In this document: positions 1-64,000 of the stretch, in pieces
Numbering within the stretch: the first letter of the stretch is position 1
Layout of the letters: every line of letters begins with the position of its first letter
DNA from: Phreatobacter sp.
GTDB taxonomy: Bacteria > Pseudomonadota > Alphaproteobacteria > Rhizobiales > Phreatobacteraceae
Length of the DNA: 64,000 bases
Direction: 5' to 3'
Assembly (NCBI RefSeq): GCF_027532945.1
Contig: NZ_JAPZTZ010000008.1
Span: 62,001-126,000, forward strand
Program-made: the position numbers and the translations under genes
The notes under the pieces: model-generated
What the model was told of the DNA's origin: nothing
Database searches by the model: none
Seen by the model: the letters and a program-made list of their open reading frames with translations, nothing else

Positions 1-1
1 A

Positions 2-889
2 CCCGCAGCCCCCGCCTCACGAGACGCGCTGATCGGCCTTGCCTGCGGCGCCGGCGCGGCGCTGATCTGGGGCATCCAGGCCGTGGTGTCGCGCCGCTCG
101 GTGGGCGACGGCCTTGGGCCCGTCGACGTGACGCTGCTGCGCTTCCTCACCGCCGCCGCCGTGCTGGCGCCCTTCGGGCTGATGCGGCTGAAGCCTTTCC
201 CCGTCGGCCGTCTCGGCTGGAAGCGCTCGCTCATCCTCACCCTCCTCGCCGGCGCCCCCTTCTCCACCGTCCTCGTCGGCGGCTCGACCTTCGCCCCCGC
301 CCTGCACACGGCGGTCATCGCCCCGAGCCTCATCCCGGTGGTAACGGCGCTCATAGCCTATGCCGCCTATCGCGAGACGAGCCCGCCCGCGCGCATTGTC
401 GGCCTCGTGCTGATCGTCGCGGGCATCGGCCTCGTGGCGGGACAGGGCCTTTTCGCCGGAGCCTCGGACGGCGCCTGGCGCGGCGACCTGCTCTTCGTGC
501 TGGCGTCCACCATGTGGGCGATCTTCGGCATCCTCGCCAAGCGCTGGCAAGCCGACGCGCTCGACATCACCATCACCCTGTCGATCCTGTCGCTGGCAGT
601 GCTGCCGCTCCTGGCGCTGGCCGTACCGCTGAAGATCGCCTCGGCAGGGATCGGCGCCATCGCCCTGCAGGCGATCTACCAGGGCCTGCTCGTCGGCATC
701 GCCTCGGTCTTCCTCTATGCCACCGCCAACCAGCGGCTGGGCGCGGCCCGCGCCTCGCTCTTCCTGCCGCTGGTGCCGGCGATCACTGCGGTGGCGAGCG
801 CCATCCTGCTGGGCGAATGGCCCTCGGCCTCCGAACTCGTCGGCATGGCCGTGGTCATGACCGGCATGACCATCGCCATCCGGGCGTGA
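2..889 (+). CDS. EamA/DMT-family transporter, 5'-truncated by window edge
   Basis: The reading frame is open from base 2, so the true start lies upstream of the window. The visible product is a hydrophobic multi-span protein of the drug/metabolite transporter superfamily. EamA-like features include a WGxxxV-type first helix, the AAYRET segment that ends the first EamA repeat, and a second repeat ending in a LLGEWPSASELVG segment, a typical place for the conserved acidic residue. The substrate cannot be told; the family exports amino acids and other metabolites. It ends a few bases from the convergent TadG-like gene. Two further EamA genes lie in the window (44853-45716 and 60848-61711). Confidence 0.85.
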   Translation, partial: PAAPASRDALIGLACGAGAALIWGIQAVVSRRSVGDGLGPVDVTLLRFLTAAAVLAPFGLMRLKPFPVGRLGWKRSLILTLLAGAPFSTVLVGGSTFAPALHTAVIAPSLIPVVTALIAYAAYRETSPPARIVGLVLIVAGIGLVAGQGLFAGASDGAWRGDLLFVLASTMWAIFGILAKRWQADALDITITLSILSLAVLPLLALAVPLKIASAGIGAIALQAIYQGLLVGIASVFLYATANQRLGAARASLFLPLVPAITAVASAILLGEWPSASELVGMAVVMTGMTIAIRA

Positions 890-893
890 CGCC

Positions 894-2213
894 TCACTGC
901 GTCAGGCGGGCGGTGGCGACAGCCTTCTGGAACAGGGCGTTCATGGCCGTGGAGATGCCCTGGGTCGGGCTCACCTCGAAAAAGAGGCCCGGCGAGGCGC
1001 AGCTCTGCATCCGTGTGCCGATGGTCGACTGGAACGGTGAAATCCAGGTGTTGTACCAGCCGTTCGTCGGCAGCGGCAGGTAGGTGGTGTAGAGCACCGC
1101 GATGCGGATGCCCCGCGCCTTGATCGTCTCGCAGATCGCCGGATTGAGCGGCTCCTGGCAGCGTCCGCCGCTCACTGTGGGCCGGGTGCAGCTCGACGGG
1201 TAGTAGGCATCCGTGACACCGTCGGCGACCAGCATCAAAACCTTCTGCGGCGCGGCAGCGGTCGAGCCATCGCCGGGCGTGGCGATCAGCTTGTTGATGG
1301 CCGTCAGGTTGCCGGTGTTATCCGTGCACTGGTCGTTGTTGTAGTTCTGATAGGGGATGGTCATCAGGTCGATGGAATTGGCCTTGCCCTTGGCCGACGA
1401 CAGGCTCGTCGTGAGCGCTGCAATCTCGGTGAGGCCGGTCACCGTGCAGGACTCGCCATAGGTGTAGATGGCCGCCCGGAACTGACCCGTCACCGTCTGG
1501 CTGGACTGCGCCGTGTCCATCAGCGATTGCGTCGCCTGCCGCACCACGTCGATGCGCATGGTGACGTTCAGCTTTTTGGCGAGCTTGTAGTAGTTGTTCG
1601 ATGGGTTCGACAGGTCGTGGCAGGCGAAGCCGCACTGGTCGGAAGTGTTGGCGACCATGGTGGCCACGTCCGCCGGCGTGGCGCCGATGCCCATGGACGG
1701 CGAATTGTCGAGCAGCAGGTAGAAGTCGATATAGGTGGGCAGGTTCGACGCCGCTTTGGCCGTGCCGCCGATCTGCATGGTGGTGAAGCCGAACAGGCCC
1801 ATGAAGGCCGTCTGGACCGTTGCGGTATAGGTAACGGTCGCCGACCGCACGAGACCGCTGTCGGTCACCGTGATGTCGAGGCTGGTGAGGGTGACGCGCG
1901 CCATGGCGTCATTGTTGGCGTTGAATGTGGCGATGGCATTGGCCCTTGCCACCGTGGCCGTCGGCAGGGTCGCGGAAATCTTCACGCCCACAAGCGCTGC
2001 CATGTCGGCGACACCGTCGAGCTTGGCCTTGGCGCGCGAGGTGAAGGTGTAGTCGACCGCCGAACCGACGACGCCGAGCAGCGGCGGCAGGGCGATCGCG
2101 AAAATGAGGGCGACGCCGCCGGAGCGGGAGGCGCGAAAGCGCGCCGCCAGCCGGGCGAGGCGCGCGCGCAGGCCTTCGGCGCGGGGCGCGTTGCAGGCGA
2201 GAGGGTCTGACAT
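894..2213 (-). CDS. TadE/TadG-like pilus-assembly protein with VWA domain
   Basis: The 439-residue protein has an Arg-rich cytoplasmic start and one transmembrane segment (about residues 33-55), with the GGVALIFAIALPPLLG signature of TadE/TadG pseudopilin-like proteins. An extracytoplasmic region follows. A von Willebrand A domain starts near residue 160, where a MIDAS-like DNSPS is preceded by hydrophobic residues (FYLLLDNSPSMG). Several cysteines in the VWA part suggest an exported, disulfide-containing domain. Family members sit at the envelope and serve Flp/Tad pilus assembly or adhesion. No other tad genes are present, so this is an orphan. GGAG lies about 10 nt before the ATG. Confidence 0.8.
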   Translation of the reverse strand: MSDPLACNAPRAEGLRARLARLAARFRASRSGGVALIFAIALPPLLGVVGSAVDYTFTSRAKAKLDGVADMAALVGVKISATLPTATVARANAIATFNANNDAMARVTLTSLDITVTDSGLVRSATVTYTATVQTAFMGLFGFTTMQIGGTAKAASNLPTYIDFYLLLDNSPSMGIGATPADVATMVANTSDQCGFACHDLSNPSNNYYKLAKKLNVTMRIDVVRQATQSLMDTAQSSQTVTGQFRAAIYTYGESCTVTGLTEIAALTTSLSSAKGKANSIDLMTIPYQNYNNDQCTDNTGNLTAINKLIATPGDGSTAAAPQKVLMLVADGVTDAYYPSSCTRPTVSGGRCQEPLNPAICETIKARGIRIAVLYTTYLPLPTNGWYNTWISPFQSTIGTRMQSCASPGLFFEVSPTQGISTAMNALFQKAVATARLTQ

Positions 2214-2352
2214 GGCGCGAACTCCATCGACTTTGATGGATGAATGCGCCCATCAGGGCTGACGACCGGTAAACGCGAACCGGCGAAATCGATGAATCCG
2301 CGTGCTGCGCCCTGCCTGCAACGCAGAGTTACAGGGCAGGGTGAATGGTCCC

Positions 2353-3570
2353 TTAGCGCGACGGCGGCGGCAGCACCGCCAGACGGGCGCGCAGGTCCTC
2401 GAGCGCAGCGGCCGGATCGGCCTCCACCACCCGCGCCTCCATCACGACGATGCGATAGCCGCGCTCGGCGAGCCAGGCGAGCTTCTCGGCGCGGCGGCCG
2501 GCGGCGGCATCCCCTTGCGTATGCGGCTCGAAATCGACCACCACCCGCTCGTCGAAGGAGACGAGATCGGCGACATGCGGGCCGATCGGCACCGCCCGCT
2601 TGAAGCCTCGGCCGGCAAAGCCCCGGTCCTTCACCAGCACCTCCCACAGGGCCTTCTCGGCCTCGGTGGGATTGCGGCGGATGAGGCGGGAGATGCCGCG
2701 GATCGGCGCCGTGCCGCCGGTAAGGCCGCGGGTGGAATCGGCGAGGAAATTGCGCAGCGCCTCCGCCCCGTCGGGGGTGAGCGTGCCGCCGCGCGCCGGC
2801 CCCTGCGCACCTTCCGCCAGCGCCGTGACGACGCCGTGGAGCGTCGCCACGTCCTGGCGCGTCAGCACCATGCGCTGGAAGATGTTGCGGAGGTTGATGA
2901 CCATGCCCTCGCGCTTTTCCGGGGGACGGAAGAACTCGACGCGCTCGAGCGAAGTCTCCAGCGAACGGAAGAAGGCGAGCATCTGCGCCTTGGTGGCCGG
3001 CTCCGAGCCATGCGACGCACCATAGGGCAGCACGCCGCCGCGCGCCTGGGAGAACCATTCATAGCCGAGCACCAGCACGGCCTGGGCGAGGTTGAGCGAG
3101 GAGAAGTCGGGATTGACGGGGTAGGTGAGGATGGCGTCCGCCAGCGCCACCTCGCCATTCAGCAACCCGTTGCGCTCGCGGCCAAAAACGACGCCAACCT
3201 GCGCGCCGCCGCCGATCCGTGTCACGAGCTCGCCCACCGCCTCACGCGGGCCGACCACGGGCTTGGCCTGGTCATGCTGGCGGGCGGTGGTGGCGAGCAC
3301 GTAGGACAGATCGCCGATCGCCTCCTCCAGCGTGTCGAACAGCTCCGCCTCATCGAGGACCCGGTTGGCGCCGGAGGCCGCCGGATAGGCCTTGGCATTG
3401 GGCCAGCCGTCGCGGGGCGCGACGAGGCGCAGGCGCGACAGGCCGAAATTCGCCATGGCCCGCGCCGTGGTGCCGATATTCTCCGCCATCTGCGGCTCGA
3501 CGAGGACGATGACCGGCGTCGCGGCGGGCGGCGGGGTCTCGGCGGGATCGGGCGTCTCGGCGTCGGACAT
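2353..3570 (-). CDS. TrmJ-like tRNA 2'-O-methyltransferase fused to a DUF559 domain
   Basis: The 405-residue product is two proteins in one. Residues 15-260 are a SPOUT/TrmH-class methyltransferase of the TrmJ type (tRNA Nm32), with VEPQMAENIGTTARAMANFG near the N terminus and the SAM-binding knot segments VVFGRERNGL (128-136) and PVNPDFSSLNLAQAV (151-165). Residues 290-400 match DUF559, a small restriction-endonuclease-fold domain (PTEAEKALWEVL, VPIGPHVADLV, VVVDFE, RGYRIVV). TrmJ alone is about 250 residues. I chose the ATG at 3570 because it begins the conserved protein; the frame is open 56 codons further upstream without homology. The DUF559 acidic motif is altered (VDFEPH rather than VEVDGGQH), so nuclease activity is doubtful. 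Confidence 0.85.
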   Translation of the reverse strand: MSDAETPDPAETPPPAATPVIVLVEPQMAENIGTTARAMANFGLSRLRLVAPRDGWPNAKAYPAASGANRVLDEAELFDTLEEAIGDLSYVLATTARQHDQAKPVVGPREAVGELVTRIGGGAQVGVVFGRERNGLLNGEVALADAILTYPVNPDFSSLNLAQAVLVLGYEWFSQARGGVLPYGASHGSEPATKAQMLAFFRSLETSLERVEFFRPPEKREGMVINLRNIFQRMVLTRQDVATLHGVVTALAEGAQGPARGGTLTPDGAEALRNFLADSTRGLTGGTAPIRGISRLIRRNPTEAEKALWEVLVKDRGFAGRGFKRAVPIGPHVADLVSFDERVVVDFEPHTQGDAAAGRRAEKLAWLAERGYRIVVMEARVVEADPAAALEDLRARLAVLPPPSR

Positions 3571-3736
3571 GGGCTCGGCGGTGTTGGAGGAAGGCGGCCT
3601 CATAGCCGCAAAGCTGTCCAGCCCGCAAATGACCTTCGCAAACGACATTCGACGGAATTGGCCCGGCGGACGACGCGGGCCATGATGCCGGCGGCGCCCG
3701 TCAACGATAGAACAGAAGGGCGCCGGGGAGAGACCC

Positions 3737-5017
3737 ATGCGCCTGCCCTTCTATTACGGCTGGGTCATCGTCGCGGTGACCTTCGTCACCATGGGCATCG
3801 GCGTGAACGCCCGCACCTCCTTCTCCCTGCTCTATGCCCCCATCATCGACGAGTTCGGCTGGGACCGCGGCCTCACCGCCGGCGCCTTCTCCTTCGGCTT
3901 CCTTGTCTCGGCGGTTCTCTCCCCGCTCATGGGCAAGCTGATGGACCGCACCGGCCCGCGCACGGTGATGGAGCTCGGCGTGGTGCTGATGGGTGCAGGG
4001 CTCCTGCTCGCCCCCCTCACCTCCCAGCCCTGGCACCTGTATCTCACCATCGGCGTCCTCGTCGGCTCCGGTTCGGTCTGCCTCGGCTATTCCGGCCAGT
4101 CGCTGTTCCTGCCCAACTGGTTCGTCCGCAACCGGGGCCTTGCCATCGGCATGGCCTTCGCCGGTGTCGGCCTCGGCTCGGTGACGCTGCTGCCCTGGGT
4201 GCAGACCATGATCGACGGGGCGGGCTGGCGGCAGGCGAGCCTCGCCATGGGCATCCTCATCCTGGTCGTTCTCGCGCCGCTCAACCTGCTCCTGCGCAAG
4301 CGCCCGCAGGACATGGGTCTCGAACCCGACGGCGATGCGCGGCCGCTGGCGGGCGCCACCCCGCCGCCCTCCAACATCATCGACACAGCCTGGGCCGCGA
4401 CCGACTGGACGCTGGCGCGGGCGCTCAGGACCGCCCGCTTCTGGTGGCTCGCCACCGGCTATTTCGGCGGGCTCTACGTCTGGTACGCCGTGCAGGTCCA
4501 CCAGACGAAGTACCTCGTCGAGATCGGCTTCGGCTCGACGGCGGCGGCCTGGGCGCTCGGCATCGTCAGCCTGCTCGGCGTGCCCGGCGGCATCGCCCTC
4601 GGCGCGCTCTCCGACCGCATCGGCCGCGAATGGATCTGGACCATCGCTGTGGGCGGCTTCGCCCTCTGCTTCATCGCCCTGGTGGCGCTGGAGAGCGCCC
4701 CCTCCCTCGTCCTCGTCTATGCCATGGTCGCGGTCCAGGGCTTCTTCGGCTATGGCCTCACCTCGATCATGGGCGCCGTGGTGGCCGAGATCTTCCAGGG
4801 CCGGCATTTCGGCACGATCTTCGGCACGGTCATGTTCGTGGCGCTCTCAGGGGGAGCCGCTGGGCCCTATGTCACCGGCCTCATCCACGACCTCACCGGC
4901 AGCTACCGCCTCGCCTTCCTCATCGGCATCGCCGTGAGCCTTGCCTCCGCCGCCGCCATCTGGATGGCGGGCCCCCGGCAGATCCGGGCCGTGGCGGGGC
5001 GAGTGAAGGCGGCGTGA
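3737..5017 (+). CDS. MFS transporter (OFA/monocarboxylate-like)
   Basis: A 426-residue, 12-span major facilitator protein. The N-terminal YYGWVIVAVTFVTMGIG resembles oxalate/formate antiporter and monocarboxylate porter families. An MFS motif A-like loop (GKLMDRTGPRTVM) follows helix 2, and a second, GALSDRIGREW, lies in the C-terminal half. GGGGAGAG precedes the ATG. It is divergent from the methyltransferase fusion and convergent with the next MFS gene, from which only a few bases separate it. The substrate is probably a small organic anion, by family inference only. Confidence 0.85.
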   Translation: MRLPFYYGWVIVAVTFVTMGIGVNARTSFSLLYAPIIDEFGWDRGLTAGAFSFGFLVSAVLSPLMGKLMDRTGPRTVMELGVVLMGAGLLLAPLTSQPWHLYLTIGVLVGSGSVCLGYSGQSLFLPNWFVRNRGLAIGMAFAGVGLGSVTLLPWVQTMIDGAGWRQASLAMGILILVVLAPLNLLLRKRPQDMGLEPDGDARPLAGATPPPSNIIDTAWAATDWTLARALRTARFWWLATGYFGGLYVWYAVQVHQTKYLVEIGFGSTAAAWALGIVSLLGVPGGIALGALSDRIGREWIWTIAVGGFALCFIALVALESAPSLVLVYAMVAVQGFFGYGLTSIMGAVVAEIFQGRHFGTIFGTVMFVALSGGAAGPYVTGLIHDLTGSYRLAFLIGIAVSLASAAAIWMAGPRQIRAVAGRVKAA

Positions 5018-5021
5018 CGCC

Positions 5022-6212
5022 TCAGCGCCGCCGCGGCCCCGGCGGCGTCAGCATGTAGACCAGCGTCGCCGCGAACAGCACCGCGGCCAGCACCAGATGC
5101 ATCCGCGCGAAGGTCTCGACCTCGCCGATCCCGGCCATGCGGCCCTGGTCGATGAGCCAACCCGAACCGGTCTGGACCAGCGCGGCGCCGCCGATGAAGA
5201 GGAAGTTCATCAGCGTCATGCCGCGGCCCACGAGGTGGTCGGGGAAGAGCGGGCGCATGTGGGCCATGAGGATCGTGTAGCCGAAGCCGCAGAAGCCGAG
5301 CACGATGAAGGCAAGGGTTGCCGCCGGCACGGTCGGCTTTCCCACCGCCGCGAGGGCGGCGAGCACGCCGACCATGACGAGATTGCCGCCCAGCGCCAGC
5401 GCCTTGGCGCGGCCGATGCGGCTTTCGATGGCGCCGAAGAGAAAGGCGCTCAGCGTCATGGCGATGGCCATGGCGAGCGCGACATCGCCCTGCGCCATCG
5501 TATCGAGGCCGACCACCTTTTCGAGGAAGGGCGCGACCCACAGGCCGCGCAGCGTCACGGTGATGGCATAGCTGAACAGGACGATGGGCATGAACAGCCA
5601 GATGACGCGCTGCCGGAGGATCTCGCCGAGCCCGGCGAAGACGCCCGATCCTGGCTGCGGGGCGATGCGCGGCGGGTCCTTCAGGAAGAGCACGGCCATC
5701 ACGAAGGCGAGGCCATAGAGCACGGCGAGGCCCATCATCGCCTGCCGCCATCCCCAGGCTTCCGCGGCGAGCGCCAGCGGCGTCGTGCCAATGAGATTGC
5801 CGATGGACCCGAAGCCGAGCAGCAGCGAGGCGAGCAGGCCGAAGCGCCGCGGCTCGGCGGTGCGGGCGAAGATGTAGAGCGCCCCCATGAAGACCGGGGC
5901 GCAGCCGACCCCGATGAGCCCCATGGCGACGGCGCCCGTGGTGGCGTCCGGCGCGAAGGGGAAGAGCACGACGCCGATGCCGCCGACCAGCATCAGCGGC
6001 AGGACGGTGCGGCGCGGACCCAGCGCATCGAGGGCCCAGCCGACAGGGAACTGCATCACCGCGAAGACGATGAACCAGGCCGAGCTCATGGCGGCCAGCT
6101 CGGTGGCGCCGATGCCCATGTCCGCCATGATCTTCGTCGCCAGCACCGAGAGGAACGAGCGGAAGAAGATCGACAGGACGTAGGCGAGGAGCAGGGCGGC
6201 GAAGATGTGCAT
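5022..6212 (-). CDS. MFS transporter
   Basis: A 396-residue polytopic membrane protein of the major facilitator superfamily with about 12 hydrophobic segments. The motif A-like loop is [15 protein letters not shown] after helix 2, and [17 protein letters not shown] is its counterpart in the second half. Repeats such as [15 protein letters not shown] fit helix 4 of sugar or organic-anion carriers. It differs from the neighbouring MFS gene in sequence, so the two are not a recent duplication. Substrate unknown. The N terminus is short, starting directly in a helix, so translation could begin slightly upstream. Confidence 0.8.
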
Positions 6213-6502
6213 GGGGCCAGGGGATCGCGCCAGACGGGGCGTTGGACTTAGCCGATCGCGGCCGGGCCGGTCAGCGGGTCTTTCGGGAGGCTGTCATCCG
6301 GACAAACGCGAATGAACAGACCCATCGCGGAATTTCCGGCGTAAATGACGCCCTCCCCCTCCTTTCTTCTCCCTGTCCCCCGCGCCTTGCCTCTGCTAAG
6401 AGGCCCGCGCCAGTGGCGGCGGCGCCGGACGTCGGAGGGCGCGCGACCGGATGCCCCGACGCTGAGTCCTCACGATCCGCAGCGCCCCTGCAAGGCCGAC
6501 CC

Positions 6503-7723
6503 ATGTCGAAGATCAAGGTCACGGGCACCGTCGTCGAGCTCGACGGCGATGAAATGACCCGCATCATCTGGGATCTGATCAAGAAGAAGCTGATCCATCC
6601 CTATCTGGACGTGAACCTCGAGTACTACGATCTCGGCGTGGAGCATCGCGACGCCACCAACGACCAGGTGACGATCGACTCCGCCAACGCCATCAAGAAG
6701 CACGGCGTCGGCGTGAAATGCGCCACCATCACCCCCGACGAGGGCCGCGTGAAGGAGTTCGGCCTGAAGGAGATGTGGAAGTCGCCCAACGGCACGATCC
6801 GCAACATCCTCGGCGGCGTCATCTTCCGCGAGCCGATCATCTGCAAGAACGTGCCGCGCCTCGTCCCCGGCTGGACCCAGCCGATCGTCGTCGGCCGCCA
6901 TGCCTTCGGTGACCAGTATCGCGCCACCGACTTCAAGTTCCCCGGCAAGGGCACGCTGACCATCAAGTTCGTCGGCGAGGACGGCCAGGTCATCGAGCGC
7001 GAGGTCTTCAAGGCCCCCGGCTCCGGCGTCGCAATGGCCATGTACAACCTCGACGAGTCCATCAAGGACTTCGCCCGGGCCTCGTTCAACTACGGCCTCG
7101 CCCGCTCCTACCCGGTCTACCTGTCGACCAAGAACACCATCCTGAAGCAGTATGACGGCCGCTTCATGGAGATCTTCCAGCAGATCTTCGACGCCGAGTT
7201 CAAGGCCGAGTTCGACAAGAAGAAGATCCACTACGAGCACCGCCTCATCGACGACATGGTCGCCTCGGCGCTCAAGTGGTCCGGCGGCTATGTCTGGGCG
7301 TGCAAGAACTACGATGGCGACGTGCAGTCGGACATCGTCGCCCAGGGCTTCGGCTCGCTCGGCCTGATGACCTCCGTGCTGCTGACCCCCGACGGCAAGA
7401 CCGTCGAGGCCGAGGCCGCCCACGGCACCGTCACCCGCCACTACCGCGAGCACCAGAAGGGCAAGGAGACCTCGACCAACTCGATCGCCTCCATCTTCGC
7501 CTGGTCGCGCGGCCTCGCGCACCGCGCCAAGCTCGACGACAACGCCCAGCTGAAGCGCTTCGCCGAGGAGCTGGAGAAGGTCTGCATCGACACCGTCGAG
7601 GCCGGCTACATGACCAAGGACCTCGCGCTCCTCGTCGGCGCCGACCAGAAGTGGCTCTCCACCACCGGCTTCCTCGACAAGGTCTCCGAGAACCTCTCGG
7701 CCGCCATGGGCAAGTGGAACTGA
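6503..7723 (+). CDS. icd: NADP-dependent isocitrate dehydrogenase
   Basis: A 406-residue enzyme of the homodimeric, eukaryote-like NADP-IDH type (oxidative decarboxylation of isocitrate to 2-oxoglutarate). Near the start is [20 protein letters not shown]; the substrate loop [19 protein letters not shown], the metal-binding [29 protein letters not shown] and the NADP-binding [18 protein letters not shown] are intact. The frame is open 87 codons upstream, but the family start is the ATG at 6503 and the length then matches the family. A clear intrinsic terminator follows at 7763-7798. The window also encodes two fumarases, so several TCA genes lie here without forming an operon. Confidence 0.97.
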
Positions 7724-7762
7724 CGACGAACTGACACCAGCGGCCCGGCCGCTGTGTGACAG

Positions 7763-7798
7763 GGCCGTCCGGAGCGATCCGGGCGGCCTTTGTCGTTT
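7763..7798 (+). terminator. intrinsic terminator downstream of icd
   Basis: GGCCGTCCGG, a 6-nt loop and CCGGGCGGCC form a 10-bp stem with one G-T pair, followed by TTTGTCGTTT. It lies 40 nt after the icd stop codon. The same TTTGTCGTT tail follows the hairpins after recA, fliO and flaG. Confidence 0.85.
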
Positions 7799-7857
7799 CC
7801 GGGGGAGGGCTTGATCCGGGAGAGGGACGAGGTCACCGCCCTCGCCGGCCATTCTCC

Positions 7858-7944
7858 GTCATGCCCGGGCTTGGCCCGGGTATCCACGAATGTCTCGGAG
7901 GGCGGAGGTCAAGTCGTGGATGCCCGGCACAAGGCCGGGCATGA
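7858..7944. repeat. REP-like long inverted repeat
   Basis: Two arms of about 32 bp (7858-7889 and 7913-7944) are near-perfect reverse complements around a 23-bp centre. Each arm begins GTCATGCCCGG and runs to the ATCCACGA junction, and each contains its own short GGC-rich palindrome. The sequence resembles the short interspersed palindromes common in Bradyrhizobium-group genomes. It lies between icd and a convergent small gene, outside coding sequence. It could be a bidirectional terminator-like structure or a relic mobilised by a RAYT-type transposase; no such transposase is in the window. Confidence 0.85.
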
Positions 7945-8003
7945 CCAAGCGGTCGGTGCTTGCATGGCCGATCGCGGCAGAAACGGAAAAGACCCGCAGC
8001 CCC

Positions 8004-8342
8004 TCAGGCGAAGAAGTCGAAAATGTCGCCGAGCCCGTCGCCGGCCAGCGCCTTGGCGGTCACCTCGTCCGCCTTGGTCGGCGTGTCCTTGGCCCAGGCC
8101 ACGCGCGCCATGGCGATGGTCATCGAGGCCTCGAGACCCTCGTTGGTGGCGGCGAAGAGGTTGTCGGCTGACCCCGTGTCGACGCCGAAAATCGCCAACG
8201 CGGCATTGGTCGAAGGATCGGCCCCGAAGAGCTGGCTGGCCATGGCGGACGAGTTCGCCAGCCCCTGCGCCGCGCCGTAGCTGCGGCTGGAGCGGAACGA
8301 CTGCATCGTGTCCCAGGCACTCGGGCCGAGACTGGAGACCAT
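8004..8342 (-). CDS. small conserved-looking hypothetical protein
   Basis: About 112 residues, rich in Ala, Ser and Met, with the acidic C terminus GLGDIFDFFA. It is not recognised as a known family. I see no signal peptide or membrane span. The middle (NAALAIFGVDTGSADNLFAATNEGLEASMTIAMARVAWA) looks like amphipathic helices. AGGAAAGG lies just before the ATG at 8342; an in-frame ATG at 8372, also preceded by GAGG, would add 10 residues. GC-rich codon use with G/C third positions supports real coding. The TTTT-poor 3' side runs into the REP-like repeat. Confidence 0.55.
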   Translation of the reverse strand: MVSSLGPSAWDTMQSFRSSRSYGAAQGLANSSAMASQLFGADPSTNAALAIFGVDTGSADNLFAATNEGLEASMTIAMARVAWAKDTPTKADEVTAKALAGDGLGDIFDFFA

Positions 8343-8493
8343 GGCGGAAATCCTTTCCTCACCGACAAGCATGCCCGCGACCTCTTAACGGGCCGTTGCC
8401 ATCGGCCTCCATCGCCGCCGCTGATGGCGCCGATGACGAAAGCGCGCTGGACGCTCACCTCGCCATCGGCACACTCGGCGGGAAGAGGACCGC

Positions 8494-8937
8494 ATGACCG
8501 TCACCACCCGAGAGCTCACCCCCGCCGACCGCGCCCAGTGGGAGCCGCTCTGGCGCGGCTACCAGGCCTTTTACGGCCGCACCCTGCCTCAGGCGATGAT
8601 CGACCTCTCGTGGCAGCGTTTCATGGACCCGGCCGTGCCGCTCGACGCCTTTGGCGCCTTCGACGGGCCACGCCTCCTCGGCATCGCCCATACGGTGCGC
8701 CACCTCGTCACCTCGTTCGAACAGCCGTCCTGCTATCTCAACGACGTCTTCGTCGCCCCCGACACGCGCGGCGGCGGTGTCGGCCAGGCGCTGATCGAGG
8801 CGGTCTACGCCTTCGCCGCGCGGCACGGCTGCGGCCGCGTCTACTGGACGACCCACGAGACGAACACGACCGCCATGCGGCTCTACGACCGGGTCGCCGA
8901 GAAGCCCGGCTTCATCCTTTACCGCCACACGCTCTGA
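8494..8937 (+). CDS. GNAT-family N-acetyltransferase (copy 1)
   Basis: A 147-residue single-domain GNAT. The acetyl-CoA pyrophosphate loop is VAPDTRGGGVGQALI (motif A), preceded by the beta-4 strand CYLNDVFV; motif B-like THETNTTAMRLYDRVAEKPGFILYR closes the protein. The acceptor substrate is unknown; close relatives acetylate small amines or protein N termini. The ATG follows an AGAGGACC box. The next gene, 14 nt downstream, is its paralogue of identical length, so the two are almost surely cotranscribed. Confidence 0.9.
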   Translation: MTVTTRELTPADRAQWEPLWRGYQAFYGRTLPQAMIDLSWQRFMDPAVPLDAFGAFDGPRLLGIAHTVRHLVTSFEQPSCYLNDVFVAPDTRGGGVGQALIEAVYAFAARHGCGRVYWTTHETNTTAMRLYDRVAEKPGFILYRHTL

Positions 8938-8951
8938 ACCGAGGACCAACC

Positions 8952-9395
8952 ATGGCCACCGAGACCCGCCTCCTCACCCCGGCCGACCGCGCCCAGTGGG
9001 AGCCGCTCTGGCGCGGCTACCAGGCCTTCTACAAGGTGGACATCCCCGCCTCCGTCACCGACGTGACCTGGGCGCGCTTTCATGACCCGGCCGAGCCCAT
9101 GTGGGCCTATGGCGCCTTCGACAGCGAGCGCATGGTCGGCATCGTCCACGCCATCCTGCACCGCTCCTGCTGGACGGTGGAGGACTATTGCTACCTGCAG
9201 GACCTCTTCGTCGATCCGGAGGTGCGCGGCACCGGCGCCGGCCGCGCCCTGATCGAAAAGGTCTATGCGATCGCCAAGGAAAAGGGCGCCGGCCGCGTCC
9301 ACTGGCTGACCCACGAGACGAACACCCACGCCATGCTGCTCTACGACCGCATCGCTGACCGGTCAGGCTTCGTTCAGTACCGCAAGATCTTCTGA
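8952..9395 (+). CDS. GNAT-family N-acetyltransferase (copy 2)
   Basis: A 147-residue paralogue of the preceding gene. The CoA loop is VDPEVRGTGAGRALI and the end is THETNTHAMLLYDRIADRSGFVQYR. The first 23 or so residues of the two copies are nearly identical (TPADRAQWEPLWRGYQAFY), even at the DNA level, while the rest has diverged in the presumed substrate pocket. This fits tandem duplication with the N-terminal part conserved or converted. GAGGACC precedes the ATG. Confidence 0.9.
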   Translation: MATETRLLTPADRAQWEPLWRGYQAFYKVDIPASVTDVTWARFHDPAEPMWAYGAFDSERMVGIVHAILHRSCWTVEDYCYLQDLFVDPEVRGTGAGRALIEKVYAIAKEKGAGRVHWLTHETNTHAMLLYDRIADRSGFVQYRKIF

Positions 9396-9408
9396 ACCGG
9401 CCCGGGGC

Positions 9409-10647
9409 TCAGCGCAGCAGCAGCGCCATCGCAGCCATGGCGAGGCAGGTGACAAGCCCCGCCGCCGGCATCCAGGCCGGCACCCTGACATGCGGGCCCG
9501 CCGTGACGACGCCCCGCCATTTCAGGCGGAGCAGGGCGAGGTTGACCAGCGCGAAGATCAGCAGCGTGGCGAAGGAGGTGCCGGCGGCAAGGCGCTCCAG
9601 CCCGAAGCCGAGGGCAAGGACCAGGACCGCGATGGCAACCAGAGCCGTCGCCCGCAGCGGCGTGCCGGTGCCGGCATGGACCGCGGCCAGCCGTGCCGGC
9701 AGGTCGCCCTGCCGCGCCATGCCATAGACGACGCGCGTCGCCATGGTCATCTGGGCGAGGACGGTGTTGAGCGTCGCCACGATGGCGATGAGGCCCAGCG
9801 TGACCGGGCTCGTTCCCGCCACGCGCTGGAAGACGAGGCTGAGGGGCGCCTCGGAGGCTGCCAATTCGGCGGGAAGGACCGCCGTCACCGCGACCGCCGC
9901 GACGACCACATAGAGCACGGTGGTGATGGCCAGCGTCAGCACCATGGCAAGCGGCAGGGTGCGATGGGGATCCTGTGCCTCCTCCGCCACATTGGCGAGG
10001 TCCTCGAAGCCGATGAAGGCGAAGAAGGCGATGAGGCTGGCCGCGGCGATCCCGGACAGGACCGTGAGGTCCATCGGCGGCAGCGTGACGATCGCCGCGC
10101 CATAGGGAACGCCCGCGCCGGTGGCGGCCACGATGACCATGAGGAGGCCGCCCACCTCGAGCACCGTGAAGATCGCCGCCAGCACGACGGATTCGAGGAT
10201 GCCCCAAGCGGCGACGATGCCGAGGCCGAGCACCACCGCGACGATGATGGCCTCCTGCGGCCAGCCCGTCAGCGCGTGGATATAGCCGGCGGCGCCAAGC
10301 GTCACCGCCGCGGATGAGACGATGCCGACCACGAGGGTCAGAAGCCCGGTCAGCGTCGAGACGAGCCGCGATCCGAAGGCCTCCCGCAGATAGGCCGCCT
10401 CCCCCGCGCTGACGGGAAACCGGGTGCAGAGCTCGGCATAGGAGGCCACCGTCAACGCCATGACGACGGCCGCCATGACGAATGCCCAGGGGGCGTGGGG
10501 ACCGGCACGGCCCGCAACCGCGCCGATCAGCACATAGATGCCGGCCCCCACGGTGATGCCGACGCCATAGAGCACGAGAAGCGTGAGTCCCAGCCGCCGC
10601 TTCAGTGCCGGAGTGGCGGACATCGTCGATGGCGATGGTGCGGTCAT
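9409..10647 (-). CDS. APC-family amino acid permease
   Basis: A 412-residue transporter with about 11-12 hydrophobic segments, of the amino acid-polyamine-organocation superfamily. The start of TM1 carries GVGITVGAGIYVLIGAVAG, a form of the APC substrate-binding unwound helix; FFAFIGFEDLANVAEEAQDPHRTLPLA is the classic TM6 region and loop. I chose the ATG at 10647, with GAGGA 8 nt upstream, rather than a GTG 17 codons earlier that lacks a ribosome site. It transports amino acids or amines; specificity is unknown. It lies tail to tail with the GNAT pair. Confidence 0.9.
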   Translation of the reverse strand: MTAPSPSTMSATPALKRRLGLTLLVLYGVGITVGAGIYVLIGAVAGRAGPHAPWAFVMAAVVMALTVASYAELCTRFPVSAGEAAYLREAFGSRLVSTLTGLLTLVVGIVSSAAVTLGAAGYIHALTGWPQEAIIVAVVLGLGIVAAWGILESVVLAAIFTVLEVGGLLMVIVAATGAGVPYGAAIVTLPPMDLTVLSGIAAASLIAFFAFIGFEDLANVAEEAQDPHRTLPLAMVLTLAITTVLYVVVAAVAVTAVLPAELAASEAPLSLVFQRVAGTSPVTLGLIAIVATLNTVLAQMTMATRVVYGMARQGDLPARLAAVHAGTGTPLRATALVAIAVLVLALGFGLERLAAGTSFATLLIFALVNLALLRLKWRGVVTAGPHVRVPAWMPAAGLVTCLAMAAMALLLR

Positions 10648-10713
10648 GCCGGCATCCTCGCCCGGAAAAGCAGGCTGCGTCGAGGTGATATCCACCAACC
10701 CGGCAGAAGCGGC

Positions 10714-11877
10714 TCAGGCCTGGTCCGGCGCTCCCGCCGCCAGGTTCTGCACCTGGGCCGCGATGACCACCCCGATGGCGGGACGCAGCGACATGAGATG
10801 ATGCAGGTCCTCGGCATCGAGGATGAGCACCTTGGCGCGCTGCATGGCGCGGACAGTCGCATGCAGCGGCGTGCGGTTCAGCACCGCAGTTTCACCGAAG
10901 CACTGGCCTGCAGCGAGCCCGATCGGCCCATCGTCGGTCTCGACCACCACCTCGCCCTCGGCGACCACGAACATCGCTCGCGCCTGCTGTCCTGAACGGC
11001 AGATGACCGCGCCCGGCTCGTAGGTCACGCTCTTCAGCGACCGCATCACATCGGCGATCGAGGCGGCATCGAGCCCGGCGAAGAGCGGCACGCTCGACAC
11101 CATGCTCCAGGTCACCACGAAGTCGCGGCGCTGGATCTCGCGGGCAAAGGCGGTGGCGATGATGCCGACCGGCAAGGCCAGCATGGCGACGCCAGTGATG
11201 GCGGTCACCCCGGCGATCAGCTTTCCTGCCGGCGTGACCGGAAAGACATCGCCATAGCCCACCGTGGTCAGGGTGATGACCGCCCACCACAGCGCGTCGG
11301 GAATGGTGGCGAACTTGTCGGGCTGGGCGTCGTGCTCGGCGAGGCGCATCGCCGCGGCGGCGATGACGAGCACGCCGATGAAGATGATGAGCGAGGCGCC
11401 GAGCGCCCGCCGCTCGCTCCACAGAGCCTCGGTCAGGCTGGCGAAACCGGGCGAATAGCGCGCCAGCTTGAAGAAGCGGGCCAGGCGCAGCAGCAGCAGG
11501 AACCGGAGGTCGATCCCGCCGATCAGGCTGACATAGAAGGGCAGGATGACGAGGAGGTCGACCACCATGGCCGGCGACATCGCGTGGCGCAGCCGGGCGC
11601 GCAGCGGCTTCAGCGATTGCAGCAGCGGATGCTCCGGCGCGGTCCACAGCCGCACGCCATACTCGATCGTGAAGATCACTGTGGACACGATCTCGACGAC
11701 GACGAACAGCGTGCCGTAGGTCCCGGCGATCGTGGGCACGGATTCGAGGATGACGGCGACCACGTTGACCATAATGAGGACGATCAGCGTCACATGGACG
11801 GCGTCGGCCGCGGGCGAACCCGCAAGGCCCTTGTCGAGAGCCTCATAGGCCCGGTGCCGCATGGTGGCCGTTGGCAT
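10714..11877 (-). CDS. cyclic-nucleotide-gated potassium channel (MloK1-like)
   Basis: A 387-residue protein with a six-span voltage-sensor-like channel: S1-S4 (the S4 segment LRFLLLLRLARFFKLARYSPG has spaced Arg/Lys) and a pore with the K+ selectivity filter TLTTVGYGD. A C-terminal cNMP-binding domain (about residues 255-370) includes GQQARAMFVVAEGEVVVE and the phosphate cassette FGETAVLNRTPLHATVRA, the FGE...R-TAxxRA form that binds cyclic nucleotides. Its architecture matches the Mesorhizobium channel MloK1. GGGGAG precedes the ATG at 11877; an upstream start is possible. Confidence 0.93.
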   Translation of the reverse strand: MPTATMRHRAYEALDKGLAGSPAADAVHVTLIVLIMVNVVAVILESVPTIAGTYGTLFVVVEIVSTVIFTIEYGVRLWTAPEHPLLQSLKPLRARLRHAMSPAMVVDLLVILPFYVSLIGGIDLRFLLLLRLARFFKLARYSPGFASLTEALWSERRALGASLIIFIGVLVIAAAAMRLAEHDAQPDKFATIPDALWWAVITLTTVGYGDVFPVTPAGKLIAGVTAITGVAMLALPVGIIATAFAREIQRRDFVVTWSMVSSVPLFAGLDAASIADVMRSLKSVTYEPGAVICRSGQQARAMFVVAEGEVVVETDDGPIGLAAGQCFGETAVLNRTPLHATVRAMQRAKVLILDAEDLHHLMSLRPAIGVVIAAQVQNLAAGAPDQA

Positions 11878-11975
11878 GGCTGCTCCCCGGCTTCCAGGTG
11901 GAGCCGTCGCCGAGGACTGTGCCAAGCCCACCGCCCGCCGGTCAACGCGGACGGCGCATCCGGGAGGGGCGGTCG

Positions 11976-14633
<2,658 letters not shown>

Positions 14634-14838
14634 GGCCGAAACGCTGGTTGGGCCGCCCCGTTGATCGGAGCCCGCCTGAGATGAAGGTCGGCGGGTGTTC
14701 TAGAGCATTTTTTCCGAAACGAAACCGCTTATCGCGGGGGGCGGCGTCGCAGAGGGTCTTGCCGCAGGCGGAACCAGCCACCGGCGGCGGCGCCGGCCAT
14801 GACGCCCAACCCCCGTCAGAGGCCCCCGCCTGTCCTTC

Positions 14839-14868
14839 AACGACAAAGGCCGGGACGAACCCGGCCTT
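14839..14868 (-). terminator. intrinsic terminator of recA
   Basis: On the minus strand AAGGCCGGG, a 5-nt loop and CCCGGCCTT make a perfect 9-bp stem, followed by TGTCGTT. It lies about 48 nt after the recA stop and separates recA from alaS. The TTTGTCGTT-type tail is shared with other terminators in the window. Confidence 0.85.
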
Positions 14869-14915
14869 CTCAAAGATCAGCGGCGGCGCCCGCCCGCATG
14901 GCGGGCATGACGGCC

Positions 14916-15995
<1,080 letters not shown>

Positions 15996-16051
15996 GGCTG
16001 TCGTTCCCCTCCGCTGGCAAGGCCTTCGGCCCAAAACCTCTGATACCCCAC

Positions 16052-16079
16052 AATGTACATGCTTTGTTCTCATTCGCAA
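16052..16079 (-). promoter_or_regulatory. predicted recA promoter
   Basis: On the minus strand a TTGCGA -35 element (complement of 16074-16079) and a TACATT -10 element (complement of 16052-16057) are 16 nt apart. The region is AT-rich relative to its surroundings. The SOS box directly abuts the -35. Confidence 0.6.
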
Positions 16080-16094
16080 GTTCTTTTTTCGTTC
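16080..16094 (-). promoter_or_regulatory. LexA (SOS) box of recA, GAAC-N7-GAAC
   Basis: On the minus strand the sequence is GAACGAAAAAAGAAC, an exact match to the alphaproteobacterial LexA direct-repeat site GAAC-N7-GAAC (GTTC-N7-GTTC on plus). It abuts the predicted -35, so bound LexA would block RNA polymerase. A further GAAC half-site lies 10 nt downstream. Confidence 0.85.
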
Positions 16095-16208
16095 TCGTCC
16101 GAATGGCCGATCGGAGCCCCTCCCCGGCCCTGATGCGGCGGCCTGCCGCAGGTGGCATCCTGAAGCCTAAGGCGGCCCGCAAGAGGCCTGCCGACCTGGA
16201 GGATCGCC

Positions 16209-16697
16209 ATGACCGACATCACCGCCGACATCACCGCCCAAACGACCGCCGACACCCCCGCCGCGCGCCGTCCGCGGATGACCAGACGGGTCTTTACCGG
16301 CTGCGCCCTCTGCGCCGTCGCCGGTTTCGCCGCCACCGGCCTTGCCACCGCCGCCTCGGCGCAGGGCGCTCCGCCCGCCGGCGGCCTCTCCCGCAAGGTG
16401 CTCTCGCAGACCGACGGCCCGGCGCCGGGCTATGTCACCATTATCGCCGAGGTCGAGATCAGCCCCGGCGCGGTGGTGGCGCCCCACACCCATCCCGGCA
16501 TCGAGACCGGCTATGTGCTGGAGGGCGAGGTCGAACTGCCGATCCAGGGCGTCGGCACCCGCAACCTCAAGCCCGGCGATGCCTTCCAGGTGCCGCCCGG
16601 CACGGTCCATGGCGGCGGCAAGCCGAGCGCGGGCAAGGTGAAGATCGTCAGCACCTTCGTGGTGGAGAAGGCCAAGCCCCTCGCCTCCCCGGCCTGA
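16209..16697 (+). CDS. Tat-exported cupin-domain protein
   Basis: A 162-residue protein. A twin-arginine signal ([27 protein letters not shown], about residues 25-51) predicts export of the folded protein. A single cupin follows: [24 protein letters not shown] (motif 1, with the metal-binding His-His-Glu set) and [16 protein letters not shown] (motif 2, with the third His). The role is unknown; related exported cupins are proposed to bind small ligands or metal. GGAGG lies 7 nt before the ATG. It is divergent from recA and upstream of the fumarase. Confidence 0.85.
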
Positions 16698-16809
16698 CCC
16701 CTCCACACTTTGGAACGACTTCAATTCGGTCCGGCGCTGGGCTAGACAGGCCGCGGTGCCGGACCGCCCGGTTTTCGACGGCGCGGCACCTCTTCGAGAG
16801 GCTCCGCCC

Positions 16810-18438
16810 ATGAACGCTCCGCTCGCCGCCGGCTCCTATTCGCTCTTTCCCCTCGGCAAGGACGAGACCCCTTACCGCAAGCTGACTTCCGACGGCGTCC
16901 GCGTCGAGACGGTCCTCGGCAAGGAGGTTCTGGTGGTGGAGCGCGAGGCGATCCGGCTGCTGTCGGAAGCCGCCTTCATCGACATCAACCACCTGCTGCG
17001 CCCCGGCCATCTCGCGCAGCTGCGCCGCATCCTCGATGACCCCGAAGCGACCGCCAACGACAAGTTCGTCGCCTATGACCTCCTGAAGAACGCCAATATC
17101 GCCGCCGGCGGCGTGCTTCCCATGTGCCAGGACACCGGCACCGCCATCATCATGGGCAAGAAGGGCCGGCTGGTCTGGACCGAGGGCGAGGACGAGGCGG
17201 CGCTCGGCCAGGGCGTGCTCGACGCCTATGCCAAGAAGAACCTGCGCTATTCGCAGGTGGCGCCCATCTCGATGTTCGAGGAGAAGAACACCCGCAACAA
17301 CCTGCCGGCCCAGATCGAGATCTATGCCGAGGGCGAGGAGGCCTACAAGTTCCTGTTCATGGCCAAGGGCGGCGGCTCCGCCAACAAGAGCTTCCTGTTC
17401 CAGGCGCCGCCCTCGATCCTCACCCATGACCGGATGATCAAGTTCCTCCACGAGAAGATCCTGACGCTCGGCACGGCCGCCTGCCCGCCCTATCACCTCG
17501 CCATCGTCATCGGCGGCCTGTCCGCCGAGCACACGATGAAGACGGCGAAGCTCGCCTCGGCCCGCTATCTCGATGCCCTGCCGACACAGGGGTCGGAATT
17601 CGCCCATGCCTTCCGCGATCTCGCCATGGAGGCCGAGGTCCACAAGCTCACCCAGGCCATGGGCGTCGGCGCGCAGTTCGGCGGCAAGTATTTCTGCCAC
17701 GACGTGCGTGTCATCCGCATGCCGCGCCACGGCGCCTCGCTGCCCATCGCCATTGCCGTTTCCTGCTCGGCCGACCGCCAGGCCAAGGGCAAGATCACCC
17801 GCGACGGTGTCTTCCTCGAGGAGCTGGAGCATCACCCCGCGCAGTACCTGCCGGAGATCGACGAGGCCTCGCTCGGCGGCGATGTCGTCAAGATCGACCT
17901 GACGAAGCCCATGGCCGAGATCCTCGGCACCCTGTCGAAGCACCCGATCAAGACCCGCGTCTCGCTCACCGGTCCGATGATCGTCGCCCGTGACGCGGCC
18001 CACGCCAAGATCCGCGAGCGGCTCGACCGCGGCGAGCCCATGCCCGACTATTTCAAGAACCACCCGGTCTATTATGCCGGTCCGGCCAAGACGCCGGCGG
18101 GCTATGCCTCCGGTTCCTTCGGCCCAACGACCGCCGGCCGCATGGATGGCTTCGTCGACCAGTTCCAGGCCGCCGGCGGCTCTATGGTCATGCTCGCCAA
18201 GGGCAACCGCTCCCGCGAGGTGCGCGAGGCCTGCGCCAAGCATGGCGGCTTCTATCTCGGCTCCATTGGCGGCCCCGCCGCCCGCCTCGCCCAGGACTGC
18301 ATCAAGAAGGTGGAGGTTCTGGAATATCCCGAACTCGGCATGGAGGCCATCTGGCGCATCGAGGTCGAGGACTTCCCCGCCTTCATCGTCGTCGACGACA
18401 AAGGCAATGACTTCTTCAAGGAACTGAACCTCGGCTGA
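16810..18438 (+). CDS. fumarate hydratase class I (4Fe-4S)
   Basis: A 542-residue class I fumarase, both halves fused as in FumA/FumB. The N-terminal half contains [20 protein letters not shown] and a second cysteine in [16 protein letters not shown]; a third is in [16 protein letters not shown]. These fit the three cluster ligands of the oxygen-sensitive 4Fe-4S centre. The C-terminal half has [21 protein letters not shown] and [22 protein letters not shown]. It interconverts fumarate and malate. The start at 16810 follows GAGAGG. The oxygen-stable class II enzyme is also encoded (45797-47188), giving the cell both isoenzymes. Confidence 0.95.
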
Positions 18439-18526
18439 GCTGCGGGTCATCCCGGATACACGAATAAGTTGCAAATGAACTATGATTCCGCGTCGGCCGT
18501 TTCAGGCCCGGCATGTGGAGGGGTTC

Positions 18527-19129
18527 ATGCAGCGCATCCTCGCAGTCACCAAGGTCTCGATCGCCCTGATCAAGACCATGCCGCCCAAACTCTTCCTCGC
18601 CGCGAGCGGCGAGGTTCCCACATCCGGCTGGAAGAAGCCGGCCATCGAACCGTGGTTCTACATAAACCCGCCCGAGGACGGCGTGCAGGACTTCGACTTC
18701 GTGGCAGAGCCGCCCATTGGCTTCGCTGCGCAGGTGATCTCGCCCATCGAGGCGAGCCTGGTGATCGAGCGGTCACCGCTCGACTATTGGGGGCCGGGCA
18801 GGCCGCTCACTGGCGTGCGTGTCCATTCGCGGACCAACAGCATCAAGGAAAGCTATGGCACACGGTCCTTCGAGGGATATGTGGCGCTGCCCGACGAGAT
18901 GCCGGTTCCTGCTCACGAGGCGATCCGACGGGTGCGGGCGGGGGACGATGATCCCTTCCCGGTCGCCGGTCGCCGGGTGGACCCGACGCAACTCCTGATC
19001 GACCTCCTCGGCAAGAGCCTGAGAGTTTACCGCACGGGTGACGCGCTCACCAAGGATCTCCGGCCTGACCGTGCCAATGTCGAGCTTGATCCTGGCTCGG
19101 GACGGATCGTCGACGTCTGGTTCGGCTGA
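18527..19129 (+). CDS. two-domain hypothetical protein with C-terminal I78-like inhibitor domain
   Basis: A 200-residue protein preceded by a very strong GGAGGGG site, which fixes the ATG at 18527. Residues 22-125 are an unrecognised domain (AASGEVPTSGWKKPAIEPWFYINPPEDGV then DFDFVAEPPIG, VISPIEASLVI, GVRVHSRTNSIKE) that looks beta-rich. Residues 158-200 (LLGKSLRVYRTGDALTKDLRPDRANVELDPGSGRIVDVWFG) resemble peptidase inhibitor family I78, with its RPDRxNxxLD core and the xG end. The terminal Cys typical of I78 is absent. I see no signal peptide. It could protect against proteases or have become a binding module; the I78 call rests on pattern recognition. Confidence 0.65.
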   Translation: MQRILAVTKVSIALIKTMPPKLFLAASGEVPTSGWKKPAIEPWFYINPPEDGVQDFDFVAEPPIGFAAQVISPIEASLVIERSPLDYWGPGRPLTGVRVHSRTNSIKESYGTRSFEGYVALPDEMPVPAHEAIRRVRAGDDDPFPVAGRRVDPTQLLIDLLGKSLRVYRTGDALTKDLRPDRANVELDPGSGRIVDVWFG

Positions 19130-19154
19130 TCTTCCGTTTCCGACTGGAAACATG

Positions 19155-19191
19155 CCCCCGCCGCTCCGGAACATCGGTGAAACGGCGGGGG
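19155..19191. terminator. GC-rich hairpin after the I78-like gene
   Basis: CCCCCGCCG and CGGCGGGGG form a perfect 9-bp stem around a 19-nt loop, 26 nt after the stop codon at 19129 and ahead of the next start. The T tail is poor, so it may be a weak terminator or another structured element. Confidence 0.45.
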
Positions 19192-19225
19192 TTCATGCAA
19201 GGCGTCAGACCCGGAGGGACACGCC

Positions 19226-19654
19226 ATGCGCATCGCCCAGACCGCCATCGCCCATCAGGCTTTCGGCACGCCGACCTTCGCCCAGGCCCGCGCCCAGAGC
19301 GCCGACGCCCATGGGCTCGCCCTCATCGCCGCCGCCCTGGTGGCCGCCACCGCCGTCGCCTTCCTCGCCATGGTCCTCACGGCTTGGCCGGTGCGCGCCT
19401 CGGCGCTGCCCTGCGGCGACCGTCTCGCGGCGGTGGAGACCGAGATGCACCGCAGCCTCACCGCCGTCGAGAGCCTCGGCGATGCCGCGGGCGCCGACCA
19501 GTGCGCGGCCATGCAGGGCCACCTCGCCTCGCTGCGCCGCGCCGCCGGCACCATCGAGGCCTGCTCCTCCGGCATGGATCGCAACGCCAAGATCGGTCTG
19601 GTCCGCCAGTCGCAGATGGAATGGCAGGGCGTCGTGGCCCATGGCTGCCGCTGA
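19226..19654 (+). CDS. membrane-anchored four-cysteine protein (member 1 of a tandem pair)
   Basis: A 142-residue protein of no family I know. One transmembrane helix (about residues 30-53) should place the C-terminal 85 residues in the periplasm. That part holds exactly four cysteines (63, 93, 113, 141) and looks all-helical. The cysteine spacing C-X29-C-X19-C-X27-C is identical to that of the next gene, along with a His six residues after Cys2, a CxSG at Cys3, and a Trp 20 residues after Cys3. Two disulfides are likely. GGAGGG precedes the ATG. Confidence 0.75.
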   Translation: MRIAQTAIAHQAFGTPTFAQARAQSADAHGLALIAAALVAATAVAFLAMVLTAWPVRASALPCGDRLAAVETEMHRSLTAVESLGDAAGADQCAAMQGHLASLRRAAGTIEACSSGMDRNAKIGLVRQSQMEWQGVVAHGCR

Positions 19655-19676
19655 GGCATTCCGCTGCGGACCTGCA

Positions 19677-19985
19677 ATGCGCCGCGCCCTGCTCCTCGCC
19701 GCCGTGCTCCTGGCCTCAGGTCCCGCCGTCGCCGCGGAAACCTGCGACGGCGACCTCGCAGTCATGGAGATCCGCCTGCGCGAGGCTTCGGCCCGCCTCT
19801 CCGAGACGACTCGCGCTCCGATGGCCCGGCGCTGCCCTGTCTTCCGCGATCATGTCCGGGTGATGCAGGCGGCGAGCGACACGTTCCGGCGCTGCACAAG
19901 CGGCTTCCACGCCCGTGAGAACATCGCGCAGATACAGGGCTCGATCGCCGACTGGAACGAGATCATCGACCGCAATTGCCGGTGA
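19677..19985 (+). CDS. exported four-cysteine protein (member 2 of a tandem pair)
   Basis: A 102-residue protein with a clear Sec signal peptide (MRRALLLAAVLLASGPAVAAE, cleavage near residue 20). The mature part has four cysteines (23, 53, 73, 101) with exactly the spacing of the preceding protein. Shared positions include the His after Cys2, CxSG, an Ile ten residues after Cys3, and SxxxW. It begins 22 nt after its neighbour, so the two probably form an operon: one soluble, one membrane-anchored form. Function unknown; a small periplasmic helical bundle with two disulfides is my best reading. Confidence 0.75.
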   Translation: MRRALLLAAVLLASGPAVAAETCDGDLAVMEIRLREASARLSETTRAPMARRCPVFRDHVRVMQAASDTFRRCTSGFHARENIAQIQGSIADWNEIIDRNCR

Positions 19986-19990
19986 GCGGC

Positions 19991-22108
19991 TCAGGCCCGG
20001 AACAGCAGATCCCTCACCGTATCGGCGACATGGGTGAGGTCGTGGAGGGCCGCCTTGAGCCGCGCCTTCAGTGCCTTGTCGAGCAGTGCCGGATCCACCC
20101 GGCTGCCGGGTGGCCGTCCGGCCGCGATATCGGCGACCTGCTGCACGAGGATGGCCTGGACGAGGACACCGTGAGCCTCGCGCCAGCGGTCAAGGTCCTC
20201 CGCGCCGCCGATCGCCATGTCCCGCAGCGCACTGATGCGCTCCCGCGTCGATCGGACGGCAATGCCGTGCCGGAGCGCCAGGCAGCGGGCCCCGGCCACG
20301 ACCGCGAAGAGGCCGCCGATCTTCAGGTCCACCCGGCCATCCGTCAGCTTCAGCCCACCGAACAGGGTCAGGGGCGGATGGAACACGCCGATCTGCTCGG
20401 CGAGGAGCTTGGCCAGCATCGGCGCTTGATGCGCCGCCGCGAAGGCCTCGTCGAACAGCGTCCGGGCGACATCCATGTCCCCGTGCACGGCGCGGGCATC
20501 GAAGAAGATGTCGACCGAGAGGAGGTCGTCGGGCCGTGTCTTGCCCACCCAGCCCTCGATGCGGCGCCGCCAGTCGTCGAGGGAACCGCGATAGGTCGGA
20601 TTGCTCGCCATCACGCCGCCCTTGCAATGGACGACGCCGGCGCTGTCCAGCAGATCGGCCATGACCACACCGAAGCGCCCAAACCAGCGATCTGCAGCTT
20701 CGGGGTCGTCCGGAACGGCCGTGACCAGCGCATTGTCCTGGTCGGCGGCCAGCAGGCTCTCGCCGCGCCCGACCGAACCAAGCACCAGCACGGCGAAGGG
20801 CACGGGAGGCGGACCCCGGCCCTCGGCCAGCAGGATGGCCTCCGCCTGCTGTGCCGCCCTGGCGGTCAAGGCCCCGATCTCATGGCTGATGACCGCGGCA
20901 ATGGCCGTCGCCTCGACCCCCTCTTCGATCAGGCGCCTCGCCACCAGGGGCATCCGCGCGAAGGCGCTGGCCATGGCGGGCGCATCCTCGGCCGCCTCGA
21001 TCGCGTCGCCGAGGAGCAGCGCGTCGCTCGCCCGCATCCGCAGCAGGTCCCGCGCCGACAGGGCTCCAACGACCCTCCCGGCAGCATCGGTCACGCCGAG
21101 GTGCCGCAGCTTCAGCCGGTCCATCCGGCCGATAGCGCGATAGACGAAATCGTCCGCCAGCACATGGGCGAGGGGACGGGACGCGAGTGCACCGACGGGT
21201 TGGTCGAGGGCACCGGCGCTGCTGGCGGCCACAGCCCGCAACACGTCCCTTTCGGTCACGATGCCGGTGTCGGCGACATGCGGTTCGGGATCAGCCGAGA
21301 CGAACAGCGAGGACACGCGCAATTCAATCATCCGGCGCGCCGCATCGGTCAGAGACATGCCCGGATGGACGATCGCGGGCGGGTGACCCATGACGTCGCC
21401 GGCCCGGTGGCGAAACGGATAGGCGTCCAGCCGCTCAAGGGGGCCGTGTCCGCCAGCCAGCGGCTGCGGTGCTTCCCACCCGGCCCGCGCGAAGACCTCC
21501 ATGGTCCTGTCCAGCCGGCGGCTGGCCTCGTTCGCCTCGGCGAGCGTGCGGATTCCCTTGTCCTTCAGGAGCGGTATGAGGGCCACAAGGATCCGGCCGG
21601 CACTTTCCGCGTCGCCGACAGCGTCGTGCCGCCGCGAGGCGTCGAGCGCAACGCCGAGCCTGTCCGCGAGAATCTCGAGGGTAAAGTCGGGCAAGGTCGG
21701 AAAGCAGATCTGTCCCAGCAGCCGCGTGTCGAGGGAGGGCGGCGGCGCGAACTCAGCTCCGGCGAGGCGGCACTCCCTTCGGAACAGGGCGAGGTCGAAG
21801 CCGAGGTTGTGACCAATGGCGACCCTGCCGGCCCGGAAGGCCTCGAAGGCCGTGAAGGCCTGCAGAAAGGCCGGCGCGCCACGCACCGCTGCGTCGTCGA
21901 TACCGTGAATGGCCGTGGCCCCGGGAGGAATGGAAATGCCAGGGTCGACCAGCCGTTCGAAACACTCCTCCGGCACCAGCCGGCCGTTCCGGACGACCAT
22001 CGCGCCAATCTGAACGATGCGTGCTTTCGCGGGGTCGAGCCCGGTTGTCTCCGTGTCGACGACAACGGCGTCCAGAGCGAGGAGAGGCTGAGCTGGCGCG
22101 GCCTGCAT
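19991..22108 (-). CDS. DEDDh exonuclease-CBS-DUF294 nucleotidyltransferase fusion
   Basis: A 705-residue multidomain protein. Residues 10-185 form a DnaQ-like exonuclease: VVVDTETTGLD (DxE), an HNLGFD segment and a final HDAVGDAE (H...D) give the DEDDh set. Residues 230-355 hold two CBS motifs (VMGHPPAIVHPGMSLTDAARRM; LGVTDAAGRVVGALSARDLL). The rest is a DUF294 nucleotidyltransferase-like unit with GSVGRGESLLAADQDNALV, which has the GSxxRxE and DxD marks of the pol-beta fold, plus the DUF294 C-terminal helical domain. CBS-DUF294 proteins are often nucleotide-sensing; adding an exonuclease suggests nucleic-acid or nucleotide second-messenger handling. Confidence 0.88.
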   Translation of the reverse strand: MQAAPAQPLLALDAVVVDTETTGLDPAKARIVQIGAMVVRNGRLVPEECFERLVDPGISIPPGATAIHGIDDAAVRGAPAFLQAFTAFEAFRAGRVAIGHNLGFDLALFRRECRLAGAEFAPPPSLDTRLLGQICFPTLPDFTLEILADRLGVALDASRRHDAVGDAESAGRILVALIPLLKDKGIRTLAEANEASRRLDRTMEVFARAGWEAPQPLAGGHGPLERLDAYPFRHRAGDVMGHPPAIVHPGMSLTDAARRMIELRVSSLFVSADPEPHVADTGIVTERDVLRAVAASSAGALDQPVGALASRPLAHVLADDFVYRAIGRMDRLKLRHLGVTDAAGRVVGALSARDLLRMRASDALLLGDAIEAAEDAPAMASAFARMPLVARRLIEEGVEATAIAAVISHEIGALTARAAQQAEAILLAEGRGPPPVPFAVLVLGSVGRGESLLAADQDNALVTAVPDDPEAADRWFGRFGVVMADLLDSAGVVHCKGGVMASNPTYRGSLDDWRRRIEGWVGKTRPDDLLSVDIFFDARAVHGDMDVARTLFDEAFAAAHQAPMLAKLLAEQIGVFHPPLTLFGGLKLTDGRVDLKIGGLFAVVAGARCLALRHGIAVRSTRERISALRDMAIGGAEDLDRWREAHGVLVQAILVQQVADIAAGRPPGSRVDPALLDKALKARLKAALHDLTHVADTVRDLLFRA

Positions 22109-22145
22109 GGATGGCAGGCTAGCGGGGCCTCGACGGCCTTTCCAG

Positions 22146-24866
22146 TCAGACCTTCACCTGCTCCTTCACCGCCTCGATGAGCTGCTTCAGCGAGAAGGGT
22201 TTCGGCAGGAAGGCGAAGGACTGGCCCTCCGGCAGGTCGTTCTTGAACGCCTCCTCGGCATAGCCCGAGACGAAGATCACCTTGATGCCCGGATTGGACT
22301 TGCGCAGCTCGCCGAGCAGCGTCGGGCCGTTCATTTCCGGCATGACCACGTCGGAGACGACGAGGTCCACCGTCCCGCCATGCTCGGCCATGACCTCCAG
22401 CGCCTCGACGCCGGAACCGGCCTCCAGCACCGTGTAGCCGCGGGAGATGAGGGCGCGCGAGGCAAAGGCCCGCACCGCCTCCTCGTCCTCGACCAGCAGG
22501 ATCGTGCCGGGACCTGTCTCCTCGCGCAGCACCGGGGCAGCCGGAGGCGACGCGGCGGCCTCGGCCGGCTCCGCTGACGCTTCGGCCGCACCGACAGGCT
22601 CGGTGGACGCGGCGGACGGCGCGCCCGGCGCCTCAACGCCACCGGAGACAAGCATGGCGGCGGGGGCGGCCGGCGTGCGCTCGGGCGCCACCGGCGGAGC
22701 GACCACGACCGGCTCCTCGCCTTCGACATGGCGCGGCAGGAAGATGCGGAAGATCGTGCCGCGGCCGACCTGGCTGTCGACGAAGATGTAGCCGCCTGAT
22801 TGCTTGACGATGCCGTAGACCGTCGACAGGCCGAGGCCCGTGCCCTTGCCGACATCCTTGGTCGAGAAGAACGGATCGAAAATCTTCTGCTTGATGTCGT
22901 CGGGAATGCCGGTGCCGGTATCGGTGACCTCGATCATCACCGAATCCGTCTCCGGCATCTCCACCGGATCGTCCTTGGAGCGGTGGCGCGCCACTTCGCC
23001 CGCCGGAACATTGGCGGTGCGGATCGTCAGCTTGCCGCCCTCCGGCATGGCATCGCGCGCATTCACCGCGAGGTTGAGGATCACCTGCTCGAGCTGGGTG
23101 ACGTCGGCGCGAATTGGCCAGAGGTCGCGGCCATGGACCATGTCGAGGCCGACGCGCTCACCGAGCGAGCGGCGCAGCAGCATGGAGATGTCCGAGAGCA
23201 CGTCGCCGAGCTGCACCACCTGCGGCCGCAACGTCTGCTTGCGCGAGAAGGCCAGGAGCTGGCGAACCAGGCTCGCCGCGCGGTTGGCGTTCTGCTTGAT
23301 CTGCATGACGTCGTTGAACGAGGGGTCCGCAGGCTTGTGGTCCATCAGCAGCAGGTCGGCATGGCCGATAATGGCCTGCAGCAAGTTGTTGAAGTCATGC
23401 GCCACGCCGCCGGCGAGCTGGCCGACCGCGTTCATCTTCTGCGACTGGGCGAACTGCTCCTGGAGCTGGCGCAGTTCGGTCGTCTCCACCGCATAGACGA
23501 TGGCCGCTTCGCCCGGCTGCTCCGGGTCATCCACCGGCGCGACGAAGAAATGGCAGAACCGGTTGCCGTCACCCTGGAACGCGGCATCGACAGGAGCAAG
23601 GTCGCCCTTGCCGGCGGCCGCCTCGCCGATGGCCTGGATGAGCAGCGGGCGCGAACTCTCCTTCACCAGCGACAGGATCGAGCGCGGCCCGACCTCGGTG
23701 GTCGGCGCAACCTCGGCCAGCATCCGGGCGAAGATCGGGTTGGCGCGGCCGACATGGCCGTCGCGGTCCACGGTGGCGATGCCCAGGGGCGAGGAGTTGA
23801 AGAAGCGGGCGAAACGAACCTCGGCGGCGCGCAGGCTGTCGCCGCTATCGGTGCCGCGGCCGCGGTTGATGACGAGGGTGCGCGAGGCGCCCGGCGCGCC
23901 GTCAGCGGAGAAGGCGACCTTGTGCAGGAGCCGCACCGGCAGGGCCTCGCCGGAGCGGCGCTTCATGTCGACGTCGAAGGTCGCGGTGGTGACGTCGGAG
24001 GGCTTGGCGGGAACGGTGCGCAGCAGCGCCGCAGCATCGGCGGCGAGGATGTCGGCCAGCGCCAGCCCCCCGGGACCGACCTCGGTGAGGTCATGGTCGA
24101 GCCAGCCGGCGAGGGTCGCGTTCATGTAGCCGATCTCGCCGTCCGGCTCCATGGAGAAGAAGCCGGCCGGGGCATGGTCGAGGAAGTCGATGGCCTTCTG
24201 CAGCGTCTCGAAGGCGCTCTCGGCGCTGGCGCGGTCGCGGGTGATGTCCTCGACCGTCCAGACGCTGGGGCGGGCGGCGCCGCGCACGCGCTCGGCCCCC
24301 TCCCCGCTCAGCGGCCGGACCTTGAGGCGCAGCCAGCGCGGCTCGGGCCCATCGGCGCGGCGCACCTCCTCCTGGTGGCGGCGGCCCTCGCGGGCGGCCT
24401 GCGACAGGCGGTAGATGGCCTCCGAGATCTCCGGCGCGCCGGTGAAGGCGCGCTCGACGCCGCGCACGTCGTCCTCGCCGGTCGCCCCGGTCATGGCGAG
24501 ATAGGCGGGGTTGGCATAGAGAACACGGCCCGAGGGCTCGCTCACCACCAGCGCCTCGCCGGCGCTGGCCGCAATCGCCTTGGTCACGTCGTTGCGCCCG
24601 TCCTCGGTGGCGAAGCGCAGGATGCCGGAGGCATAGGCGAAGAGCGAGAAGACGCCGCAGACCGCCAGCGTCGCCAAAAGGCCGATCACGTAAGGATAGG
24701 CGTTGTCGCGGCCGATCATCAGGAAGAACAGCGCTGCCCCGACCAGCACCACCGCGACCACCAGCACCATGGCGGTAGAACCGGCCTGATCCGACCGGTC
24801 CACGGAACGGCGTCCGCCGGCGCGGGCGGCGGCATCGGCACGGGCGGTCTTTTCGGCAAGGGCCAT
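22146..24866 (-). CDS. cckA: hybrid sensor histidine kinase CckA
   Basis: A 906-residue kinase. Two transmembrane helices (about residues 33-53 and 60-80) are followed by PAS domains. The histidine box is [22 protein letters not shown], the long form typical of CckA, and the ATPase domain has [21 protein letters not shown] and [13 protein letters not shown]. An Ala/Pro-rich linker of about 70 residues precedes a receiver domain with the phosphoacceptor in [15 protein letters not shown]. CckA feeds phosphate through ChpT to CtrA, which controls cell cycle and early flagellar genes. Start taken at MALAEK, 24866; no strong ribosome site. It follows flhB in the same direction. Confidence 0.92.
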
Positions 24867-25017
24867 GGCGTCGGGTGTGCCGCTGTTGCTGGATCGGACG
24901 CGAGAATCCGGGCGGATGATTCTCAACTCTAGTGGTGCCGCTTCGCCGCCCGCGAGGCAAGGGCGGCGGGGCCACGGCAAGGGCCAAATCGCGCCGGCAG
25001 GCGCCAAGCGGCAGGCC

Positions 25018-26088
25018 TCAGCGCAGCGTGCCCTTGAGCCGCATGACGTAGCCGATGACCTCGGCGACGGCGCGGTAGTGCTCCTCCTCGATCGGCTGGT
25101 CGATCTCGACGCTGGCGTGCAGGGCGCGGGCGAGCGGCACGTTTTCGACAATGGGCACGTCGTTGGCGGTGGCGATCTCGCGGATCTTCAGGGCGACGAG
25201 GTCCATGCCCTTGGCGACGCAGACAGGGGCGGCCATGCCCGGTTCGTATTTCAGCGCCACGGCGAAGTGGGTCGGGTTGGTGACGACCACGGTGGCGTTG
25301 GGGACGTTGGCCATCATCCGCTTGCGGGAGCGCTCGCGGCGGATCTGCTTGATCTTCGCCTTGATCTCCGGGTTACCGTCGGACTGCTTGAACTCCTCCT
25401 TGAGCTCCTGGATCGACATTTTCTGCCGGGTGTACCAGCGCTGGTACTGGTAGACGTAGTCGGCGATGGCGATGATGGCGAGGATCGCCACGACGGCCAT
25501 CAGCACGTTCATGACCAGCGCGAACGTGTGGGGCAGCAGCATTTCCACGTCCATGCGGACCATGGCGTCGACGCTGGATCGCTGCGGCCAGAGCACGACG
25601 AAGATCACCGTGCCGACGATGGTGATCTTGGCGACGCCCTTGGCGAAATTGACGATCGCATCAAGCCCGAAGATCCGCTTGAACCCCGCCAGCGGCGAGA
25701 TCTTCGAGAATTTCGGCTTCAGGCTCTCGCCGGAGAAGACCAGGCGGTGCTGCATCAGGTTGGCGCCGACGCCGGTCAGGAACAGTGCCAGCATCGGCAG
25801 GCCCACCGCCACGACGATGGCGATGATGATCGAGATGAGAAGCTGCATCAGCGCGGACCGGTCGACCTGCAGCAGGTCGGCATTGGCGAGCAGGTTTTTC
25901 ATCGGAACGGCGAGACTGCCGGCGCTGCTCGCCCCCATGGTGGCGATGACGAGGGTCGAGATGAACAACAGGAACCAGGCGACGAGGTCCTGGCTCTTCG
26001 CGACGTCGCCCTTCTTCAGCGCATCGTCGAGCTTCTTCTGTGTAGGGTCGTGTGTTTTCTGGTCCTTGTCGTCATCGCCCTCGGCCAC
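25018..26088 (-). CDS. flhB: flagellar type III export protein FlhB
   Basis: A 356-residue export-gate component. The N terminus has the DPTQKKLDDALKKGDVAKSQDL signature, then four hydrophobic segments, then a cytoplasmic tail with the self-cleavage site NPTH (271-274) in VTNPTHFAVALKYEPGMAAPVCVAKG. FlhB switches export specificity from rod/hook to filament substrates. Last gene of the flgB-flgC-fliE-fliQ-fliR-flhB operon; 4 nt separate it from fliR. Confidence 0.97.
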   Translation of the reverse strand: MAEGDDDKDQKTHDPTQKKLDDALKKGDVAKSQDLVAWFLLFISTLVIATMGASSAGSLAVPMKNLLANADLLQVDRSALMQLLISIIIAIVVAVGLPMLALFLTGVGANLMQHRLVFSGESLKPKFSKISPLAGFKRIFGLDAIVNFAKGVAKITIVGTVIFVVLWPQRSSVDAMVRMDVEMLLPHTFALVMNVLMAVVAILAIIAIADYVYQYQRWYTRQKMSIQELKEEFKQSDGNPEIKAKIKQIRRERSRKRMMANVPNATVVVTNPTHFAVALKYEPGMAAPVCVAKGMDLVALKIREIATANDVPIVENVPLARALHASVEIDQPIEEEHYRAVAEVIGYVMRLKGTLR

Positions 26089-26092
26089 CGCA

Positions 26093-26860
26093 TCACCTCC
26101 GGTTGACCGCCATCTCCCCGAGCACGGCCTCGAGCGAGCCCATGTAGTGGGCCATCATTACCGAGAGGACGAGGAGGAGGATGAGGAAGCCGACGCCGAT
26201 GGTGACCGGCATGGCGATGAAGAAGACCTGCATCTGCGGCATCAGCTTCGACAGCACGCCGAGGCCGATGTTGAAGACCAGCGCGAAGACTAGGAACGGC
26301 GCCGAGAGCTGGATGGCGATGACGAAGGCCTTGGCCATGACCATGGTCAGGAACTGCGCCGCATCGCCCGAGGCCGGCAGCACGCCGGGCCGGATGATGG
26401 TGAAACTGTCTGAGATGGCGGCGATGACGAGGTGGTGCAGGTCGGTCGAGAAGACCAGCGCCACGCCGACCAGCGACAGGAACGTGCCGATGACGGCGCC
26501 CTGCTGGCCCTGGGTGGGGTCCACCTGCATGGCAAATCCGATGCCCATGGCCTGGGCGATGACGACGCCGGCCGTGAGCAGCGCCGAGACCGCGATGCGG
26601 CCGGCCATCCCCAGCGTGAAGCCGACCGCGATCTCCATCAAAAGCACCATGAAGACGCCCGCGGGGCGCCCAAGGTCGATCTCGTAGAGCGGCCGGTGGA
26701 GAGGAAACAGCACGAGAGTGAGAAGCAGGGCAACGCCGAGGCGCACGCGCACCGGCAGCGACCGTTCGCCGAGCCCCGGCATCAGCGCCATCATCGTCCC
26801 GACCCGCGCGAAGACGAGCAGGAAGACGACGATCATCTCGGGCGAGATCGGCAGGGTCAC
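26093..26860 (-). CDS. fliR: flagellar export gate protein FliR
   Basis: A 255-residue polytopic protein with the FliR pattern: SPEMIVVFLLVFARVGTMMALMPGLGERSLPVRVRLGVALLLTLVLFP at the start and the conserved QVDPTQGQQGAVIGTFLSLVGVALVFSTDLHHLVI in the middle. It forms the export gate with FliP and FliQ in the basal-body membrane ring. Sits between fliQ (67 nt) and flhB (4 nt). Confidence 0.96.
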   Translation of the reverse strand: MTLPISPEMIVVFLLVFARVGTMMALMPGLGERSLPVRVRLGVALLLTLVLFPLHRPLYEIDLGRPAGVFMVLLMEIAVGFTLGMAGRIAVSALLTAGVVIAQAMGIGFAMQVDPTQGQQGAVIGTFLSLVGVALVFSTDLHHLVIAAISDSFTIIRPGVLPASGDAAQFLTMVMAKAFVIAIQLSAPFLVFALVFNIGLGVLSKLMPQMQVFFIAMPVTIGVGFLILLLVLSVMMAHYMGSLEAVLGEMAVNRR

Positions 26861-26927
26861 GGGGATCGCCCCTCCTGGAGCGGCCGGTCGCGTCCGCTCG
26901 GTGCGGACACGCCGGATCCAAGCTGAT

Positions 26928-27194
26928 TCACCCGCCGGAGACCACCTTCGCCATGATGCGCGCGGTAATGCTGTTCATCATGTCGCCCATGAACGGCAGG
27001 GCGATGATCATCGTGGCGAAGATGGCAAGGATCTTCGGGACGAAGACCAGCGTCTGCTCCTGGATCTGGGTCAGCGCCTGGATGAGCGAGACAATCACGC
27101 CGACCACGAGGCCGACGACCATGAGCGGCGCGGAGACCAGGATCACGGTGAGGATGCCGTCGCGGGCGATGTCGAGAATGTCGGCCGGGTTCAT
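26928..27194 (-). CDS. fliQ: flagellar export gate protein FliQ
   Basis: An 88-residue protein with two hydrophobic helices and the family core VSAPLMVVGLVVGVIVSLIQALTQIQEQTLVFVPKI. Export-gate subunit alongside FliP and FliR. The start ATG is preceded by AGGAGAGATCG, and it begins 9 nt after fliE. Confidence 0.96.
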   Translation of the reverse strand: MNPADILDIARDGILTVILVSAPLMVVGLVVGVIVSLIQALTQIQEQTLVFVPKILAIFATMIIALPFMGDMMNSITARIMAKVVSGG

Positions 27195-27203
27195 CGATCT
27201 CTC

Positions 27204-27512
27204 CTAGATCTGCATCCGCATGATTTCGTCATAGGCCTGCACGACCTTGTCGCGCACCGAGACCAGCGCCTCGACGGCGACCTCGGTCTCGGCGACGGCA
27301 GTGACCACGTCGATGAGGTCGGCGCGGCCGGCGGCCATGGCGGCGGTGCGCTGGTCGGTCTGGCGCGCCGTCTGGTCGAGGTTCTGCACGGCGCCCCTCA
27401 GAAGGTCGCCGAAGCTGCCGCCCTGGCCCGTCGGACGCGTCGCGGCAGTGTTGGGGGCGAAGAGCCTGGCGGCTGTCGCATAGGCATTGGCGGCAATCGA
27501 GGAGGATGACAT
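27204..27512 (-). CDS. fliE: MS-ring/rod junction protein FliE
   Basis: A 102-residue protein ending in the FliE core: TAAMAAGRADLIDVVTAVAETEVAVEALVSVRDKVVQAYDEIMRMQI. FliE links the MS ring to the proximal rod and is the first export substrate. The N-terminal 40 residues are Ala/Ser-rich. Starts 4 nt after flgC. Confidence 0.95.
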   Translation of the reverse strand: MSSSSIAANAYATAARLFAPNTAATRPTGQGGSFGDLLRGAVQNLDQTARQTDQRTAAMAAGRADLIDVVTAVAETEVAVEALVSVRDKVVQAYDEIMRMQI

Positions 27513-27516
27513 GGCC

Positions 27517-27933
27517 TTACGACCTCAGGAGTTCGATCGTGCGCTGGATCATGCGCCGGGTGGAGGTGACGACGTTAAGGTTGGCCTCGTAGCTGCGCTG
27601 GGCCTCACGCAGGTCCATGCTCTCCACCAGAGAATTGACGTTCGGCACCTTGACGTAGCCGCGCGGGTCGGCGGCGGGGTGGTTGGGGTCGTAGCGGGTG
27701 CGGAACTCGCTCTGGTCCTGCCGCACCGGGCCGAGCTGGACGGTGGTCGCCTGCAGCTCGCGGTCGAAGGTGGTGCGGAAGGTCGGAATCTTGCGGCGAT
27801 AGGGGTCGCCGCCCGCCGTCGCGGCGGTCGAATTGGCGTTGGCGATATTCTCCGCCGAGACGCGCATGCGCCCGGCCTGGGCCCGCATGCCGCCGGCGGC
27901 GATGCGGATCGACTTGAGGAAATCCTCGGACAT
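27517..27933 (-). CDS. flgC: proximal rod protein FlgC
   Basis: A 138-residue rod protein. The N-terminal helix has AAGGMRAQAGRMRVSAENIANANS, the rod/hook family signature, and the C terminus has NVNSLVESMDLREAQRSYEANLNVVTSTRRMIQRTIELL. I placed the start at MSEDFLKS (27933), 11 nt after flgB; the frame is open upstream into flgB but without homology. Confidence 0.96.
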   Translation of the reverse strand: MSEDFLKSIRIAAGGMRAQAGRMRVSAENIANANSTAATAGGDPYRRKIPTFRTTFDRELQATTVQLGPVRQDQSEFRTRYDPNHPAADPRGYVKVPNVNSLVESMDLREAQRSYEANLNVVTSTRRMIQRTIELLRS

Positions 27934-27944
27934 GCGTCGTCTCC

Positions 27945-28379
27945 TCAGGCTTTCTTGCCGATTGCGATGCGGACCAGGCCAAGCGAGCGCTGGTAGAGGC
28001 CTGCGACGGCCTGGTAGTCCATCTGGTTCTGCGCCACCTTGAGCATCTCGTCCTCGAGGTTCACGCGGTTGCCGTCCGGGGTCGCGACGAGGCCGGTGTT
28101 GCGGCGGACATCGAAGCGATTCTGCACGGTGGAGCCAGTCGCCCCGATATGACCGGGATCGGTGCGAACCGGCCCGACGCCCGTGCTGGCGCCGGCGGAG
28201 GCTGCGGCGCGTGGCCCGCCCCGCAGCATGGAATCGAAGTTCGGGGGGGCGAGATCGCGCGCCCGGTAGCCCGGGGTCTCGGAATTGGCGACATTCTCGG
28301 CCAGCAGCTTCTGCCGGTCCTGGTGCCACCGCATCCGGTTGCGGAGCATGGAGAAGATCGGCACGTCGCTGGTGGCCAT
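27945..28379 (-). CDS. flgB: proximal rod protein FlgB
   Basis: A 144-residue rod protein with MLRNRMRWHQDRQKLLAENVANSETPGYRARDL at the start and VNLEDEMLKVAQNQMDYQAVAGLYQRSLGLVRIAIGKKA at the end. First gene of an early (class II) flagellar operon. The start at 28379 matches family length; no strong ribosome site. A CtrA box and the 17-bp flagellar palindrome lie upstream. Confidence 0.96.
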   Translation of the reverse strand: MATSDVPIFSMLRNRMRWHQDRQKLLAENVANSETPGYRARDLAPPNFDSMLRGGPRAAASAGASTGVGPVRTDPGHIGATGSTVQNRFDVRRNTGLVATPDGNRVNLEDEMLKVAQNQMDYQAVAGLYQRSLGLVRIAIGKKA

Positions 28380-28430
28380 GGCAGCCGATGTCCCCGCCCC
28401 TGTGGTAGGCAAAGGATGCCCAGCACATGG

Positions 28431-28446
28431 TTAACGACCGGTTAAC
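28431..28446 (-). promoter_or_regulatory. CtrA box upstream of flgB (TTAA-N7-TTAAC)
   Basis: On the minus strand TTAACCGGTCGTTAACC (ending at 28430) is an exact TTAA-N7-TTAAC CtrA site, about 50 nt before the flgB ATG. CtrA activates early flagellar operons in Caulobacter, and CckA, its upstream kinase, is encoded a few kilobases away. Confidence 0.75.
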
Positions 28447-28503
28447 CGTTAAGGGACTTTCAACCTCTGGCCGGGCGGGTTAACCATCCGGCGAGGTCGA
28501 GAT

Positions 28504-28520
28504 CGGCAAGCCTTGCCGGG
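28504..28520. promoter_or_regulatory. 17-bp flagellar palindrome, copy 1 (flgB/fliO intergenic)
   Basis: CGGCAAGCCTTGCCGGG; the first 15 bases are a perfect palindrome with one central base. It lies between divergent flgB and fliO, about 60 bp upstream of the flgB CtrA box. No sigma-54 promoter was found close by on either strand. By position it may be a repressor or activator site (FlbD-like). Confidence 0.7.
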
Positions 28521-28593
28521 TCTGTTAACCTCAACATAGTTTTAAGGCCTGCCTTCGGGGGCGGGCGTCGGGAATGCCACGGGATCGGTCTCG

Positions 28594-29565
28594 ATGAATT
28601 ACATCAGCAATCTGCTCGGCCCGAACGCGCCGCTGGCCGCGACGTTCATCGTCGCCTTCGCCGCTGTTCTGGTGCTGATCGGACTGACGGCGTGGATCTT
28701 CCGTATCGTCCGCGGCCGTGGCCTCGGCATCGGCTCGGGCGGCCGTGGCCGCCAGCCGCGCCTCGCCGTGCTCGACTATGCGGACGTCGACCAGCGCCGG
28801 AAGCTCGTGCTGATCCGCCGCGACAATGTGGAGCATCTCCTGCTGCTCGGCGGGCCGACCGATGTCGTGGTCGAGACCTCCATCGTCCGTGGCGCACCGG
28901 TGCAGGCCGCCGCCCTGCGCGAGGTCGCGGCGGCGCAGGCCCCCGTCTATGTCGAGCCCGATCCGCCCATGCCGGCGCAGCGCGCCTCCCTGCGCGAGGC
29001 GGCGCGTCAGGCGGCCGGCGAGCTGCCGGCCCCCGCCCCGGCCATGCGCCCCGAAACCTCGCTGCGGATGCCCGAACCGGCCCGCCCCGCGCCGCAGCCC
29101 GCGCCGCAGCAGACCCTGCGGCCCGAGCCGACGCGCGCTCCGCCCCCGCCGCCTCCGGTGGCCCGGCCTGAGCCGCCTCGCCCGGACATCGCGCGCCCCG
29201 AGGTCGCCCGTCCGGAGGTGCCGAAGATCACCCCGGTGGTCACGCAACCCGTGCGGCCGGCAACGCCCACTCCGCCGCCCGCCCGTCCGGCGAGCCCGGC
29301 GTCTGCCGGCGCTGCCGTCCCAGACGATGTCGCTGCCCGTCTCGAGGCAGCGCTGAAGAAGCCGATCGGCGCGGCGCCCGCCGCCGTGGCGCCTGCCCCC
29401 GTCCGCCCCGCGACCCCGCCCGCTCCGGCACCGCGGCCGGCCATGACCCAGGCCCCCGCCACGGCACCCAAGAGCCTGTCGCCCGACGAGAAGTCGGTCT
29501 TCGACAGCCTCGAGGAAGAAATGGCCGCCCTGCTCGGCCGCGGTCCGACGCCGCCCAAGGGCTGA
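28594..29565 (+). CDS. fliO: flagellar biosynthesis protein FliO
   Basis: A 323-residue protein. One membrane helix (about residues 15-38) is followed by the FliO domain (RLAVLDYADVDQRRKLVLIRRDNVEHLLLLGGPTDVVVETSIV). The remaining 220 residues are a Pro/Ala/Arg-rich disordered tail, long for FliO. FliO helps assemble the FliP ring of the export gate. Divergent from flgB. It has its own strong terminator before fliP, which is unusual as fliO and fliP are normally cotranscribed. Confidence 0.9.
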   Translation: MNYISNLLGPNAPLAATFIVAFAAVLVLIGLTAWIFRIVRGRGLGIGSGGRGRQPRLAVLDYADVDQRRKLVLIRRDNVEHLLLLGGPTDVVVETSIVRGAPVQAAALREVAAAQAPVYVEPDPPMPAQRASLREAARQAAGELPAPAPAMRPETSLRMPEPARPAPQPAPQQTLRPEPTRAPPPPPPVARPEPPRPDIARPEVARPEVPKITPVVTQPVRPATPTPPPARPASPASAGAAVPDDVAARLEAALKKPIGAAPAAVAPAPVRPATPPAPAPRPAMTQAPATAPKSLSPDEKSVFDSLEEEMAALLGRGPTPPKG

Positions 29566-29591
29566 AACCCGCCACCCCGCAGATGACGCGA

Positions 29592-29620
29592 GGGCTCCCC
29601 ACCGGGAGCCCTTTGTCGTT
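29592..29620 (+). terminator. intrinsic terminator between fliO and fliP
   Basis: GGGCTCCC, a CACC loop and GGGAGCCC form a perfect 8-bp stem followed by TTTGTCGTT. It begins 26 nt after the fliO stop, so fliP needs read-through or its own promoter in the next 90 nt. Confidence 0.9.
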
Positions 29621-29709
29621 CCGCGACCTGCCGCCGCGTCCCCGTCCACAGGCCCGCCCGCCGCGAACTGCTACACTCCGGAGACGATTCGCCCCGGTGC
29701 AGGACGGCC

Positions 29710-30483
29710 ATGGCCGCTGAGACCCCTCATCGCAGGACCGACGCCCGGCGGGCCCGCCGGATGGCCGGCCTCGCCCTGCTCGCCGCAGCCACGCTCGCCA
29801 CCGGGCCGGCCGCCGCCCAGGACATCTCGATCAATCTCGGCCAGGGCGCCGGCGTGAACGAGCGCGTCATCCAGCTCATCGCGCTCATCACCGTCCTGTC
29901 GGTGGCGCCGTCCATTCTCATCATGGTGACGAGCTTCGTGCGCATCGCCGTGGTGCTGTCGCTGCTGCGCACCGCCATCGGCACCATGACCGCGCCCCCC
30001 AACGCCGTCATCGTCGGACTGTCGCTGTTCCTCACCGGCTTCGTCATGGCGCCGACGCTGCAGCAGAGCTACGACCTCGGTATCCGCCCGCTGATCGAGA
30101 ACCAGATCGATGCGCCGCAGGCCTTCGAGCGCGCCTCGGGCCCCTTCCGCGATTTCATGCTGAAGCACGTCCGGGAGAAGGATCTCGCCCTGTTCCAGGA
30201 GCTCTCGCGCGAAGCCATCCCGGCGACGCCGCAGGAAGTGTCCTTCCGCGTCCTCGTGCCTGCCTTCATGATCTCCGAGCTGCGCCGCGCCTTCGAGATC
30301 GCCTTCCTGCTCTTCGTGCCCTTCCTGGTGATCGACCTCGTCGTCGCCTCGGTGCTCATGTCGATGGGCATGATGATGCTGCCACCGGTGACGGTGTCCC
30401 TGCCCTTCAAGCTGATCTTCTTCGTCCTCGTCGACGGCTGGAACCTGGTCGCCGGCAGCCTGGTGCGAAGTTTCGGGCCGTAA
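29710..30483 (+). CDS. fliP: flagellar export gate protein FliP
   Basis: A 257-residue protein with an N-terminal signal peptide (MAGLALLAAATLATGPAAAQ) and the FliP core: LSVAPSILIMVTSFVRIAVVLSLLRTAIGT, a periplasmic segment, then LVPAFMISELRRAFEIAFLLFVPFLVIDLVVASVLMSMGMMMLPPVTVSLPFKLIFFVLVDGW. It forms the ring of the export channel with FliQ and FliR. AGGA precedes the ATG. It ends 10 nt from the convergent TPR gene. Confidence 0.97.
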   Translation: MAAETPHRRTDARRARRMAGLALLAAATLATGPAAAQDISINLGQGAGVNERVIQLIALITVLSVAPSILIMVTSFVRIAVVLSLLRTAIGTMTAPPNAVIVGLSLFLTGFVMAPTLQQSYDLGIRPLIENQIDAPQAFERASGPFRDFMLKHVREKDLALFQELSREAIPATPQEVSFRVLVPAFMISELRRAFEIAFLLFVPFLVIDLVVASVLMSMGMMMLPPVTVSLPFKLIFFVLVDGWNLVAGSLVRSFGP

Positions 30484-30492
30484 GGCGACGCC

Positions 30493-33400
30493 TCAGCCCG
30501 GCCGTTGCCCGCCGCCAGTGCCAGACTGCTGCTGCGGCGTCGAGGCGGTGGGCTGCGAGGCCCCCGGCGTCTCGGTCGGATAGCGCTCCCGGTAGTTCTT
30601 GAGGAAGGCGTCGAGCGTGTCACGGTCGGCGATGGACTTGGCGATCTCGCGATATTCCACACCGCGCGCCTCGATCGGCGAGGTCACGACGTCGAAGGCG
30701 CGCTCGTCGGGGGTGCCGCGCATGGCCGCACGGTAACGGCCGCGCAGACGGTCGAGGCCGAGCGTGTCGTCCACCAGCGCATAGCCGATGGCGGCGCGCA
30801 GGATGTGGCGACGCTCATCGTCGCCGAGAGCACCGGCGCTGCGGGAGGCGACCCAGCGCTCGCTTTGCTCGGCCGATTCGCGATGGCGCTGGGCCCCCCA
30901 CAGGATGTCGGCGCGCAGCATCTCCGCCTCGGGCGTGCGGATCCCCCCGATCATCTCCATCGCCTGTTCGGGGCGGTTCATGTCGGCATGGGCGCGGGCT
31001 TCGAGCAGGTAGCGCTGGTTGCGCAGCTCCTCGGGCAATTCGGACAGGCGCGTCGTGCGCAGCACCTGCAGCGCCGCGGCCGGCTTGCGGTTCATCAGGT
31101 GGACGAGCGCGAGGCGCGCGGCGACCTGCGAGCGGGCCGCTCCGGTCAGGCGCCGGTCGATCTGGTGTTGCAGCAGCGAGGCCGCCTGGTCGAGCAGGTC
31201 CATGCCGGCGAGCCGGTCGGCGAGGCGGCGGATGATCTCGTCGCCGCGGCGGCCCTGCGGGGTCATGTCGCGGAAATCGTAGTACAGCGCCAGGGCGTCG
31301 ACCGCCTTCATCTGGTCGGCGCTGCCCTCGAGGAACAGCCGCTCGAAATGGCGGGCGACGTCGTCCTGCATGCCGCGCACCGATTCCGAGCGCGGATGGA
31401 CGCGCATGGCCAGGCGCATCGTGGTGAAAGCGTCGCGGAACTGGCCCTGGTCGGCATAGAGCTTGGCGAGGAGGGCGAGCGTGCGCGCCTCGATGTCGTC
31501 GCCGCGCCAGGCATAGCTCTGCGCCTCAAGCTCCTCGATCGCCGCCTTGCGGTCGACATCGCCCAGCTTGTGCCGCACCGCGAGGTGACGCTGGTCGGCA
31601 TCGGCACGCGAGGGCAGGTCCGGGCCGTTGGCAGCAAGGGAATAGGCGATGAGCGCGTCGCGTTCCTGGCCCTTGGCCTCGAGGAGCCGCCCCCGCAGCA
31701 GGGCGAATTGCTGCTCGGCCTCCGGCGGCACGCCGATCTCCTGGAGTTCGGCGAGGTGCTTGTCGGCCCGGTCCACCGAGCCGGCGTCCAGCGCCGCCGA
31801 GACGGCGCGGGTGAGGACGGCGCGGGCGAGTGGGTTCGGCAGCGTCGCCGGCGAGACATCGGCCGCCTCGAAGGTCTCGTGCGCCTCCTTCGACCGTCCA
31901 TCCATGGCGAGCGCCGTGGCGCGCCACATGGCGATGTCCGGCGCCGCCGACATGGCGGGATGGGAGAACTCACGCAGCGCATCGGTCGGGCGATGCATCA
32001 TGATGGCGACGACGCCCCGCAGGCCCTGGATGGTGCCGTCCTCGGCGATGCGGCGGTCCTGGCGGACGATGGCGTCGAGCACCGACTTGGCCTCGGCCCA
32101 GCGCTGCTGCGCCATGTAGAAGCGCACGAGCTCCAGACGCCTGGCGGTGCGATGGGTCTCGTGGACCGCGGCGGCATTGGCAAGGAGGTCACTCTCGCGG
32201 TCGCGGAAGGCGGCGCGCTCGTCGGCGGCCCACAATTCGAGATCGAAGGCGATGGTGCGCGGACGGCGGACCATCCGCTGGACGGAGGGTGGGCGTGCGA
32301 GGCCGGCGCTCAGCTGCAGGCCGAAGGGGCGGCCGATCGCGACGCTGTCGCCGGAAATGGTCACCTGCAGGTCGTCGGCAATGGGCTGGACGACGAGGCC
32401 GTGACTGCCGGCCAGCGCCGAGAACTCGACGAAGTCGCGCTGCTGGACGAAGGAGCGGGCCGGCCCTGCGCCGGTGACGACGAGCAGGGTGTCACCCGCC
32501 AGCGGATCGGTGAGGCGGTGGACCGAGCCGGCATTGGGGAAGTCGACGGTGGCGATGAGGCGATCACCCTGGTCGCTGGCGCGCGTCAGGTGCACCGGCC
32601 GCGGCGGTTCGAGGACCGTATCGGCAAGGGTGATGATCCAGGCGAGTCCGTCGCGCCCGGCCGAGGCGAGGCTCGCGCGCTCCAGGCCGATGCGCACCGC
32701 GATGCCGGAACGCGAGCGCGAGGCATCGACCGACGAGAAGCTTCCCGCGGCCTCCGCCTGCAAGCCGGCGAGCGCCACGTCCTCCAGCGTGTCGAAGACC
32801 AGCCACAGCGTGTCGCCGCGCTGGAACACGGCGCCGGGCGTCTCCTTGGTGAAGGGCACGAGGATGCGGATCGTGCCACCGGCGCGGCGCGCCTGGACGG
32901 CGACCGGGCCAGCCGGACCGGGGGCGGCAGCGGGCCGGGGCGCAGGCTCGGCAGTCTCGACCGGAGGATTGTCCGGCACAGGAGCCATCGGCCGTTCGAC
33001 GGGAAGGGGCGCGGCAGCAACGGGTGCCGCGGCGGCCGGCGCTATCACCGCAGGGGCGGCGGGCGGAGCCGGCGGAGCGCTCGCGAGGCGCGGCGCAGGC
33101 GGCGGCACGGGCATCGGCATGGCCACCGGCGGCGCGGCGAGCGGCGGCGTCGGCACATTGCCGGGCAGGACCATGGCGGAGGGAGGCGCGGAGCTCGGCA
33201 CGCGGGCGGCGGGAGCGGCCCGGCCGGCCGCCGTCGGCTGGCCGCCACGCATCGTCAGGTCGAGGACATAGGTTCCCTCTTCCCGGAAGGCGCGCACATC
33301 CGCCTGCGGCGACACCGCCATGCGGAACACCAGTTCATCGGCGCCGGTGTCAGCCTCCATCTCGGAGACGAAGGCGGGCAGCGCGTCGCGCACATGCTTC

Positions 33401-34116
33401 AGTTCGGCGGTGAAGGGCTTGGCGATGCGCAGCGTCAGCCTGTCGCCGGCCCGGTCGATGGCGACGCCCACCGGCTCGGGCAGCGAGAAGACGAAACGCG
33501 AGAAGGTCGGGTGATTGCCGACCCGCACGGTGACCGGCGGCAGGGCCCGCGCCACCCGCTGCGCCTCGGCAAGACGGGCGCGGCGCTCGGCATCGCGGGC
33601 ACGGCGGGTGAGTTCCTCGACGATCTCGTTGGGCAGGCCCGGCGGGTTGCCACGCCAGCTGTCCGGCAGGAGGTCGACGAAGAGCCGCTCGCCGGCCTCC
33701 ATGGAGTTGACGGTGACCCGCTGCGACAGGGCGAAGCGCAGCGATTTGCCATCGGGATCGCGCCGCACGGCGGTGACGTAGTCGGCGAGCTGCGCGGTCA
33801 GCTGGTTGACCTGCATGTCGACGGGACGGGCAAAGCTGATGACCAGCACGCCGCCCGTCACCTTCACCTCAGCGGCCAACGGCTGATCGAAGGAGAAGAC
33901 GAGACGGGCATGGCCACCGGAGGTGGAAGAGGCGACCTCAGCCTTGGCCGCGGGGGGTGTCGGAGCCGCTGGCGCGGCGGGAGCGACAGGAACCGCCGCG
34001 GGCGGGGCGGGGCGGGCGGTCTGGGCTTCGACGGCGGCGACGGAGACATGACAAAACAGGGCGGCTGTCAGGCCGGCCCGCGTCAAACGCCTTACGCACC
34101 ATGCGTTCCCGTCCAT
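30493..34116 (-). CDS. large exported flagellar-locus protein: beta repeats, Pro-rich linker, TPR solenoid
   Basis: About 1207 residues. An N-terminal signal (to about residue 31, ...VSVAAVEA) and a Pro/Ala segment lead to two AMIN-like beta regions (HARLVFSFDQPLAAEVKVTGGVLVISFARPVD; HPTFSRFVFSLPEPVGVAIDRAGDRLTLRIAKPF). A long Pro/Ala linker and more beta segments follow, then from about residue 640 an alpha-helical TPR-like half (VRFYMAQQRWAEAKSVLDAIVRQDRRIAEDG; MRADILWGAQRHRESAEQ). It is the last gene of the fliL-fliM-DUF6468-motE operon. Probably periplasmic; a role around the motor or peptidoglycan is inferred from AMIN and context. The start could be 34173 instead. Confidence 0.8.
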   Translation of the reverse strand: MDGNAWCVRRLTRAGLTAALFCHVSVAAVEAQTARPAPPAAVPVAPAAPAAPTPPAAKAEVASSTSGGHARLVFSFDQPLAAEVKVTGGVLVISFARPVDMQVNQLTAQLADYVTAVRRDPDGKSLRFALSQRVTVNSMEAGERLFVDLLPDSWRGNPPGLPNEIVEELTRRARDAERRARLAEAQRVARALPPVTVRVGNHPTFSRFVFSLPEPVGVAIDRAGDRLTLRIAKPFTAELKHVRDALPAFVSEMEADTGADELVFRMAVSPQADVRAFREEGTYVLDLTMRGGQPTAAGRAAPAARVPSSAPPSAMVLPGNVPTPPLAAPPVAMPMPVPPPAPRLASAPPAPPAAPAVIAPAAAAPVAAAPLPVERPMAPVPDNPPVETAEPAPRPAAAPGPAGPVAVQARRAGGTIRILVPFTKETPGAVFQRGDTLWLVFDTLEDVALAGLQAEAAGSFSSVDASRSRSGIAVRIGLERASLASAGRDGLAWIITLADTVLEPPRPVHLTRASDQGDRLIATVDFPNAGSVHRLTDPLAGDTLLVVTGAGPARSFVQQRDFVEFSALAGSHGLVVQPIADDLQVTISGDSVAIGRPFGLQLSAGLARPPSVQRMVRRPRTIAFDLELWAADERAAFRDRESDLLANAAAVHETHRTARRLELVRFYMAQQRWAEAKSVLDAIVRQDRRIAEDGTIQGLRGVVAIMMHRPTDALREFSHPAMSAAPDIAMWRATALAMDGRSKEAHETFEAADVSPATLPNPLARAVLTRAVSAALDAGSVDRADKHLAELQEIGVPPEAEQQFALLRGRLLEAKGQERDALIAYSLAANGPDLPSRADADQRHLAVRHKLGDVDRKAAIEELEAQSYAWRGDDIEARTLALLAKLYADQGQFRDAFTTMRLAMRVHPRSESVRGMQDDVARHFERLFLEGSADQMKAVDALALYYDFRDMTPQGRRGDEIIRRLADRLAGMDLLDQAASLLQHQIDRRLTGAARSQVAARLALVHLMNRKPAAALQVLRTTRLSELPEELRNQRYLLEARAHADMNRPEQAMEMIGGIRTPEAEMLRADILWGAQRHRESAEQSERWVASRSAGALGDDERRHILRAAIGYALVDDTLGLDRLRGRYRAAMRGTPDERAFDVVTSPIEARGVEYREIAKSIADRDTLDAFLKNYRERYPTETPGASQPTASTPQQQSGTGGGQRPG

Positions 34117-34224
34117 GGGATCGCCACTCGACCCTTCCGCCGGCTCCGAGGAACAGGCTTGCAGGCGCTCCATGCCCCCGCTGTCGGTGCATCATGGACA
34201 GGCGTGATTAACACCGCGTTGCGG

Positions 34225-34947
34225 TTACCGCGTCGGGCGGCCCTCGATCTTCGGCAGCGTGTCGGGCGACACCGAGCGCGGATCGACGGCAGCCTGCTGC
34301 TGCGGCCGGCGGGCGAGCTCGGTCGTCAGGCGCTTGGCGGGCTCCGGCTGCATCTGGGCGATGACGTCGGCAAGCTTCGGCGGGCGCATGGCGCGGGCCA
34401 CCTCGATCAGAACGCTCATGTCGAGGCTGTCGAAGATGCGCGCCGCGTCCTTGGGCCGCATGGATTCGTACATGCTGACCACGCCGCGGAAGCGGGTCTG
34501 CTCGGCCTCGTCCCGACGCTGCTCGAGCCCGGTGATGCGCGACTCCAGTTCGCGCAGCTCATTGATGCGCTGCTCCATGCGGCGCTCGGTGGCGCGCAAC
34601 AGGTTCTCGCGCATCTCCAGTTCGCGCTGGCGTGTGTCGAGTTCCTGGCGACGCTCCTGCAGGCGCTCGAGGATCGCGCGCTCGGCGGAGGAAATGGCCG
34701 GCGGCTGATTGGCCGGGACCGCCTGGGGCGGCGGCGGGGGCGGCGCGGCCGCAGCCGGCGCAGCGGCCGGTGTCGCACCGGTGACGAGATTGGCGTCTGC
34801 GGGCGACTCGATGCCAGGGATCGAGGTGTCCTGCGCCCGGACCGCGCGGGGACCGGCCATGTCGCCGCTCAGCAGCCCGACGGCCTTCAGGAAGAGCAGG
34901 CCGCCAGCGGCGAAGGTGACGATCGGCAGAAGGCGCAGGTCCCGCAT
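34225..34947 (-). CDS. MotE-family flagellar protein
   Basis: A 240-residue protein. One N-terminal membrane helix (about residues 7-27) and a Pro/Ala-rich spacer are followed by a long coiled coil (about residues 88-150, ILERLQERRQELDTRQRELEMRENLLRATERRMEQRI). It ends in the MgtE-N-like domain (VSMYESMRPKDAARIFDSLDMSVLIEVARAMRPPKLADVIAQMQPEPAKRLTTEL). In rhizobia MotE is a chaperone-like partner for the periplasmic MotC. It may play that role for the large exported protein encoded next; this is inference from order. Confidence 0.85.
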   Translation of the reverse strand: MRDLRLLPIVTFAAGGLLFLKAVGLLSGDMAGPRAVRAQDTSIPGIESPADANLVTGATPAAAPAAAAPPPPPPQAVPANQPPAISSAERAILERLQERRQELDTRQRELEMRENLLRATERRMEQRINELRELESRITGLEQRRDEAEQTRFRGVVSMYESMRPKDAARIFDSLDMSVLIEVARAMRPPKLADVIAQMQPEPAKRLTTELARRPQQQAAVDPRSVSPDTLPKIEGRPTR

Positions 34948-34957
34948 GGAGCCCTCC

Positions 34958-35440
34958 TCAGGCGGCGCGCGTCTGGACGCGGGCGGCGAAGGCCTTGGCG
35001 GCGGCGAGGGTCGAGGCAGCGCTTGCCCCCTGCCCCTCCGCCGGCTCGCGGACGAGAACCGGCACGATTGGCTCGACCGCCGGGATCGGCGCGCGGGTCT
35101 TGCCGGCGTCGCGGGCAGCTTCGGTGATGCGGCTGATCCGCTCTACCACCGTCTGGCCGGCCTTCACCTCGCGCTCGATGTCGACCAGGAAGCGCTCGGC
35201 GGTGCGCAGCCGCTCGCCGAGCGTGCCGTCGCATTCGCGCACCGTGACCTTGAGGCCCTGGATCGCCCGCTCGGCGATTTCGGTGGCGGTGATGAGCTCG
35301 GCAATGGTCGCCTTCAGCGACTGCTCGTCGGAGCGCAGGCGGGTGAGCCGCCGGTTGAGGGTCACGCAATAGGCGATGGTGGCCACCAGCAGGCCTGCCA
35401 CCAGCAACTCGATGATCATGGACACCGTGAAGCTGCTCAT
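34958..35440 (-). CDS. DUF6468-type flagellar operon protein
   Basis: A 160-residue protein with an N-terminal membrane helix (MSSFTVSMIIELLVAGLLVATIAYCVTL) followed by a coiled-coil region (NRRLTRLRSDEQSLKATIAELITATEIAERAIQGLK). It resembles the DUF6468 proteins found after fliM in alphaproteobacterial flagellar operons; their role is unknown. The ATG overlaps the fliM stop (TGATG), so the genes are translationally coupled. Confidence 0.8.
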   Translation of the reverse strand: MSSFTVSMIIELLVAGLLVATIAYCVTLNRRLTRLRSDEQSLKATIAELITATEIAERAIQGLKVTVRECDGTLGERLRTAERFLVDIEREVKAGQTVVERISRITEAARDAGKTRAPIPAVEPIVPVLVREPAEGQGASAASTLAAAKAFAARVQTRAA

Positions 35441-36597
35441 CACATCTCCTGTCCGCCTGAGGACACCTGCTCGAACTGCGCCATGGTTGTCCGGCCCCGC
35501 CGCAGCGGCTTCTGGATGCGCACCGCGACCTTGTCGCCGACGCGGCCCATGCGTCCCTCGGTGAGGGTCTCGTCGCCGCAGCGCACCTTCACCAGGGCGT
35601 CCGGCTTCATGTCGAGGACGAGCGTGTCCCCCACCTTGAGGTTCATCAGCTTGCGCAGCGGGAATTCGCTCTCGTAGAGCACGGCCTCGACATGGGTGCG
35701 GGCCTGGAAGATCTCGGTGGAGAGATGCCCTTCCCAGACCGGATCGCGGCCGAGCTTCTCGCCGACGAAGGTCTGCATCAGGCGATCGCGGATCGGCTCC
35801 AGCGTCGCATAGGGCAGCAGCATCTCGATGGAGCCGCCACGCTCCTCCATGTCGATGCGGAAGCGGACGAGGATCGCCGCGTTGTTGGGGCGGGAGATCG
35901 CCGCGAAGCGCGGATTGGTCTCCAGCCGGTCGATCTTGAAATTGACCGGCGAGATCGGCCGGAAGGCGGCCTCGGCGTCGGCGAGGATCACCTCGACCAT
36001 CCGCTTGACGAGGCCCATCTCGATGGTCGTGTAGGGCCGGCCCTCGACGCGGATGGCGGTGACGCCGCGGCGGCCGCCCAGCAGCACGTCGATGATCGAG
36101 TAGATCAGGCTCGAATCGACGGTGGCGATGCCGAAATTGTCCCATTCCTCCGCCTTGAAGATGGAGAGGATGGCCGGCAGCGGGATGGAATTGAGGTAAT
36201 CGGCGAAGCGCACCGCGTGGATGCGGTCGAGCGAGACTTCGACGTTGTCGGAGGTGAAGTTGCGCAGGCTGGTCGTGAGCAACCGCACGAGGCGGTCGAA
36301 CACGATGTCGAGCATCGGCAGGCGCTCGTAGGCGACCATCGCCGAGTCGATGATGGCGCGGATGCCGCCATTGTCGGACAGCGCCAGGTCCTCGATGGAG
36401 AAACCGAGGAGGTTGTCGATCTCTTCCTGGTTGAGGATGCGCTCGGCGCCGCCCTTCGAGCCGACGCCGACATGGGCCATACCGTCTTCGCCGACGGTCT
36501 CCCAGGACTGGGCGGCGTCGTTGCCGGTGGCGCCCTGTTCCTCAAGGGCCATGCCCCATTCGGCGGCAAGGGCGTCCTGGTCGATATCGCCTGCCAT
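35440..36597 (-). CDS. fliM: flagellar motor switch protein FliM
   Basis: A 385-residue switch protein. The CheY-P-binding motif LNQEEIDNLLGF is at residues 55-66, preceded by an acidic N-terminal extension longer than in enterics. The middle domain contains LDIVFDRLVRLLTTSLRNFTSDNVEVSLDRIHAVRFADYLNSIPLPAILSIFKAEEW with the GGRRGVTAIRVEGRPYTTIE torque/FliG-binding region. The C-terminal SpoA-like domain is KLMNLKVGDTLVLDMKPDALVKVRCGDETLTEGRMGRVGDKVAVRI. Part of the C ring. It follows fliL by 11 nt. Confidence 0.97.
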   Translation of the reverse strand: MAGDIDQDALAAEWGMALEEQGATGNDAAQSWETVGEDGMAHVGVGSKGGAERILNQEEIDNLLGFSIEDLALSDNGGIRAIIDSAMVAYERLPMLDIVFDRLVRLLTTSLRNFTSDNVEVSLDRIHAVRFADYLNSIPLPAILSIFKAEEWDNFGIATVDSSLIYSIIDVLLGGRRGVTAIRVEGRPYTTIEMGLVKRMVEVILADAEAAFRPISPVNFKIDRLETNPRFAAISRPNNAAILVRFRIDMEERGGSIEMLLPYATLEPIRDRLMQTFVGEKLGRDPVWEGHLSTEIFQARTHVEAVLYESEFPLRKLMNLKVGDTLVLDMKPDALVKVRCGDETLTEGRMGRVGDKVAVRIQKPLRRGRTTMAQFEQVSSGGQEM

Positions 36598-36608
36598 CGA
36601 TCAGCCCG

Positions 36609-37124
36609 TCACTGCACGACGATTTCGCGGAACAGCACGGCATTCACCCGTGCCGGATGGACGGCGGTGTTGACGCGCCGGGTGAGTTCGTCGCGCAGGC
36701 GGAAGATGCCGGCCGACCCCTCGATATCCGAGGGACGCATCTCCCTGAGGTAGAGCTGGAAGGCGTCCACCACGCGCGGCATGATCGGCCGGATCTGGTC
36801 GGCGACCTTGGTGTCGGAGACCTCGAGGGCGACCTTCACGCGCAGGTACTGCGGACGGTCCTGGCCGACCGACAGGTTGACCGTCATGTCCGGCAGATCG
36901 ACGAAGGCGACAGGCTTGGCGACCTCGACGGGCGCCGGCGCCGCGACCTGCTGGGGCTTCTTGCGCAAAAAGAAGAACCAGCCGCCACCACCGAGGGCCA
37001 GCACGAGCACGGCGGCCCCGCCCATCATGATGAGCTTCTTCTTGCCGCCACCGGCTTCGGGGGCGCCTTCGCCCTCTTCGCCGTCCTCGGCTTCGCCTTC
37101 GGCCTTTTTGGGTTTCTTCGCCAT
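36609..37124 (-). CDS. fliL: flagellar basal body protein FliL
   Basis: A 171-residue protein with a charged cytoplasmic start (KKPKKAEGEAEDGEEGEG), one membrane helix (about residues 32-53) and a periplasmic domain (FVDLPDMTVNLSVGQDRPQYLRVKVALEVSD...) ending LFREIVVQ. FliL stabilises stators. I prefer the ATG at 37124; a GTG lies one codon upstream. First gene of the operon and divergent from flgF. Confidence 0.95.
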   Translation of the reverse strand: MAKKPKKAEGEAEDGEEGEGAPEAGGGKKKLIMMGGAAVLVLALGGGGWFFFLRKKPQQVAAPAPVEVAKPVAFVDLPDMTVNLSVGQDRPQYLRVKVALEVSDTKVADQIRPIMPRVVDAFQLYLREMRPSDIEGSAGIFRLRDELTRRVNTAVHPARVNAVLFREIVVQ

Positions 37125-37170
37125 CACTTAGCGCCCCGGATTCTCATGTTGGGACAGTGGCGCCAAAATG

Positions 37171-37186
37171 GTTAACGGCCCGTTTA
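37171..37186 (-). promoter_or_regulatory. imperfect CtrA box upstream of fliL
   Basis: On the minus strand TAAA-N7-TTAAC, one base off the TTAA-N7-TTAAC consensus, about 47 nt before the fliL ATG. It sits just downstream (on the minus strand) of the shared 17-bp palindrome. The stretch 37125-37445 has no gene and is the fliL/flgF divergent promoter region. Confidence 0.5.
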
Positions 37187-37200
37187 CGTCCGTTAAGGAT

Positions 37201-37217
37201 CGGCAAGTTTTGCCGGG
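37201..37217. promoter_or_regulatory. 17-bp flagellar palindrome, copy 2 (fliL/flgF intergenic)
   Basis: CGGCAAGTTTTGCCGGG, palindromic but for one base pair. It lies about 100 bp upstream of the flgF sigma-54 promoter, a distance typical of an enhancer, and next to the fliL CtrA-like box, where it could repress fliL. Confidence 0.75.
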
Positions 37218-37303
37218 ACGAAAGCGCAGGGATGGCCGTTCGTGCCTAGCGCCCCCTTACCGCTTCCTTGCCTTAAGTGGTTGATTTTCCTTTACCCACC
37301 CGC

Positions 37304-37320
37304 TTGGCACGGCTCCTGCG
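37304..37320 (+). promoter_or_regulatory. sigma-54 promoter of flgF operon
   Basis: TTGGCACGGCTCCTGCG: the -24 TGGCACG is exact and GG and GC are separated by 10 nt. It implies a leader of about 115 nt before the flgF ATG. Confidence 0.85.
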
Positions 37321-37445
37321 ACGACCTTTGCGGATCGCCGGACCCGTTTGGGAGAACGGCCCTGCGGTCCAGCTGGGGAGCACCGGCCCCGGACCGTCTT
37401 GGGAGAGATGGTCCATCAGGGTCGGAACATCAGGGGATCGGTCCG

Positions 37446-38195
37446 ATGGAAAACATTGGTCTGGTCGGACTTTCGCGGCAGGTCGCCCTGCAGCGCGAGC
37501 TCGACGTCATTGCGAACAACCTCGCCAACTTGAACACCACGGGGTTCAAGCAGGACGACGTTGTCTTTGAGGAATACCTGATGCCTGTCGCGCGGGACGA
37601 TACGTTCCAGCGCGGCGCCGACCGGCGCATGTCCTTCGTCTGGGATCGCGCCACCGCGACCAATCTCGGCCAGGGCGGCATCACCCAGACCGGCAATGTG
37701 CTCGACGTCGCCATCAACGGCCGCGGCTATTTCGTCGTCCAGACGCCCGAGGGCGAGCGCTTCACCCGCAACGGCTCCTTCGAGCTGAACGCCCAGAACC
37801 AGCTCGTCACCAAGCAGGGCCAGCTCGTCATGGGCGAAGGCGGCCCCATCGTCTTCGAGGCCCGCGACGTCGGCATCACCATCGGTCGCGACGGCTCGGT
37901 CTCCTCCTCCGGCGGCATCCGCGGCCGCCTGCGCATCGTCGACGGCGACCAGCCGCGCGCCCTGGAGAAGGAAGGCGACAACCTCTTCCGCCTCCGCGAG
38001 GGCCGCCGCGCCGAGACGGTCGCGCTCACCGACGTCCGCCAGGGCGCTCTCGAAAGCTCGAACGTCGCTCCCGTCCTTGCCCTGTCGCGGATGATCGAGG
38101 TCACCCGCGCCTACCAGTCGCTCGCCTCCAACCTCGAGCGGCACGACCAGATGCGCCGGGATGCGATCCGCTCCCTCGGCAACCCCACCTCCTGA
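37446..38195 (+). CDS. flgF: proximal rod protein FlgF
   Basis: A 249-residue rod protein. It starts MENIGLVGLSRQVALQRELDVIANNLANLNTTGFK, has GNVLDVAINGRGYFVVQTPEGERFTRNGSFELN in the centre, and ends SSNVAPVLALSRMIEVTRAYQSLASNLERHDQM. First gene of flgF-flgG-flgA-flgH. I chose the ATG at 37446; the frame is open for 68 codons upstream with no homology. Confidence 0.96.
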   Translation: MENIGLVGLSRQVALQRELDVIANNLANLNTTGFKQDDVVFEEYLMPVARDDTFQRGADRRMSFVWDRATATNLGQGGITQTGNVLDVAINGRGYFVVQTPEGERFTRNGSFELNAQNQLVTKQGQLVMGEGGPIVFEARDVGITIGRDGSVSSSGGIRGRLRIVDGDQPRALEKEGDNLFRLREGRRAETVALTDVRQGALESSNVAPVLALSRMIEVTRAYQSLASNLERHDQMRRDAIRSLGNPTS

Positions 38196-38207
38196 GGAAC
38201 CTGACCC

Positions 38208-38996
38208 ATGCGCGCGCTCCACACCGCCGCCAGCGGCATGAAGGCCCAGGAGCTCACCGTCGAGGTGATCTCCAACAACATCGCGAACATGCGGACCACG
38301 GGCTTCAAGCGCCAGCGGGCCGAGTTCCAGGACATGCTCTACGACCACCAGCGCCGGGCCGGCACGCAGAACTCGCAGCAGGGCAACCTGCTGCCGGTCG
38401 GCATCTCCATCGGCTCGGGCGTCAAGCCCGCCGGCACCTCGCGCATCATGACCCAGGGCAACGTGCTGGCGACGGAGAAGGACTACGACGTCGCCATCCG
38501 CGGCGAGGGCTTCTTCCGCATCCAGCTGCCCGACGGCCGCACCGCCTACACCCGTGACGGTTCCTTCGAGCGCAATGCCGACGGCCAGATCGTCACCGTC
38601 GACGGCTACCAGCTCGACCCCGGCATCACCGTGCCGAACAACGCCACGGCGGTCAGCATCAGCGCCGCCGGCGTCGTCCAGGCGACCCTGCCCGGCCAGA
38701 CCGCCGCCCAGACCATCGGCCAGATCCAGCTCTCGCGCTTCGTCAACAAGGCGGGCCTCGAATCGATCGGCGACAACCTGTTCCTCGAGACCTCCGCCTC
38801 CGGCCAGGCCATCACCACCACGCCGGGCAACGAAGGCATGGGCCAGCTGCTGCAGAAGAACCTCGAACAGTCGAACGTGACGGCGGTGTCGGAAATCTCC
38901 GACCTCATCGCCGCCCAGCGCGCCTACGAGATGAACGCCCGCATCATCTCCGCGGCCGACCAGATGCTGCAGTCCACCTCGCAGTTGATGCGCTGA
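38208..38996 (+). CDS. flgG: distal rod protein FlgG
   Basis: A 262-residue rod protein: MRALHTAASGMKAQELTVEVISNNIANMRTTGFKRQRAEFQDMLY at the start, ATEKDYDVAIRGEGFFRIQLPDGRTAYTRDGSF in the centre and LEQSNVTAVSEISDLIAAQRAYEMNARIISAADQMLQSTSQL at the end. Length matches the family closely. Starts 12 nt after flgF and ends 3 nt before flgA. Confidence 0.97.
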   Translation: MRALHTAASGMKAQELTVEVISNNIANMRTTGFKRQRAEFQDMLYDHQRRAGTQNSQQGNLLPVGISIGSGVKPAGTSRIMTQGNVLATEKDYDVAIRGEGFFRIQLPDGRTAYTRDGSFERNADGQIVTVDGYQLDPGITVPNNATAVSISAAGVVQATLPGQTAAQTIGQIQLSRFVNKAGLESIGDNLFLETSASGQAITTTPGNEGMGQLLQKNLEQSNVTAVSEISDLIAAQRAYEMNARIISAADQMLQSTSQLMR

Positions 38997-38999
38997 GCC

Positions 39000-40007
39000 A
39001 TGCGGACCCTCCGGACCCTCCTCGCAAGCCTCGTTCTCGGTCTCGCCGCGGCGCCCGTGGCGGCCGACGAGCCGCCGCCGCGCCCGGTGCTGCGCCTCGA
39101 GGTCGCCGTATCCGGCGAGGTGGTGCGCCTCGGCGACCTGTTCCAGCATGCCGGCCGCTTCGCCGATGTGCCGGTCTTCCGCTCGCCCGACCCCGGCCAT
39201 ACCGGCCAGATGCCGGCCTGGCGTATCATCGAGGCGGCCCGCCGCGTCGGCCTCGAACCGGAGACAGGTGACCGCAACCGCGAAGTCTCGATCACGCGTG
39301 ACGCCCGCATCCTGCCGCTCGCCGAGATGGAGGAGCGCATCGCCATGGCGCTCGCCTCGTCCATGGGCCTGTCCGATTCGAACCGCATCCAGGTCGCCTT
39401 CGATCGCGGCACCCGCCCCATCGCCGTGGAGAAGGGCGTGTCGGGTAGCCTCGACATCCTGCGCATGGAGCACGACCCCCGCACCGGCCGCTTCGAGGCC
39501 GTGCTCGGCATCGGCGGCTCGCCCCGCACCGACCGCAATGGCGGCTTCCGGGTTCAGGGGACGGCGGTCGAACTGGTCGAGTTCGTCGTGCTCGCCCGCG
39601 CCCTCGGCCGCGGCGAGGTCATCCGCTCCTCCGACCTGGTCATCGACCGCAAGCCGCGCACGCAGGTGCCGGCGCTGACCCTCGACACCGTGGTGAGCGC
39701 GACACAGGCCGTGGGCATGGCGGCGCGCCGCCCCATTGGTCCCGAGCGCCCCTTCCGCATGGCCGACCTGATGAAGCCCGAGCTCGTCGAGCGCAACGGC
39801 AATGTCCTCATCACCATGGAGATGCCTGGCCTGTCGCTGACCATGCGCGGCCGTGCGCTGGAGGCCGGTGCCGAGGGCGACATGATCCAGGTGGAGAACC
39901 TGCAGTCGCGCAAGCGGCTTCAGGCCACCGTCACCGGCCTCAACCGCGTATCCATCACCCCGCCCGTCACCACCACCACCGCCGTCGCCACCGCGAGGAC
40001 GCCGTGA
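39000..40007 (+). CDS. flgA: P-ring assembly chaperone FlgA
   Basis: A 335-residue exported protein: signal peptide MRTLRTLLASLVLGLAAAPVAADE, then a SAF-type region (ALGRGEVIRSSDLVIDRKPR) and the C-terminal GRALEAGAEGDMIQVENLQSRKRLQATVTGLNRVSI that is diagnostic of FlgA. It is longer than enteric FlgA (about 220), with an added N-terminal half. The stop overlaps the flgH start (TGATG). Confidence 0.93.
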   Translation: MRTLRTLLASLVLGLAAAPVAADEPPPRPVLRLEVAVSGEVVRLGDLFQHAGRFADVPVFRSPDPGHTGQMPAWRIIEAARRVGLEPETGDRNREVSITRDARILPLAEMEERIAMALASSMGLSDSNRIQVAFDRGTRPIAVEKGVSGSLDILRMEHDPRTGRFEAVLGIGGSPRTDRNGGFRVQGTAVELVEFVVLARALGRGEVIRSSDLVIDRKPRTQVPALTLDTVVSATQAVGMAARRPIGPERPFRMADLMKPELVERNGNVLITMEMPGLSLTMRGRALEAGAEGDMIQVENLQSRKRLQATVTGLNRVSITPPVTTTTAVATARTP

Positions 40008-40798
40008 TGACCATGCCCGCCATCCGCCGTCCCGCGTCAGGATCCGCCATGTTCGCCCGCAGCCAGCACAGCCTCCGCCCGCTCCTTATCGTCGCCGCCG
40101 GCCTGTCGGTCGCGGCCTGCGGCGCCCCGGACCGGCTGCGCAATGTCGGCCGGGCCCCGCAGCTCTCCGCGGTTGAGAACCCCCAGACCCAGCCCGGTTA
40201 CCGGCCGGTCTCCATGCCCATGCCGGAGCCGCAGCCCATCTCGCACAATCCCAATTCGCTGTGGCGCAACGGCTCGCGCGCCTTCTTCCGCGACCAGCGC
40301 GCCCAGCGCGTCGGCGATATCCTCACCGTCAAGGTGAAGTTCCAGGACCAGGCCAACGTCCAGAACACCACCAACCAGTCGCGCACCGGCTCGCAGACCA
40401 TGGGCACCCCGAGCCTCTTTGGCGCCGAGCGCCTGATCGCCCGCACCGGCGCCGATCCGGCAAGCCTCGTCTCCACCACCGGCACCAATTCCAACGAGGG
40501 CAAGGGCACCGTCACCCGCTCCGAGACGCTCGCCACCAACGTCGCCGCCGTCGTCATGCAGGTGCTGCCCAACGGCAACCTCGTCCTGGAGGGCAAGCAG
40601 GAGGTGCGCGTCAATTTCGAGGTGCGCGAATTGATCGTCGCAGGCGTCGTCCGGCCGGAGGACATCGAGAGCGACAACACCATCGATTCCAACAAGATCG
40701 CCCAGGCCCGCATCGGCTACGGCGGTCGCGGCCAGATCACCGACCAGCAGCAGCCGCGCTACGGCCAGCAGGTCCTCGACGTCCTCCTGCCCTTCTGA
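40007..40798 (+). CDS. flgH: L-ring lipoprotein FlgH
   Basis: A 263-residue outer-membrane ring protein. The signal peptide ends in the lipobox LSVAACGAP. The body has NSLWRNGSRAFFRDQRAQRVGDILTVKVKFQDQANVQNTTNQSR and ends VVRPEDIESDNTIDSNKIAQARIGYGGRGQITDQQQPRYGQQVLDVLLPF. I chose the ATG at 40007 that overlaps the flgA stop; later in-frame ATGs would give a more ordinary signal peptide length. A perfect hairpin terminator follows. Confidence 0.96.
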   Translation: MTMPAIRRPASGSAMFARSQHSLRPLLIVAAGLSVAACGAPDRLRNVGRAPQLSAVENPQTQPGYRPVSMPMPEPQPISHNPNSLWRNGSRAFFRDQRAQRVGDILTVKVKFQDQANVQNTTNQSRTGSQTMGTPSLFGAERLIARTGADPASLVSTTGTNSNEGKGTVTRSETLATNVAAVVMQVLPNGNLVLEGKQEVRVNFEVRELIVAGVVRPEDIESDNTIDSNKIAQARIGYGGRGQITDQQQPRYGQQVLDVLLPF

Positions 40799-40875
40799 CG
40801 CCCTCCCCGCTCCTCCCCGCTCCTCCCCGAGCTCCCAGCCGTCCCCGCTCCCCAGGCGAATACGGCAAGTCCGGC

Positions 40876-40916
40876 GCCGCCCGCGTTCTCCCAACGCGGG
40901 CGGCGTTGGCCGTTAT
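40876..40916 (+). terminator. intrinsic terminator of flgFGAH
   Basis: GCCGCCCGCGTT, CTCCC loop, AACGCGGGCGGC: a perfect 12-bp stem, then GTTGGCCGTTAT. It lies 77 nt after the flgH stop and faces the dksA terminator. Confidence 0.8.
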
Positions 40917-40933
40917 GGGCACAGCCAAAAGAA

Positions 40934-40955
40934 GAGGCCGCCCGGAGGCGGCCTC
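40934..40955 (-). terminator. intrinsic terminator of dksA
   Basis: On the minus strand GAGGCCGCC, a 4-nt loop and GGCGGCCTC form a perfect 9-bp stem followed by TTCTTTTGG. It begins 27 nt after the dksA stop. Confidence 0.85.
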
Positions 40956-40982
40956 ACATGCTGAGCGAAGGTGCCCGCAACG

Positions 40983-41399
40983 TCACTCGTCGCGATAGAC
41001 CCGCTCACGGCGCTCGTGGCGCTCCTGGGCCTCCAGCGACAGGGTCGCGATGGGACGGGCCTCAAGGCGCTTGAGCGAAATCGGGTCACCCGTCTCCTCG
41101 CAGAAACCGTAGGTGCCGTCCTCGATCCGGGCGAGCGCAGCGTCGATCTTGGCGATCAGCTTGCGCTGGCGGTCGCGGGCCCGAAGCTCGATGGCCCGAT
41201 CGGTTTCTGAGGATGCACGGTCAGCGATGTCGGGGTGGTTCTGGTTCTCGTCCTGCAGGTTCTGGAGGGTCTCCTTCGCCTCGCGAAGGATGTCGTCCTT
41301 CCAGGACAGCAGCTTTTTGCGAAAGTACTCGCGCTGCCGCTCGTTCATGAACGGCTCTGAGTCGCTCGGGCGGTAGTCCGCTTCCAACTCCAACGTCAT
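40983..41399 (-). CDS. dksA: RNA polymerase-binding protein DksA (zinc-finger-less form)
   Basis: A 138-residue DksA. The coiled-coil region (FMNERQREYFRKKLLSWKDDILREAKETLQNLQ ... HPDIADRASSETDRAIELRARDRQRKLIAKIDAALARIEDGTYGFC) is standard, including the DxxDxA-like tip (DIADRAS). The C-terminal finger keeps only Cys100; the other three ligand positions are Thr103, Ser121 and Ala124 (CEET...SLEA). Alphaproteobacterial DksA of this type works without zinc. DksA with ppGpp adjusts transcription initiation. It is an interloper among flagellar genes, with its own terminator. Confidence 0.95.
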   Translation of the reverse strand: MTLELEADYRPSDSEPFMNERQREYFRKKLLSWKDDILREAKETLQNLQDENQNHPDIADRASSETDRAIELRARDRQRKLIAKIDAALARIEDGTYGFCEETGDPISLKRLEARPIATLSLEAQERHERRERVYRDE

Positions 41400-41602
41400 G
41401 CAACGAACCCCTCTGATTCACGGTGTTGAGCCCGTGTTTCGGCGCGCTCATAGCATCCGCTCCGATGCCAGACAACCTGAAACCGGGTCATCGGGGCGTC
41501 ACGGAAGGGGACACGGGCGCCACCGAGAGGCAGGAACCGTGCCAGAAGGCAGGAATTGTCTGGATTTCAGACGCTTGCGCCGCGGGAATCGGCTGGCGAC
41601 GA

Positions 41603-42052
41603 TTACCGTTCGCCGCCGCCCTCACGCGCCGCCGCCTCTCGCTTGGCGATCTCCACCTGCGCCCTCAGATCGATCTCGGCGAGGACGTCATCGAGACCCT
41701 GATCACCCGAGCCTTCGAGCGCCGTGGCGGTGACGCTGCGAAGCTTCAACAACACCGAAGGCATGGGCTCACCGGCAAGCAGCGACAGCTTCAGATCGTC
41801 GAGCAGGTCCAGCGACTGGCGGCCGCGCTGCATGGCGCGACGGCGCTTCTCGCGCCGGTCCTCGGGCTGCATCCCCTGGACCGCGAGCAGCGTCTCGAGG
41901 CCCGCCGCAGCGACGGTGGGGCGGGCGGCGGCGGTCGAGGGCGTCTCAGCCTTGCCGCCGGGCAGCTCGAAAGCCGAGCGCGGCCGATCGGCCCGTTGCG
42001 TGGCCGGGCCCTGGGCGACCGCTCCGACGGTCGGCGGCGTAATGATCCGCAT
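41603..42052 (-). CDS. fliX: flagellar assembly regulator FliX
   Basis: A 149-residue cytoplasmic protein starting MRIITPPTVGAVAQ, the FliX N-terminal signature, with a helical C-terminal half (QSLDLLDDLKLSLLAGEPMPSVLLKLRSVTATALEGSGDQGLDDVLAEIDLRAQVEIAKREAA). In Caulobacter FliX senses early basal-body assembly and gates the activator FlbD. It is divergent from flgI, as in Caulobacter, and has a CtrA box upstream. Its presence predicts an flbD gene elsewhere. The 203 nt between it and dksA hold nothing I recognise. Confidence 0.9.
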   Translation of the reverse strand: MRIITPPTVGAVAQGPATQRADRPRSAFELPGGKAETPSTAAARPTVAAAGLETLLAVQGMQPEDRREKRRRAMQRGRQSLDLLDDLKLSLLAGEPMPSVLLKLRSVTATALEGSGDQGLDDVLAEIDLRAQVEIAKREAAAREGGGER

Positions 42053-42127
42053 GGTCCTTCTCCGGGACGGGCGCTTCAGGAAGGCGCAACACGTCTTTCT
42101 ATGAGGTTAAGAAGACCCCCTGCGTGG

Positions 42128-42142
42128 TTAAGGGGCCGTTAA
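42128..42142 (-). promoter_or_regulatory. CtrA box upstream of fliX (TTAA-N7-TTAA)
   Basis: TTAAGGGGCCGTTAA on plus, i.e. TTAA-CGGCCCC-TTAACC on minus, an exact CtrA-type site about 75 nt before the fliX ATG. It lies 5 bp from the 17-bp palindrome that serves flgI on the other side. Confidence 0.7.
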
Positions 42143-42144
42143 TG

Positions 42145-42163
42145 CCCGGCAAGACTTGCCGGG
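42145..42163. promoter_or_regulatory. 17-bp flagellar palindrome, copy 3 (fliX/flgI intergenic)
   Basis: CCCGGCAAGACTTGCCGGG, here a perfect 19-bp palindrome (17-bp core 42147-42163). It is about 100 bp upstream of the flgI sigma-54 promoter and next to the fliX CtrA box. Confidence 0.8.
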
Positions 42164-42245
42164 TGACCCCCATCAAGGCCGGGAGGATGACCCCGCCTTT
42201 CGGCAATCACCATAACAAATCAACAACTTGGGGAATCGCATGGTC

Positions 42246-42262
42246 TTGGCATGGCCTGTGCG
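42246..42262 (+). promoter_or_regulatory. sigma-54 promoter of flgI
   Basis: TTGGCATGGCCTGTGCG: -24 TGGCAT, GG-N10-GC spacing, -12 TGTGC. The flgI ATG at 42295 is about 33 nt downstream of the GC, so the leader is short. Confidence 0.8.
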
Positions 42263-42294
42263 AGGCTTTCAGCGAACCCACGATCGGAACACCC

Positions 42295-43395
42295 ATGCTC
42301 CGCCGTCTCGTCGTCCTCCTGAGCCTGTTCGCCCTCGCCGCCCCGGCGGGAGCCAACACCTCGCGCATCAAGGATCTCGTCGATGTCGAGGGCATCCGCG
42401 AGAACCAGCTCATCGGCTACGGCCTCGTCGTCGGCCTCAACGGCACGGGCGACACGCTGAACAACTCGCCCTTCACCCGCCAGTCCATCCAGTCGATGAT
42501 GGAGCGCCTCGGCGTCAACACCCGCGGCATGAACCTGCGCACGGCCAACGTCGCCGCGGTCATGGTCACCGCCAACCTGCCGCCCTTCTCCACCCAGGGC
42601 ACGCGCATCGACATCAAGGTCTCGGCCATGGGCGATGCCCGCTCGCTGCAGGGCGGCGAGTTGCTGGTGACACCGCTGATCGGCGCCGACGGCGAGGTCT
42701 ATGCGGTCGGCCAGGGCGCCGTCGCCATTGCCGGCTTCCAGGCCCAGGGCGCCGCTGCCAGCATCACCCGCGGCGTACCCACCGTCGGCCGCGTCTCCAA
42801 TGGCGGCATTGTCGAGCGCGAGGTGAACTTCGCCATCAACCGCCTCGCCTCGGTGAAGCTCGCCCTGCGCAACCCGGACCTCACCACGGCGCGCCGTATT
42901 GCCGCCGCGATCAATGATTTCATTGGCGCCCCGACCGCCGAGCCGACCGATCCGGCGACGGTCCACCTCAAGGTGCCGCAGCGCTTCGAGGGCAACATCG
43001 TCGCCCTGCTCACCGAGATCGAGCAGTTGCGCGTCCAGCCCGACCAGGTCGCAAAGGTCGTCATCGACGAGGCCTCCGGCATCATCGTCATGGGCAAGGA
43101 CGTGCGCGTCTCCACGGTCGCGGTGGCGCAGGGCAACCTCACCGTCACCATCTCCGAGCGGCCGCAGGTGAGCCAGCCGAACCCGCTGTCGCAGGGCCAG
43201 ACGGTCGTCACGCCCCGCACCCAGATCCAGGCGACGGAAGAGGGCAAGCGCCTCGCCCTCGTCCGCGAGGGCGTGTCGTTGCAGGAGCTCGTCGATGGGC
43301 TCAACGCGCTCGGCATCGGCCCGCGCGACATGATCTCCATCCTCCAGGCCATCAAGGCGGCCGGCGCCCTCCAGGCCGAGATCGAGGTGCTCTGA
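42295..43395 (+). CDS. flgI: P-ring protein FlgI
   Basis: A 366-residue periplasmic ring protein. Signal peptide MLRRLVVLLSLFALAAPAGA, then NTSRIKDLVDVEGIRENQLIGYGLVVGLNGTGDTLNNSPFTRQSIQSMMERLGVN, the hallmark of FlgI, and the end RDMISILQAIKAAGALQAEIEVL. I rejected the open frame extending 57 codons upstream because the sigma-54 promoter lies inside it. The stop overlaps the next start (TGATG). Confidence 0.97.
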   Translation: MLRRLVVLLSLFALAAPAGANTSRIKDLVDVEGIRENQLIGYGLVVGLNGTGDTLNNSPFTRQSIQSMMERLGVNTRGMNLRTANVAAVMVTANLPPFSTQGTRIDIKVSAMGDARSLQGGELLVTPLIGADGEVYAVGQGAVAIAGFQAQGAAASITRGVPTVGRVSNGGIVEREVNFAINRLASVKLALRNPDLTTARRIAAAINDFIGAPTAEPTDPATVHLKVPQRFEGNIVALLTEIEQLRVQPDQVAKVVIDEASGIIVMGKDVRVSTVAVAQGNLTVTISERPQVSQPNPLSQGQTVVTPRTQIQATEEGKRLALVREGVSLQELVDGLNALGIGPRDMISILQAIKAAGALQAEIEVL

Positions 43396-43724
43396 TGCGC
43401 AGCCAGACGCCCGAACGCGCCGCCGTCAACGCCTATACCCCGGCCGCTGCCAAGGTCGCCGGGTCCAGGGAGAACCGCGCCTGGAACCAGGCCCAGAATT
43501 TCGAGCAGGTGTTCCTCAACACCATGTTCTCCCAAATGTTCACCGGCCTCGGCAACGACTCGCCCCTCGGCGGCAAGCAGAGCGAGGCCTGGCGCGGCAT
43601 GCTGGTCGACGAATACGCCAAATCCGTCTCCTCGCAGGGCGGTATCGGGCTCGCCAACCACATCTACCGTGAACTAATCGGCGCGCAGGAAGCCGCGCCG
43701 CGCCGCCTTCCAGCAAGGAGCTGA
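43395..43724 (+). CDS. FlgJ-like rod-binding protein (no muramidase domain)
   Basis: A 109-residue protein corresponding to the N-terminal rod-binding domain of FlgJ: NRAWNQAQNFEQVFLNTMFSQMFTGLGNDSPLGGKQSEAWRGMLVDEYAKSVSSQGGIGLANHIYRELI. The C-terminal peptidoglycan hydrolase found in enteric FlgJ is missing, as is common in alphaproteobacteria (also called CheL). Coupled to flgI by a TGATG overlap. Confidence 0.9.
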   Translation: MRSQTPERAAVNAYTPAAAKVAGSRENRAWNQAQNFEQVFLNTMFSQMFTGLGNDSPLGGKQSEAWRGMLVDEYAKSVSSQGGIGLANHIYRELIGAQEAAPRRLPARS

Positions 43725-43727
43725 CCC

Positions 43728-44210
43728 ATGCAGCAGCAGCCCCGTCCCGCCGCCCTGCCCGCGCCGATCACCACGGCCCAGGAAGCCCTCGCCCTCGTCA
43801 CCGGCCTGCGCGCCACCATGGCCGAGCTGACCGGCGTGCTGCAGGAGGAGACCGCGCTGGTCCGCACCGCCAAGGTGAAGGCCGCCCAGCCGCTGGAGGC
43901 CCGCAAAGCGGAGTTGTCGCGCCGCTATCTCGCCGATCTCGGCCGCATGAAGCTCCACCGCGAGGTGGTTCGCGCCCATGCGGCCCGCGGCCTTGCGGCG
44001 CTCGAGGCGGATCACGCCGCGATGCAGGAGGCCCTGGAGGTCAATCTCGCCGTGCTCGCGACGGCCCATGCGGTGGCCGAGGGCATCATCCGCCACGTCT
44101 CCGCGACGGTGGAGGCCAAGCGCTCGCCGACCCTCTACGGCGCCAATGGCCGCACGGCCGCCCCGCCGCCGCGCGCCGCGGCCCCGGTGGCCATCGTACG
44201 CTCGCTGTAA
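43728..44210 (+). CDS. FlgN-like flagellar chaperone
   Basis: A 160-residue mostly helical protein with LVTGLRATMAELTGVLQEETALVRTAKVKAAQPLEARKAELSRRYLADLGRM, which fits the FlgN family (export chaperones for FlgK/FlgL). The C terminus is Ala/Pro-rich. Begins 3 nt after the rod-binding gene. The call rests on helical pattern and context, since FlgN proteins are poorly conserved. Confidence 0.7.
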   Translation: MQQQPRPAALPAPITTAQEALALVTGLRATMAELTGVLQEETALVRTAKVKAAQPLEARKAELSRRYLADLGRMKLHREVVRAHAARGLAALEADHAAMQEALEVNLAVLATAHAVAEGIIRHVSATVEAKRSPTLYGANGRTAAPPPRAAAPVAIVRSL

Positions 44211-44267
44211 AGGCGGTGACATTCCGCGGTATTCGACAGAATTCGCGGCCGCAACATTTACCATAAG

Positions 44268-44286
44268 TCCTAACGCGGGTTTAGGA
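44268..44286. promoter_or_regulatory. inverted repeat TCCTAA-N7-TTAGGA upstream of flaG-like gene
   Basis: TCCTAA, 7 nt and TTAGGA form a perfect 6-bp inverted repeat, about 70 nt before the next ATG, in a locally AT-rich stretch. Its N7 spacing recalls CtrA boxes but the halves are inverted and off consensus. Possible operator; no other copy was seen. Confidence 0.35.
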
Positions 44287-44357
44287 TTTCCGCGTCATGA
44301 TCCGGCACTTGGGAGAAGAGGGATCACGAGGTCCTTCCCCCACAGGGAGTACCGGTC

Positions 44358-44795
44358 ATGGACATTGTGTCCTCACGGCCGGCCGTCGGCACGATTTCGA
44401 CCGCGCGGTCGGACGCCGTCCAGTACCGTGAAGCGGTGCGGACGGAAATGCCCCGCATGCAGCGGGTGAGCCAGCCTGCGTCCAATAGTGCTGGCTCCGC
44501 GAGTGACGATCGCCGCGCCGGCGACATGGCGGCGCGCGACGATCGCATTCTCGCGGACAGGCGCGCGCGCATGGAGCGCATCGCCGACACGATGCGCGAA
44601 TCGCTCCAGCGCCGCATCGAGAAGGACGACGCCGCCGGCGTGCTGGTCTATCGCACCGTGGACAGCCAGACCGGCGAGGTCGTGCGCCAGTTCCCCGACG
44701 AGATGATCCTCAAGCTCAAGGCCTATGCGCGCGAGATGGCGCGCAAGGAAGAGCTGGACGCTGCCGAGAACCCGCGGGTCGAGAAGGTCGCCTGA
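44358..44795 (+). CDS. FlaG-like flagellar protein
   Basis: A 145-residue protein. The C-terminal 70 residues (RMERIADTMRESLQRRIEKDDAAGVLVYRTVDSQTGEVVRQFPDEMILKLKAYAREMARKEELD) match FlaG, whose core is a dimeric xxTGEVIRQIPxEExL segment. The N-terminal half is low-complexity and Arg/Ala/Asp rich. FlaG influences filament length in other bacteria. It is separated from the flgI operon by a 147-nt gap. AGGGAGTACCGGTC precedes the ATG. Confidence 0.75.
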   Translation: MDIVSSRPAVGTISTARSDAVQYREAVRTEMPRMQRVSQPASNSAGSASDDRRAGDMAARDDRILADRRARMERIADTMRESLQRRIEKDDAAGVLVYRTVDSQTGEVVRQFPDEMILKLKAYAREMARKEELDAAENPRVEKVA

Positions 44796-44820
44796 CCGCC
44801 GCTGCCCGGCTGACCACCCG

Positions 44821-44846
44821 CCGCCGCGAGGGCGGCTTTTGTCGTT
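44821..44846 (+). terminator. intrinsic terminator after flaG-like gene
   Basis: CCGCC, GCGAG loop, GGCGG, then CTTTTGTCGTT, 25 nt after the stop. It abuts the convergent EamA gene. Confidence 0.75.
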
Positions 44847-44852
44847 GGAGCC

Positions 44853-45716
44853 TCAGGTCGTCCGCCGTTTGGGCGCCACCAGAATGATGGCGACCCCCGC
44901 CAGGACCACGGCCGTGCCGGCGATCATCAGGAGGTCAAAAGGGTCGCCGGTCACCAGCACGCCGAGCCCGATCCCCATGAGCGGGCACATGAGCGTCAGC
45001 GTAGAGATGAGGTTGGCCTCGTATTTCATGACCAGCTTGAAGAACAGGCTGTGCCCGAGCAGCGAGACGGCGATGGCGGTGTAGGCGAGCGCCGCGAGGA
45101 AGGGCCAGCCTGCGGCCAGCGCGCGGTCGACCTGGCCGGTCTCCAGCGTCATGGAGGCGAGGCCGAGCGGAATGGACGAGGCAAGCCCCACCCAGGCCTG
45201 GAACTGCAGCGGCGCGACATTCTCGGTCTTCTTCAGCAGCACCACCCCGAAGGCCGAGGCAAAGGCGCTGCCGAGGACGAAGAGCAGGCCGAAGGACAGC
45301 GAAAAGCCCTTGGGGTCGTACATGACGATGACCGCGCCGGAGAAGGCGAGCGCGATGCCGATGCCGCGGCGCAAGCCGATCTTCTCGCCCAGCATGAACA
45401 CCGAGAGGAGCGCGGTGAGCGGCACGCCGAGTTGGGTCACCACGGCCGCGCTCGATGGCGTCGCCGTCATGAGACCAATCGAGACGAGGCCGAAGCCCCC
45501 GGCCCCCATCATCAGCCCGACCACGACGATGCGCCAGTGCGGCCGCGGCCAGGGCAGCAGCCAGGGCAGCGCCACAAGCAGCACCAAGGCGAAGCGCAGC
45601 GAGGAGAACAGCAGCGGGGGAATGTCCAGATGGACGAGGACCAGCTTCGTCACGACGAAGTTGGTCGCCCAGATCAGGCAGACCCCCATCAGCAGGATGA
45701 AGTCGCGGACGAGCAT
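44853..45716 (-). CDS. EamA/DMT-family transporter
   Basis: A 287-residue, ten-span drug/metabolite transporter with two EamA repeats (FILLMGVCLIWATNFVVTKLVL... and GLLFVLGSAFASAFGVVLLKKTENV...). The conserved acidic loop MLGEKIGLRRGIGIALAFSGAVIV ends repeat 1, and the second repeat ends with a GDPFDLLMIAGTAVVLAGVAIIL segment. Substrate unknown. It is unrelated in function to the flagellar genes around it and differs from the other EamA proteins in the window. Confidence 0.88.
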   Translation of the reverse strand: MLVRDFILLMGVCLIWATNFVVTKLVLVHLDIPPLLFSSLRFALVLLVALPWLLPWPRPHWRIVVVGLMMGAGGFGLVSIGLMTATPSSAAVVTQLGVPLTALLSVFMLGEKIGLRRGIGIALAFSGAVIVMYDPKGFSLSFGLLFVLGSAFASAFGVVLLKKTENVAPLQFQAWVGLASSIPLGLASMTLETGQVDRALAAGWPFLAALAYTAIAVSLLGHSLFFKLVMKYEANLISTLTLMCPLMGIGLGVLVTGDPFDLLMIAGTAVVLAGVAIILVAPKRRTT

Positions 45717-45796
45717 GATGCCGGCCTAGCGGCTTCATGCCGTCCGGGCTACCGGCACCACCGCTGGGCAGACATGCCGGATACCTCGCGCGGGCG

Positions 45797-47188
45797 TCAG
45801 CCCGGCCCGATCATCTTGGCGGGATCGACCAACCGATCGTAATCCTCCGCCGAGACGAGGCCTGTTTTCAGCGCCTCTTCCTTCAGCGTCGTGCCGTTCT
45901 TGTGCGCCGTCTTGGCGATTTTGGCCGCCGCGTCATAACCGATGGTCGGGGCGAGAGCCGTGACCAGCATCAGCGAGCGCTCGACGCCGGCGCGGATATT
46001 GTCCTCGCGCGGCACGATGCCGGCGACGCAATGGTCGGTGAAGGAGACCGAAGCGTCGGCGAGCAGGCGCACCGACTGCAGGAAATTGTAGGCCATGACG
46101 GGGTTGAAGACGTTCAGCTCGAAATGCCCCTGGGAGCCGGCGAAGGTCAGCGCCGCGTGATTGCCGAAGACCTGGACGCAAACCTGGGTCATAGCCTCGC
46201 ACTGCGTCGGGTTCACCTTGCCCGGCATGATCGAGGATCCCGGCTCGTTCTCCGGCAGGGCGAGCTCGCCGAGGCCGGCGCGCGGCCCCGAGCCGAGGAA
46301 GCGGATGTCATTGGCAATCTTGAACAGCGAGGCCGCGACCGTGTTGATCGCGCCGTGGGCGAAGACCATCGCGTCGTGGGCCGCGAGCGCCTCGAACTTG
46401 TTGGGCGCCGAGGTGAAGGCGAGGCCGGTGATGGCGGCGATGCGAGCGGCAACTTTTTCCGCGAAACCGACGGGCGCATTGAGGCCGGTGCCGACCGCCG
46501 TGCCACCCTGGGCGAGCTCCATCAGGCCGGGCAGGGTCTGCTCGATCCGGGCGATGCCATTCGCCACCTGCTGGGCATAGCCGGAGAACTCCTGCCCGAG
46601 GGTCAGCGGCGTCGCGTCCTGGGTATGGGTGCGGCCGATCTTGACGATATGGCCCCAGGCCTCCGCCTTGGCGGCGAGCGCGGCATGGAGATGGCGCAGC
46701 GCCGGCAAGAGCCGGTGGACGATCTCCTCGGCCGCCGCGACATGCATCGCCGTCGGATAGGTGTCGTTCGACGACTGGCTCATGTTGACGTGGTCATTGG
46801 GATGGACCGGCTTCTTCGAGCCCATCACCCCGCCGAGCATCTCGATGGCGCGGTTAGAGATGACCTCGTTGGCATTCATGTTGGACTGGGTGCCAGAACC
46901 GGTCTGCCAGACGACGAGCGGGAAATGCTCATCGAGCTTGCCATCGATCACCTCCTGAGCGGCGCGGACGATCACCTCGCCGATGGCAGGATCGAGCCGA
47001 CCGAGCGCCATGTTGGTCTCGGCGGCGGCACGCTTGATGATGCCCAGCGCCCGCACGACGGGCAGCGGCTGCCGTTCCCAGCCGATGCGGAAATTGCCGC
47101 GCGACCGCTCGGCCTGGGCGCCCCAGTAGCGGTCGGAGGCAACCTCGATGGGGCCGAACGTGTCGGTTTCGGTGCGGGTGGACGCCAT
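45797..47188 (-). CDS. fumC: fumarate hydratase class II
   Basis: A 463-residue, iron-free fumarase. The signature loop [11 protein letters not shown] is intact, with [34 protein letters not shown] and [21 protein letters not shown] as the other three active-site regions. Start at [16 protein letters not shown] (47188), preceded by AGGAAAGG; the frame is open far upstream without homology. It complements the oxygen-sensitive class I enzyme at 16810. Confidence 0.97.
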
Positions 47189-47324
47189 GGTCGGAGCCTT
47201 TCCTGTCAAAGCCGCCGGGCAGGCGGAGCATCGACGTCGCGGCGCTCCCGCGCGGTCTCGATGCCAGCGCAGATAGCCCCGCAGATGGCCATGCGCAATC
47301 GCGCATCCCCTCGCCCGAGGCACC

Positions 47325-47341
47325 CGGCAAATCCTGCCGGT
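47325..47341. promoter_or_regulatory. 17-bp flagellar palindrome, copy 4 (fumC/flagellin intergenic)
   Basis: CGGCAAATCCTGCCGGT keeps the CGGCA-N5-TGCCGG core with two mismatched pairs inside. It is 160 bp upstream of the flagellin ATG. I found no good GG-N10-GC promoter downstream of it. The gene-free stretch 47189-47501 also contains the CtrA-like half-match and the leader hairpin. Confidence 0.6.
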
Positions 47342-47394
47342 TAACTTCTGCCGTGTCGGAAGGGTCACACTATTCCCGGCCAAGCCCCTAAAAA

Positions 47395-47413
47395 GACGAC
47401 GAAAAATGTCGTC
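47395..47413 (+). promoter_or_regulatory. stem-loop in the flagellin leader or promoter region
   Basis: GACGAC, GAAAAAT loop, GTCGTC: a perfect 6-bp stem in AT-rich DNA about 90 nt before the flagellin ATG. If transcribed, it could be a target for FlbT, which binds flagellin leader RNA in Caulobacter; that is inference. Confidence 0.4.
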
Positions 47414-47423
47414 GAGACGAAAA

Positions 47424-47438
47424 TTAACCATTGGTTAG
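47424..47438 (+). promoter_or_regulatory. imperfect CtrA-like site upstream of flagellin
   Basis: TTAACCATTGGTTAG: TTAA-N7-TTAG, one base off TTAA-N7-TTAA, followed by another TTAAC three bases on. The surroundings are the most AT-rich part of the intergenic region. Confidence 0.4.
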
Positions 47439-47501
47439 GGTTAACGGGGCAGGGTGCGTCAAAGGCCCGTGAGAATCGTCGGGCCCGGCCGAGGACCACT
47501 C

Positions 47502-48725
47502 ATGAGCGACATCGTCCTTTCGAAAGGCATTCGCGGCAATCTTCTCTCGCTGATGGGCACCGCTGACCTGCGCGATCGCACGCAGTTCCGGTTGTCGACG
47601 GGCAAGAAGGTCAACACTGCGCTGGACAATCCCGGCAACTTCTTCTCCGCGCAGATGCTCAACTCGCGCGCGACCGACATCACCAATCTGCTGGATGGCA
47701 TCGGCACCGCGATCAAGACGCTCGAGGCCGCCGATAACGGCATTCGCTCCATCGTCCGCGTGGTGGAGAACGCGCAGGCCCTCGCTCGTCAGGCCCGGGG
47801 TTCGGCGGCGAGCACCGCCCGGCTCGGTGGCGTATTGCCGACTGTGAACGGCGAGCTTGGCTCGCTGACGATGCAGACCAATCTCGCTGACCTCGGCTTT
47901 GCCGTCGGCGAGACCATCACCATCAACACCGGCACCAACCGGCAGACCGTTCTGACGATCGCCACCGGCATGACGGTCGGCAATCTCGTCAACGCCATCA
48001 ACGACAACACCGAGGCGACCACCGCCACGGGTACAGGCGTGACCATTGGCTCCACAGCAGGCGCTGATGCGCGCGCCCTTCTCTCGCCCGACGGCCGCCT
48101 GGTCATCCAGGCGATCGGAACCCAGCCGCTGACGATCTCCTCGTCCAACGCCGGCACGGCCCTCACCAATATGGGCTTCGCCGTCCCCGACCGCGCCAAG
48201 CTGGCCGGCGAGATCAACGTCACCCGCTCGAACATCGCCACCCAGTTCTCTGAGCTGCGCCGCCAGATCGACCAGCTCGCCAAGGATTCCGGCTTCAATG
48301 GCGTCAACCTGCTGAACGCCGACACGCTGCAAGCGATGTTCAACGAGCGTCAGACCTCCTCGCTGACCATCTCAGCCGTGCGTTTCTCGGTGAGCGAGGA
48401 CCTCGCCATCAACGACCAGAAGAACCGCTTCCAGACGGACGCGGACATCGACGACGCGCTGGGCGAGCTGTCGCAGGCGATGTCGATGCTGCGCTCCCAG
48501 TCGAGCGCCTTCGGCTCGAACCTGGCACTCGTCCAGATCCGCCAGAAGTTCACGCAGGAAATGGCGAACACGCTGAAGACCGGCGCTGACAACCTCGTCC
48601 TCGCCGACATGAACGAGGAAGGCGCCAACATGCTGGCGCTGCAGACCCGCCAGCAGCTCTCGACCCAGGCTCTCTCGCTCGCCAACCAGGCCGACCAGAG
48701 CGTCCTGAGGCTCTTCGGCGGCTGA
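47502..48725 (+). CDS. flagellin with DUF1522 insertion
   Basis: A 407-residue filament subunit. N-terminal D0/D1: MSDIVLSKGIRGNLLSLMGTADLRDRTQFRLSTGKKVNTALDNPGNFFSAQMLNSRATDITNLLDGIGTAIKTLEAADNGI. The exposed centre (GETITINTGTNRQTVLTIATGMTVGNLVNAINDN...LVIQAIGTQPLTISSSNAGTAL) resembles DUF1522, found in Bradyrhizobium-type flagellins. The C-terminal D1/D0 is NLVLADMNEEGANMLALQTRQQLSTQALSLANQADQSVLRLFGG. GAGGA lies 7 nt before the ATG. It is the only flagellin gene in the window and is followed by flbT and flaF. Confidence 0.95.
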   Translation: MSDIVLSKGIRGNLLSLMGTADLRDRTQFRLSTGKKVNTALDNPGNFFSAQMLNSRATDITNLLDGIGTAIKTLEAADNGIRSIVRVVENAQALARQARGSAASTARLGGVLPTVNGELGSLTMQTNLADLGFAVGETITINTGTNRQTVLTIATGMTVGNLVNAINDNTEATTATGTGVTIGSTAGADARALLSPDGRLVIQAIGTQPLTISSSNAGTALTNMGFAVPDRAKLAGEINVTRSNIATQFSELRRQIDQLAKDSGFNGVNLLNADTLQAMFNERQTSSLTISAVRFSVSEDLAINDQKNRFQTDADIDDALGELSQAMSMLRSQSSAFGSNLALVQIRQKFTQEMANTLKTGADNLVLADMNEEGANMLALQTRQQLSTQALSLANQADQSVLRLFGG

Positions 48726-48807
48726 TGCACGCGGCGGCGGGCTTTCTCGCCGTTTGATCCGCTTGTGCTAGCATTCCGCCGATCGACGAATCGTGCGGAG
48801 GCAGTCC

Positions 48808-49221
48808 ATGGCGCTCAAGGTCGAACTGAAGCCCGGCGAGAAGTTCATCCTCGGCGACAGCGTGATCGTCAACGACGACCAGCGCACGCGGCTCACCATC
48901 GAGGGCGAGGCGCCCATCCTTCGCGAGAAGGACGTGATGACCATTGAGGCCGCCGACACCCCTTGCAAGAAGATCTACCTGATCGTGCAGCTGATGTACC
49001 TGTCGCGCGATCCGGTCAGCCACCACAAGATGTATTTCGACCTCGTCAACGACGTGGTGAAGGCGGCTCCCTCGACACTGCGATTCATCGACGACATCAA
49101 CAATCACATATTAACCGGTGCGCTCTACAAAGCACTGAAGGCCACAAAAGGCCTCATCGAGTACGAAGGGACTCTGCTGGAAAATGCATCACGGGGCAGC
49201 AGCGTACGCGTCGACGGCTAA
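48808..49221 (+). CDS. flbT: flagellin synthesis repressor FlbT
   Basis: A 137-residue protein with KVELKPGEKFILGDSVIVNDDQRTRLTIEGEAPILREKDVMT and KKIYLIVQLMYL, the FlbT signatures. FlbT binds the flagellin mRNA leader and represses its translation until the hook is complete. GGAGG lies before the ATG at 48808. Its 3' end overlaps flaF by 38 nt. Confidence 0.94.
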   Translation: MALKVELKPGEKFILGDSVIVNDDQRTRLTIEGEAPILREKDVMTIEAADTPCKKIYLIVQLMYLSRDPVSHHKMYFDLVNDVVKAAPSTLRFIDDINNHILTGALYKALKATKGLIEYEGTLLENASRGSSVRVDG

Positions 49222-49555
49222 GGTCACCTCCACCGCGAGTCCCCGCGACCTGGAGGCGAGCCTTCTTCTCAAAGCCGCCGCCAAGCTTCAGGCAGTGAAG
49301 GACAATTGGGAGCAGGCCCGCGGCGATCTCAGTCCCGCCCTCGCCTACAACCGCAAGCTCTGGACGATCCTGTCCACCTCCGCGACCAAGCCCGAAAATC
49401 CGCTACCGCTGCCGATCAAGAACAATATCGCCAATCTCGGCTTGTTCATCTTCCAGCGCACCATCGACATCGAGATCGAGCCGGCCCCCGAGAAGCTGAG
49501 CATTCTCGTCTCGATCAACTCGAACATCGCCGCGGGCCTCGCCGGCCGCGGCTGA
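49184..49555 (+). CDS. flaF: flagellin synthesis activator FlaF
   Basis: A 123-residue FlaF: AAAYASTAKVTSTASPRDLEASLLLKAAAKLQAVKDNW, ALAYNRKLWTILSTSATKPENPLPLPIKNNIANLGLFIFQRTIDI. It promotes flagellin translation or secretion, opposing FlbT. The 38-nt overlap with flbT suggests translational coupling. Last gene of fliC-flbT-flaF. Confidence 0.94.
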   Translation: MHHGAAAYASTAKVTSTASPRDLEASLLLKAAAKLQAVKDNWEQARGDLSPALAYNRKLWTILSTSATKPENPLPLPIKNNIANLGLFIFQRTIDIEIEPAPEKLSILVSINSNIAAGLAGRG

Positions 49556-49677
49556 TCACGGGCCGTTCGCGGCCTTTCCCGAGGCCGCTGCCGCCACTCC
49601 AAGTCGCGCCACCATGAGGCCGATCCACGGCCTCGCGTGGGACGCAGGCATCGCCCGATCGCTCCCCCAAACGGACA

Positions 49678-49702
49678 AAGGCGCGGACTATGCCCGCGCC
49701 TT
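49678..49702. terminator. bidirectional terminator between flaF and flgL
   Basis: AAGGCGCGG, a 7-nt loop and CCGCGCCTT form a perfect 9-bp stem between the convergent genes flaF (+) and flgL (-). The tail is short on both sides. Confidence 0.7.
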
Positions 49703-49744
49703 CCGTCCTCGCCGACCACGTTGGCGAAAATTGCGTGGCCTAAA

Positions 49745-51322
49745 TTACATGTAGTTGACGATGGTTAGCTTGGAGAGCATCGAGCTCGTCTGATAGCTGG
49801 CCTGAAGGTTCGTCTGCAGCGCCAGCATCTGCACGCCGACCTCGTTCGGGTCAGCCCGCTCGATATCGGTCACGAGGCCGCCCAGCATCGACTTTCTGTC
49901 GGCATGGCGCGTCTTGGCGCTGCCGGCCGCCGTGGTCGCCGCGGCGATGTCGATCTGGATCGACTGCACGGTCTGCGTGCCCTTTTCCATGCTGAGCCCC
50001 GAGACCACGCGCGGCGTCAGGGCCTGGAAGCGACCGAGGCCGTTGGTGTCAGTCTCGCTGAACTTAAGGCTGCTCGCCACCGCCATGTACTGGACCGCGG
50101 TGCGCAGGGCCTCCTCGTCGGCGCGCACGCCGTAGAAGACCGACTGGGCGTTGTCGATCTCGGCCGAGGCGGTCGCCCGCGGATTGGAGGAGACGAGGTC
50201 GCCCTGGTACCAGCGCACGGTGCGCGCCTCGGCGTTCTGCGGCGTGTCATAGGCCACGGAGTCCGCCATCGTGCCGGAAACCCCTGCCACCAGCCGCTTG
50301 GCGATGCCCTGCTCCACTGGCGGCGGGCCGGCGCTGGCGGTCGCCTCGCCCTTGAAGAAGTCCTCGCCCGCCTTGACCGCCGAGGCGGCGGCAAGCGGCC
50401 CGCCGATCAGCTTGCCGAGCTGGGTGCCGAGCGTGGCGCGCAAATTGTTCAGCGTGTCGGTCGAATTGGCGCCAATCTTGAATTCGTTGGCCGCCACGAC
50501 CGGCGCATCGGCCGAAACGGCGGTGAGCGTCATCTGCTCGATGCTGCCGTCGGGCAGCGTGAACTTCAGCATCATCGCCTGGCCAACCGAGGCATTGCCC
50601 GCGCCCGCGGCGAGCGACAGCGAGGCCGGCGGGCCCGCCGTATGGGTCGCCGTAATGCCGTCGACGGCGCCGGTGGGAGGCGCGACCTTGAGGCCCAAGG
50701 CGTGGACACCGTCCTCGGTGAGCGTCACGGGCTGCGTGCCCTGCGCCGACAGGGTCACGCGGCCGGTGGCGGCGGGATTGGCCTCCGGAGAGGCGCTGGC
50801 GACGCCGAGATCGGCCTGCATGCGCTGCAGCAGGACGGTCTTGAAGCCGTCCTTGGAATTATCACCGTTGAGGAAGATCGTCGGATCGACAACCGGCGGC
50901 GTCGCCGACTTGCGGCCGCCGAAGACATAGCGCGTGCCGTCATTGGCATTCAGCATGGACACGATGGAGGACAGGCTCTGGCCTGCCGCCACCTGGCCGA
51001 TCGTCTGGCCGGACGACAGCTTGTACTCGTTCGGCTGCATCGACGTCTTGGTCGACGAGATCGTTTTCGAGATGCCGGTGAGCGACGTGTCGATGATCGA
51101 GATGCGCGTCGAGACGAGCGAGATACTCTGCTGCCAGGCGTCGATCTGGCTCATCGAGGCGCGGAAGGCGAGCGAGAAGCCGCGCTCGGCGCCGAGGCCG
51201 CCATAGGTCTCGGCCTTCTTGCCAGTGCCGAGCTGGCGCTGGAGGTCCGAGAGCTGGTCCTTCATGCGCAGGAAGTCCGCCGCGCTCAGTCCCGAGATGA
51301 TACCGGAAGTTCGAATGGCCAT
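49745..51322 (-). CDS. flgL: hook-filament junction protein FlgL
   Basis: A 525-residue flagellin-like protein, long for FlgL. The start is MAIRTSGIISGLSAADFLRMKDQLSDLQRQLGTGKKAETYGGLGAERGFSLAFRASMSQIDAW, and the C terminus is MLGGLVTDIERADPNEVGVQMLALQTNLQASYQTSSMLSKLTIVNYM. The middle contains the FGGRKSATPPV segment. It links hook to filament with FlgK. GAGG precedes the ATG at 51322, 8 nt after flgK. Confidence 0.88.
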   Translation of the reverse strand: MAIRTSGIISGLSAADFLRMKDQLSDLQRQLGTGKKAETYGGLGAERGFSLAFRASMSQIDAWQQSISLVSTRISIIDTSLTGISKTISSTKTSMQPNEYKLSSGQTIGQVAAGQSLSSIVSMLNANDGTRYVFGGRKSATPPVVDPTIFLNGDNSKDGFKTVLLQRMQADLGVASASPEANPAATGRVTLSAQGTQPVTLTEDGVHALGLKVAPPTGAVDGITATHTAGPPASLSLAAGAGNASVGQAMMLKFTLPDGSIEQMTLTAVSADAPVVAANEFKIGANSTDTLNNLRATLGTQLGKLIGGPLAAASAVKAGEDFFKGEATASAGPPPVEQGIAKRLVAGVSGTMADSVAYDTPQNAEARTVRWYQGDLVSSNPRATASAEIDNAQSVFYGVRADEEALRTAVQYMAVASSLKFSETDTNGLGRFQALTPRVVSGLSMEKGTQTVQSIQIDIAAATTAAGSAKTRHADRKSMLGGLVTDIERADPNEVGVQMLALQTNLQASYQTSSMLSKLTIVNYM

Positions 51323-51330
51323 GACGCGCC

Positions 51331-53223
51331 TCACATCTTCTGCAGCATGTCCAGCATCTCGCGGACCGAGCTCATGATGCGCGCATTGGCGCCGTAAGCG
51401 GTCTGCAGCTGGATCAGCAGGGTCATTTCCTCGTCGATGTTCACCGCCGCGACGCTATCGAAGCGCGCCTGCAGCTGCGTCACCACGGCATCCTGGCCTT
51501 TGGCCACCTGCTTGGCGCTGGCCGCGTCATTGGTCTGGTTGACGATCACCGAGCGGGCATAGGAGAGCACCGAGCCTCGGAACGGATTGCCGTCAGTGCC
51601 AAGACCTCCGGCCGGTTTGAAGTAGCGGCCCGTATCGGCGAGCGCCTTCACGAAGTAGGACGGGCGCGTCCCGTCGGATTCCAGCGTCGTGGCGCTGAGC
51701 TTCACCAGCGCGCTCGGATCAGCCTTCAGCGCGGCATTCACGTCGATACGCACGGCAAGCCCGACGAACTGCGATCCCGAACCGGTGTAGCGGTCCGAGT
51801 AGAGCCCTCCGACGGCTGTCGAATCGATGAAGAAGGGCAGCGACGTGCCGCCATCGGTCAGCGTGCGCGCCGTGACATTGGCCGCCGCGGCATTGACCGC
51901 GGCGCCGCCCGTGACGGTCGGATCGGCGAGGACGCGCAGGTTCGACCCCGACACGGCCACCGAGAAGGAACCAGCGGGCGCGCCGACGCTCGTCGCCCAG
52001 GTGTCGATCGCCGCCTGCATCTGCATCGCGTGCCCCGCGGCCGAGGTACCGGTCAGGCGGAACACCTGATCGTTCGGGTCGGCCGTCATCGTGTCGGCCA
52101 TGGGCACGGTGGTGTCGTCGACACGCTTGAACGTGAGCTTCTTGGTGACGCCGTTGGCGGTGAGCTCAAGCGTCACCGTGTCGCCGTCGGACAGGCCCGG
52201 ACCGAGAACGGTGTCGTAGCCCTTTGTGGGACCAGGCCCGGCCACCGTAGCCGGGGTGCTGGTCGAGCCATTGCCGAGCGCTTGGGCAAGGCTGGCGGCG
52301 ATCTGGTCGAGCTGCGACTGCGCCGCCGGCATGGCCTTGTCGCGCAGGTCGATGAGGGCGGCGATCTTGCCTGACGTGAACACCCCGGCCGCGATGAGAT
52401 CCATCTGGCCCGACGGCGTATCGGCCGTGATCGTGCCGACCGTCCGCTTGGTCGGGTCGGTATCGTAGATATTGGACGGACCGATGAGGTCGCGGCCATC
52501 GAAGGACAGTGTCGGCTTGGTGGTGGACAGCAGCACGAAGCCGGCGCCGCCATAGAGCTGAACCGCGCCGCTATCCTGATAGACGGTGCGGACATTGGTG
52601 TATTCGGCGATCTCGGAGACCAGGGCGTCGCGCTGGTCGAGCAGGCCGACGCGGCTCTCGTCGGTGAACGAGACTTCGAGCCGGCCGTTCACCTTCGACA
52701 GGTCGGTGAGCAGCGTGTTGAGGCGCGTGGTGGCGTCGGCAAGGCCCTTCTCGGCGTCGAGGCGCATGTCCTGCACCGAGGTCGACAGGCTGCGGAGGCT
52801 CTGCGCCACCACCGTCGCCGAATTGATGACGCCGGCCCGCGCCGTGGCGCTCTCCGGCGAGGTCAGCAGCGTCTGGAACGACGAGGAGAAGGTGTTCAGC
52901 ACCGTGTCGAGGGCGCGGGCCGAACCAGGCGCGCCCATCATCTGGTCGAGCCGGTCGAGGAACTGCGAGCGGGTGGAGGCATAGCCGGCATTCGACTTTT
53001 CGCCGACCAGCTGGCGCTGCACGAAGGCGTCATATTCTCGCCGGATCGAACCGACCTTGACGCCGGCGATCTGGTCGCCGGCGAGCGCGTCGACCGGGTC
53101 GATCAGCTTGCGCGTGTAGCTGGGGTTCCCCGCATTGGCGATGTTGGCGCTGGTCAGCGCCGTCGCCTGCGCGTTGAAGCGCAGGCCGGACAGGGAATTG
53201 GCGAGGGCACTGGTGAGGGTCAT
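51331..53223 (-). CDS. flgK: hook-associated protein FlgK
   Basis: A 630-residue hook-filament junction protein. N terminus MTLTSALANSLSGLRFNAQATALTSANIANAGNPSYTRKLI; the helical region RLNTLLTDLSKVNGRLEVSFTDESRVGLLDQRDALVSEIAEYTNV is diagnostic. C terminus VTQLQARFDSVAAVNIDEEMTLLIQLQTAYGANARIMSSVREMLDMLQKM. AAGGAG precedes the ATG. First gene of flgK-flgL. Confidence 0.95.
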   Translation of the reverse strand: MTLTSALANSLSGLRFNAQATALTSANIANAGNPSYTRKLIDPVDALAGDQIAGVKVGSIRREYDAFVQRQLVGEKSNAGYASTRSQFLDRLDQMMGAPGSARALDTVLNTFSSSFQTLLTSPESATARAGVINSATVVAQSLRSLSTSVQDMRLDAEKGLADATTRLNTLLTDLSKVNGRLEVSFTDESRVGLLDQRDALVSEIAEYTNVRTVYQDSGAVQLYGGAGFVLLSTTKPTLSFDGRDLIGPSNIYDTDPTKRTVGTITADTPSGQMDLIAAGVFTSGKIAALIDLRDKAMPAAQSQLDQIAASLAQALGNGSTSTPATVAGPGPTKGYDTVLGPGLSDGDTVTLELTANGVTKKLTFKRVDDTTVPMADTMTADPNDQVFRLTGTSAAGHAMQMQAAIDTWATSVGAPAGSFSVAVSGSNLRVLADPTVTGGAAVNAAAANVTARTLTDGGTSLPFFIDSTAVGGLYSDRYTGSGSQFVGLAVRIDVNAALKADPSALVKLSATTLESDGTRPSYFVKALADTGRYFKPAGGLGTDGNPFRGSVLSYARSVIVNQTNDAASAKQVAKGQDAVVTQLQARFDSVAAVNIDEEMTLLIQLQTAYGANARIMSSVREMLDMLQKM

Positions 53224-53258
53224 CGCAGGTCACTCCTTGACGCGCGCCATGCTCCGCC

Positions 53259-54611
53259 TCAGCGGATCATGTTGATCGTTTCCTGGAGCATCGAGTTCGA
53301 GGTGGTCACGATGCGGGTGTTGGCCGCGTAGGCCTGCTGGGTGATGATCAGCTTGGTGAACTCCTCGGAGATGTCGACGTTCGAGCCCTCAAGGCTCTGC
53401 GACACGATCCGCCCGGAGGCGCCGAGGATGGCCGGGCCCGAGCCCGACGTCTCCTGGAAGGCGCCGCCATCGAGGCGCTTCAGCATGTTGTCGCCGTTGA
53501 AGCTGGCGAGCGGGATGGAGAACAGGTCCACCGACTGGCCGTTGGAATAGTTGCCGCGCACGCGGCCGGTAACGGTGATGGTGACGTTCGTCAGCTCGCC
53601 GACGGCGTAGCCGTTCTGGCCAATGTCGGTCACCTGAACCGTGCCGTCGGCGCGGGCATATTGGGACAGGCCGTTGGTGCCGATATCGAGCTCGACATTG
53701 CCGACATTGGTGCCGTTGACCGTCAGGTTGGGGATGGTCGGCGACGAGGTCGGCGAGGTCAGCTGGCCGGTGCTGGAGAAGGTGAAGTCGCCACCGATAC
53801 GCGTCCACGTCTCGGCGCCTGAGGTCGAGCTCGACTGATAATAGGCGCTCCAGGTGTCGGAGACGGCAGGCGGGCCGGCGCTGGCATTGGCGGTCTTGGC
53901 CCAGCGCACCTGCACGTTCACCTGTTTGCCGAGCGAATCGTAGGCGATGATCGAGCCGCCGGAAACCGATGTGGCGACGAAATTGGCGGCATTGGTAGAG
54001 TTGATGGTGGCCGAGCCGATCAGCGAGGCCTGCATCAGTTCGCTGCCGGCGGTGGAGCTCGCATTCGTCGTCTTCGGCGTCGTGGGCAAGCTGGCGCGGT
54101 ACTTGATCACGTCGGTGGCGCGGGCCGGCACGACGTCGTTGGTGATCTGGATCGGCACCGTCGAGGAGCCGAGGGGATTGCCGGTTTTGCGGTCGAGCGG
54201 CAGGCCGCGCAGGTAATAGCCGGCACCATTGACCATGTAGCCGTTGGCGTCGACGGTGAAGTCGCCGCGCCTAGTATAGGCGTTGGTCGTGGCGAAGGTC
54301 GGCTTGCCGTCGACCATGCCCGAGGGCTGCTGCACCACGAAATAGCCGTCGCCGTTGATGGCGAGGTTGGTGGTGATCGAGGTCGCGGAGATCTGGCCCT
54401 GGATCGTGTTGGTGGCACGCGAATAACCAGTGACCGAGCCGGAGAGCTCACGCTTGGGGCCCGAATCCGGGATCAGGTCGACGAAGGCCGTGTCGATGCG
54501 CTTGAAAGCGGTTGTCTGCGAGTTGGCGATATTGCCGGAAATGTTTTCCAGGGCGTAGGCCTGCGCCGAGAGGCCGCTGACCGCCGTGGTCATTGCACCG
54601 AAGATACCCAT
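53259..54611 (-). CDS. flgE: flagellar hook protein FlgE
   Basis: A 450-residue hook subunit: MGIFGAMTTAVSGLSAQAYALENISGNIANSQTTAFKRIDTAFVDLI at the start, ATSITTNLAINGDGYFVVQQPSGMVDG in the next block and SLEGSNVDISEEFTKLIITQQAYAANTRIVTTSNSMLQETINMIR at the end. I chose the start at 54611; the open frame extends 94 codons upstream across the promoter. It has its own sigma-54 promoter and palindrome, separate from flgK. flgD and fliK, its usual neighbours, are not here. Confidence 0.96.
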   Translation of the reverse strand: MGIFGAMTTAVSGLSAQAYALENISGNIANSQTTAFKRIDTAFVDLIPDSGPKRELSGSVTGYSRATNTIQGQISATSITTNLAINGDGYFVVQQPSGMVDGKPTFATTNAYTRRGDFTVDANGYMVNGAGYYLRGLPLDRKTGNPLGSSTVPIQITNDVVPARATDVIKYRASLPTTPKTTNASSTAGSELMQASLIGSATINSTNAANFVATSVSGGSIIAYDSLGKQVNVQVRWAKTANASAGPPAVSDTWSAYYQSSSTSGAETWTRIGGDFTFSSTGQLTSPTSSPTIPNLTVNGTNVGNVELDIGTNGLSQYARADGTVQVTDIGQNGYAVGELTNVTITVTGRVRGNYSNGQSVDLFSIPLASFNGDNMLKRLDGGAFQETSGSGPAILGASGRIVSQSLEGSNVDISEEFTKLIITQQAYAANTRIVTTSNSMLQETINMIR

Positions 54612-54679
54612 TGTTACTCCCCTCGCCGCTGCTGCACGGCCGGCAGGCGACGCAACCCGTCGCGCTTCGCCAAAAGGCT

Positions 54680-54697
54680 TTGCAGCGCCCGTGCCAA
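54680..54697 (-). promoter_or_regulatory. sigma-54 promoter of flgE
   Basis: On the minus strand TTGGCACGGGCGCTGCAA: exact TGGCACG and TTGC-like -12 with GG-N10-GC spacing, about 70 nt before the flgE ATG. Best match to consensus in the window. Confidence 0.88.
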
Positions 54698-54791
54698 GAC
54701 CGCGGACAGCGAGGAGGTCTTGTTTTTCAAGGATTTGGATGGTGAACGCCGCGTTAATGCGCGGGCGCCCGGCAGTTTCGCCTGTGCCGAT

Positions 54792-54808
54792 CGGCATATT
54801 CTGCCGGG
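54792..54808. promoter_or_regulatory. 17-bp flagellar palindrome, copy 5 (upstream of flgE)
   Basis: CGGCATATTCTGCCGGG, one mismatched pair. It is about 110 bp upstream (on minus) of the flgE sigma-54 promoter, the same arrangement as flgF and flgI. Confidence 0.75.
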
Positions 54809-54898
54809 TGTTGCGGGGCCGCCCTGCCCCCCCTACCCTTGTCGCCAGACGAGGGGGCGATGCCCCCGCGACCCCCTGCAAGGCGAGAGGCAAATTCC

Positions 54899-55747
54899 AT
54901 GGCGTCCGGGCGTTTCGAGGGCACGAGCGGCTATGTCGCGACCGACGACCTCAAGGTCGCGGTGAACGCGGCGATCACGCTGCAGCGGCCGCTGCTGGTG
55001 AAGGGCGAGCCCGGCACCGGCAAGACGGTCCTCGCCATCGAGGTGGCCAAGGCCATCGGCGCGCCGCTCATCGAGTGGCACGTGAAGTCCACCACCAAGG
55101 CGCAGCAGGGCCTCTACGAATATGACGCGGTCTCCCGCCTGCGCGACAGCCAGCTCGGCGACGAGAAGGTCAAGGACATCGCCAACTACATCAAGCGCGG
55201 CAAGCTGTGGGAGGCCTTCTCGGCGCCCGTGCGGCCGGTGCTGCTGATCGACGAGATCGACAAGGCCGACATCGAGTTCCCGAACGACCTCCTCCAGGAG
55301 CTCGATCGCATGGAGTTCTTTGTCTACGAGACCGGCGAGACCGTGAAGGCGGTGCAGCGCCCCATCGTCGTCATCACCTCGAACAACGAGAAGGAACTGC
55401 CGGACGCCTTCCTGCGCCGCTGCTTCTTCCATTACATCAAGTTCCCCGATGCCGGGACGATGCAGGCCATCGTCGACGTCCACTTCCCCGGCATCAAGCA
55501 GAAGCTGGTCTCCGAGGCGCTGCGCATCTTCTACGAGGTGCGCGAGGTCCCCGGCCTGAAGAAGAAGCCGTCGACCTCCGAGCTGCTGGACTGGCTGAAG
55601 CTGTTGATGGTCGAGGACATCGATGTCGAGACGCTGCGCGAGAAGGACCCGCGCAAGATGATCCCGCCGCTCCACGGCGCGCTTCTGAAGAACGAGCAGG
55701 ACGTGCATCTCTTCGAGCGGCTGGCCTTCCTCGCCCGCCGCGGCTGA
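54899..55747 (+). CDS. MoxR-type AAA+ ATPase
   Basis: A 282-residue ATPase: Walker A GEPGTGKTVLA, Walker B VLLIDEIDKAD, sensor 1 VVITSNNEKELPDAFLRRCFFHYIKFP with the arginine finger. The C terminus is a helical lid. MoxR proteins remodel or activate partners carrying VWA domains. A CoxE-like VWA gene lies 1.9 kb downstream in the same direction. The ATG at 54899 follows AGAGG. Confidence 0.92.
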   Translation: MASGRFEGTSGYVATDDLKVAVNAAITLQRPLLVKGEPGTGKTVLAIEVAKAIGAPLIEWHVKSTTKAQQGLYEYDAVSRLRDSQLGDEKVKDIANYIKRGKLWEAFSAPVRPVLLIDEIDKADIEFPNDLLQELDRMEFFVYETGETVKAVQRPIVVITSNNEKELPDAFLRRCFFHYIKFPDAGTMQAIVDVHFPGIKQKLVSEALRIFYEVREVPGLKKKPSTSELLDWLKLLMVEDIDVETLREKDPRKMIPPLHGALLKNEQDVHLFERLAFLARRG

Positions 55748-55818
55748 GGCATGGTCCGCGGGGCCGCGCGGCGAGTCGCGCGGTATCGATGGGACATGTC
55801 CAACGGGGACCGGCAACC

Positions 55819-56361
55819 GTGAAGGGTTGGCCTTCAGGCATGGCCGCACTGGCGGCGCTCTGGCTCACCGGCTGCTCCGCCGGGCTCGATGCGAGCCCGC
55901 CGGGGCCTGCGGGAACTTCAGCCTGGGCCATCGAACGCCAGGTCGCGCGCTGCCGCGCCACCCAGTCCGGCGGCACACGGGCAGCGGGCGCAGGCCTCGC
56001 GGGCGTCGCCATCTTCGGCTCGGTCACCGCCATCTCCCGAACCGAGGGACCGGAGGATTGTGGCCCCGTCCTCGCCCTCACCGACGAGGATGTCGGTGAG
56101 ATCCGCACCTTGCTCACCGCGACCGCCGCCAGCGCCCGCGGGCTCGACACGACCTGGCGCAGCCGCGCCGGCGCCCGCCGCGAGCTCGTCCTCTCGGTCT
56201 ATCCGGTCGAGGCACGGTCGGGCCGCCCCTGCCGCGTCGTCACTGCGATGTTGACGGTCTATGGCGATCCCGCCGGCGCGCTGTTTGGCGCCCCGCCACC
56301 CCTCCCCCTCGACGAGCAGCGCTTCTGCCGGGCCCCGAGTGGAGCCTGGGAGCCGGGCTGA
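55819..56361 (+). CDS. putative lipoprotein of unknown function
   Basis: About 180 residues. A short signal (MAALAALWLTGC) ends in a lipobox LTGC, so the product is probably a lipoprotein. The body shows AWAIERQVARCRATQSGGTRAAGAGLAGVAIFGSV and several more cysteines (DCGPV, RPCRVV, RFCRAP). No family recognised. Start uncertain: GTG at 55819 after GGGGAC, ATG at 55840 or ATG at 55789. It lies between moxR and the VWA gene. Confidence 0.6.
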   Translation: MKGWPSGMAALAALWLTGCSAGLDASPPGPAGTSAWAIERQVARCRATQSGGTRAAGAGLAGVAIFGSVTAISRTEGPEDCGPVLALTDEDVGEIRTLLTATAASARGLDTTWRSRAGARRELVLSVYPVEARSGRPCRVVTAMLTVYGDPAGALFGAPPPLPLDEQRFCRAPSGAWEPG

Positions 56362-56453
56362 GGGCTGCGTCCCGATACGCGCGGCCGCACTCCGTGTCGT
56401 CGCGCTGAAACATGGCGGCCTTGTGCTGGCTGTATCCTGACCGGAGCCTGCCC

Positions 56454-56675
56454 ATGACCTCCACTCTCGCCCTCATCCTCGTCCTCGCCGCCTCTGCCGT
56501 CGCGCTGCTCGTCTTCGTGCTCAAGGCGATCCTCGGTGGCGGCAGCGATGGCGACAGCAGTGACGGCGGCTCCGGCGCTGACGACAGCAACGACGCAGGC
56601 GAATCCAGCAGCGGCGGCGATTCCGGCGGTGGCGACTCCGGTGGCGGTGGCGATGGGGGCGGTGGCGGCGATTGA
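56454..56675 (+). CDS. small membrane protein with Gly/Ser/Asp-rich tail
   Basis: A 73-residue protein. One transmembrane helix (residues 4-27, TLALILVLAASAVALLVFVLKAIL) is followed by a tail of only Gly, Ser, Asp, with a few Ala, Glu and Asn (GGGSDGDSSDGGSGADDSND... ending GGGGDGGGGGD). GGAG lies 9 nt before the ATG. Not a recognised family; acidic glycine-rich tails of this type may be flexible or bind calcium, which is speculative. Confidence 0.6.
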   Translation: MTSTLALILVLAASAVALLVFVLKAILGGGSDGDSSDGGSGADDSNDAGESSSGGDSGGGDSGGGGDGGGGGD

Positions 56676-56690
56676 ACCCGAGACGAAGGC

Positions 56691-57326
56691 TCAGCCACCC
56701 CGCATGAGCCCCACACCCCAGCGGCCGAGCCGATAGGCGCCATAAACCAGCGCTCCCATGACCGTAAGTCCGAGGACACCCTCGGCGACCCCGGCAAGCG
56801 ACAAGGCGCCGCTACGGGCCTCCTGGACGATGCGCGCCACCATTCCGGCACCAGCCGCTCCGCCCAGCACGATGGCGACCGTCAGAAGGACGAGGTGGCC
56901 GGGCTGCCGCGGCGCCTCTCCGCCCCCCGGCAGGCGACGACGCCAGCGGTCGATGCGGATGGCAAGACGCGCCGCGACATAACCAGCCGCATAGAGCGGC
57001 GGCAGCATGCCGATCCCGATGAAGGAGGCGATGAGCGTGATCGCCACGGACCGCCGCATGGCATCGGCGAGACCGGCCAGGGAGCCGGGCGGACAGGGAC
57101 GGAAGTCGAGGCCCAGCGGCGCCGGACAACCGGCCCAGTCGGACAGGGCCGGGAACAGCAGAAAGCTGGCAATCACCCAGAGGCCCGGGAGCGCAACGAT
57201 CCAGCCGAGAAGAAGGGGCCAGCGGCGCTCGACGGCCTTGGGTGACGCGGGCGCGGACGGAGGAGCTGACGGCGGCATGCGAATGGTGTGCAACGTCGAT
57301 GTTTCTAGCGATTGTCGTTGCGTCAT
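56691..57326 (-). CDS. polytopic membrane protein of unknown function
   Basis: About 211 residues. After a Pro/Ser-rich cytoplasmic start (MPPSAPPSAPASPKAVERRW) there are about four hydrophobic segments: LLLGWIVALPGLWVIASFLLFPAL, SVAITLIASFIGIGMLPPLYAAGYVAA, LVLLTVAIVLGGAAGAGMVARI and LTVMGALVYGAYRL. Two cysteines (AGCPAPLGLDFRPCPPGS) lie in the first loop. No family recognised. The start is uncertain (57326, 57278 or 57413). Confidence 0.55.
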   Translation of the reverse strand: MTQRQSLETSTLHTIRMPPSAPPSAPASPKAVERRWPLLLGWIVALPGLWVIASFLLFPALSDWAGCPAPLGLDFRPCPPGSLAGLADAMRRSVAITLIASFIGIGMLPPLYAAGYVAARLAIRIDRWRRRLPGGGEAPRQPGHLVLLTVAIVLGGAAGAGMVARIVQEARSGALSLAGVAEGVLGLTVMGALVYGAYRLGRWGVGLMRGG

Positions 57327-57404
57327 GGGACCCCGGTTCCAACCGGTGTCCGCCGTCTGGCATGGCCCTTTGACGGCCATGTTCCGAAGGCGCATTTTTT
57401 TCAC

Positions 57405-57584
57405 ATGCGACACGCGGTCTATTTCACCGCCTTTGCGGCCTTGGTTCTGTCCCTGCCCCTTTCATGGTGGATGGCCAGCCGCTTTCGGCGGAGCGCTCGC
57501 ATGCGTCATGCGGAGGAACAACGGGCGGCAGCGGACCGGCTTGCGGCAACCGCCGGCGCGCCACAGGGCGGGGGCAGCGTCTGA
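57405..57584 (+). CDS. possible small membrane protein
   Basis: A 59-residue frame: one hydrophobic segment (YFTAFAALVLSLPLSWWMASRF) followed by a basic, Arg/Ala/Glu-rich helix. AAGG occurs upstream but is not well placed. The codon pattern fits the surroundings. No homology known to me; it may not be expressed. Confidence 0.35.
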   Translation: MRHAVYFTAFAALVLSLPLSWWMASRFRRSARMRHAEEQRAAADRLAATAGAPQGGGSV

Positions 57585-57637
57585 TCCGCCCAACGGCACG
57601 GGATGACGGCGGCGGGCCGAGCCCCTAGACTGCCCCC

Positions 57638-58819
57638 ATGTTCATCCATTTCTTCCACGAGCTGAAGAAGGCCGGCGTACCCGTGACGGTGCGCGAATAC
57701 CTGACGCTGATGGAGGCGCTCGACGCCGACATCATCGACCGGGCGCCGACCGACTTCTACTACCTCTCCCGCGCCACGCTGGTGAAGGACGAGCGCAACA
57801 TCGACAAGTTCGACAAGGTCTTCGGCGCCACCTTCAAGGGCCTTGAGAGCCTCGCCGAGGGCCTCGAGGTCGACATTCCCGAGGAATGGCTGCGCAAGCT
57901 CACCGAGAAATTCCTCACTGAGGAGGAGAAGGCCCAGATCGAGGCGCTCGGCGGCTGGGACAAGCTCATGGAGGCGCTGAAGAAGCGGCTCGAGGAGCAG
58001 AAGGGCCGCCACCAGGGCGGGTCGAAGTGGATCGGCACGGGCGGCACATCGCCCTTCGGCGCCTATGGCTACAATCCCGAAGGGGTGCGCATCGGCCAGG
58101 ACGGCAACCGCAATTTCCGCGCCGTGAAGGTCTGGGACAAGCGCGAGTTCAAGGACTACGACGACCAGGTCGAGCTCGGCACCCGCAACATCAAGATGGC
58201 GCTGCGCCGCCTGCGCAAGTTCGCCCGCACCGGCTCGCCCGACGAGCTCGATCTCGACGGCACGATCCGCGAGACCGCCCGCCACGGCTATCTCGACGTG
58301 CAGATGCGGCCCGAGCGCCGTAACTCCATCAAGGTGCTGATCTTCTTCGACGTCGGCGGGTCGATGGACTGGCATATCCAGCTCTGCGAGGAGCTGTTCT
58401 CGGCCGCCAAGGCCGAGTTCAAGCACATGGAATACTTCTATTTCCACAACTGCCTTTACGAGAAGGTGTGGAAGAAGAACTCCCGCCGCTTCGACGATGT
58501 CACCCCGACCTGGGACGTGCTGCACAAATACGGCAACGACTACAAGGTCATCTTCGTCGGCGACGCCTCGATGAGCCCGTATGAGATCATGCAGCCCGGC
58601 GGCTCGGTGGAGCATTTCAACGAGGAGGCCGGCGTCACCTGGATGAAGCGGGTCGGCTCCATCTACTCCTCCATGGTCTGGCTGAACCCGGTGAAGGAGA
58701 AGCACTGGGACTACACCCACTCCATCGGCATGATGCGTGACGTGATGGAGCAGCGGATGTTCCCGCTCACCCTCGATGGCCTCGACAAGGCGATGAAGGA
58801 GCTGGTGCGCTCGCGCTGA
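57638..58819 (+). CDS. VWA-domain CoxE-like protein
   Basis: A 393-residue protein. N-terminal MFIHFFHELKKAGVPVTVREYLTLMEALD and the CoxE-like middle (TDFYYLSRATLVKDERNIDKFDKVF) lead to a C-terminal VWA domain with DVGGSMDWHIQ; the MIDAS is degenerate (DxGGS rather than DxSGS). Later VIFVGDASMSPYEI supplies another acidic turn. CoxE-like VWA proteins pair with MoxR ATPases to insert cofactors or remodel complexes; the likely ATPase partner is at 54899. The client is unknown. Confidence 0.88.
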   Translation: MFIHFFHELKKAGVPVTVREYLTLMEALDADIIDRAPTDFYYLSRATLVKDERNIDKFDKVFGATFKGLESLAEGLEVDIPEEWLRKLTEKFLTEEEKAQIEALGGWDKLMEALKKRLEEQKGRHQGGSKWIGTGGTSPFGAYGYNPEGVRIGQDGNRNFRAVKVWDKREFKDYDDQVELGTRNIKMALRRLRKFARTGSPDELDLDGTIRETARHGYLDVQMRPERRNSIKVLIFFDVGGSMDWHIQLCEELFSAAKAEFKHMEYFYFHNCLYEKVWKKNSRRFDDVTPTWDVLHKYGNDYKVIFVGDASMSPYEIMQPGGSVEHFNEEAGVTWMKRVGSIYSSMVWLNPVKEKHWDYTHSIGMMRDVMEQRMFPLTLDGLDKAMKELVRSR

Positions 58820-58834
58820 GCCCGGCCTGCGGCT

Positions 58835-59731
58835 TTAGAGCACCACGATTCCCGAGTGCTTCGCCTTGTCCTCGGGCTCCACATGGATGGTGATCTGCGC
58901 GTGGCCGACCTCGCCGCGGATCGCCTGTTCGAGCCGGTCGCAGATGGTGTGGGCCGATTCCACCGACATGGCGCCGGGCACGACGAGGTGGAACTCCAGG
59001 AAGGTCGTTTTGCCCGCCATGCGGCTCCGGAGGTCATGCGCCTCGATGGCGCCCTCGGCATTGGCGGAGATGAGCGCGCGGATCCGGTCGAGCTCGGATT
59101 CGGGCAGCGCCTTGTCCATGAGGCCGCCGACGCTGTCGCTCATCAGCTTCCAGCCCGCCCAGAGGATGTTCACCGCCACGATGGCGGCCAGCGCCGGATC
59201 GAGGATGGCCCAACCGGTGGCGGTGGCCAGCAGCACGCCGACGAGCACGCCGGCCGACGAGACCACGTCGGTGAGCAGGTGATGGCCGTCGGCGACGAGG
59301 GCAGGCGAGCGCAGGCGGCGCCCCTGCGAGACCAGCACCCAGCACCAGCCGGCATTGAGGAGGCCGGCGGCGCCGTTGACCATCAGGCCCATCGTGTCGC
59401 CGGTGAGCGGCTTCGGTTCGCGGAAGCCCTGCCAGGCCTCGTGGAGGATGAGGATGGCCGCCACCACGATGAACACGCCGACGATGACGGCGGAGAAGTA
59501 TTCGACCTTGCCGTGGCCATAAGGGTGGTCCTTGTCGGCCGGGCGGCCACTGGTCCGCACCGCCAGTGCCGCCACGATGGCCGTAACAACATTGACGATA
59601 CTTTCCAGCGCATCCGAATAGAGCGCGATCGATCCGGTGAGGACGAAGGCCAGATACTTGAGCGCGAGCACCGCAACGCCAATAACGATGCTCATCAGCG
59701 CGATAAACTGGACACGATCTATTTTGGCCAT
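58835..59731 (-). CDS. cation diffusion facilitator transporter
   Basis: A 298-residue CDF protein. Six membrane helices; the site-A residues are in TM2 (LYSDALES, with the following helix) and TM5 (ADGHHLLTDVVSSAGVLVG, the HxxxD pair). The loop DKDHPYGHGKVEYFSAV is typical of the family. A C-terminal cytoplasmic domain (EGAIEAHDLRSRMAGKTTFLEFHLVVPGAMSVESAHTICDRLEQAI) has the ferredoxin-like dimerisation fold. It exports divalent cations such as Zn2+ or Fe2+; specificity is not clear. Start at 59731 (MAKIDRVQF). Confidence 0.93.
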   Translation of the reverse strand: MAKIDRVQFIALMSIVIGVAVLALKYLAFVLTGSIALYSDALESIVNVVTAIVAALAVRTSGRPADKDHPYGHGKVEYFSAVIVGVFIVVAAILILHEAWQGFREPKPLTGDTMGLMVNGAAGLLNAGWCWVLVSQGRRLRSPALVADGHHLLTDVVSSAGVLVGVLLATATGWAILDPALAAIVAVNILWAGWKLMSDSVGGLMDKALPESELDRIRALISANAEGAIEAHDLRSRMAGKTTFLEFHLVVPGAMSVESAHTICDRLEQAIRGEVGHAQITIHVEPEDKAKHSGIVVL

Positions 59732-59958
59732 GCGCGCCGTCCTCTCTGCGGGTGCACCTAACAGATCGCGCCACGGAAAGCCATAGACGGCCAATACATG
59801 CAAATCGCTCGCAATCGCGGCGCAGGCATGACATCCGGCAAGCCACCCGCACCCGCCATCCCGGCGCGGCATCCATGCACAGCGCGGCCTTGCGCGATCG
59901 CGAGACGCCCGCTCATGATCGATCAACGATCGTGCAACAACAAAGGGGAGGACGGATC

Positions 59959-60804
59959 GTGAAACTCGTTCGCTACGGCGCCAAGGGTAAGGAAAAGCCT
60001 GGCCTCGTCGATCCCGACGGCAAGATCCGCGATCTGTCGTCGGTGGTGCCAGACATCGCCGGCGCCGCGCTCGGCAAGAAGACGCTCGCCAAGATCGCCA
60101 AGGCGAACTGGGAGAAGTTGCCGCTGGTGAAGGGCAAGCCGCGCTATGGCGCCTGCGTCGGGGACGTCGGCAACTTCATCGCCGTCGGCCTCAACTATGC
60201 CGACCACGCCGCCGAGACGGGCGCCGCCATTCCCACCGAGCCGATCCTCTTCAACAAGGCGCGCTCCTGCATCGTCGGCCCGAACGACGACGTCATGCTG
60301 CCGAAGAAGTCGGTGAAGACCGACTGGGAGATCGAGCTCGCCATCGTCATCGGCGAGCGCGCCCGCTACGTCTCCAAGAAGGACGCGCTCTCCGTCGTCG
60401 CCGGCTTCTGCATCTGCAACGACGTCTCCGAGCGCGAATACCAGATCGAGCGCGGCGGCCAGTGGATGAAGGGCAAGGGTTGCGAGACCTTCGGGCCCCT
60501 CGGCCCCTGGCTTGTCACCACCGACGAGATCAAGGACGTGCAGAACCTCGGCATGTGGCTCGACGTCAACGGCGCGCGCATGCAGACCGGCTCGACCAAG
60601 ACCATGATCTTCGACGTGAAGACCATCGTCTCCTACGTCTCCGAATTCATGGTTCTGGAGCCCGGCGACGTCATCACCACCGGCACGCCGCCCGGCGTCG
60701 GCCTCGGCATGAAGCCGCCGAAGTTCCTCAAGGCCGGCGACGTCATGACGCTCGGCATCGAGGGCCTCGGCGAGCAGAAGCAGAAGGTCATCGCCTGGCA
60801 GTGA
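59959..60804 (+). CDS. fumarylacetoacetate hydrolase-family protein
   Basis: A 281-residue FAH-superfamily enzyme with a GTG start after a strong GGGGAGG. The catalytic core carries VGLNYADHAAETG, EPILFNKARSCIVGPNDDVMLP, the metal-binding DWEIELAIVIG (E-x-E) and later CNDVSEREYQIERGGQWMKGKGCETFGPLGPWLVT, ending GDVITTGTPPGVGLGMKPPKFLKAGDVMTLGIEGLG. Related enzymes include 2-hydroxyhepta-2,4-diene-dioate isomerase, ureidoglycolate lyase and acylpyruvases; exact activity cannot be assigned. A 43-nt gap leads to an EamA gene. Confidence 0.93.
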   Translation: MKLVRYGAKGKEKPGLVDPDGKIRDLSSVVPDIAGAALGKKTLAKIAKANWEKLPLVKGKPRYGACVGDVGNFIAVGLNYADHAAETGAAIPTEPILFNKARSCIVGPNDDVMLPKKSVKTDWEIELAIVIGERARYVSKKDALSVVAGFCICNDVSEREYQIERGGQWMKGKGCETFGPLGPWLVTTDEIKDVQNLGMWLDVNGARMQTGSTKTMIFDVKTIVSYVSEFMVLEPGDVITTGTPPGVGLGMKPPKFLKAGDVMTLGIEGLGEQKQKVIAWQ

Positions 60805-60847
60805 CCGGACCGGCGGGCGTGCCCTGACCGGCCGCCCGCCTGCCCTG

Positions 60848-61711
60848 ATGCCCCCTGCCCTCGCGCTCGGCGCGCTCACCACGGCCGCGATGGTCGCCTT
60901 CGCGGCGAATTCCATCCTCGCGCGCCTGGCGCTCGCCTCAGGCTCCATCGACGATCTCGGCTATACCGGCTGGCGCCTCGCCTCCGGGGCGGTGACGCTC
61001 GTCCTCGTGCTGCGGCTCCTGGAACGTGACCGCCCTCTCCTGCCGCTGGCGGGAAGCCGGCCGCAGGCCGTGGCGCTCTTCGGCTATGCCGTCCTCTTCT
61101 CGATCGCCTATCTTTGGCTCGGCGCAGCGGTCGGGGCCATCGTGCTCTTCGGCGCGGTCCAGGCCGGGATGATCGGCCGCGCGCTCGTTGCGGGCGACCG
61201 GCCGGGGCTGGTGGAAATCGGAGGGCTCACGCTCGCCTTCGCCGCCCTTGTGTGGCTGGTCTCGCCCGCAGTGGCAGCGCCCCCGCCCATGGGCATCTTC
61301 GTCATGGCCCTGTCGGGTCTGTGCTGGGCGGCCTATTCGCTGCTCGGCCGCGGGTCGACGCGACCCGTCGCCGACACCGCCGGCAACTTCGTCCGCTGCC
61401 TGCCCGCGGGCCTCGGGCTGATGGCCTGGAGCCAGGTGACGGCTGCGCCCTCGGCCTTCGGCATCGCCTGCGCCATCGCGTCCGGCGCCATCGCCTCGGG
61501 GCTCGGCTATGCGGTCTGGTATCGCGTGCTGCCGCGCCTGTCGCGGGTCACCGCGGCGTCTGTCCAGCTGACGGTTCCTGCGATTGCCGCCGCCGGCGCA
61601 GTGCTGCTGCTGGCCGAGCCGCTAACGCTGCGTCTTGTGCTGGCGAGCGCTGCCATCATCGCCGGCATGGCGGTGACGGTGGTCGCGGGCGAACGCCGCC
61701 GCCGCGGCTGA
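60848..61711 (+). CDS. EamA/DMT-family transporter
   Basis: A 287-residue, ten-span transporter: ALTTAAMVAFAANSILARLALASGSIDD starts repeat 1 and GIFVMALSGLCWAAYSLLGRGSTRPVADTAGNF starts repeat 2. The C terminus keeps LLAEPLTLRLVLASAAIIAGMAVTVV, with the conserved acidic residue of EamA helix 9-10. Downstream of the FAH enzyme with 43 nt between, so possibly cotranscribed. Substrate unknown. Confidence 0.88.
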   Translation: MPPALALGALTTAAMVAFAANSILARLALASGSIDDLGYTGWRLASGAVTLVLVLRLLERDRPLLPLAGSRPQAVALFGYAVLFSIAYLWLGAAVGAIVLFGAVQAGMIGRALVAGDRPGLVEIGGLTLAFAALVWLVSPAVAAPPPMGIFVMALSGLCWAAYSLLGRGSTRPVADTAGNFVRCLPAGLGLMAWSQVTAAPSAFGIACAIASGAIASGLGYAVWYRVLPRLSRVTAASVQLTVPAIAAAGAVLLLAEPLTLRLVLASAAIIAGMAVTVVAGERRRRG

Positions 61712-61734
61712 ATCACTCTGCGAGGAGATTGAAT

Positions 61735-61757
61735 CTCGCTCTCAACGCGAGGGCTTT
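61735..61757 (+). terminator. weak hairpin after the EamA gene
   Basis: CTCGC and GCGAG form a 5-bp stem with a 7-nt loop, then GGCTTTT, 24 nt after the stop. It may be a weak terminator. Confidence 0.4.
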
Positions 61758-61822
61758 TCGGATTCGTTTTCAGCGAGATGCGGGCGCGGCATGAATCATC
61801 GCGCGATGCCGCGCGGCGCGCA

Positions 61823-62437
61823 TCACTCCATCACCGCGGCCTTGAGGATGCAGACCATGACGGCATGGGCCGGCGTCGTGCCGCGGTTGCGGATGACGTG
61901 GCGACCATCGCAGCGGTAGCGCGCGCTCTCGCCGGGGCCGACCACCTCGACGCGATCCGCGACCTCGACGGTCAGTTCGCCGGAGAGCACCGACAGGCTC
62001 TCGATGGAGCCGCGCTGGTGGCCGTCGCTCTCCAGCACCCCGCCGGGGTCGCACTGGAAGTCGTACCACTGCAGCCATTCCACCGTCTTGATCCAGCCGA
62101 TGATCGACAGCCGGCACTTGCCGTCGTCCGAGACGAGCAGCGGCGTATCGGCACGCGACAGCTTCTCAAGGAACGGCTCCTCGGTGGCGGTGGCGAGCAC
62201 CCGCTCGATGGAGACGTCCAGCGCCTGGCTGAGGCGCCAGATGGTGGCAAGGGTCGGGTTGGTCTCGTTGCGCTCGATCTGGCTGATGATCGACTTGGCG
62301 ACGCCCGACTGCTCCGACAGCTCCGACAGCGACAGGTTGTAGGCCTTGCGCAAGCGCTGCACCGTCTTGCCGAGATTGCCCGACAGGACATGGGCTCCCG
62401 CGTCGAGCTCGGTCTTTTTCGGATCGCGGTCGGCCAT
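61823..62437 (-). CDS. XRE-family regulator with C-terminal cupin
   Basis: A 204-residue transcription factor. The helix-turn-helix (LGKTVQRLRKAYNLSLSELSEQSGVAKSIISQIERNETNPTLATIWRLSQALDVSIERVL) is at about residues 20-80. A cupin sensor domain follows (GGVLESDGHQRGSIESLSVLSGELTVEVADRVEVVGPGESARYRCDGRHVIRNRG). Such regulators often control amino acid, polyamine or organic acid metabolism; the target may be the neighbouring EamA/FAH genes or the TRAP gene. Start at MADRDPKK (62437). Confidence 0.9.
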   Translation of the reverse strand: MADRDPKKTELDAGAHVLSGNLGKTVQRLRKAYNLSLSELSEQSGVAKSIISQIERNETNPTLATIWRLSQALDVSIERVLATATEEPFLEKLSRADTPLLVSDDGKCRLSIIGWIKTVEWLQWYDFQCDPGGVLESDGHQRGSIESLSVLSGELTVEVADRVEVVGPGESARYRCDGRHVIRNRGTTPAHAVMVCILKAAVME

Positions 62438-62520
62438 GGGAAAGGGGCACCCGGACGGAGTGACGAACGATCGTTCGATCTTAAGGACAGCCTCGCTGCG
62501 GTGCAAGGTGAGCGCGCCGG

Positions 62521-63591
62521 TCAGACCTCCCGCGCGCCGAGCGCCGCATGGGTCGACACGCGCGTCCAGGGTGCGATGCGCGCCTGGAACGCCGCATAGC
62601 TCTCCGCGACGCGGCCTGCCATGGGGCTGCGCGTGCTGAGGTCGCGCTGCAGGTCAGCCGCCTGTCGGCGCGCCTGCTGCACCAGCGCCGCCGGGAAGCC
62701 GCGCAGCTTGACGCCGTGGATGCCGACCAGCGTCGTCAGCGCCTCCATGTTGAGGACCTCGATCTCGGCCAGCGCCACCGCCTGCTCCGCCTCGCTCGCG
62801 ACCTCGACGATGGCCTTGAGGTCGGCCGGCAGGCCGTCCCACAGCGCCTTGTTGATGACGAGTTCGCTCGAGCCGTTGGGCTTGTTGAAGCCCGGGGCGT
62901 AGTAGAACGGCGCAACGCGCCAGAGGCCGAGCTGGATGTCAGAGCCCGGCGCGGTGAACTCCGCGCCATCGACGGCACCGCGCTCCAGCGCCGGATAGAT
63001 GTCGCCCGGCGGCACGGCAATGGCCGTGGCCCCCAGCCGCTGGAACAGTTCGGCCCCGAGCCCGACCATGCGGATGGTCAGGCCCTTCACGTCCTCGGCC
63101 GACTGGATCTCGCGGCGGAACCAGCCGCCCATGGAGACGCCGGTATTGCCGCCGAGCAGCGGCTTCACGCCGAAGCGCTCGGAGGCCGCATCCCACAGCG
63201 CCTGACCGCCGCCCTTCAGCACCCAGGCATTGTGCTCAGGCGGTGTCAGGCCAAAGGGCACGGTGGTGAAGAACGCGAGCGCCGGCTCGCGGCCGATGGC
63301 GAAGAAGGAGGCGGAGTGGCCGAGCTCCACCGTGCGGTTGCCCACCGCCTCGTGGACGGCGAAAGCGGGCACGACCTCGCCGGCGGCAAAGACCTGCACC
63401 TCGATCCGACCGCCGGAGAGGTTGCGGATGCGGTCGGCAATGCGCTGGGCGGAGAAGGACGGGCCGGGCAGTGTCTTCGGCCAGGACGTCACCATGCGCC
63501 ATCGCAGCGGCGTCTGGGCCGAGGCGATGGCGGGAGCGGCCAGGAGGCCGGCGGCGCCGGCAGCGAGAGCGGAACGGCGGGTCGGGATCAT
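62521..63591 (-). CDS. TRAP transporter solute-binding protein (DctP family)
   Basis: A 356-residue periplasmic binding protein. The signal MIPTRRSALAAGAAGLLAAPAIASA carries a twin-arginine pair, so Tat export is possible. The mature start WRMVTSWPKTLPGP and the helix GLTIRMVGLGAELFQRLGATAIAVPPGDIYPALERGAVDGAEFTAPGSDIQ place it near TakP-type proteins that bind 2-oxo acids. No DctQ/DctM membrane subunits are in the window. GGTGG lies 6 nt before the ATG, which is 2 nt from the thiD stop, so cotranscription with thiD is likely. Confidence 0.88.
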   Translation of the reverse strand: MIPTRRSALAAGAAGLLAAPAIASAQTPLRWRMVTSWPKTLPGPSFSAQRIADRIRNLSGGRIEVQVFAAGEVVPAFAVHEAVGNRTVELGHSASFFAIGREPALAFFTTVPFGLTPPEHNAWVLKGGGQALWDAASERFGVKPLLGGNTGVSMGGWFRREIQSAEDVKGLTIRMVGLGAELFQRLGATAIAVPPGDIYPALERGAVDGAEFTAPGSDIQLGLWRVAPFYYAPGFNKPNGSSELVINKALWDGLPADLKAIVEVASEAEQAVALAEIEVLNMEALTTLVGIHGVKLRGFPAALVQQARRQAADLQRDLSTRSPMAGRVAESYAAFQARIAPWTRVSTHAALGAREV

Positions 63592-63592
63592 A

Positions 63593-64000
63593 TCACCACC
63601 AGGCATGAAAATGATGGGTCGGTCCGTGGCCGGAGCCGATGGAAAGGCGGTCGGAGGCGGCAATGGCTTTCGTGACGTAATCCTTGGCCTCCGAGACGGC
63701 CTGCCCCAGCGGGAAACCCTTGGCGAGGCCCGCGGCGATGGCCGAGGACAGGGTGCAGCCAGTCCCGTGGGTGTTGCGGGTGGCAATCCGCGGCGCTTCC
63801 AGCCGGACCGCCCCTTCGCGCATCACCAGCAGGTCGACGCTGGTCTCGCCGCTGCCGTGGCCGCCCTTCATCAGCACGGCCGGTGCGCCGAGGGTGATGA
63901 GCTTCTGCCCCTGCGCCAGCATGTCCTCCTCACGCAGCGCCACCGGCTGATCGAGAAGTGCCGCAGCCTCCAGCAGGTTCGGCGTCACCACGACAGCGCG
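63593..64000 (-). CDS. thiD: hydroxymethylpyrimidine/phosphomethylpyrimidine kinase, 5' end outside window
   Basis: The C-terminal 135 residues are visible; the frame is still open at the window edge. VVTPNLLEAAALL and the Gly-rich catalytic turn TRNTHGTGCTLSSAIAAGLAKG are ThiD signatures (HMP kinase, thiamine synthesis). The end ...GSGHGPTHHFHAWW also fits. Coding runs straight into the TRAP gene, separated by about 1-2 nt (TGATATG). Confidence 0.92.
   Translation of the reverse strand, partial: RAVVVTPNLLEAAALLDQPVALREEDMLAQGQKLITLGAPAVLMKGGHGSGETSVDLLVMREGAVRLEAPRIATRNTHGTGCTLSSAIAAGLAKGFPLGQAVSEAKDYVTKAIAASDRLSIGSGHGPTHHFHAWW

Follow-up and report, generated by a model that had tools for sequence, protein, structure and literature searches.

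Palindromes paired with predicted sigma-54 promoters at late flagellar operons of Phreatobacter sp., and their helically phased spacing in Hyphomicrobiales

Introduction

Polar-flagellate alphaproteobacteria carry FlbD, an NtrC-type sigma-54 activator, whose partner in Caulobacter is FliX. Here, we analyse a stretch of 64,000 nucleotides from Phreatobacter sp. (NCBI RefSeq assembly GCF_027532945.1, contig NZ_JAPZTZ010000008.1, positions 62,001 to 126,000; "the window"), in which a palindrome precedes a sigma-54-like promoter by about 100 bp at flgF, flgI and flgE. A preliminary description of this DNA held the distance to be constant, took such a fixed distance to be what an enhancer-binding activator of sigma-54 (bEBP) needs, and suggested that one bEBP switches on the late rod, ring and hook genes together. 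The locus raises the question of whether these pairs exceed chance, what is kept in their spacing among relatives, and which activator would act through them.

Results and Discussion

The palindromes at the three operons are exact and the predicted promoters have 0 to 2 mismatches (Table 1), which confirms that a palindrome lies upstream of a sigma-54 promoter at flgF, flgI and flgE; GG-N10-GC (-24/-12) promoters are found at these late flagellar operons at the level of sequence. The flgI palindrome is perfect across 19 bp with its flanks (42145-42163), and the palindromes match what we take to be the Caulobacter ftr consensus. Calculated from the coordinates, the centres of the palindrome and of the TGGC-N9-GC site are about 104.5 (flgF), 100.5 (flgI) and 110.5 bp (flgE) apart (105, 101 and 111 in the convention of the analysis scripts), close to the 103, 100 and 111 bp given before and not identical with them. 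A fourth pair, outside the window, has its palindrome and sigma-54 site about 98.5 bp apart upstream of fliK-flgD (fliK and flgD there, and fliG and fliN in the flbD neighbourhood, were identified by Pfam). The original operon set (flgF/G/A/H, flgI, flgE/K) stands but is incomplete, lacking fliK-flgD and two further window palindromes without a sigma-54 site.

Table 1. Genes and predicted regulatory sites in the window (positions within the 64,000-nucleotide stretch)
Feature	Position	Strand	Remarks
FlbD-type palindrome, flgB/fliO divergent region	28504-28518		
CtrA box, flgB/fliO	28431-28445		
fliL, divergent early gene (flgF side)	36609-37127	-	Pfam FliL
CtrA-box-like TTAACGGCCCGTTTA, fliL side	37172-37186		1 mismatch to TTAAN7TTAA; centre 22 bp from palindrome edge
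FlbD-type (ftr-like) palindrome CGGCAAGTTTTGCCG, upstream of flgF, divergent region shared with fliL	37201-37215		exact CGGCA-N5-TGCCG
IHF consensus site, flgF, between palindrome and promoter	37274-37286	-	0 mismatches to WATCAANNNNTTR
Predicted sigma-54 promoter of flgF, TTGGCACGGCTCCTGCG	37304-37320	+	1 mismatch to TTGGCACN6TGCA
flgF	37446-38195	+	Pfam domain; distinguished from flgG by position
flgG	38208-38996	+	Pfam domain
flgA	39000-40007	+	Pfam domain
flgH	40004-40798	+	Pfam domain
fliX, divergent from flgI	~41603-42052	-	Pfam FliX, 5.9e-31
CtrA box TTAAGGGGCCGTTAA, fliX side of flgI palindrome	42128-42142		exact; centre 12 bp from palindrome edge
FlbD-type palindrome CGGCAAGACTTGCCG, upstream of flgI	42147-42161		exact CGGCA-N5-TGCCG
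IHF consensus site, flgI, between palindrome and promoter	42218-42230	+	0 mismatches
Predicted sigma-54 promoter of flgI, TTGGCATGGCCTGTGCG	42246-42262	+	2 mismatches to TTGGCACN6TGCA
flgI (P-ring)	42295-43395	+	Pfam
Rod-binding protein gene, next after flgI	43395-43724		Pfam
FlbD-type palindrome upstream of flagellin	47325-47339		exact
CtrA-like box, flagellin	47424-47438		1 mismatch
Flagellin, ATG	47502		
Gene after flgK, presumably flgL	about 49745-51319		no Pfam hit
flgK	51331-53223	-	
flgE	53259-54611	-	
Predicted sigma-54 promoter of flgE, TTGGCACGGGCGCTGCA	54681-54697	-	0 mismatches to TTGGCACN6TGCA
IHF-like site, flgE, between palindrome and promoter	54725-54737	+	1 mismatch
FlbD-type palindrome CGGCAGAATATGCCG, upstream of flgE	54792-54806	-	exact CGGCA-N5-TGCCG

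Random co-occurrence of GC-rich palindromes and sigma-54-like sites would agree with the frequencies of the single sites, as the palindrome alone is found at 44 places in the genome and its reversed control at 43 (a genome-wide enrichment of the palindrome was rejected on these counts), and the window has fewer sigma-54-like sites (up to 3 mismatches allowed) than shuffles have (117 vs 145). The pairs, however, exceed their controls. A palindrome followed after 75-104 nt by TGGCN9GC occurs at six places genome-wide compared with two for the reversed pattern, and four of the six precede flagellar genes (flgF, flgI, flgE and fliK); at the remaining two (on C5 and C26) no flagellar reading frame was recognised by eye. 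A stricter pair pattern (TGC end) gives four matches in the genome against none for the control, and is present in 12/12 Phreatobacter genomes with 3-6 matches each (53 in total vs 5 for the reversed control). In the order Hyphomicrobiales, 64 of 89 usable flgF, flgE and flgI loci (31 genomes, 30 families) hold the pair, which is absent at this stringency from the other 25, compared with 3 of 2560 shuffled versions of the 64 pair-holding stretches, in shuffles that, like those for the IHF and CtrA-box counts, preserved base composition and not dinucleotides. These comparative counts are strongly against chance, an explanation of negligible probability.

Five of the 44 palindromes of the genome fall in the window, where about 0.7 are expected. 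A few of the 53 genus-wide strict matches do not look flagellar. When the pattern was searched order-wide in GC-rich genomes, true and chance matches were mixed and the reversed control was high in many, and no counts were taken from the matches listed.

Spacings in the order lie mostly near 91, 101, 111 or 122 bp, forming a helical comb with R=0.56 at 10.5 bp (n=61; 0 of 20,000 smoothed-bootstrap nulls, 5 bp), where null and Rayleigh values assume independent loci and the families are separate yet related. Averaging per genome gives R=0.74 (28 genomes, 28 families), exact palindromes only give R=0.47 (n=33), and flgI alone in the order stands at 148 of 20,000 nulls, while the two sets of control distances to gene starts have no period (R 0.12 and 0.09). 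The palindrome-sigma-54 pair is held by 69 of 80 named flgI loci and, in other families of the class, by 23 of 40 flgI loci taken irrespective of FliX; it is absent from the other 17 at this stringency, and the class-wide comb, taken by itself, is weak (R=0.43, n=23, 296 of 20,000 nulls), with a preferred period of 11.3 bp. The best period varies by set from 10.7 to 12.0 bp, and among homologues as a whole the spacing changes in steps of about 10.5-11 bp, less clearly class-wide, whereas the control distances do not. Enhancer-promoter spacing is thus quantised, and tends to change by whole helical turns rather than staying fixed. The outlying spacings (154 and 156 at flgI, 67 and 76 at flgF) may be wrong pairings, and at 105 bp the flgF spacing of the window departs by about 3 bp from the mean flgF phase.

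Strictly constant spacing is rejected, as the distances run from about 99 to 111 bp within the genome and jump by about one turn between relatives; the earlier claim was right only in part, its three values spanning 10 bp. For a bEBP the distance itself would not have to be fixed; the helix face, with an IHF site in between, seems to be what is kept. All three window pairs enclose an IHF-like site, scored against what we take to be the IHF consensus. Such sites (up to 1 mismatch) are in no excess in the window (5 vs 4.6 in shuffles), and the notable part is their placement, three of the five sitting between a palindrome and its promoter. Among relatives, an IHF match with up to 1 mismatch lies between the two sites in 47 of 64 pairs, compared with 7.8% of shuffles and 5 of 63 upstream controls. 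From the promoter centre, 32 of the 47 are at 30-33 bp and seven at 39-43 bp; the IHF-to-promoter periodicity depends mostly on one cluster. A tandem second palindrome (up to 2 mismatches) is found 8-45 bp downstream of the first at 28 of 64 promoters and upstream at 4 of 64; this fits bEBP enhancers with two sites.

The palindromes might instead serve mainly the divergent early genes fliL and fliX, as repressor or spacer elements, with the distance to the sigma-54 site a by-product of conserved intergenic length. In favour of this explanation, 60 of 67 named fliX/flgI loci examined have a CtrA-like box 12-13 bp away from the palindrome, and two window palindromes lack a sigma-54 site. Against it, such a pair also stands opposite non-flagellar genes, which encode an AAA ATPase at flgE and a sugar-kinase-like protein at fliK, the spacing is periodic and the distances to gene starts are not, and the sequence between the sites differs among relatives while its length is kept or jumps by about one turn. 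We consider it highly improbable.

As to the activator, a strong sigma-54 activation domain is found in six proteins of the genome, of which one passes the cut-off of the FlbD equivalog model (NCBIfam NF050807, 810 bits vs 750). The other five score 257-328 bits on that model; two of them are assigned by cut-off, to NtrC and to NtrX, and the remaining three exceed the cut-off of no listed model. These five mean that another bEBP could bind the palindromes. The pairs nonetheless sit at late flagellar genes, and passages of PMC3930126 report that FlbD binds the flagellar ftr sites of Caulobacter. In addition, genomes lacking FliX have the pair at 0 of 17 flgI loci, a control in which many of the stretches may not be promoters, since a palindrome is present in 0/17 and a sigma-54-like site in only 5/17. 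A different activator at the palindromes is very improbable. The flbD gene adjoins fliN and fliG and a GAFTGA motif is visible in its product; the genome also encodes FliX, within the window. With FlbD alone passing its cut-off, fliX divergent from flgI and the pair pattern throughout the genus, one bEBP for the late rod, ring and hook operons is the best reading, and their joint switching from predicted sigma-54 promoters is supported.

We therefore consider it very probable that FlbD at ftr-like palindromes, an IHF loop and sigma-54, gated by FliX, jointly switch on flgFGAH, flgI, flgEK and fliK-flgD. The sites, their pairing and conservation, the comb, the set positions of the IHF-like sites and the presence of FlbD and FliX are direct observations that this model takes in. 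By analogy with Caulobacter, the palindromes would be enhancers bound by FlbD, which from about 100 bp upstream would be folded back by IHF bound in between, bringing the AAA+ domain of FlbD to sigma-54 RNA polymerase at the TGGC-N9-GC promoter; once FliX has signalled assembly of the early flagellar structure, FlbD would open the promoter, turning on the four operons together. Because such a loop would be short, with its bend at a defined point, both sites would have to face roughly the same way on the helix, and evolution would alter the spacing by whole turns.

Passages of four papers provide a Caulobacter precedent for the FlbD/ftr/IHF/sigma-54 arrangement (PMC3930126, PMC3096577, PMC7064773, PMC6180460). 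As in this genome, FlbD and FliX are encoded in Caulobacter crescentus, whose class III flagellar promoters, at rod, ring and hook operons, are likewise sigma-54 promoters with an ftr-like palindrome and an IHF-like site. Phreatobacter belongs to Hyphomicrobiales rather than Caulobacterales, and its four enhancers are all upstream, whereas in Caulobacter, to judge by the titles of cited papers, some ftr and IHF elements lie downstream of the promoter or 3' to it. A Caulobacter-type FlbD hierarchy is hereby described at base-pair detail in Hyphomicrobiales. In Vibrio, sigma-54 enhancers of the LuxO/qrr system are reported (PMC4740811) to have enhancer-promoter lengths in clusters about 11 bp apart, from about 80 to 120 bp, across the genus, and our comb likewise indicates that evolution edits the enhancers described here in whole helical turns. 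The Vibrio case differs in activator and genes, and the present comb spans many families, its loops hold an IHF-like site, and the enhancer is directly flanked by a CtrA-like box at two operons. Neither helical phasing of FlbD sites nor a fixed CtrA-FlbD spacing was reported among the literature matches listed, which is weak evidence of novelty as most classical Caulobacter papers lay outside the search.

The CtrA-like box beside the flgI palindrome implies that the one FlbD site at fliX/flgI may also act on the early gene. In relatives of fliL/flgF the box, where found, is mostly 22-24 bp from the palindrome, one turn more than at fliX/flgI. Given these spacings, FlbD could act on the late operon and on CtrA at once, and we tentatively propose, as possible rather than likely, that the four elements (CtrA box, FlbD site, IHF site, sigma-54 promoter) make up a single phased unit at fliX/flgI and fliL/flgF, in which FlbD binding would turn the late operon on while CtrA is blocked or remodelled at the early gene. 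If true, FlbD would shut off its own partner at fliX, and one site would hand control over from class II to class III; the model, with early flagellar genes going off as late ones come on, is testable. A CtrA-like box is on the sigma-54 side of the palindrome at 8 of 67 named flgI loci. At flgE of the window it lies between palindrome and promoter, and in flgE relatives it is upstream of the palindrome in 1/23 and downstream in 4/23.

The palindrome at flgB/fliO (fliO scores just below the Pfam cut-off, and flgB was assigned by sequence and place) has no sigma-54 site nearby and occurs with its CtrA box in 5/5 Phreatobacter genomes examined. This resembles ftr4 of Caulobacter fliF, at which passages of PMC3930126 describe repression by FlbD, in having an FlbD-type site in an early-gene promoter region; the target genes differ, and the present case is known from sequence. 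The flagellin palindrome, likewise with no sigma-54 site nearby, is 99 bp upstream of its CtrA-like box and is found at one flagellin gene in 5/5 Phreatobacter genomes examined, and at this promoter of the genus FlbD may act from 99-100 bp upstream of a CtrA box, without a sigma-54 site.

Results

The 64-kb window (bases 62001-126000 of contig C22, in a genome of 4.13 Mb) holds five exact copies of the FlbD-type palindrome CGGCA-N5-TGCCG, three of them upstream of sigma-54-type promoters (flgF, flgI and flgE; coordinates in the table). The preliminary description, which had called the spacing from palindrome to sigma-54 site constant, gave distances of 103 bp (flgF), 100 bp (flgI) and 111 bp (flgE) that are correct within its measuring convention. 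The flgI of the window is 89-96% identical to the flgI of seven MAGs. A sigma-54-like sequence, CTGGCACGGTTCCTGCC, with 2 mismatches, also lies on the minus strand at 41529-41545, upstream of a dksA-like gene (40983-41399), and no exact or one-mismatch palindrome is found near it.

Table. Exact palindromes of the window and the sites associated with them (spacing from centre to centre)
Locus	Palindrome	Sigma-54 site	CtrA box	Strand	Spacing
flgF	37201-37215	37304-37320			~104.5 bp
flgI	42147-42161	42246-42262			~100.5 bp
flgE	54792-54806	54681-54697		minus	~110.5 bp
flgB/fliO divergent region (conserved)	28504-28518		28431-28445 (exact)		
Flagellin promoter	47325-47339		47424-47438 (CtrA-like)		

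The palindrome alone shows no genome-wide excess (44 places, 5 of them within the window, against 43 for the reversed control). Unlike the palindrome alone, the pair of palindrome and sigma-54 site is special in the genome: with TGGCN9GC 75-104 nt downstream it occurs at 6 places (control, 2), and with a stricter pattern ending in TGC at 4 (control, 0), namely flgF, flgI, flgE and one site on contig C14 that precedes fliK and then flgD (Pfam Flg_hook and FlgD). The two extra matches to the looser pattern, on contigs C5 and C26, had no recognisable flagellar reading frame alongside on inspection. In 12 genomes of the genus (the window's own and the 11 others in its family sample), the strict pattern yielded 53 matches in total against 5 for the control, with 3-6 per genome, and a few of these look non-flagellar.

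The spacing between palindrome and promoter is quantised. Sixty-nine of 80 named flgI loci have the pair, with 12 at 98-101 bp, 56 at 109-115 bp, 1 at 123 bp and none at 102-108 bp. Because these loci are related (many are from Bosea), an order-wide sample of 31 genomes from 30 families was assembled, comprising 30 FliX-positive genomes and one more, G006, with 30 loci for each of flgF, flgE and flgI. Pairs were found in 64 of the 89 usable loci, at distances gathering near 91, 101, 111 and 122 bp; the strength of this periodicity, R, was 0.56 at 10.5 bp (n=61, G006 dropped), and 0 of 20,000 smoothed nulls were as large. The gene-start control at the same loci gave R of 0.12 and 0.09. Restricting the set to exact palindromes gave R=0.47 (n=33), averaging within genomes gave R=0.74 over 28 directions, and the separate genes gave 0.63 (flgF; 1 of 20,000 nulls), 0.72 (flgE; 0) and 0.51 (flgI; 148). 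Among other families of the class, 23 of 40 flgI loci have the pair, and the periodicity, which fits best at 11.3, is weaker there (R=0.43, 296 of 20,000 nulls). Two results count against a quantised spacing: at the search stringency the pair is absent from 25/89 order-wide and 17/40 class-wide loci, and the preferred period varies from 10.7 to 12.0 between pair sets. In three MAGs that share the name Rhodoplanes piscinae, the spacing at flgI is 111, 98 and 101 bp, a difference of about one helical turn.

Between palindrome and promoter, WATCAANNNNTTR, an IHF-like site, is present with 0-1 mismatch at all three operons (flgF, flgI, flgE), and its 5 matches across the 64 kb are no excess over shuffles. 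Order-wide, an IHF-like match (at most 1 mismatch) lies between the two sites in 47/64 pairs, compared with 7.8% of base shuffles and 5/63 upstream stretches of equal length. Its distance to the promoter centre is 30-33 bp in 32 of the 47, 39-43 bp in 7 and otherwise in 8, and its orientation is minus in 15/19 flgE and 15/18 flgF and plus in 10/10 flgI. Both the palindrome-to-IHF distance (R=0.55, n=54) and the IHF-to-promoter distance (R=0.64, n=54, mostly due to one cluster) are periodic.

At fliX/flgI, 60/67 named loci have a CtrA-like box (TTAA-N7-TTAA, at most 1 mismatch; positions from box centre to palindrome edge) at 12-13 bp on the side facing the early gene; the box is exact in 10, and shuffles average 0.3 for any box. 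The 7 loci without it are all Methylobacterium and carry a weaker, similar sequence in its place; on the sigma-54 side, 8/67 have a box. Order-wide, the flgI box is at 11-14 bp in 12/19 loci and at 23 bp in 1, and flgF has one in 13/22; in 10 of these 13 the distance is 22-24 bp, roughly a turn more than at flgI. At flgE, which here neighbours a gene for an AAA ATPase, 1/23 loci have a box.

Six proteins of the genome have a strong sigma-54 activation domain (two further matches are weak), and all six were scanned against regulator models. One is FlbD by the NCBIfam equivalog model (810 bits, cut-off 750; the other five score 257-328), one NtrC (716, cut-off 559) and one NtrX (750, cut-off 600), and the remaining three fall below every listed regulator cut-off. 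FlbD has the GAFTGA motif, its receiver domain is under the Pfam cut-off (27.4 vs 30.2), and its gene adjoins fliN and fliG. The fliX gene lies within the window (41603-42052), divergent from flgI. Among 45 searched genomes lacking FliX, 17 have flgI; neither the pair nor the palindrome alone occurs at any of these 17 loci, and 5 have a sigma-54-like site.

Discussion

Control of flagellar genes by FlbD, ftr sites, IHF and sigma-54 is well established in Caulobacter. Passages of two papers describe FlbD there as an ftr-binding activator of middle and late genes that also represses early ones such as fliF, FliX as controlling FlbD, and class III and IV genes as requiring sigma-54 and IHF (PMC3930126, PMC3096577); rod, ring and hook genes are given as sigma-54- and FlbD-dependent in parts of two others (PMC7064773, PMC6180460). 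From the anatomy found here and the Caulobacter experiments, the most likely reading is a loop in which an IHF bend would bring palindrome-bound FlbD to the sigma-54 polymerase, and so short a loop would leave the helical periodicity as its mark. FlbD on the palindrome would also sit at the CtrA-like box that belongs to the divergent early gene, and one site may thereby lower the early gene while raising the late operon.

Loop lengths clustered about 11 bp apart, as seen here, were described earlier for Vibrio LuxO enhancers in a section of PMC4740811, and FlbD-FliX control of Bradyrhizobium flagella appears in the title of a work cited within PMC9977809. With these and the Caulobacter system on record, the kind of system is already known; in the literature searched, we found no earlier account of the periodicity across families or of the fixed CtrA-FlbD spacing.

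The flgB/fliO and flagellin palindromes, which have no sigma-54 site, are kept with their CtrA boxes in 5/5 Phreatobacter genomes examined. The former is flanked on either side by TTAACC in all five, and may be a repressing site resembling ftr4 of fliF. At the flagellin promoter, the CtrA-like box lies 99-100 bp downstream of the palindrome in 5/5 genomes, although the intervening sequence varies. Two of the five have further flagellin copies without the palindrome. A second, weaker palindrome lies 8-45 bp downstream of the first, mostly at 14-23 or ~30 bp, in 28/64 promoters, compared with 4/64 upstream.
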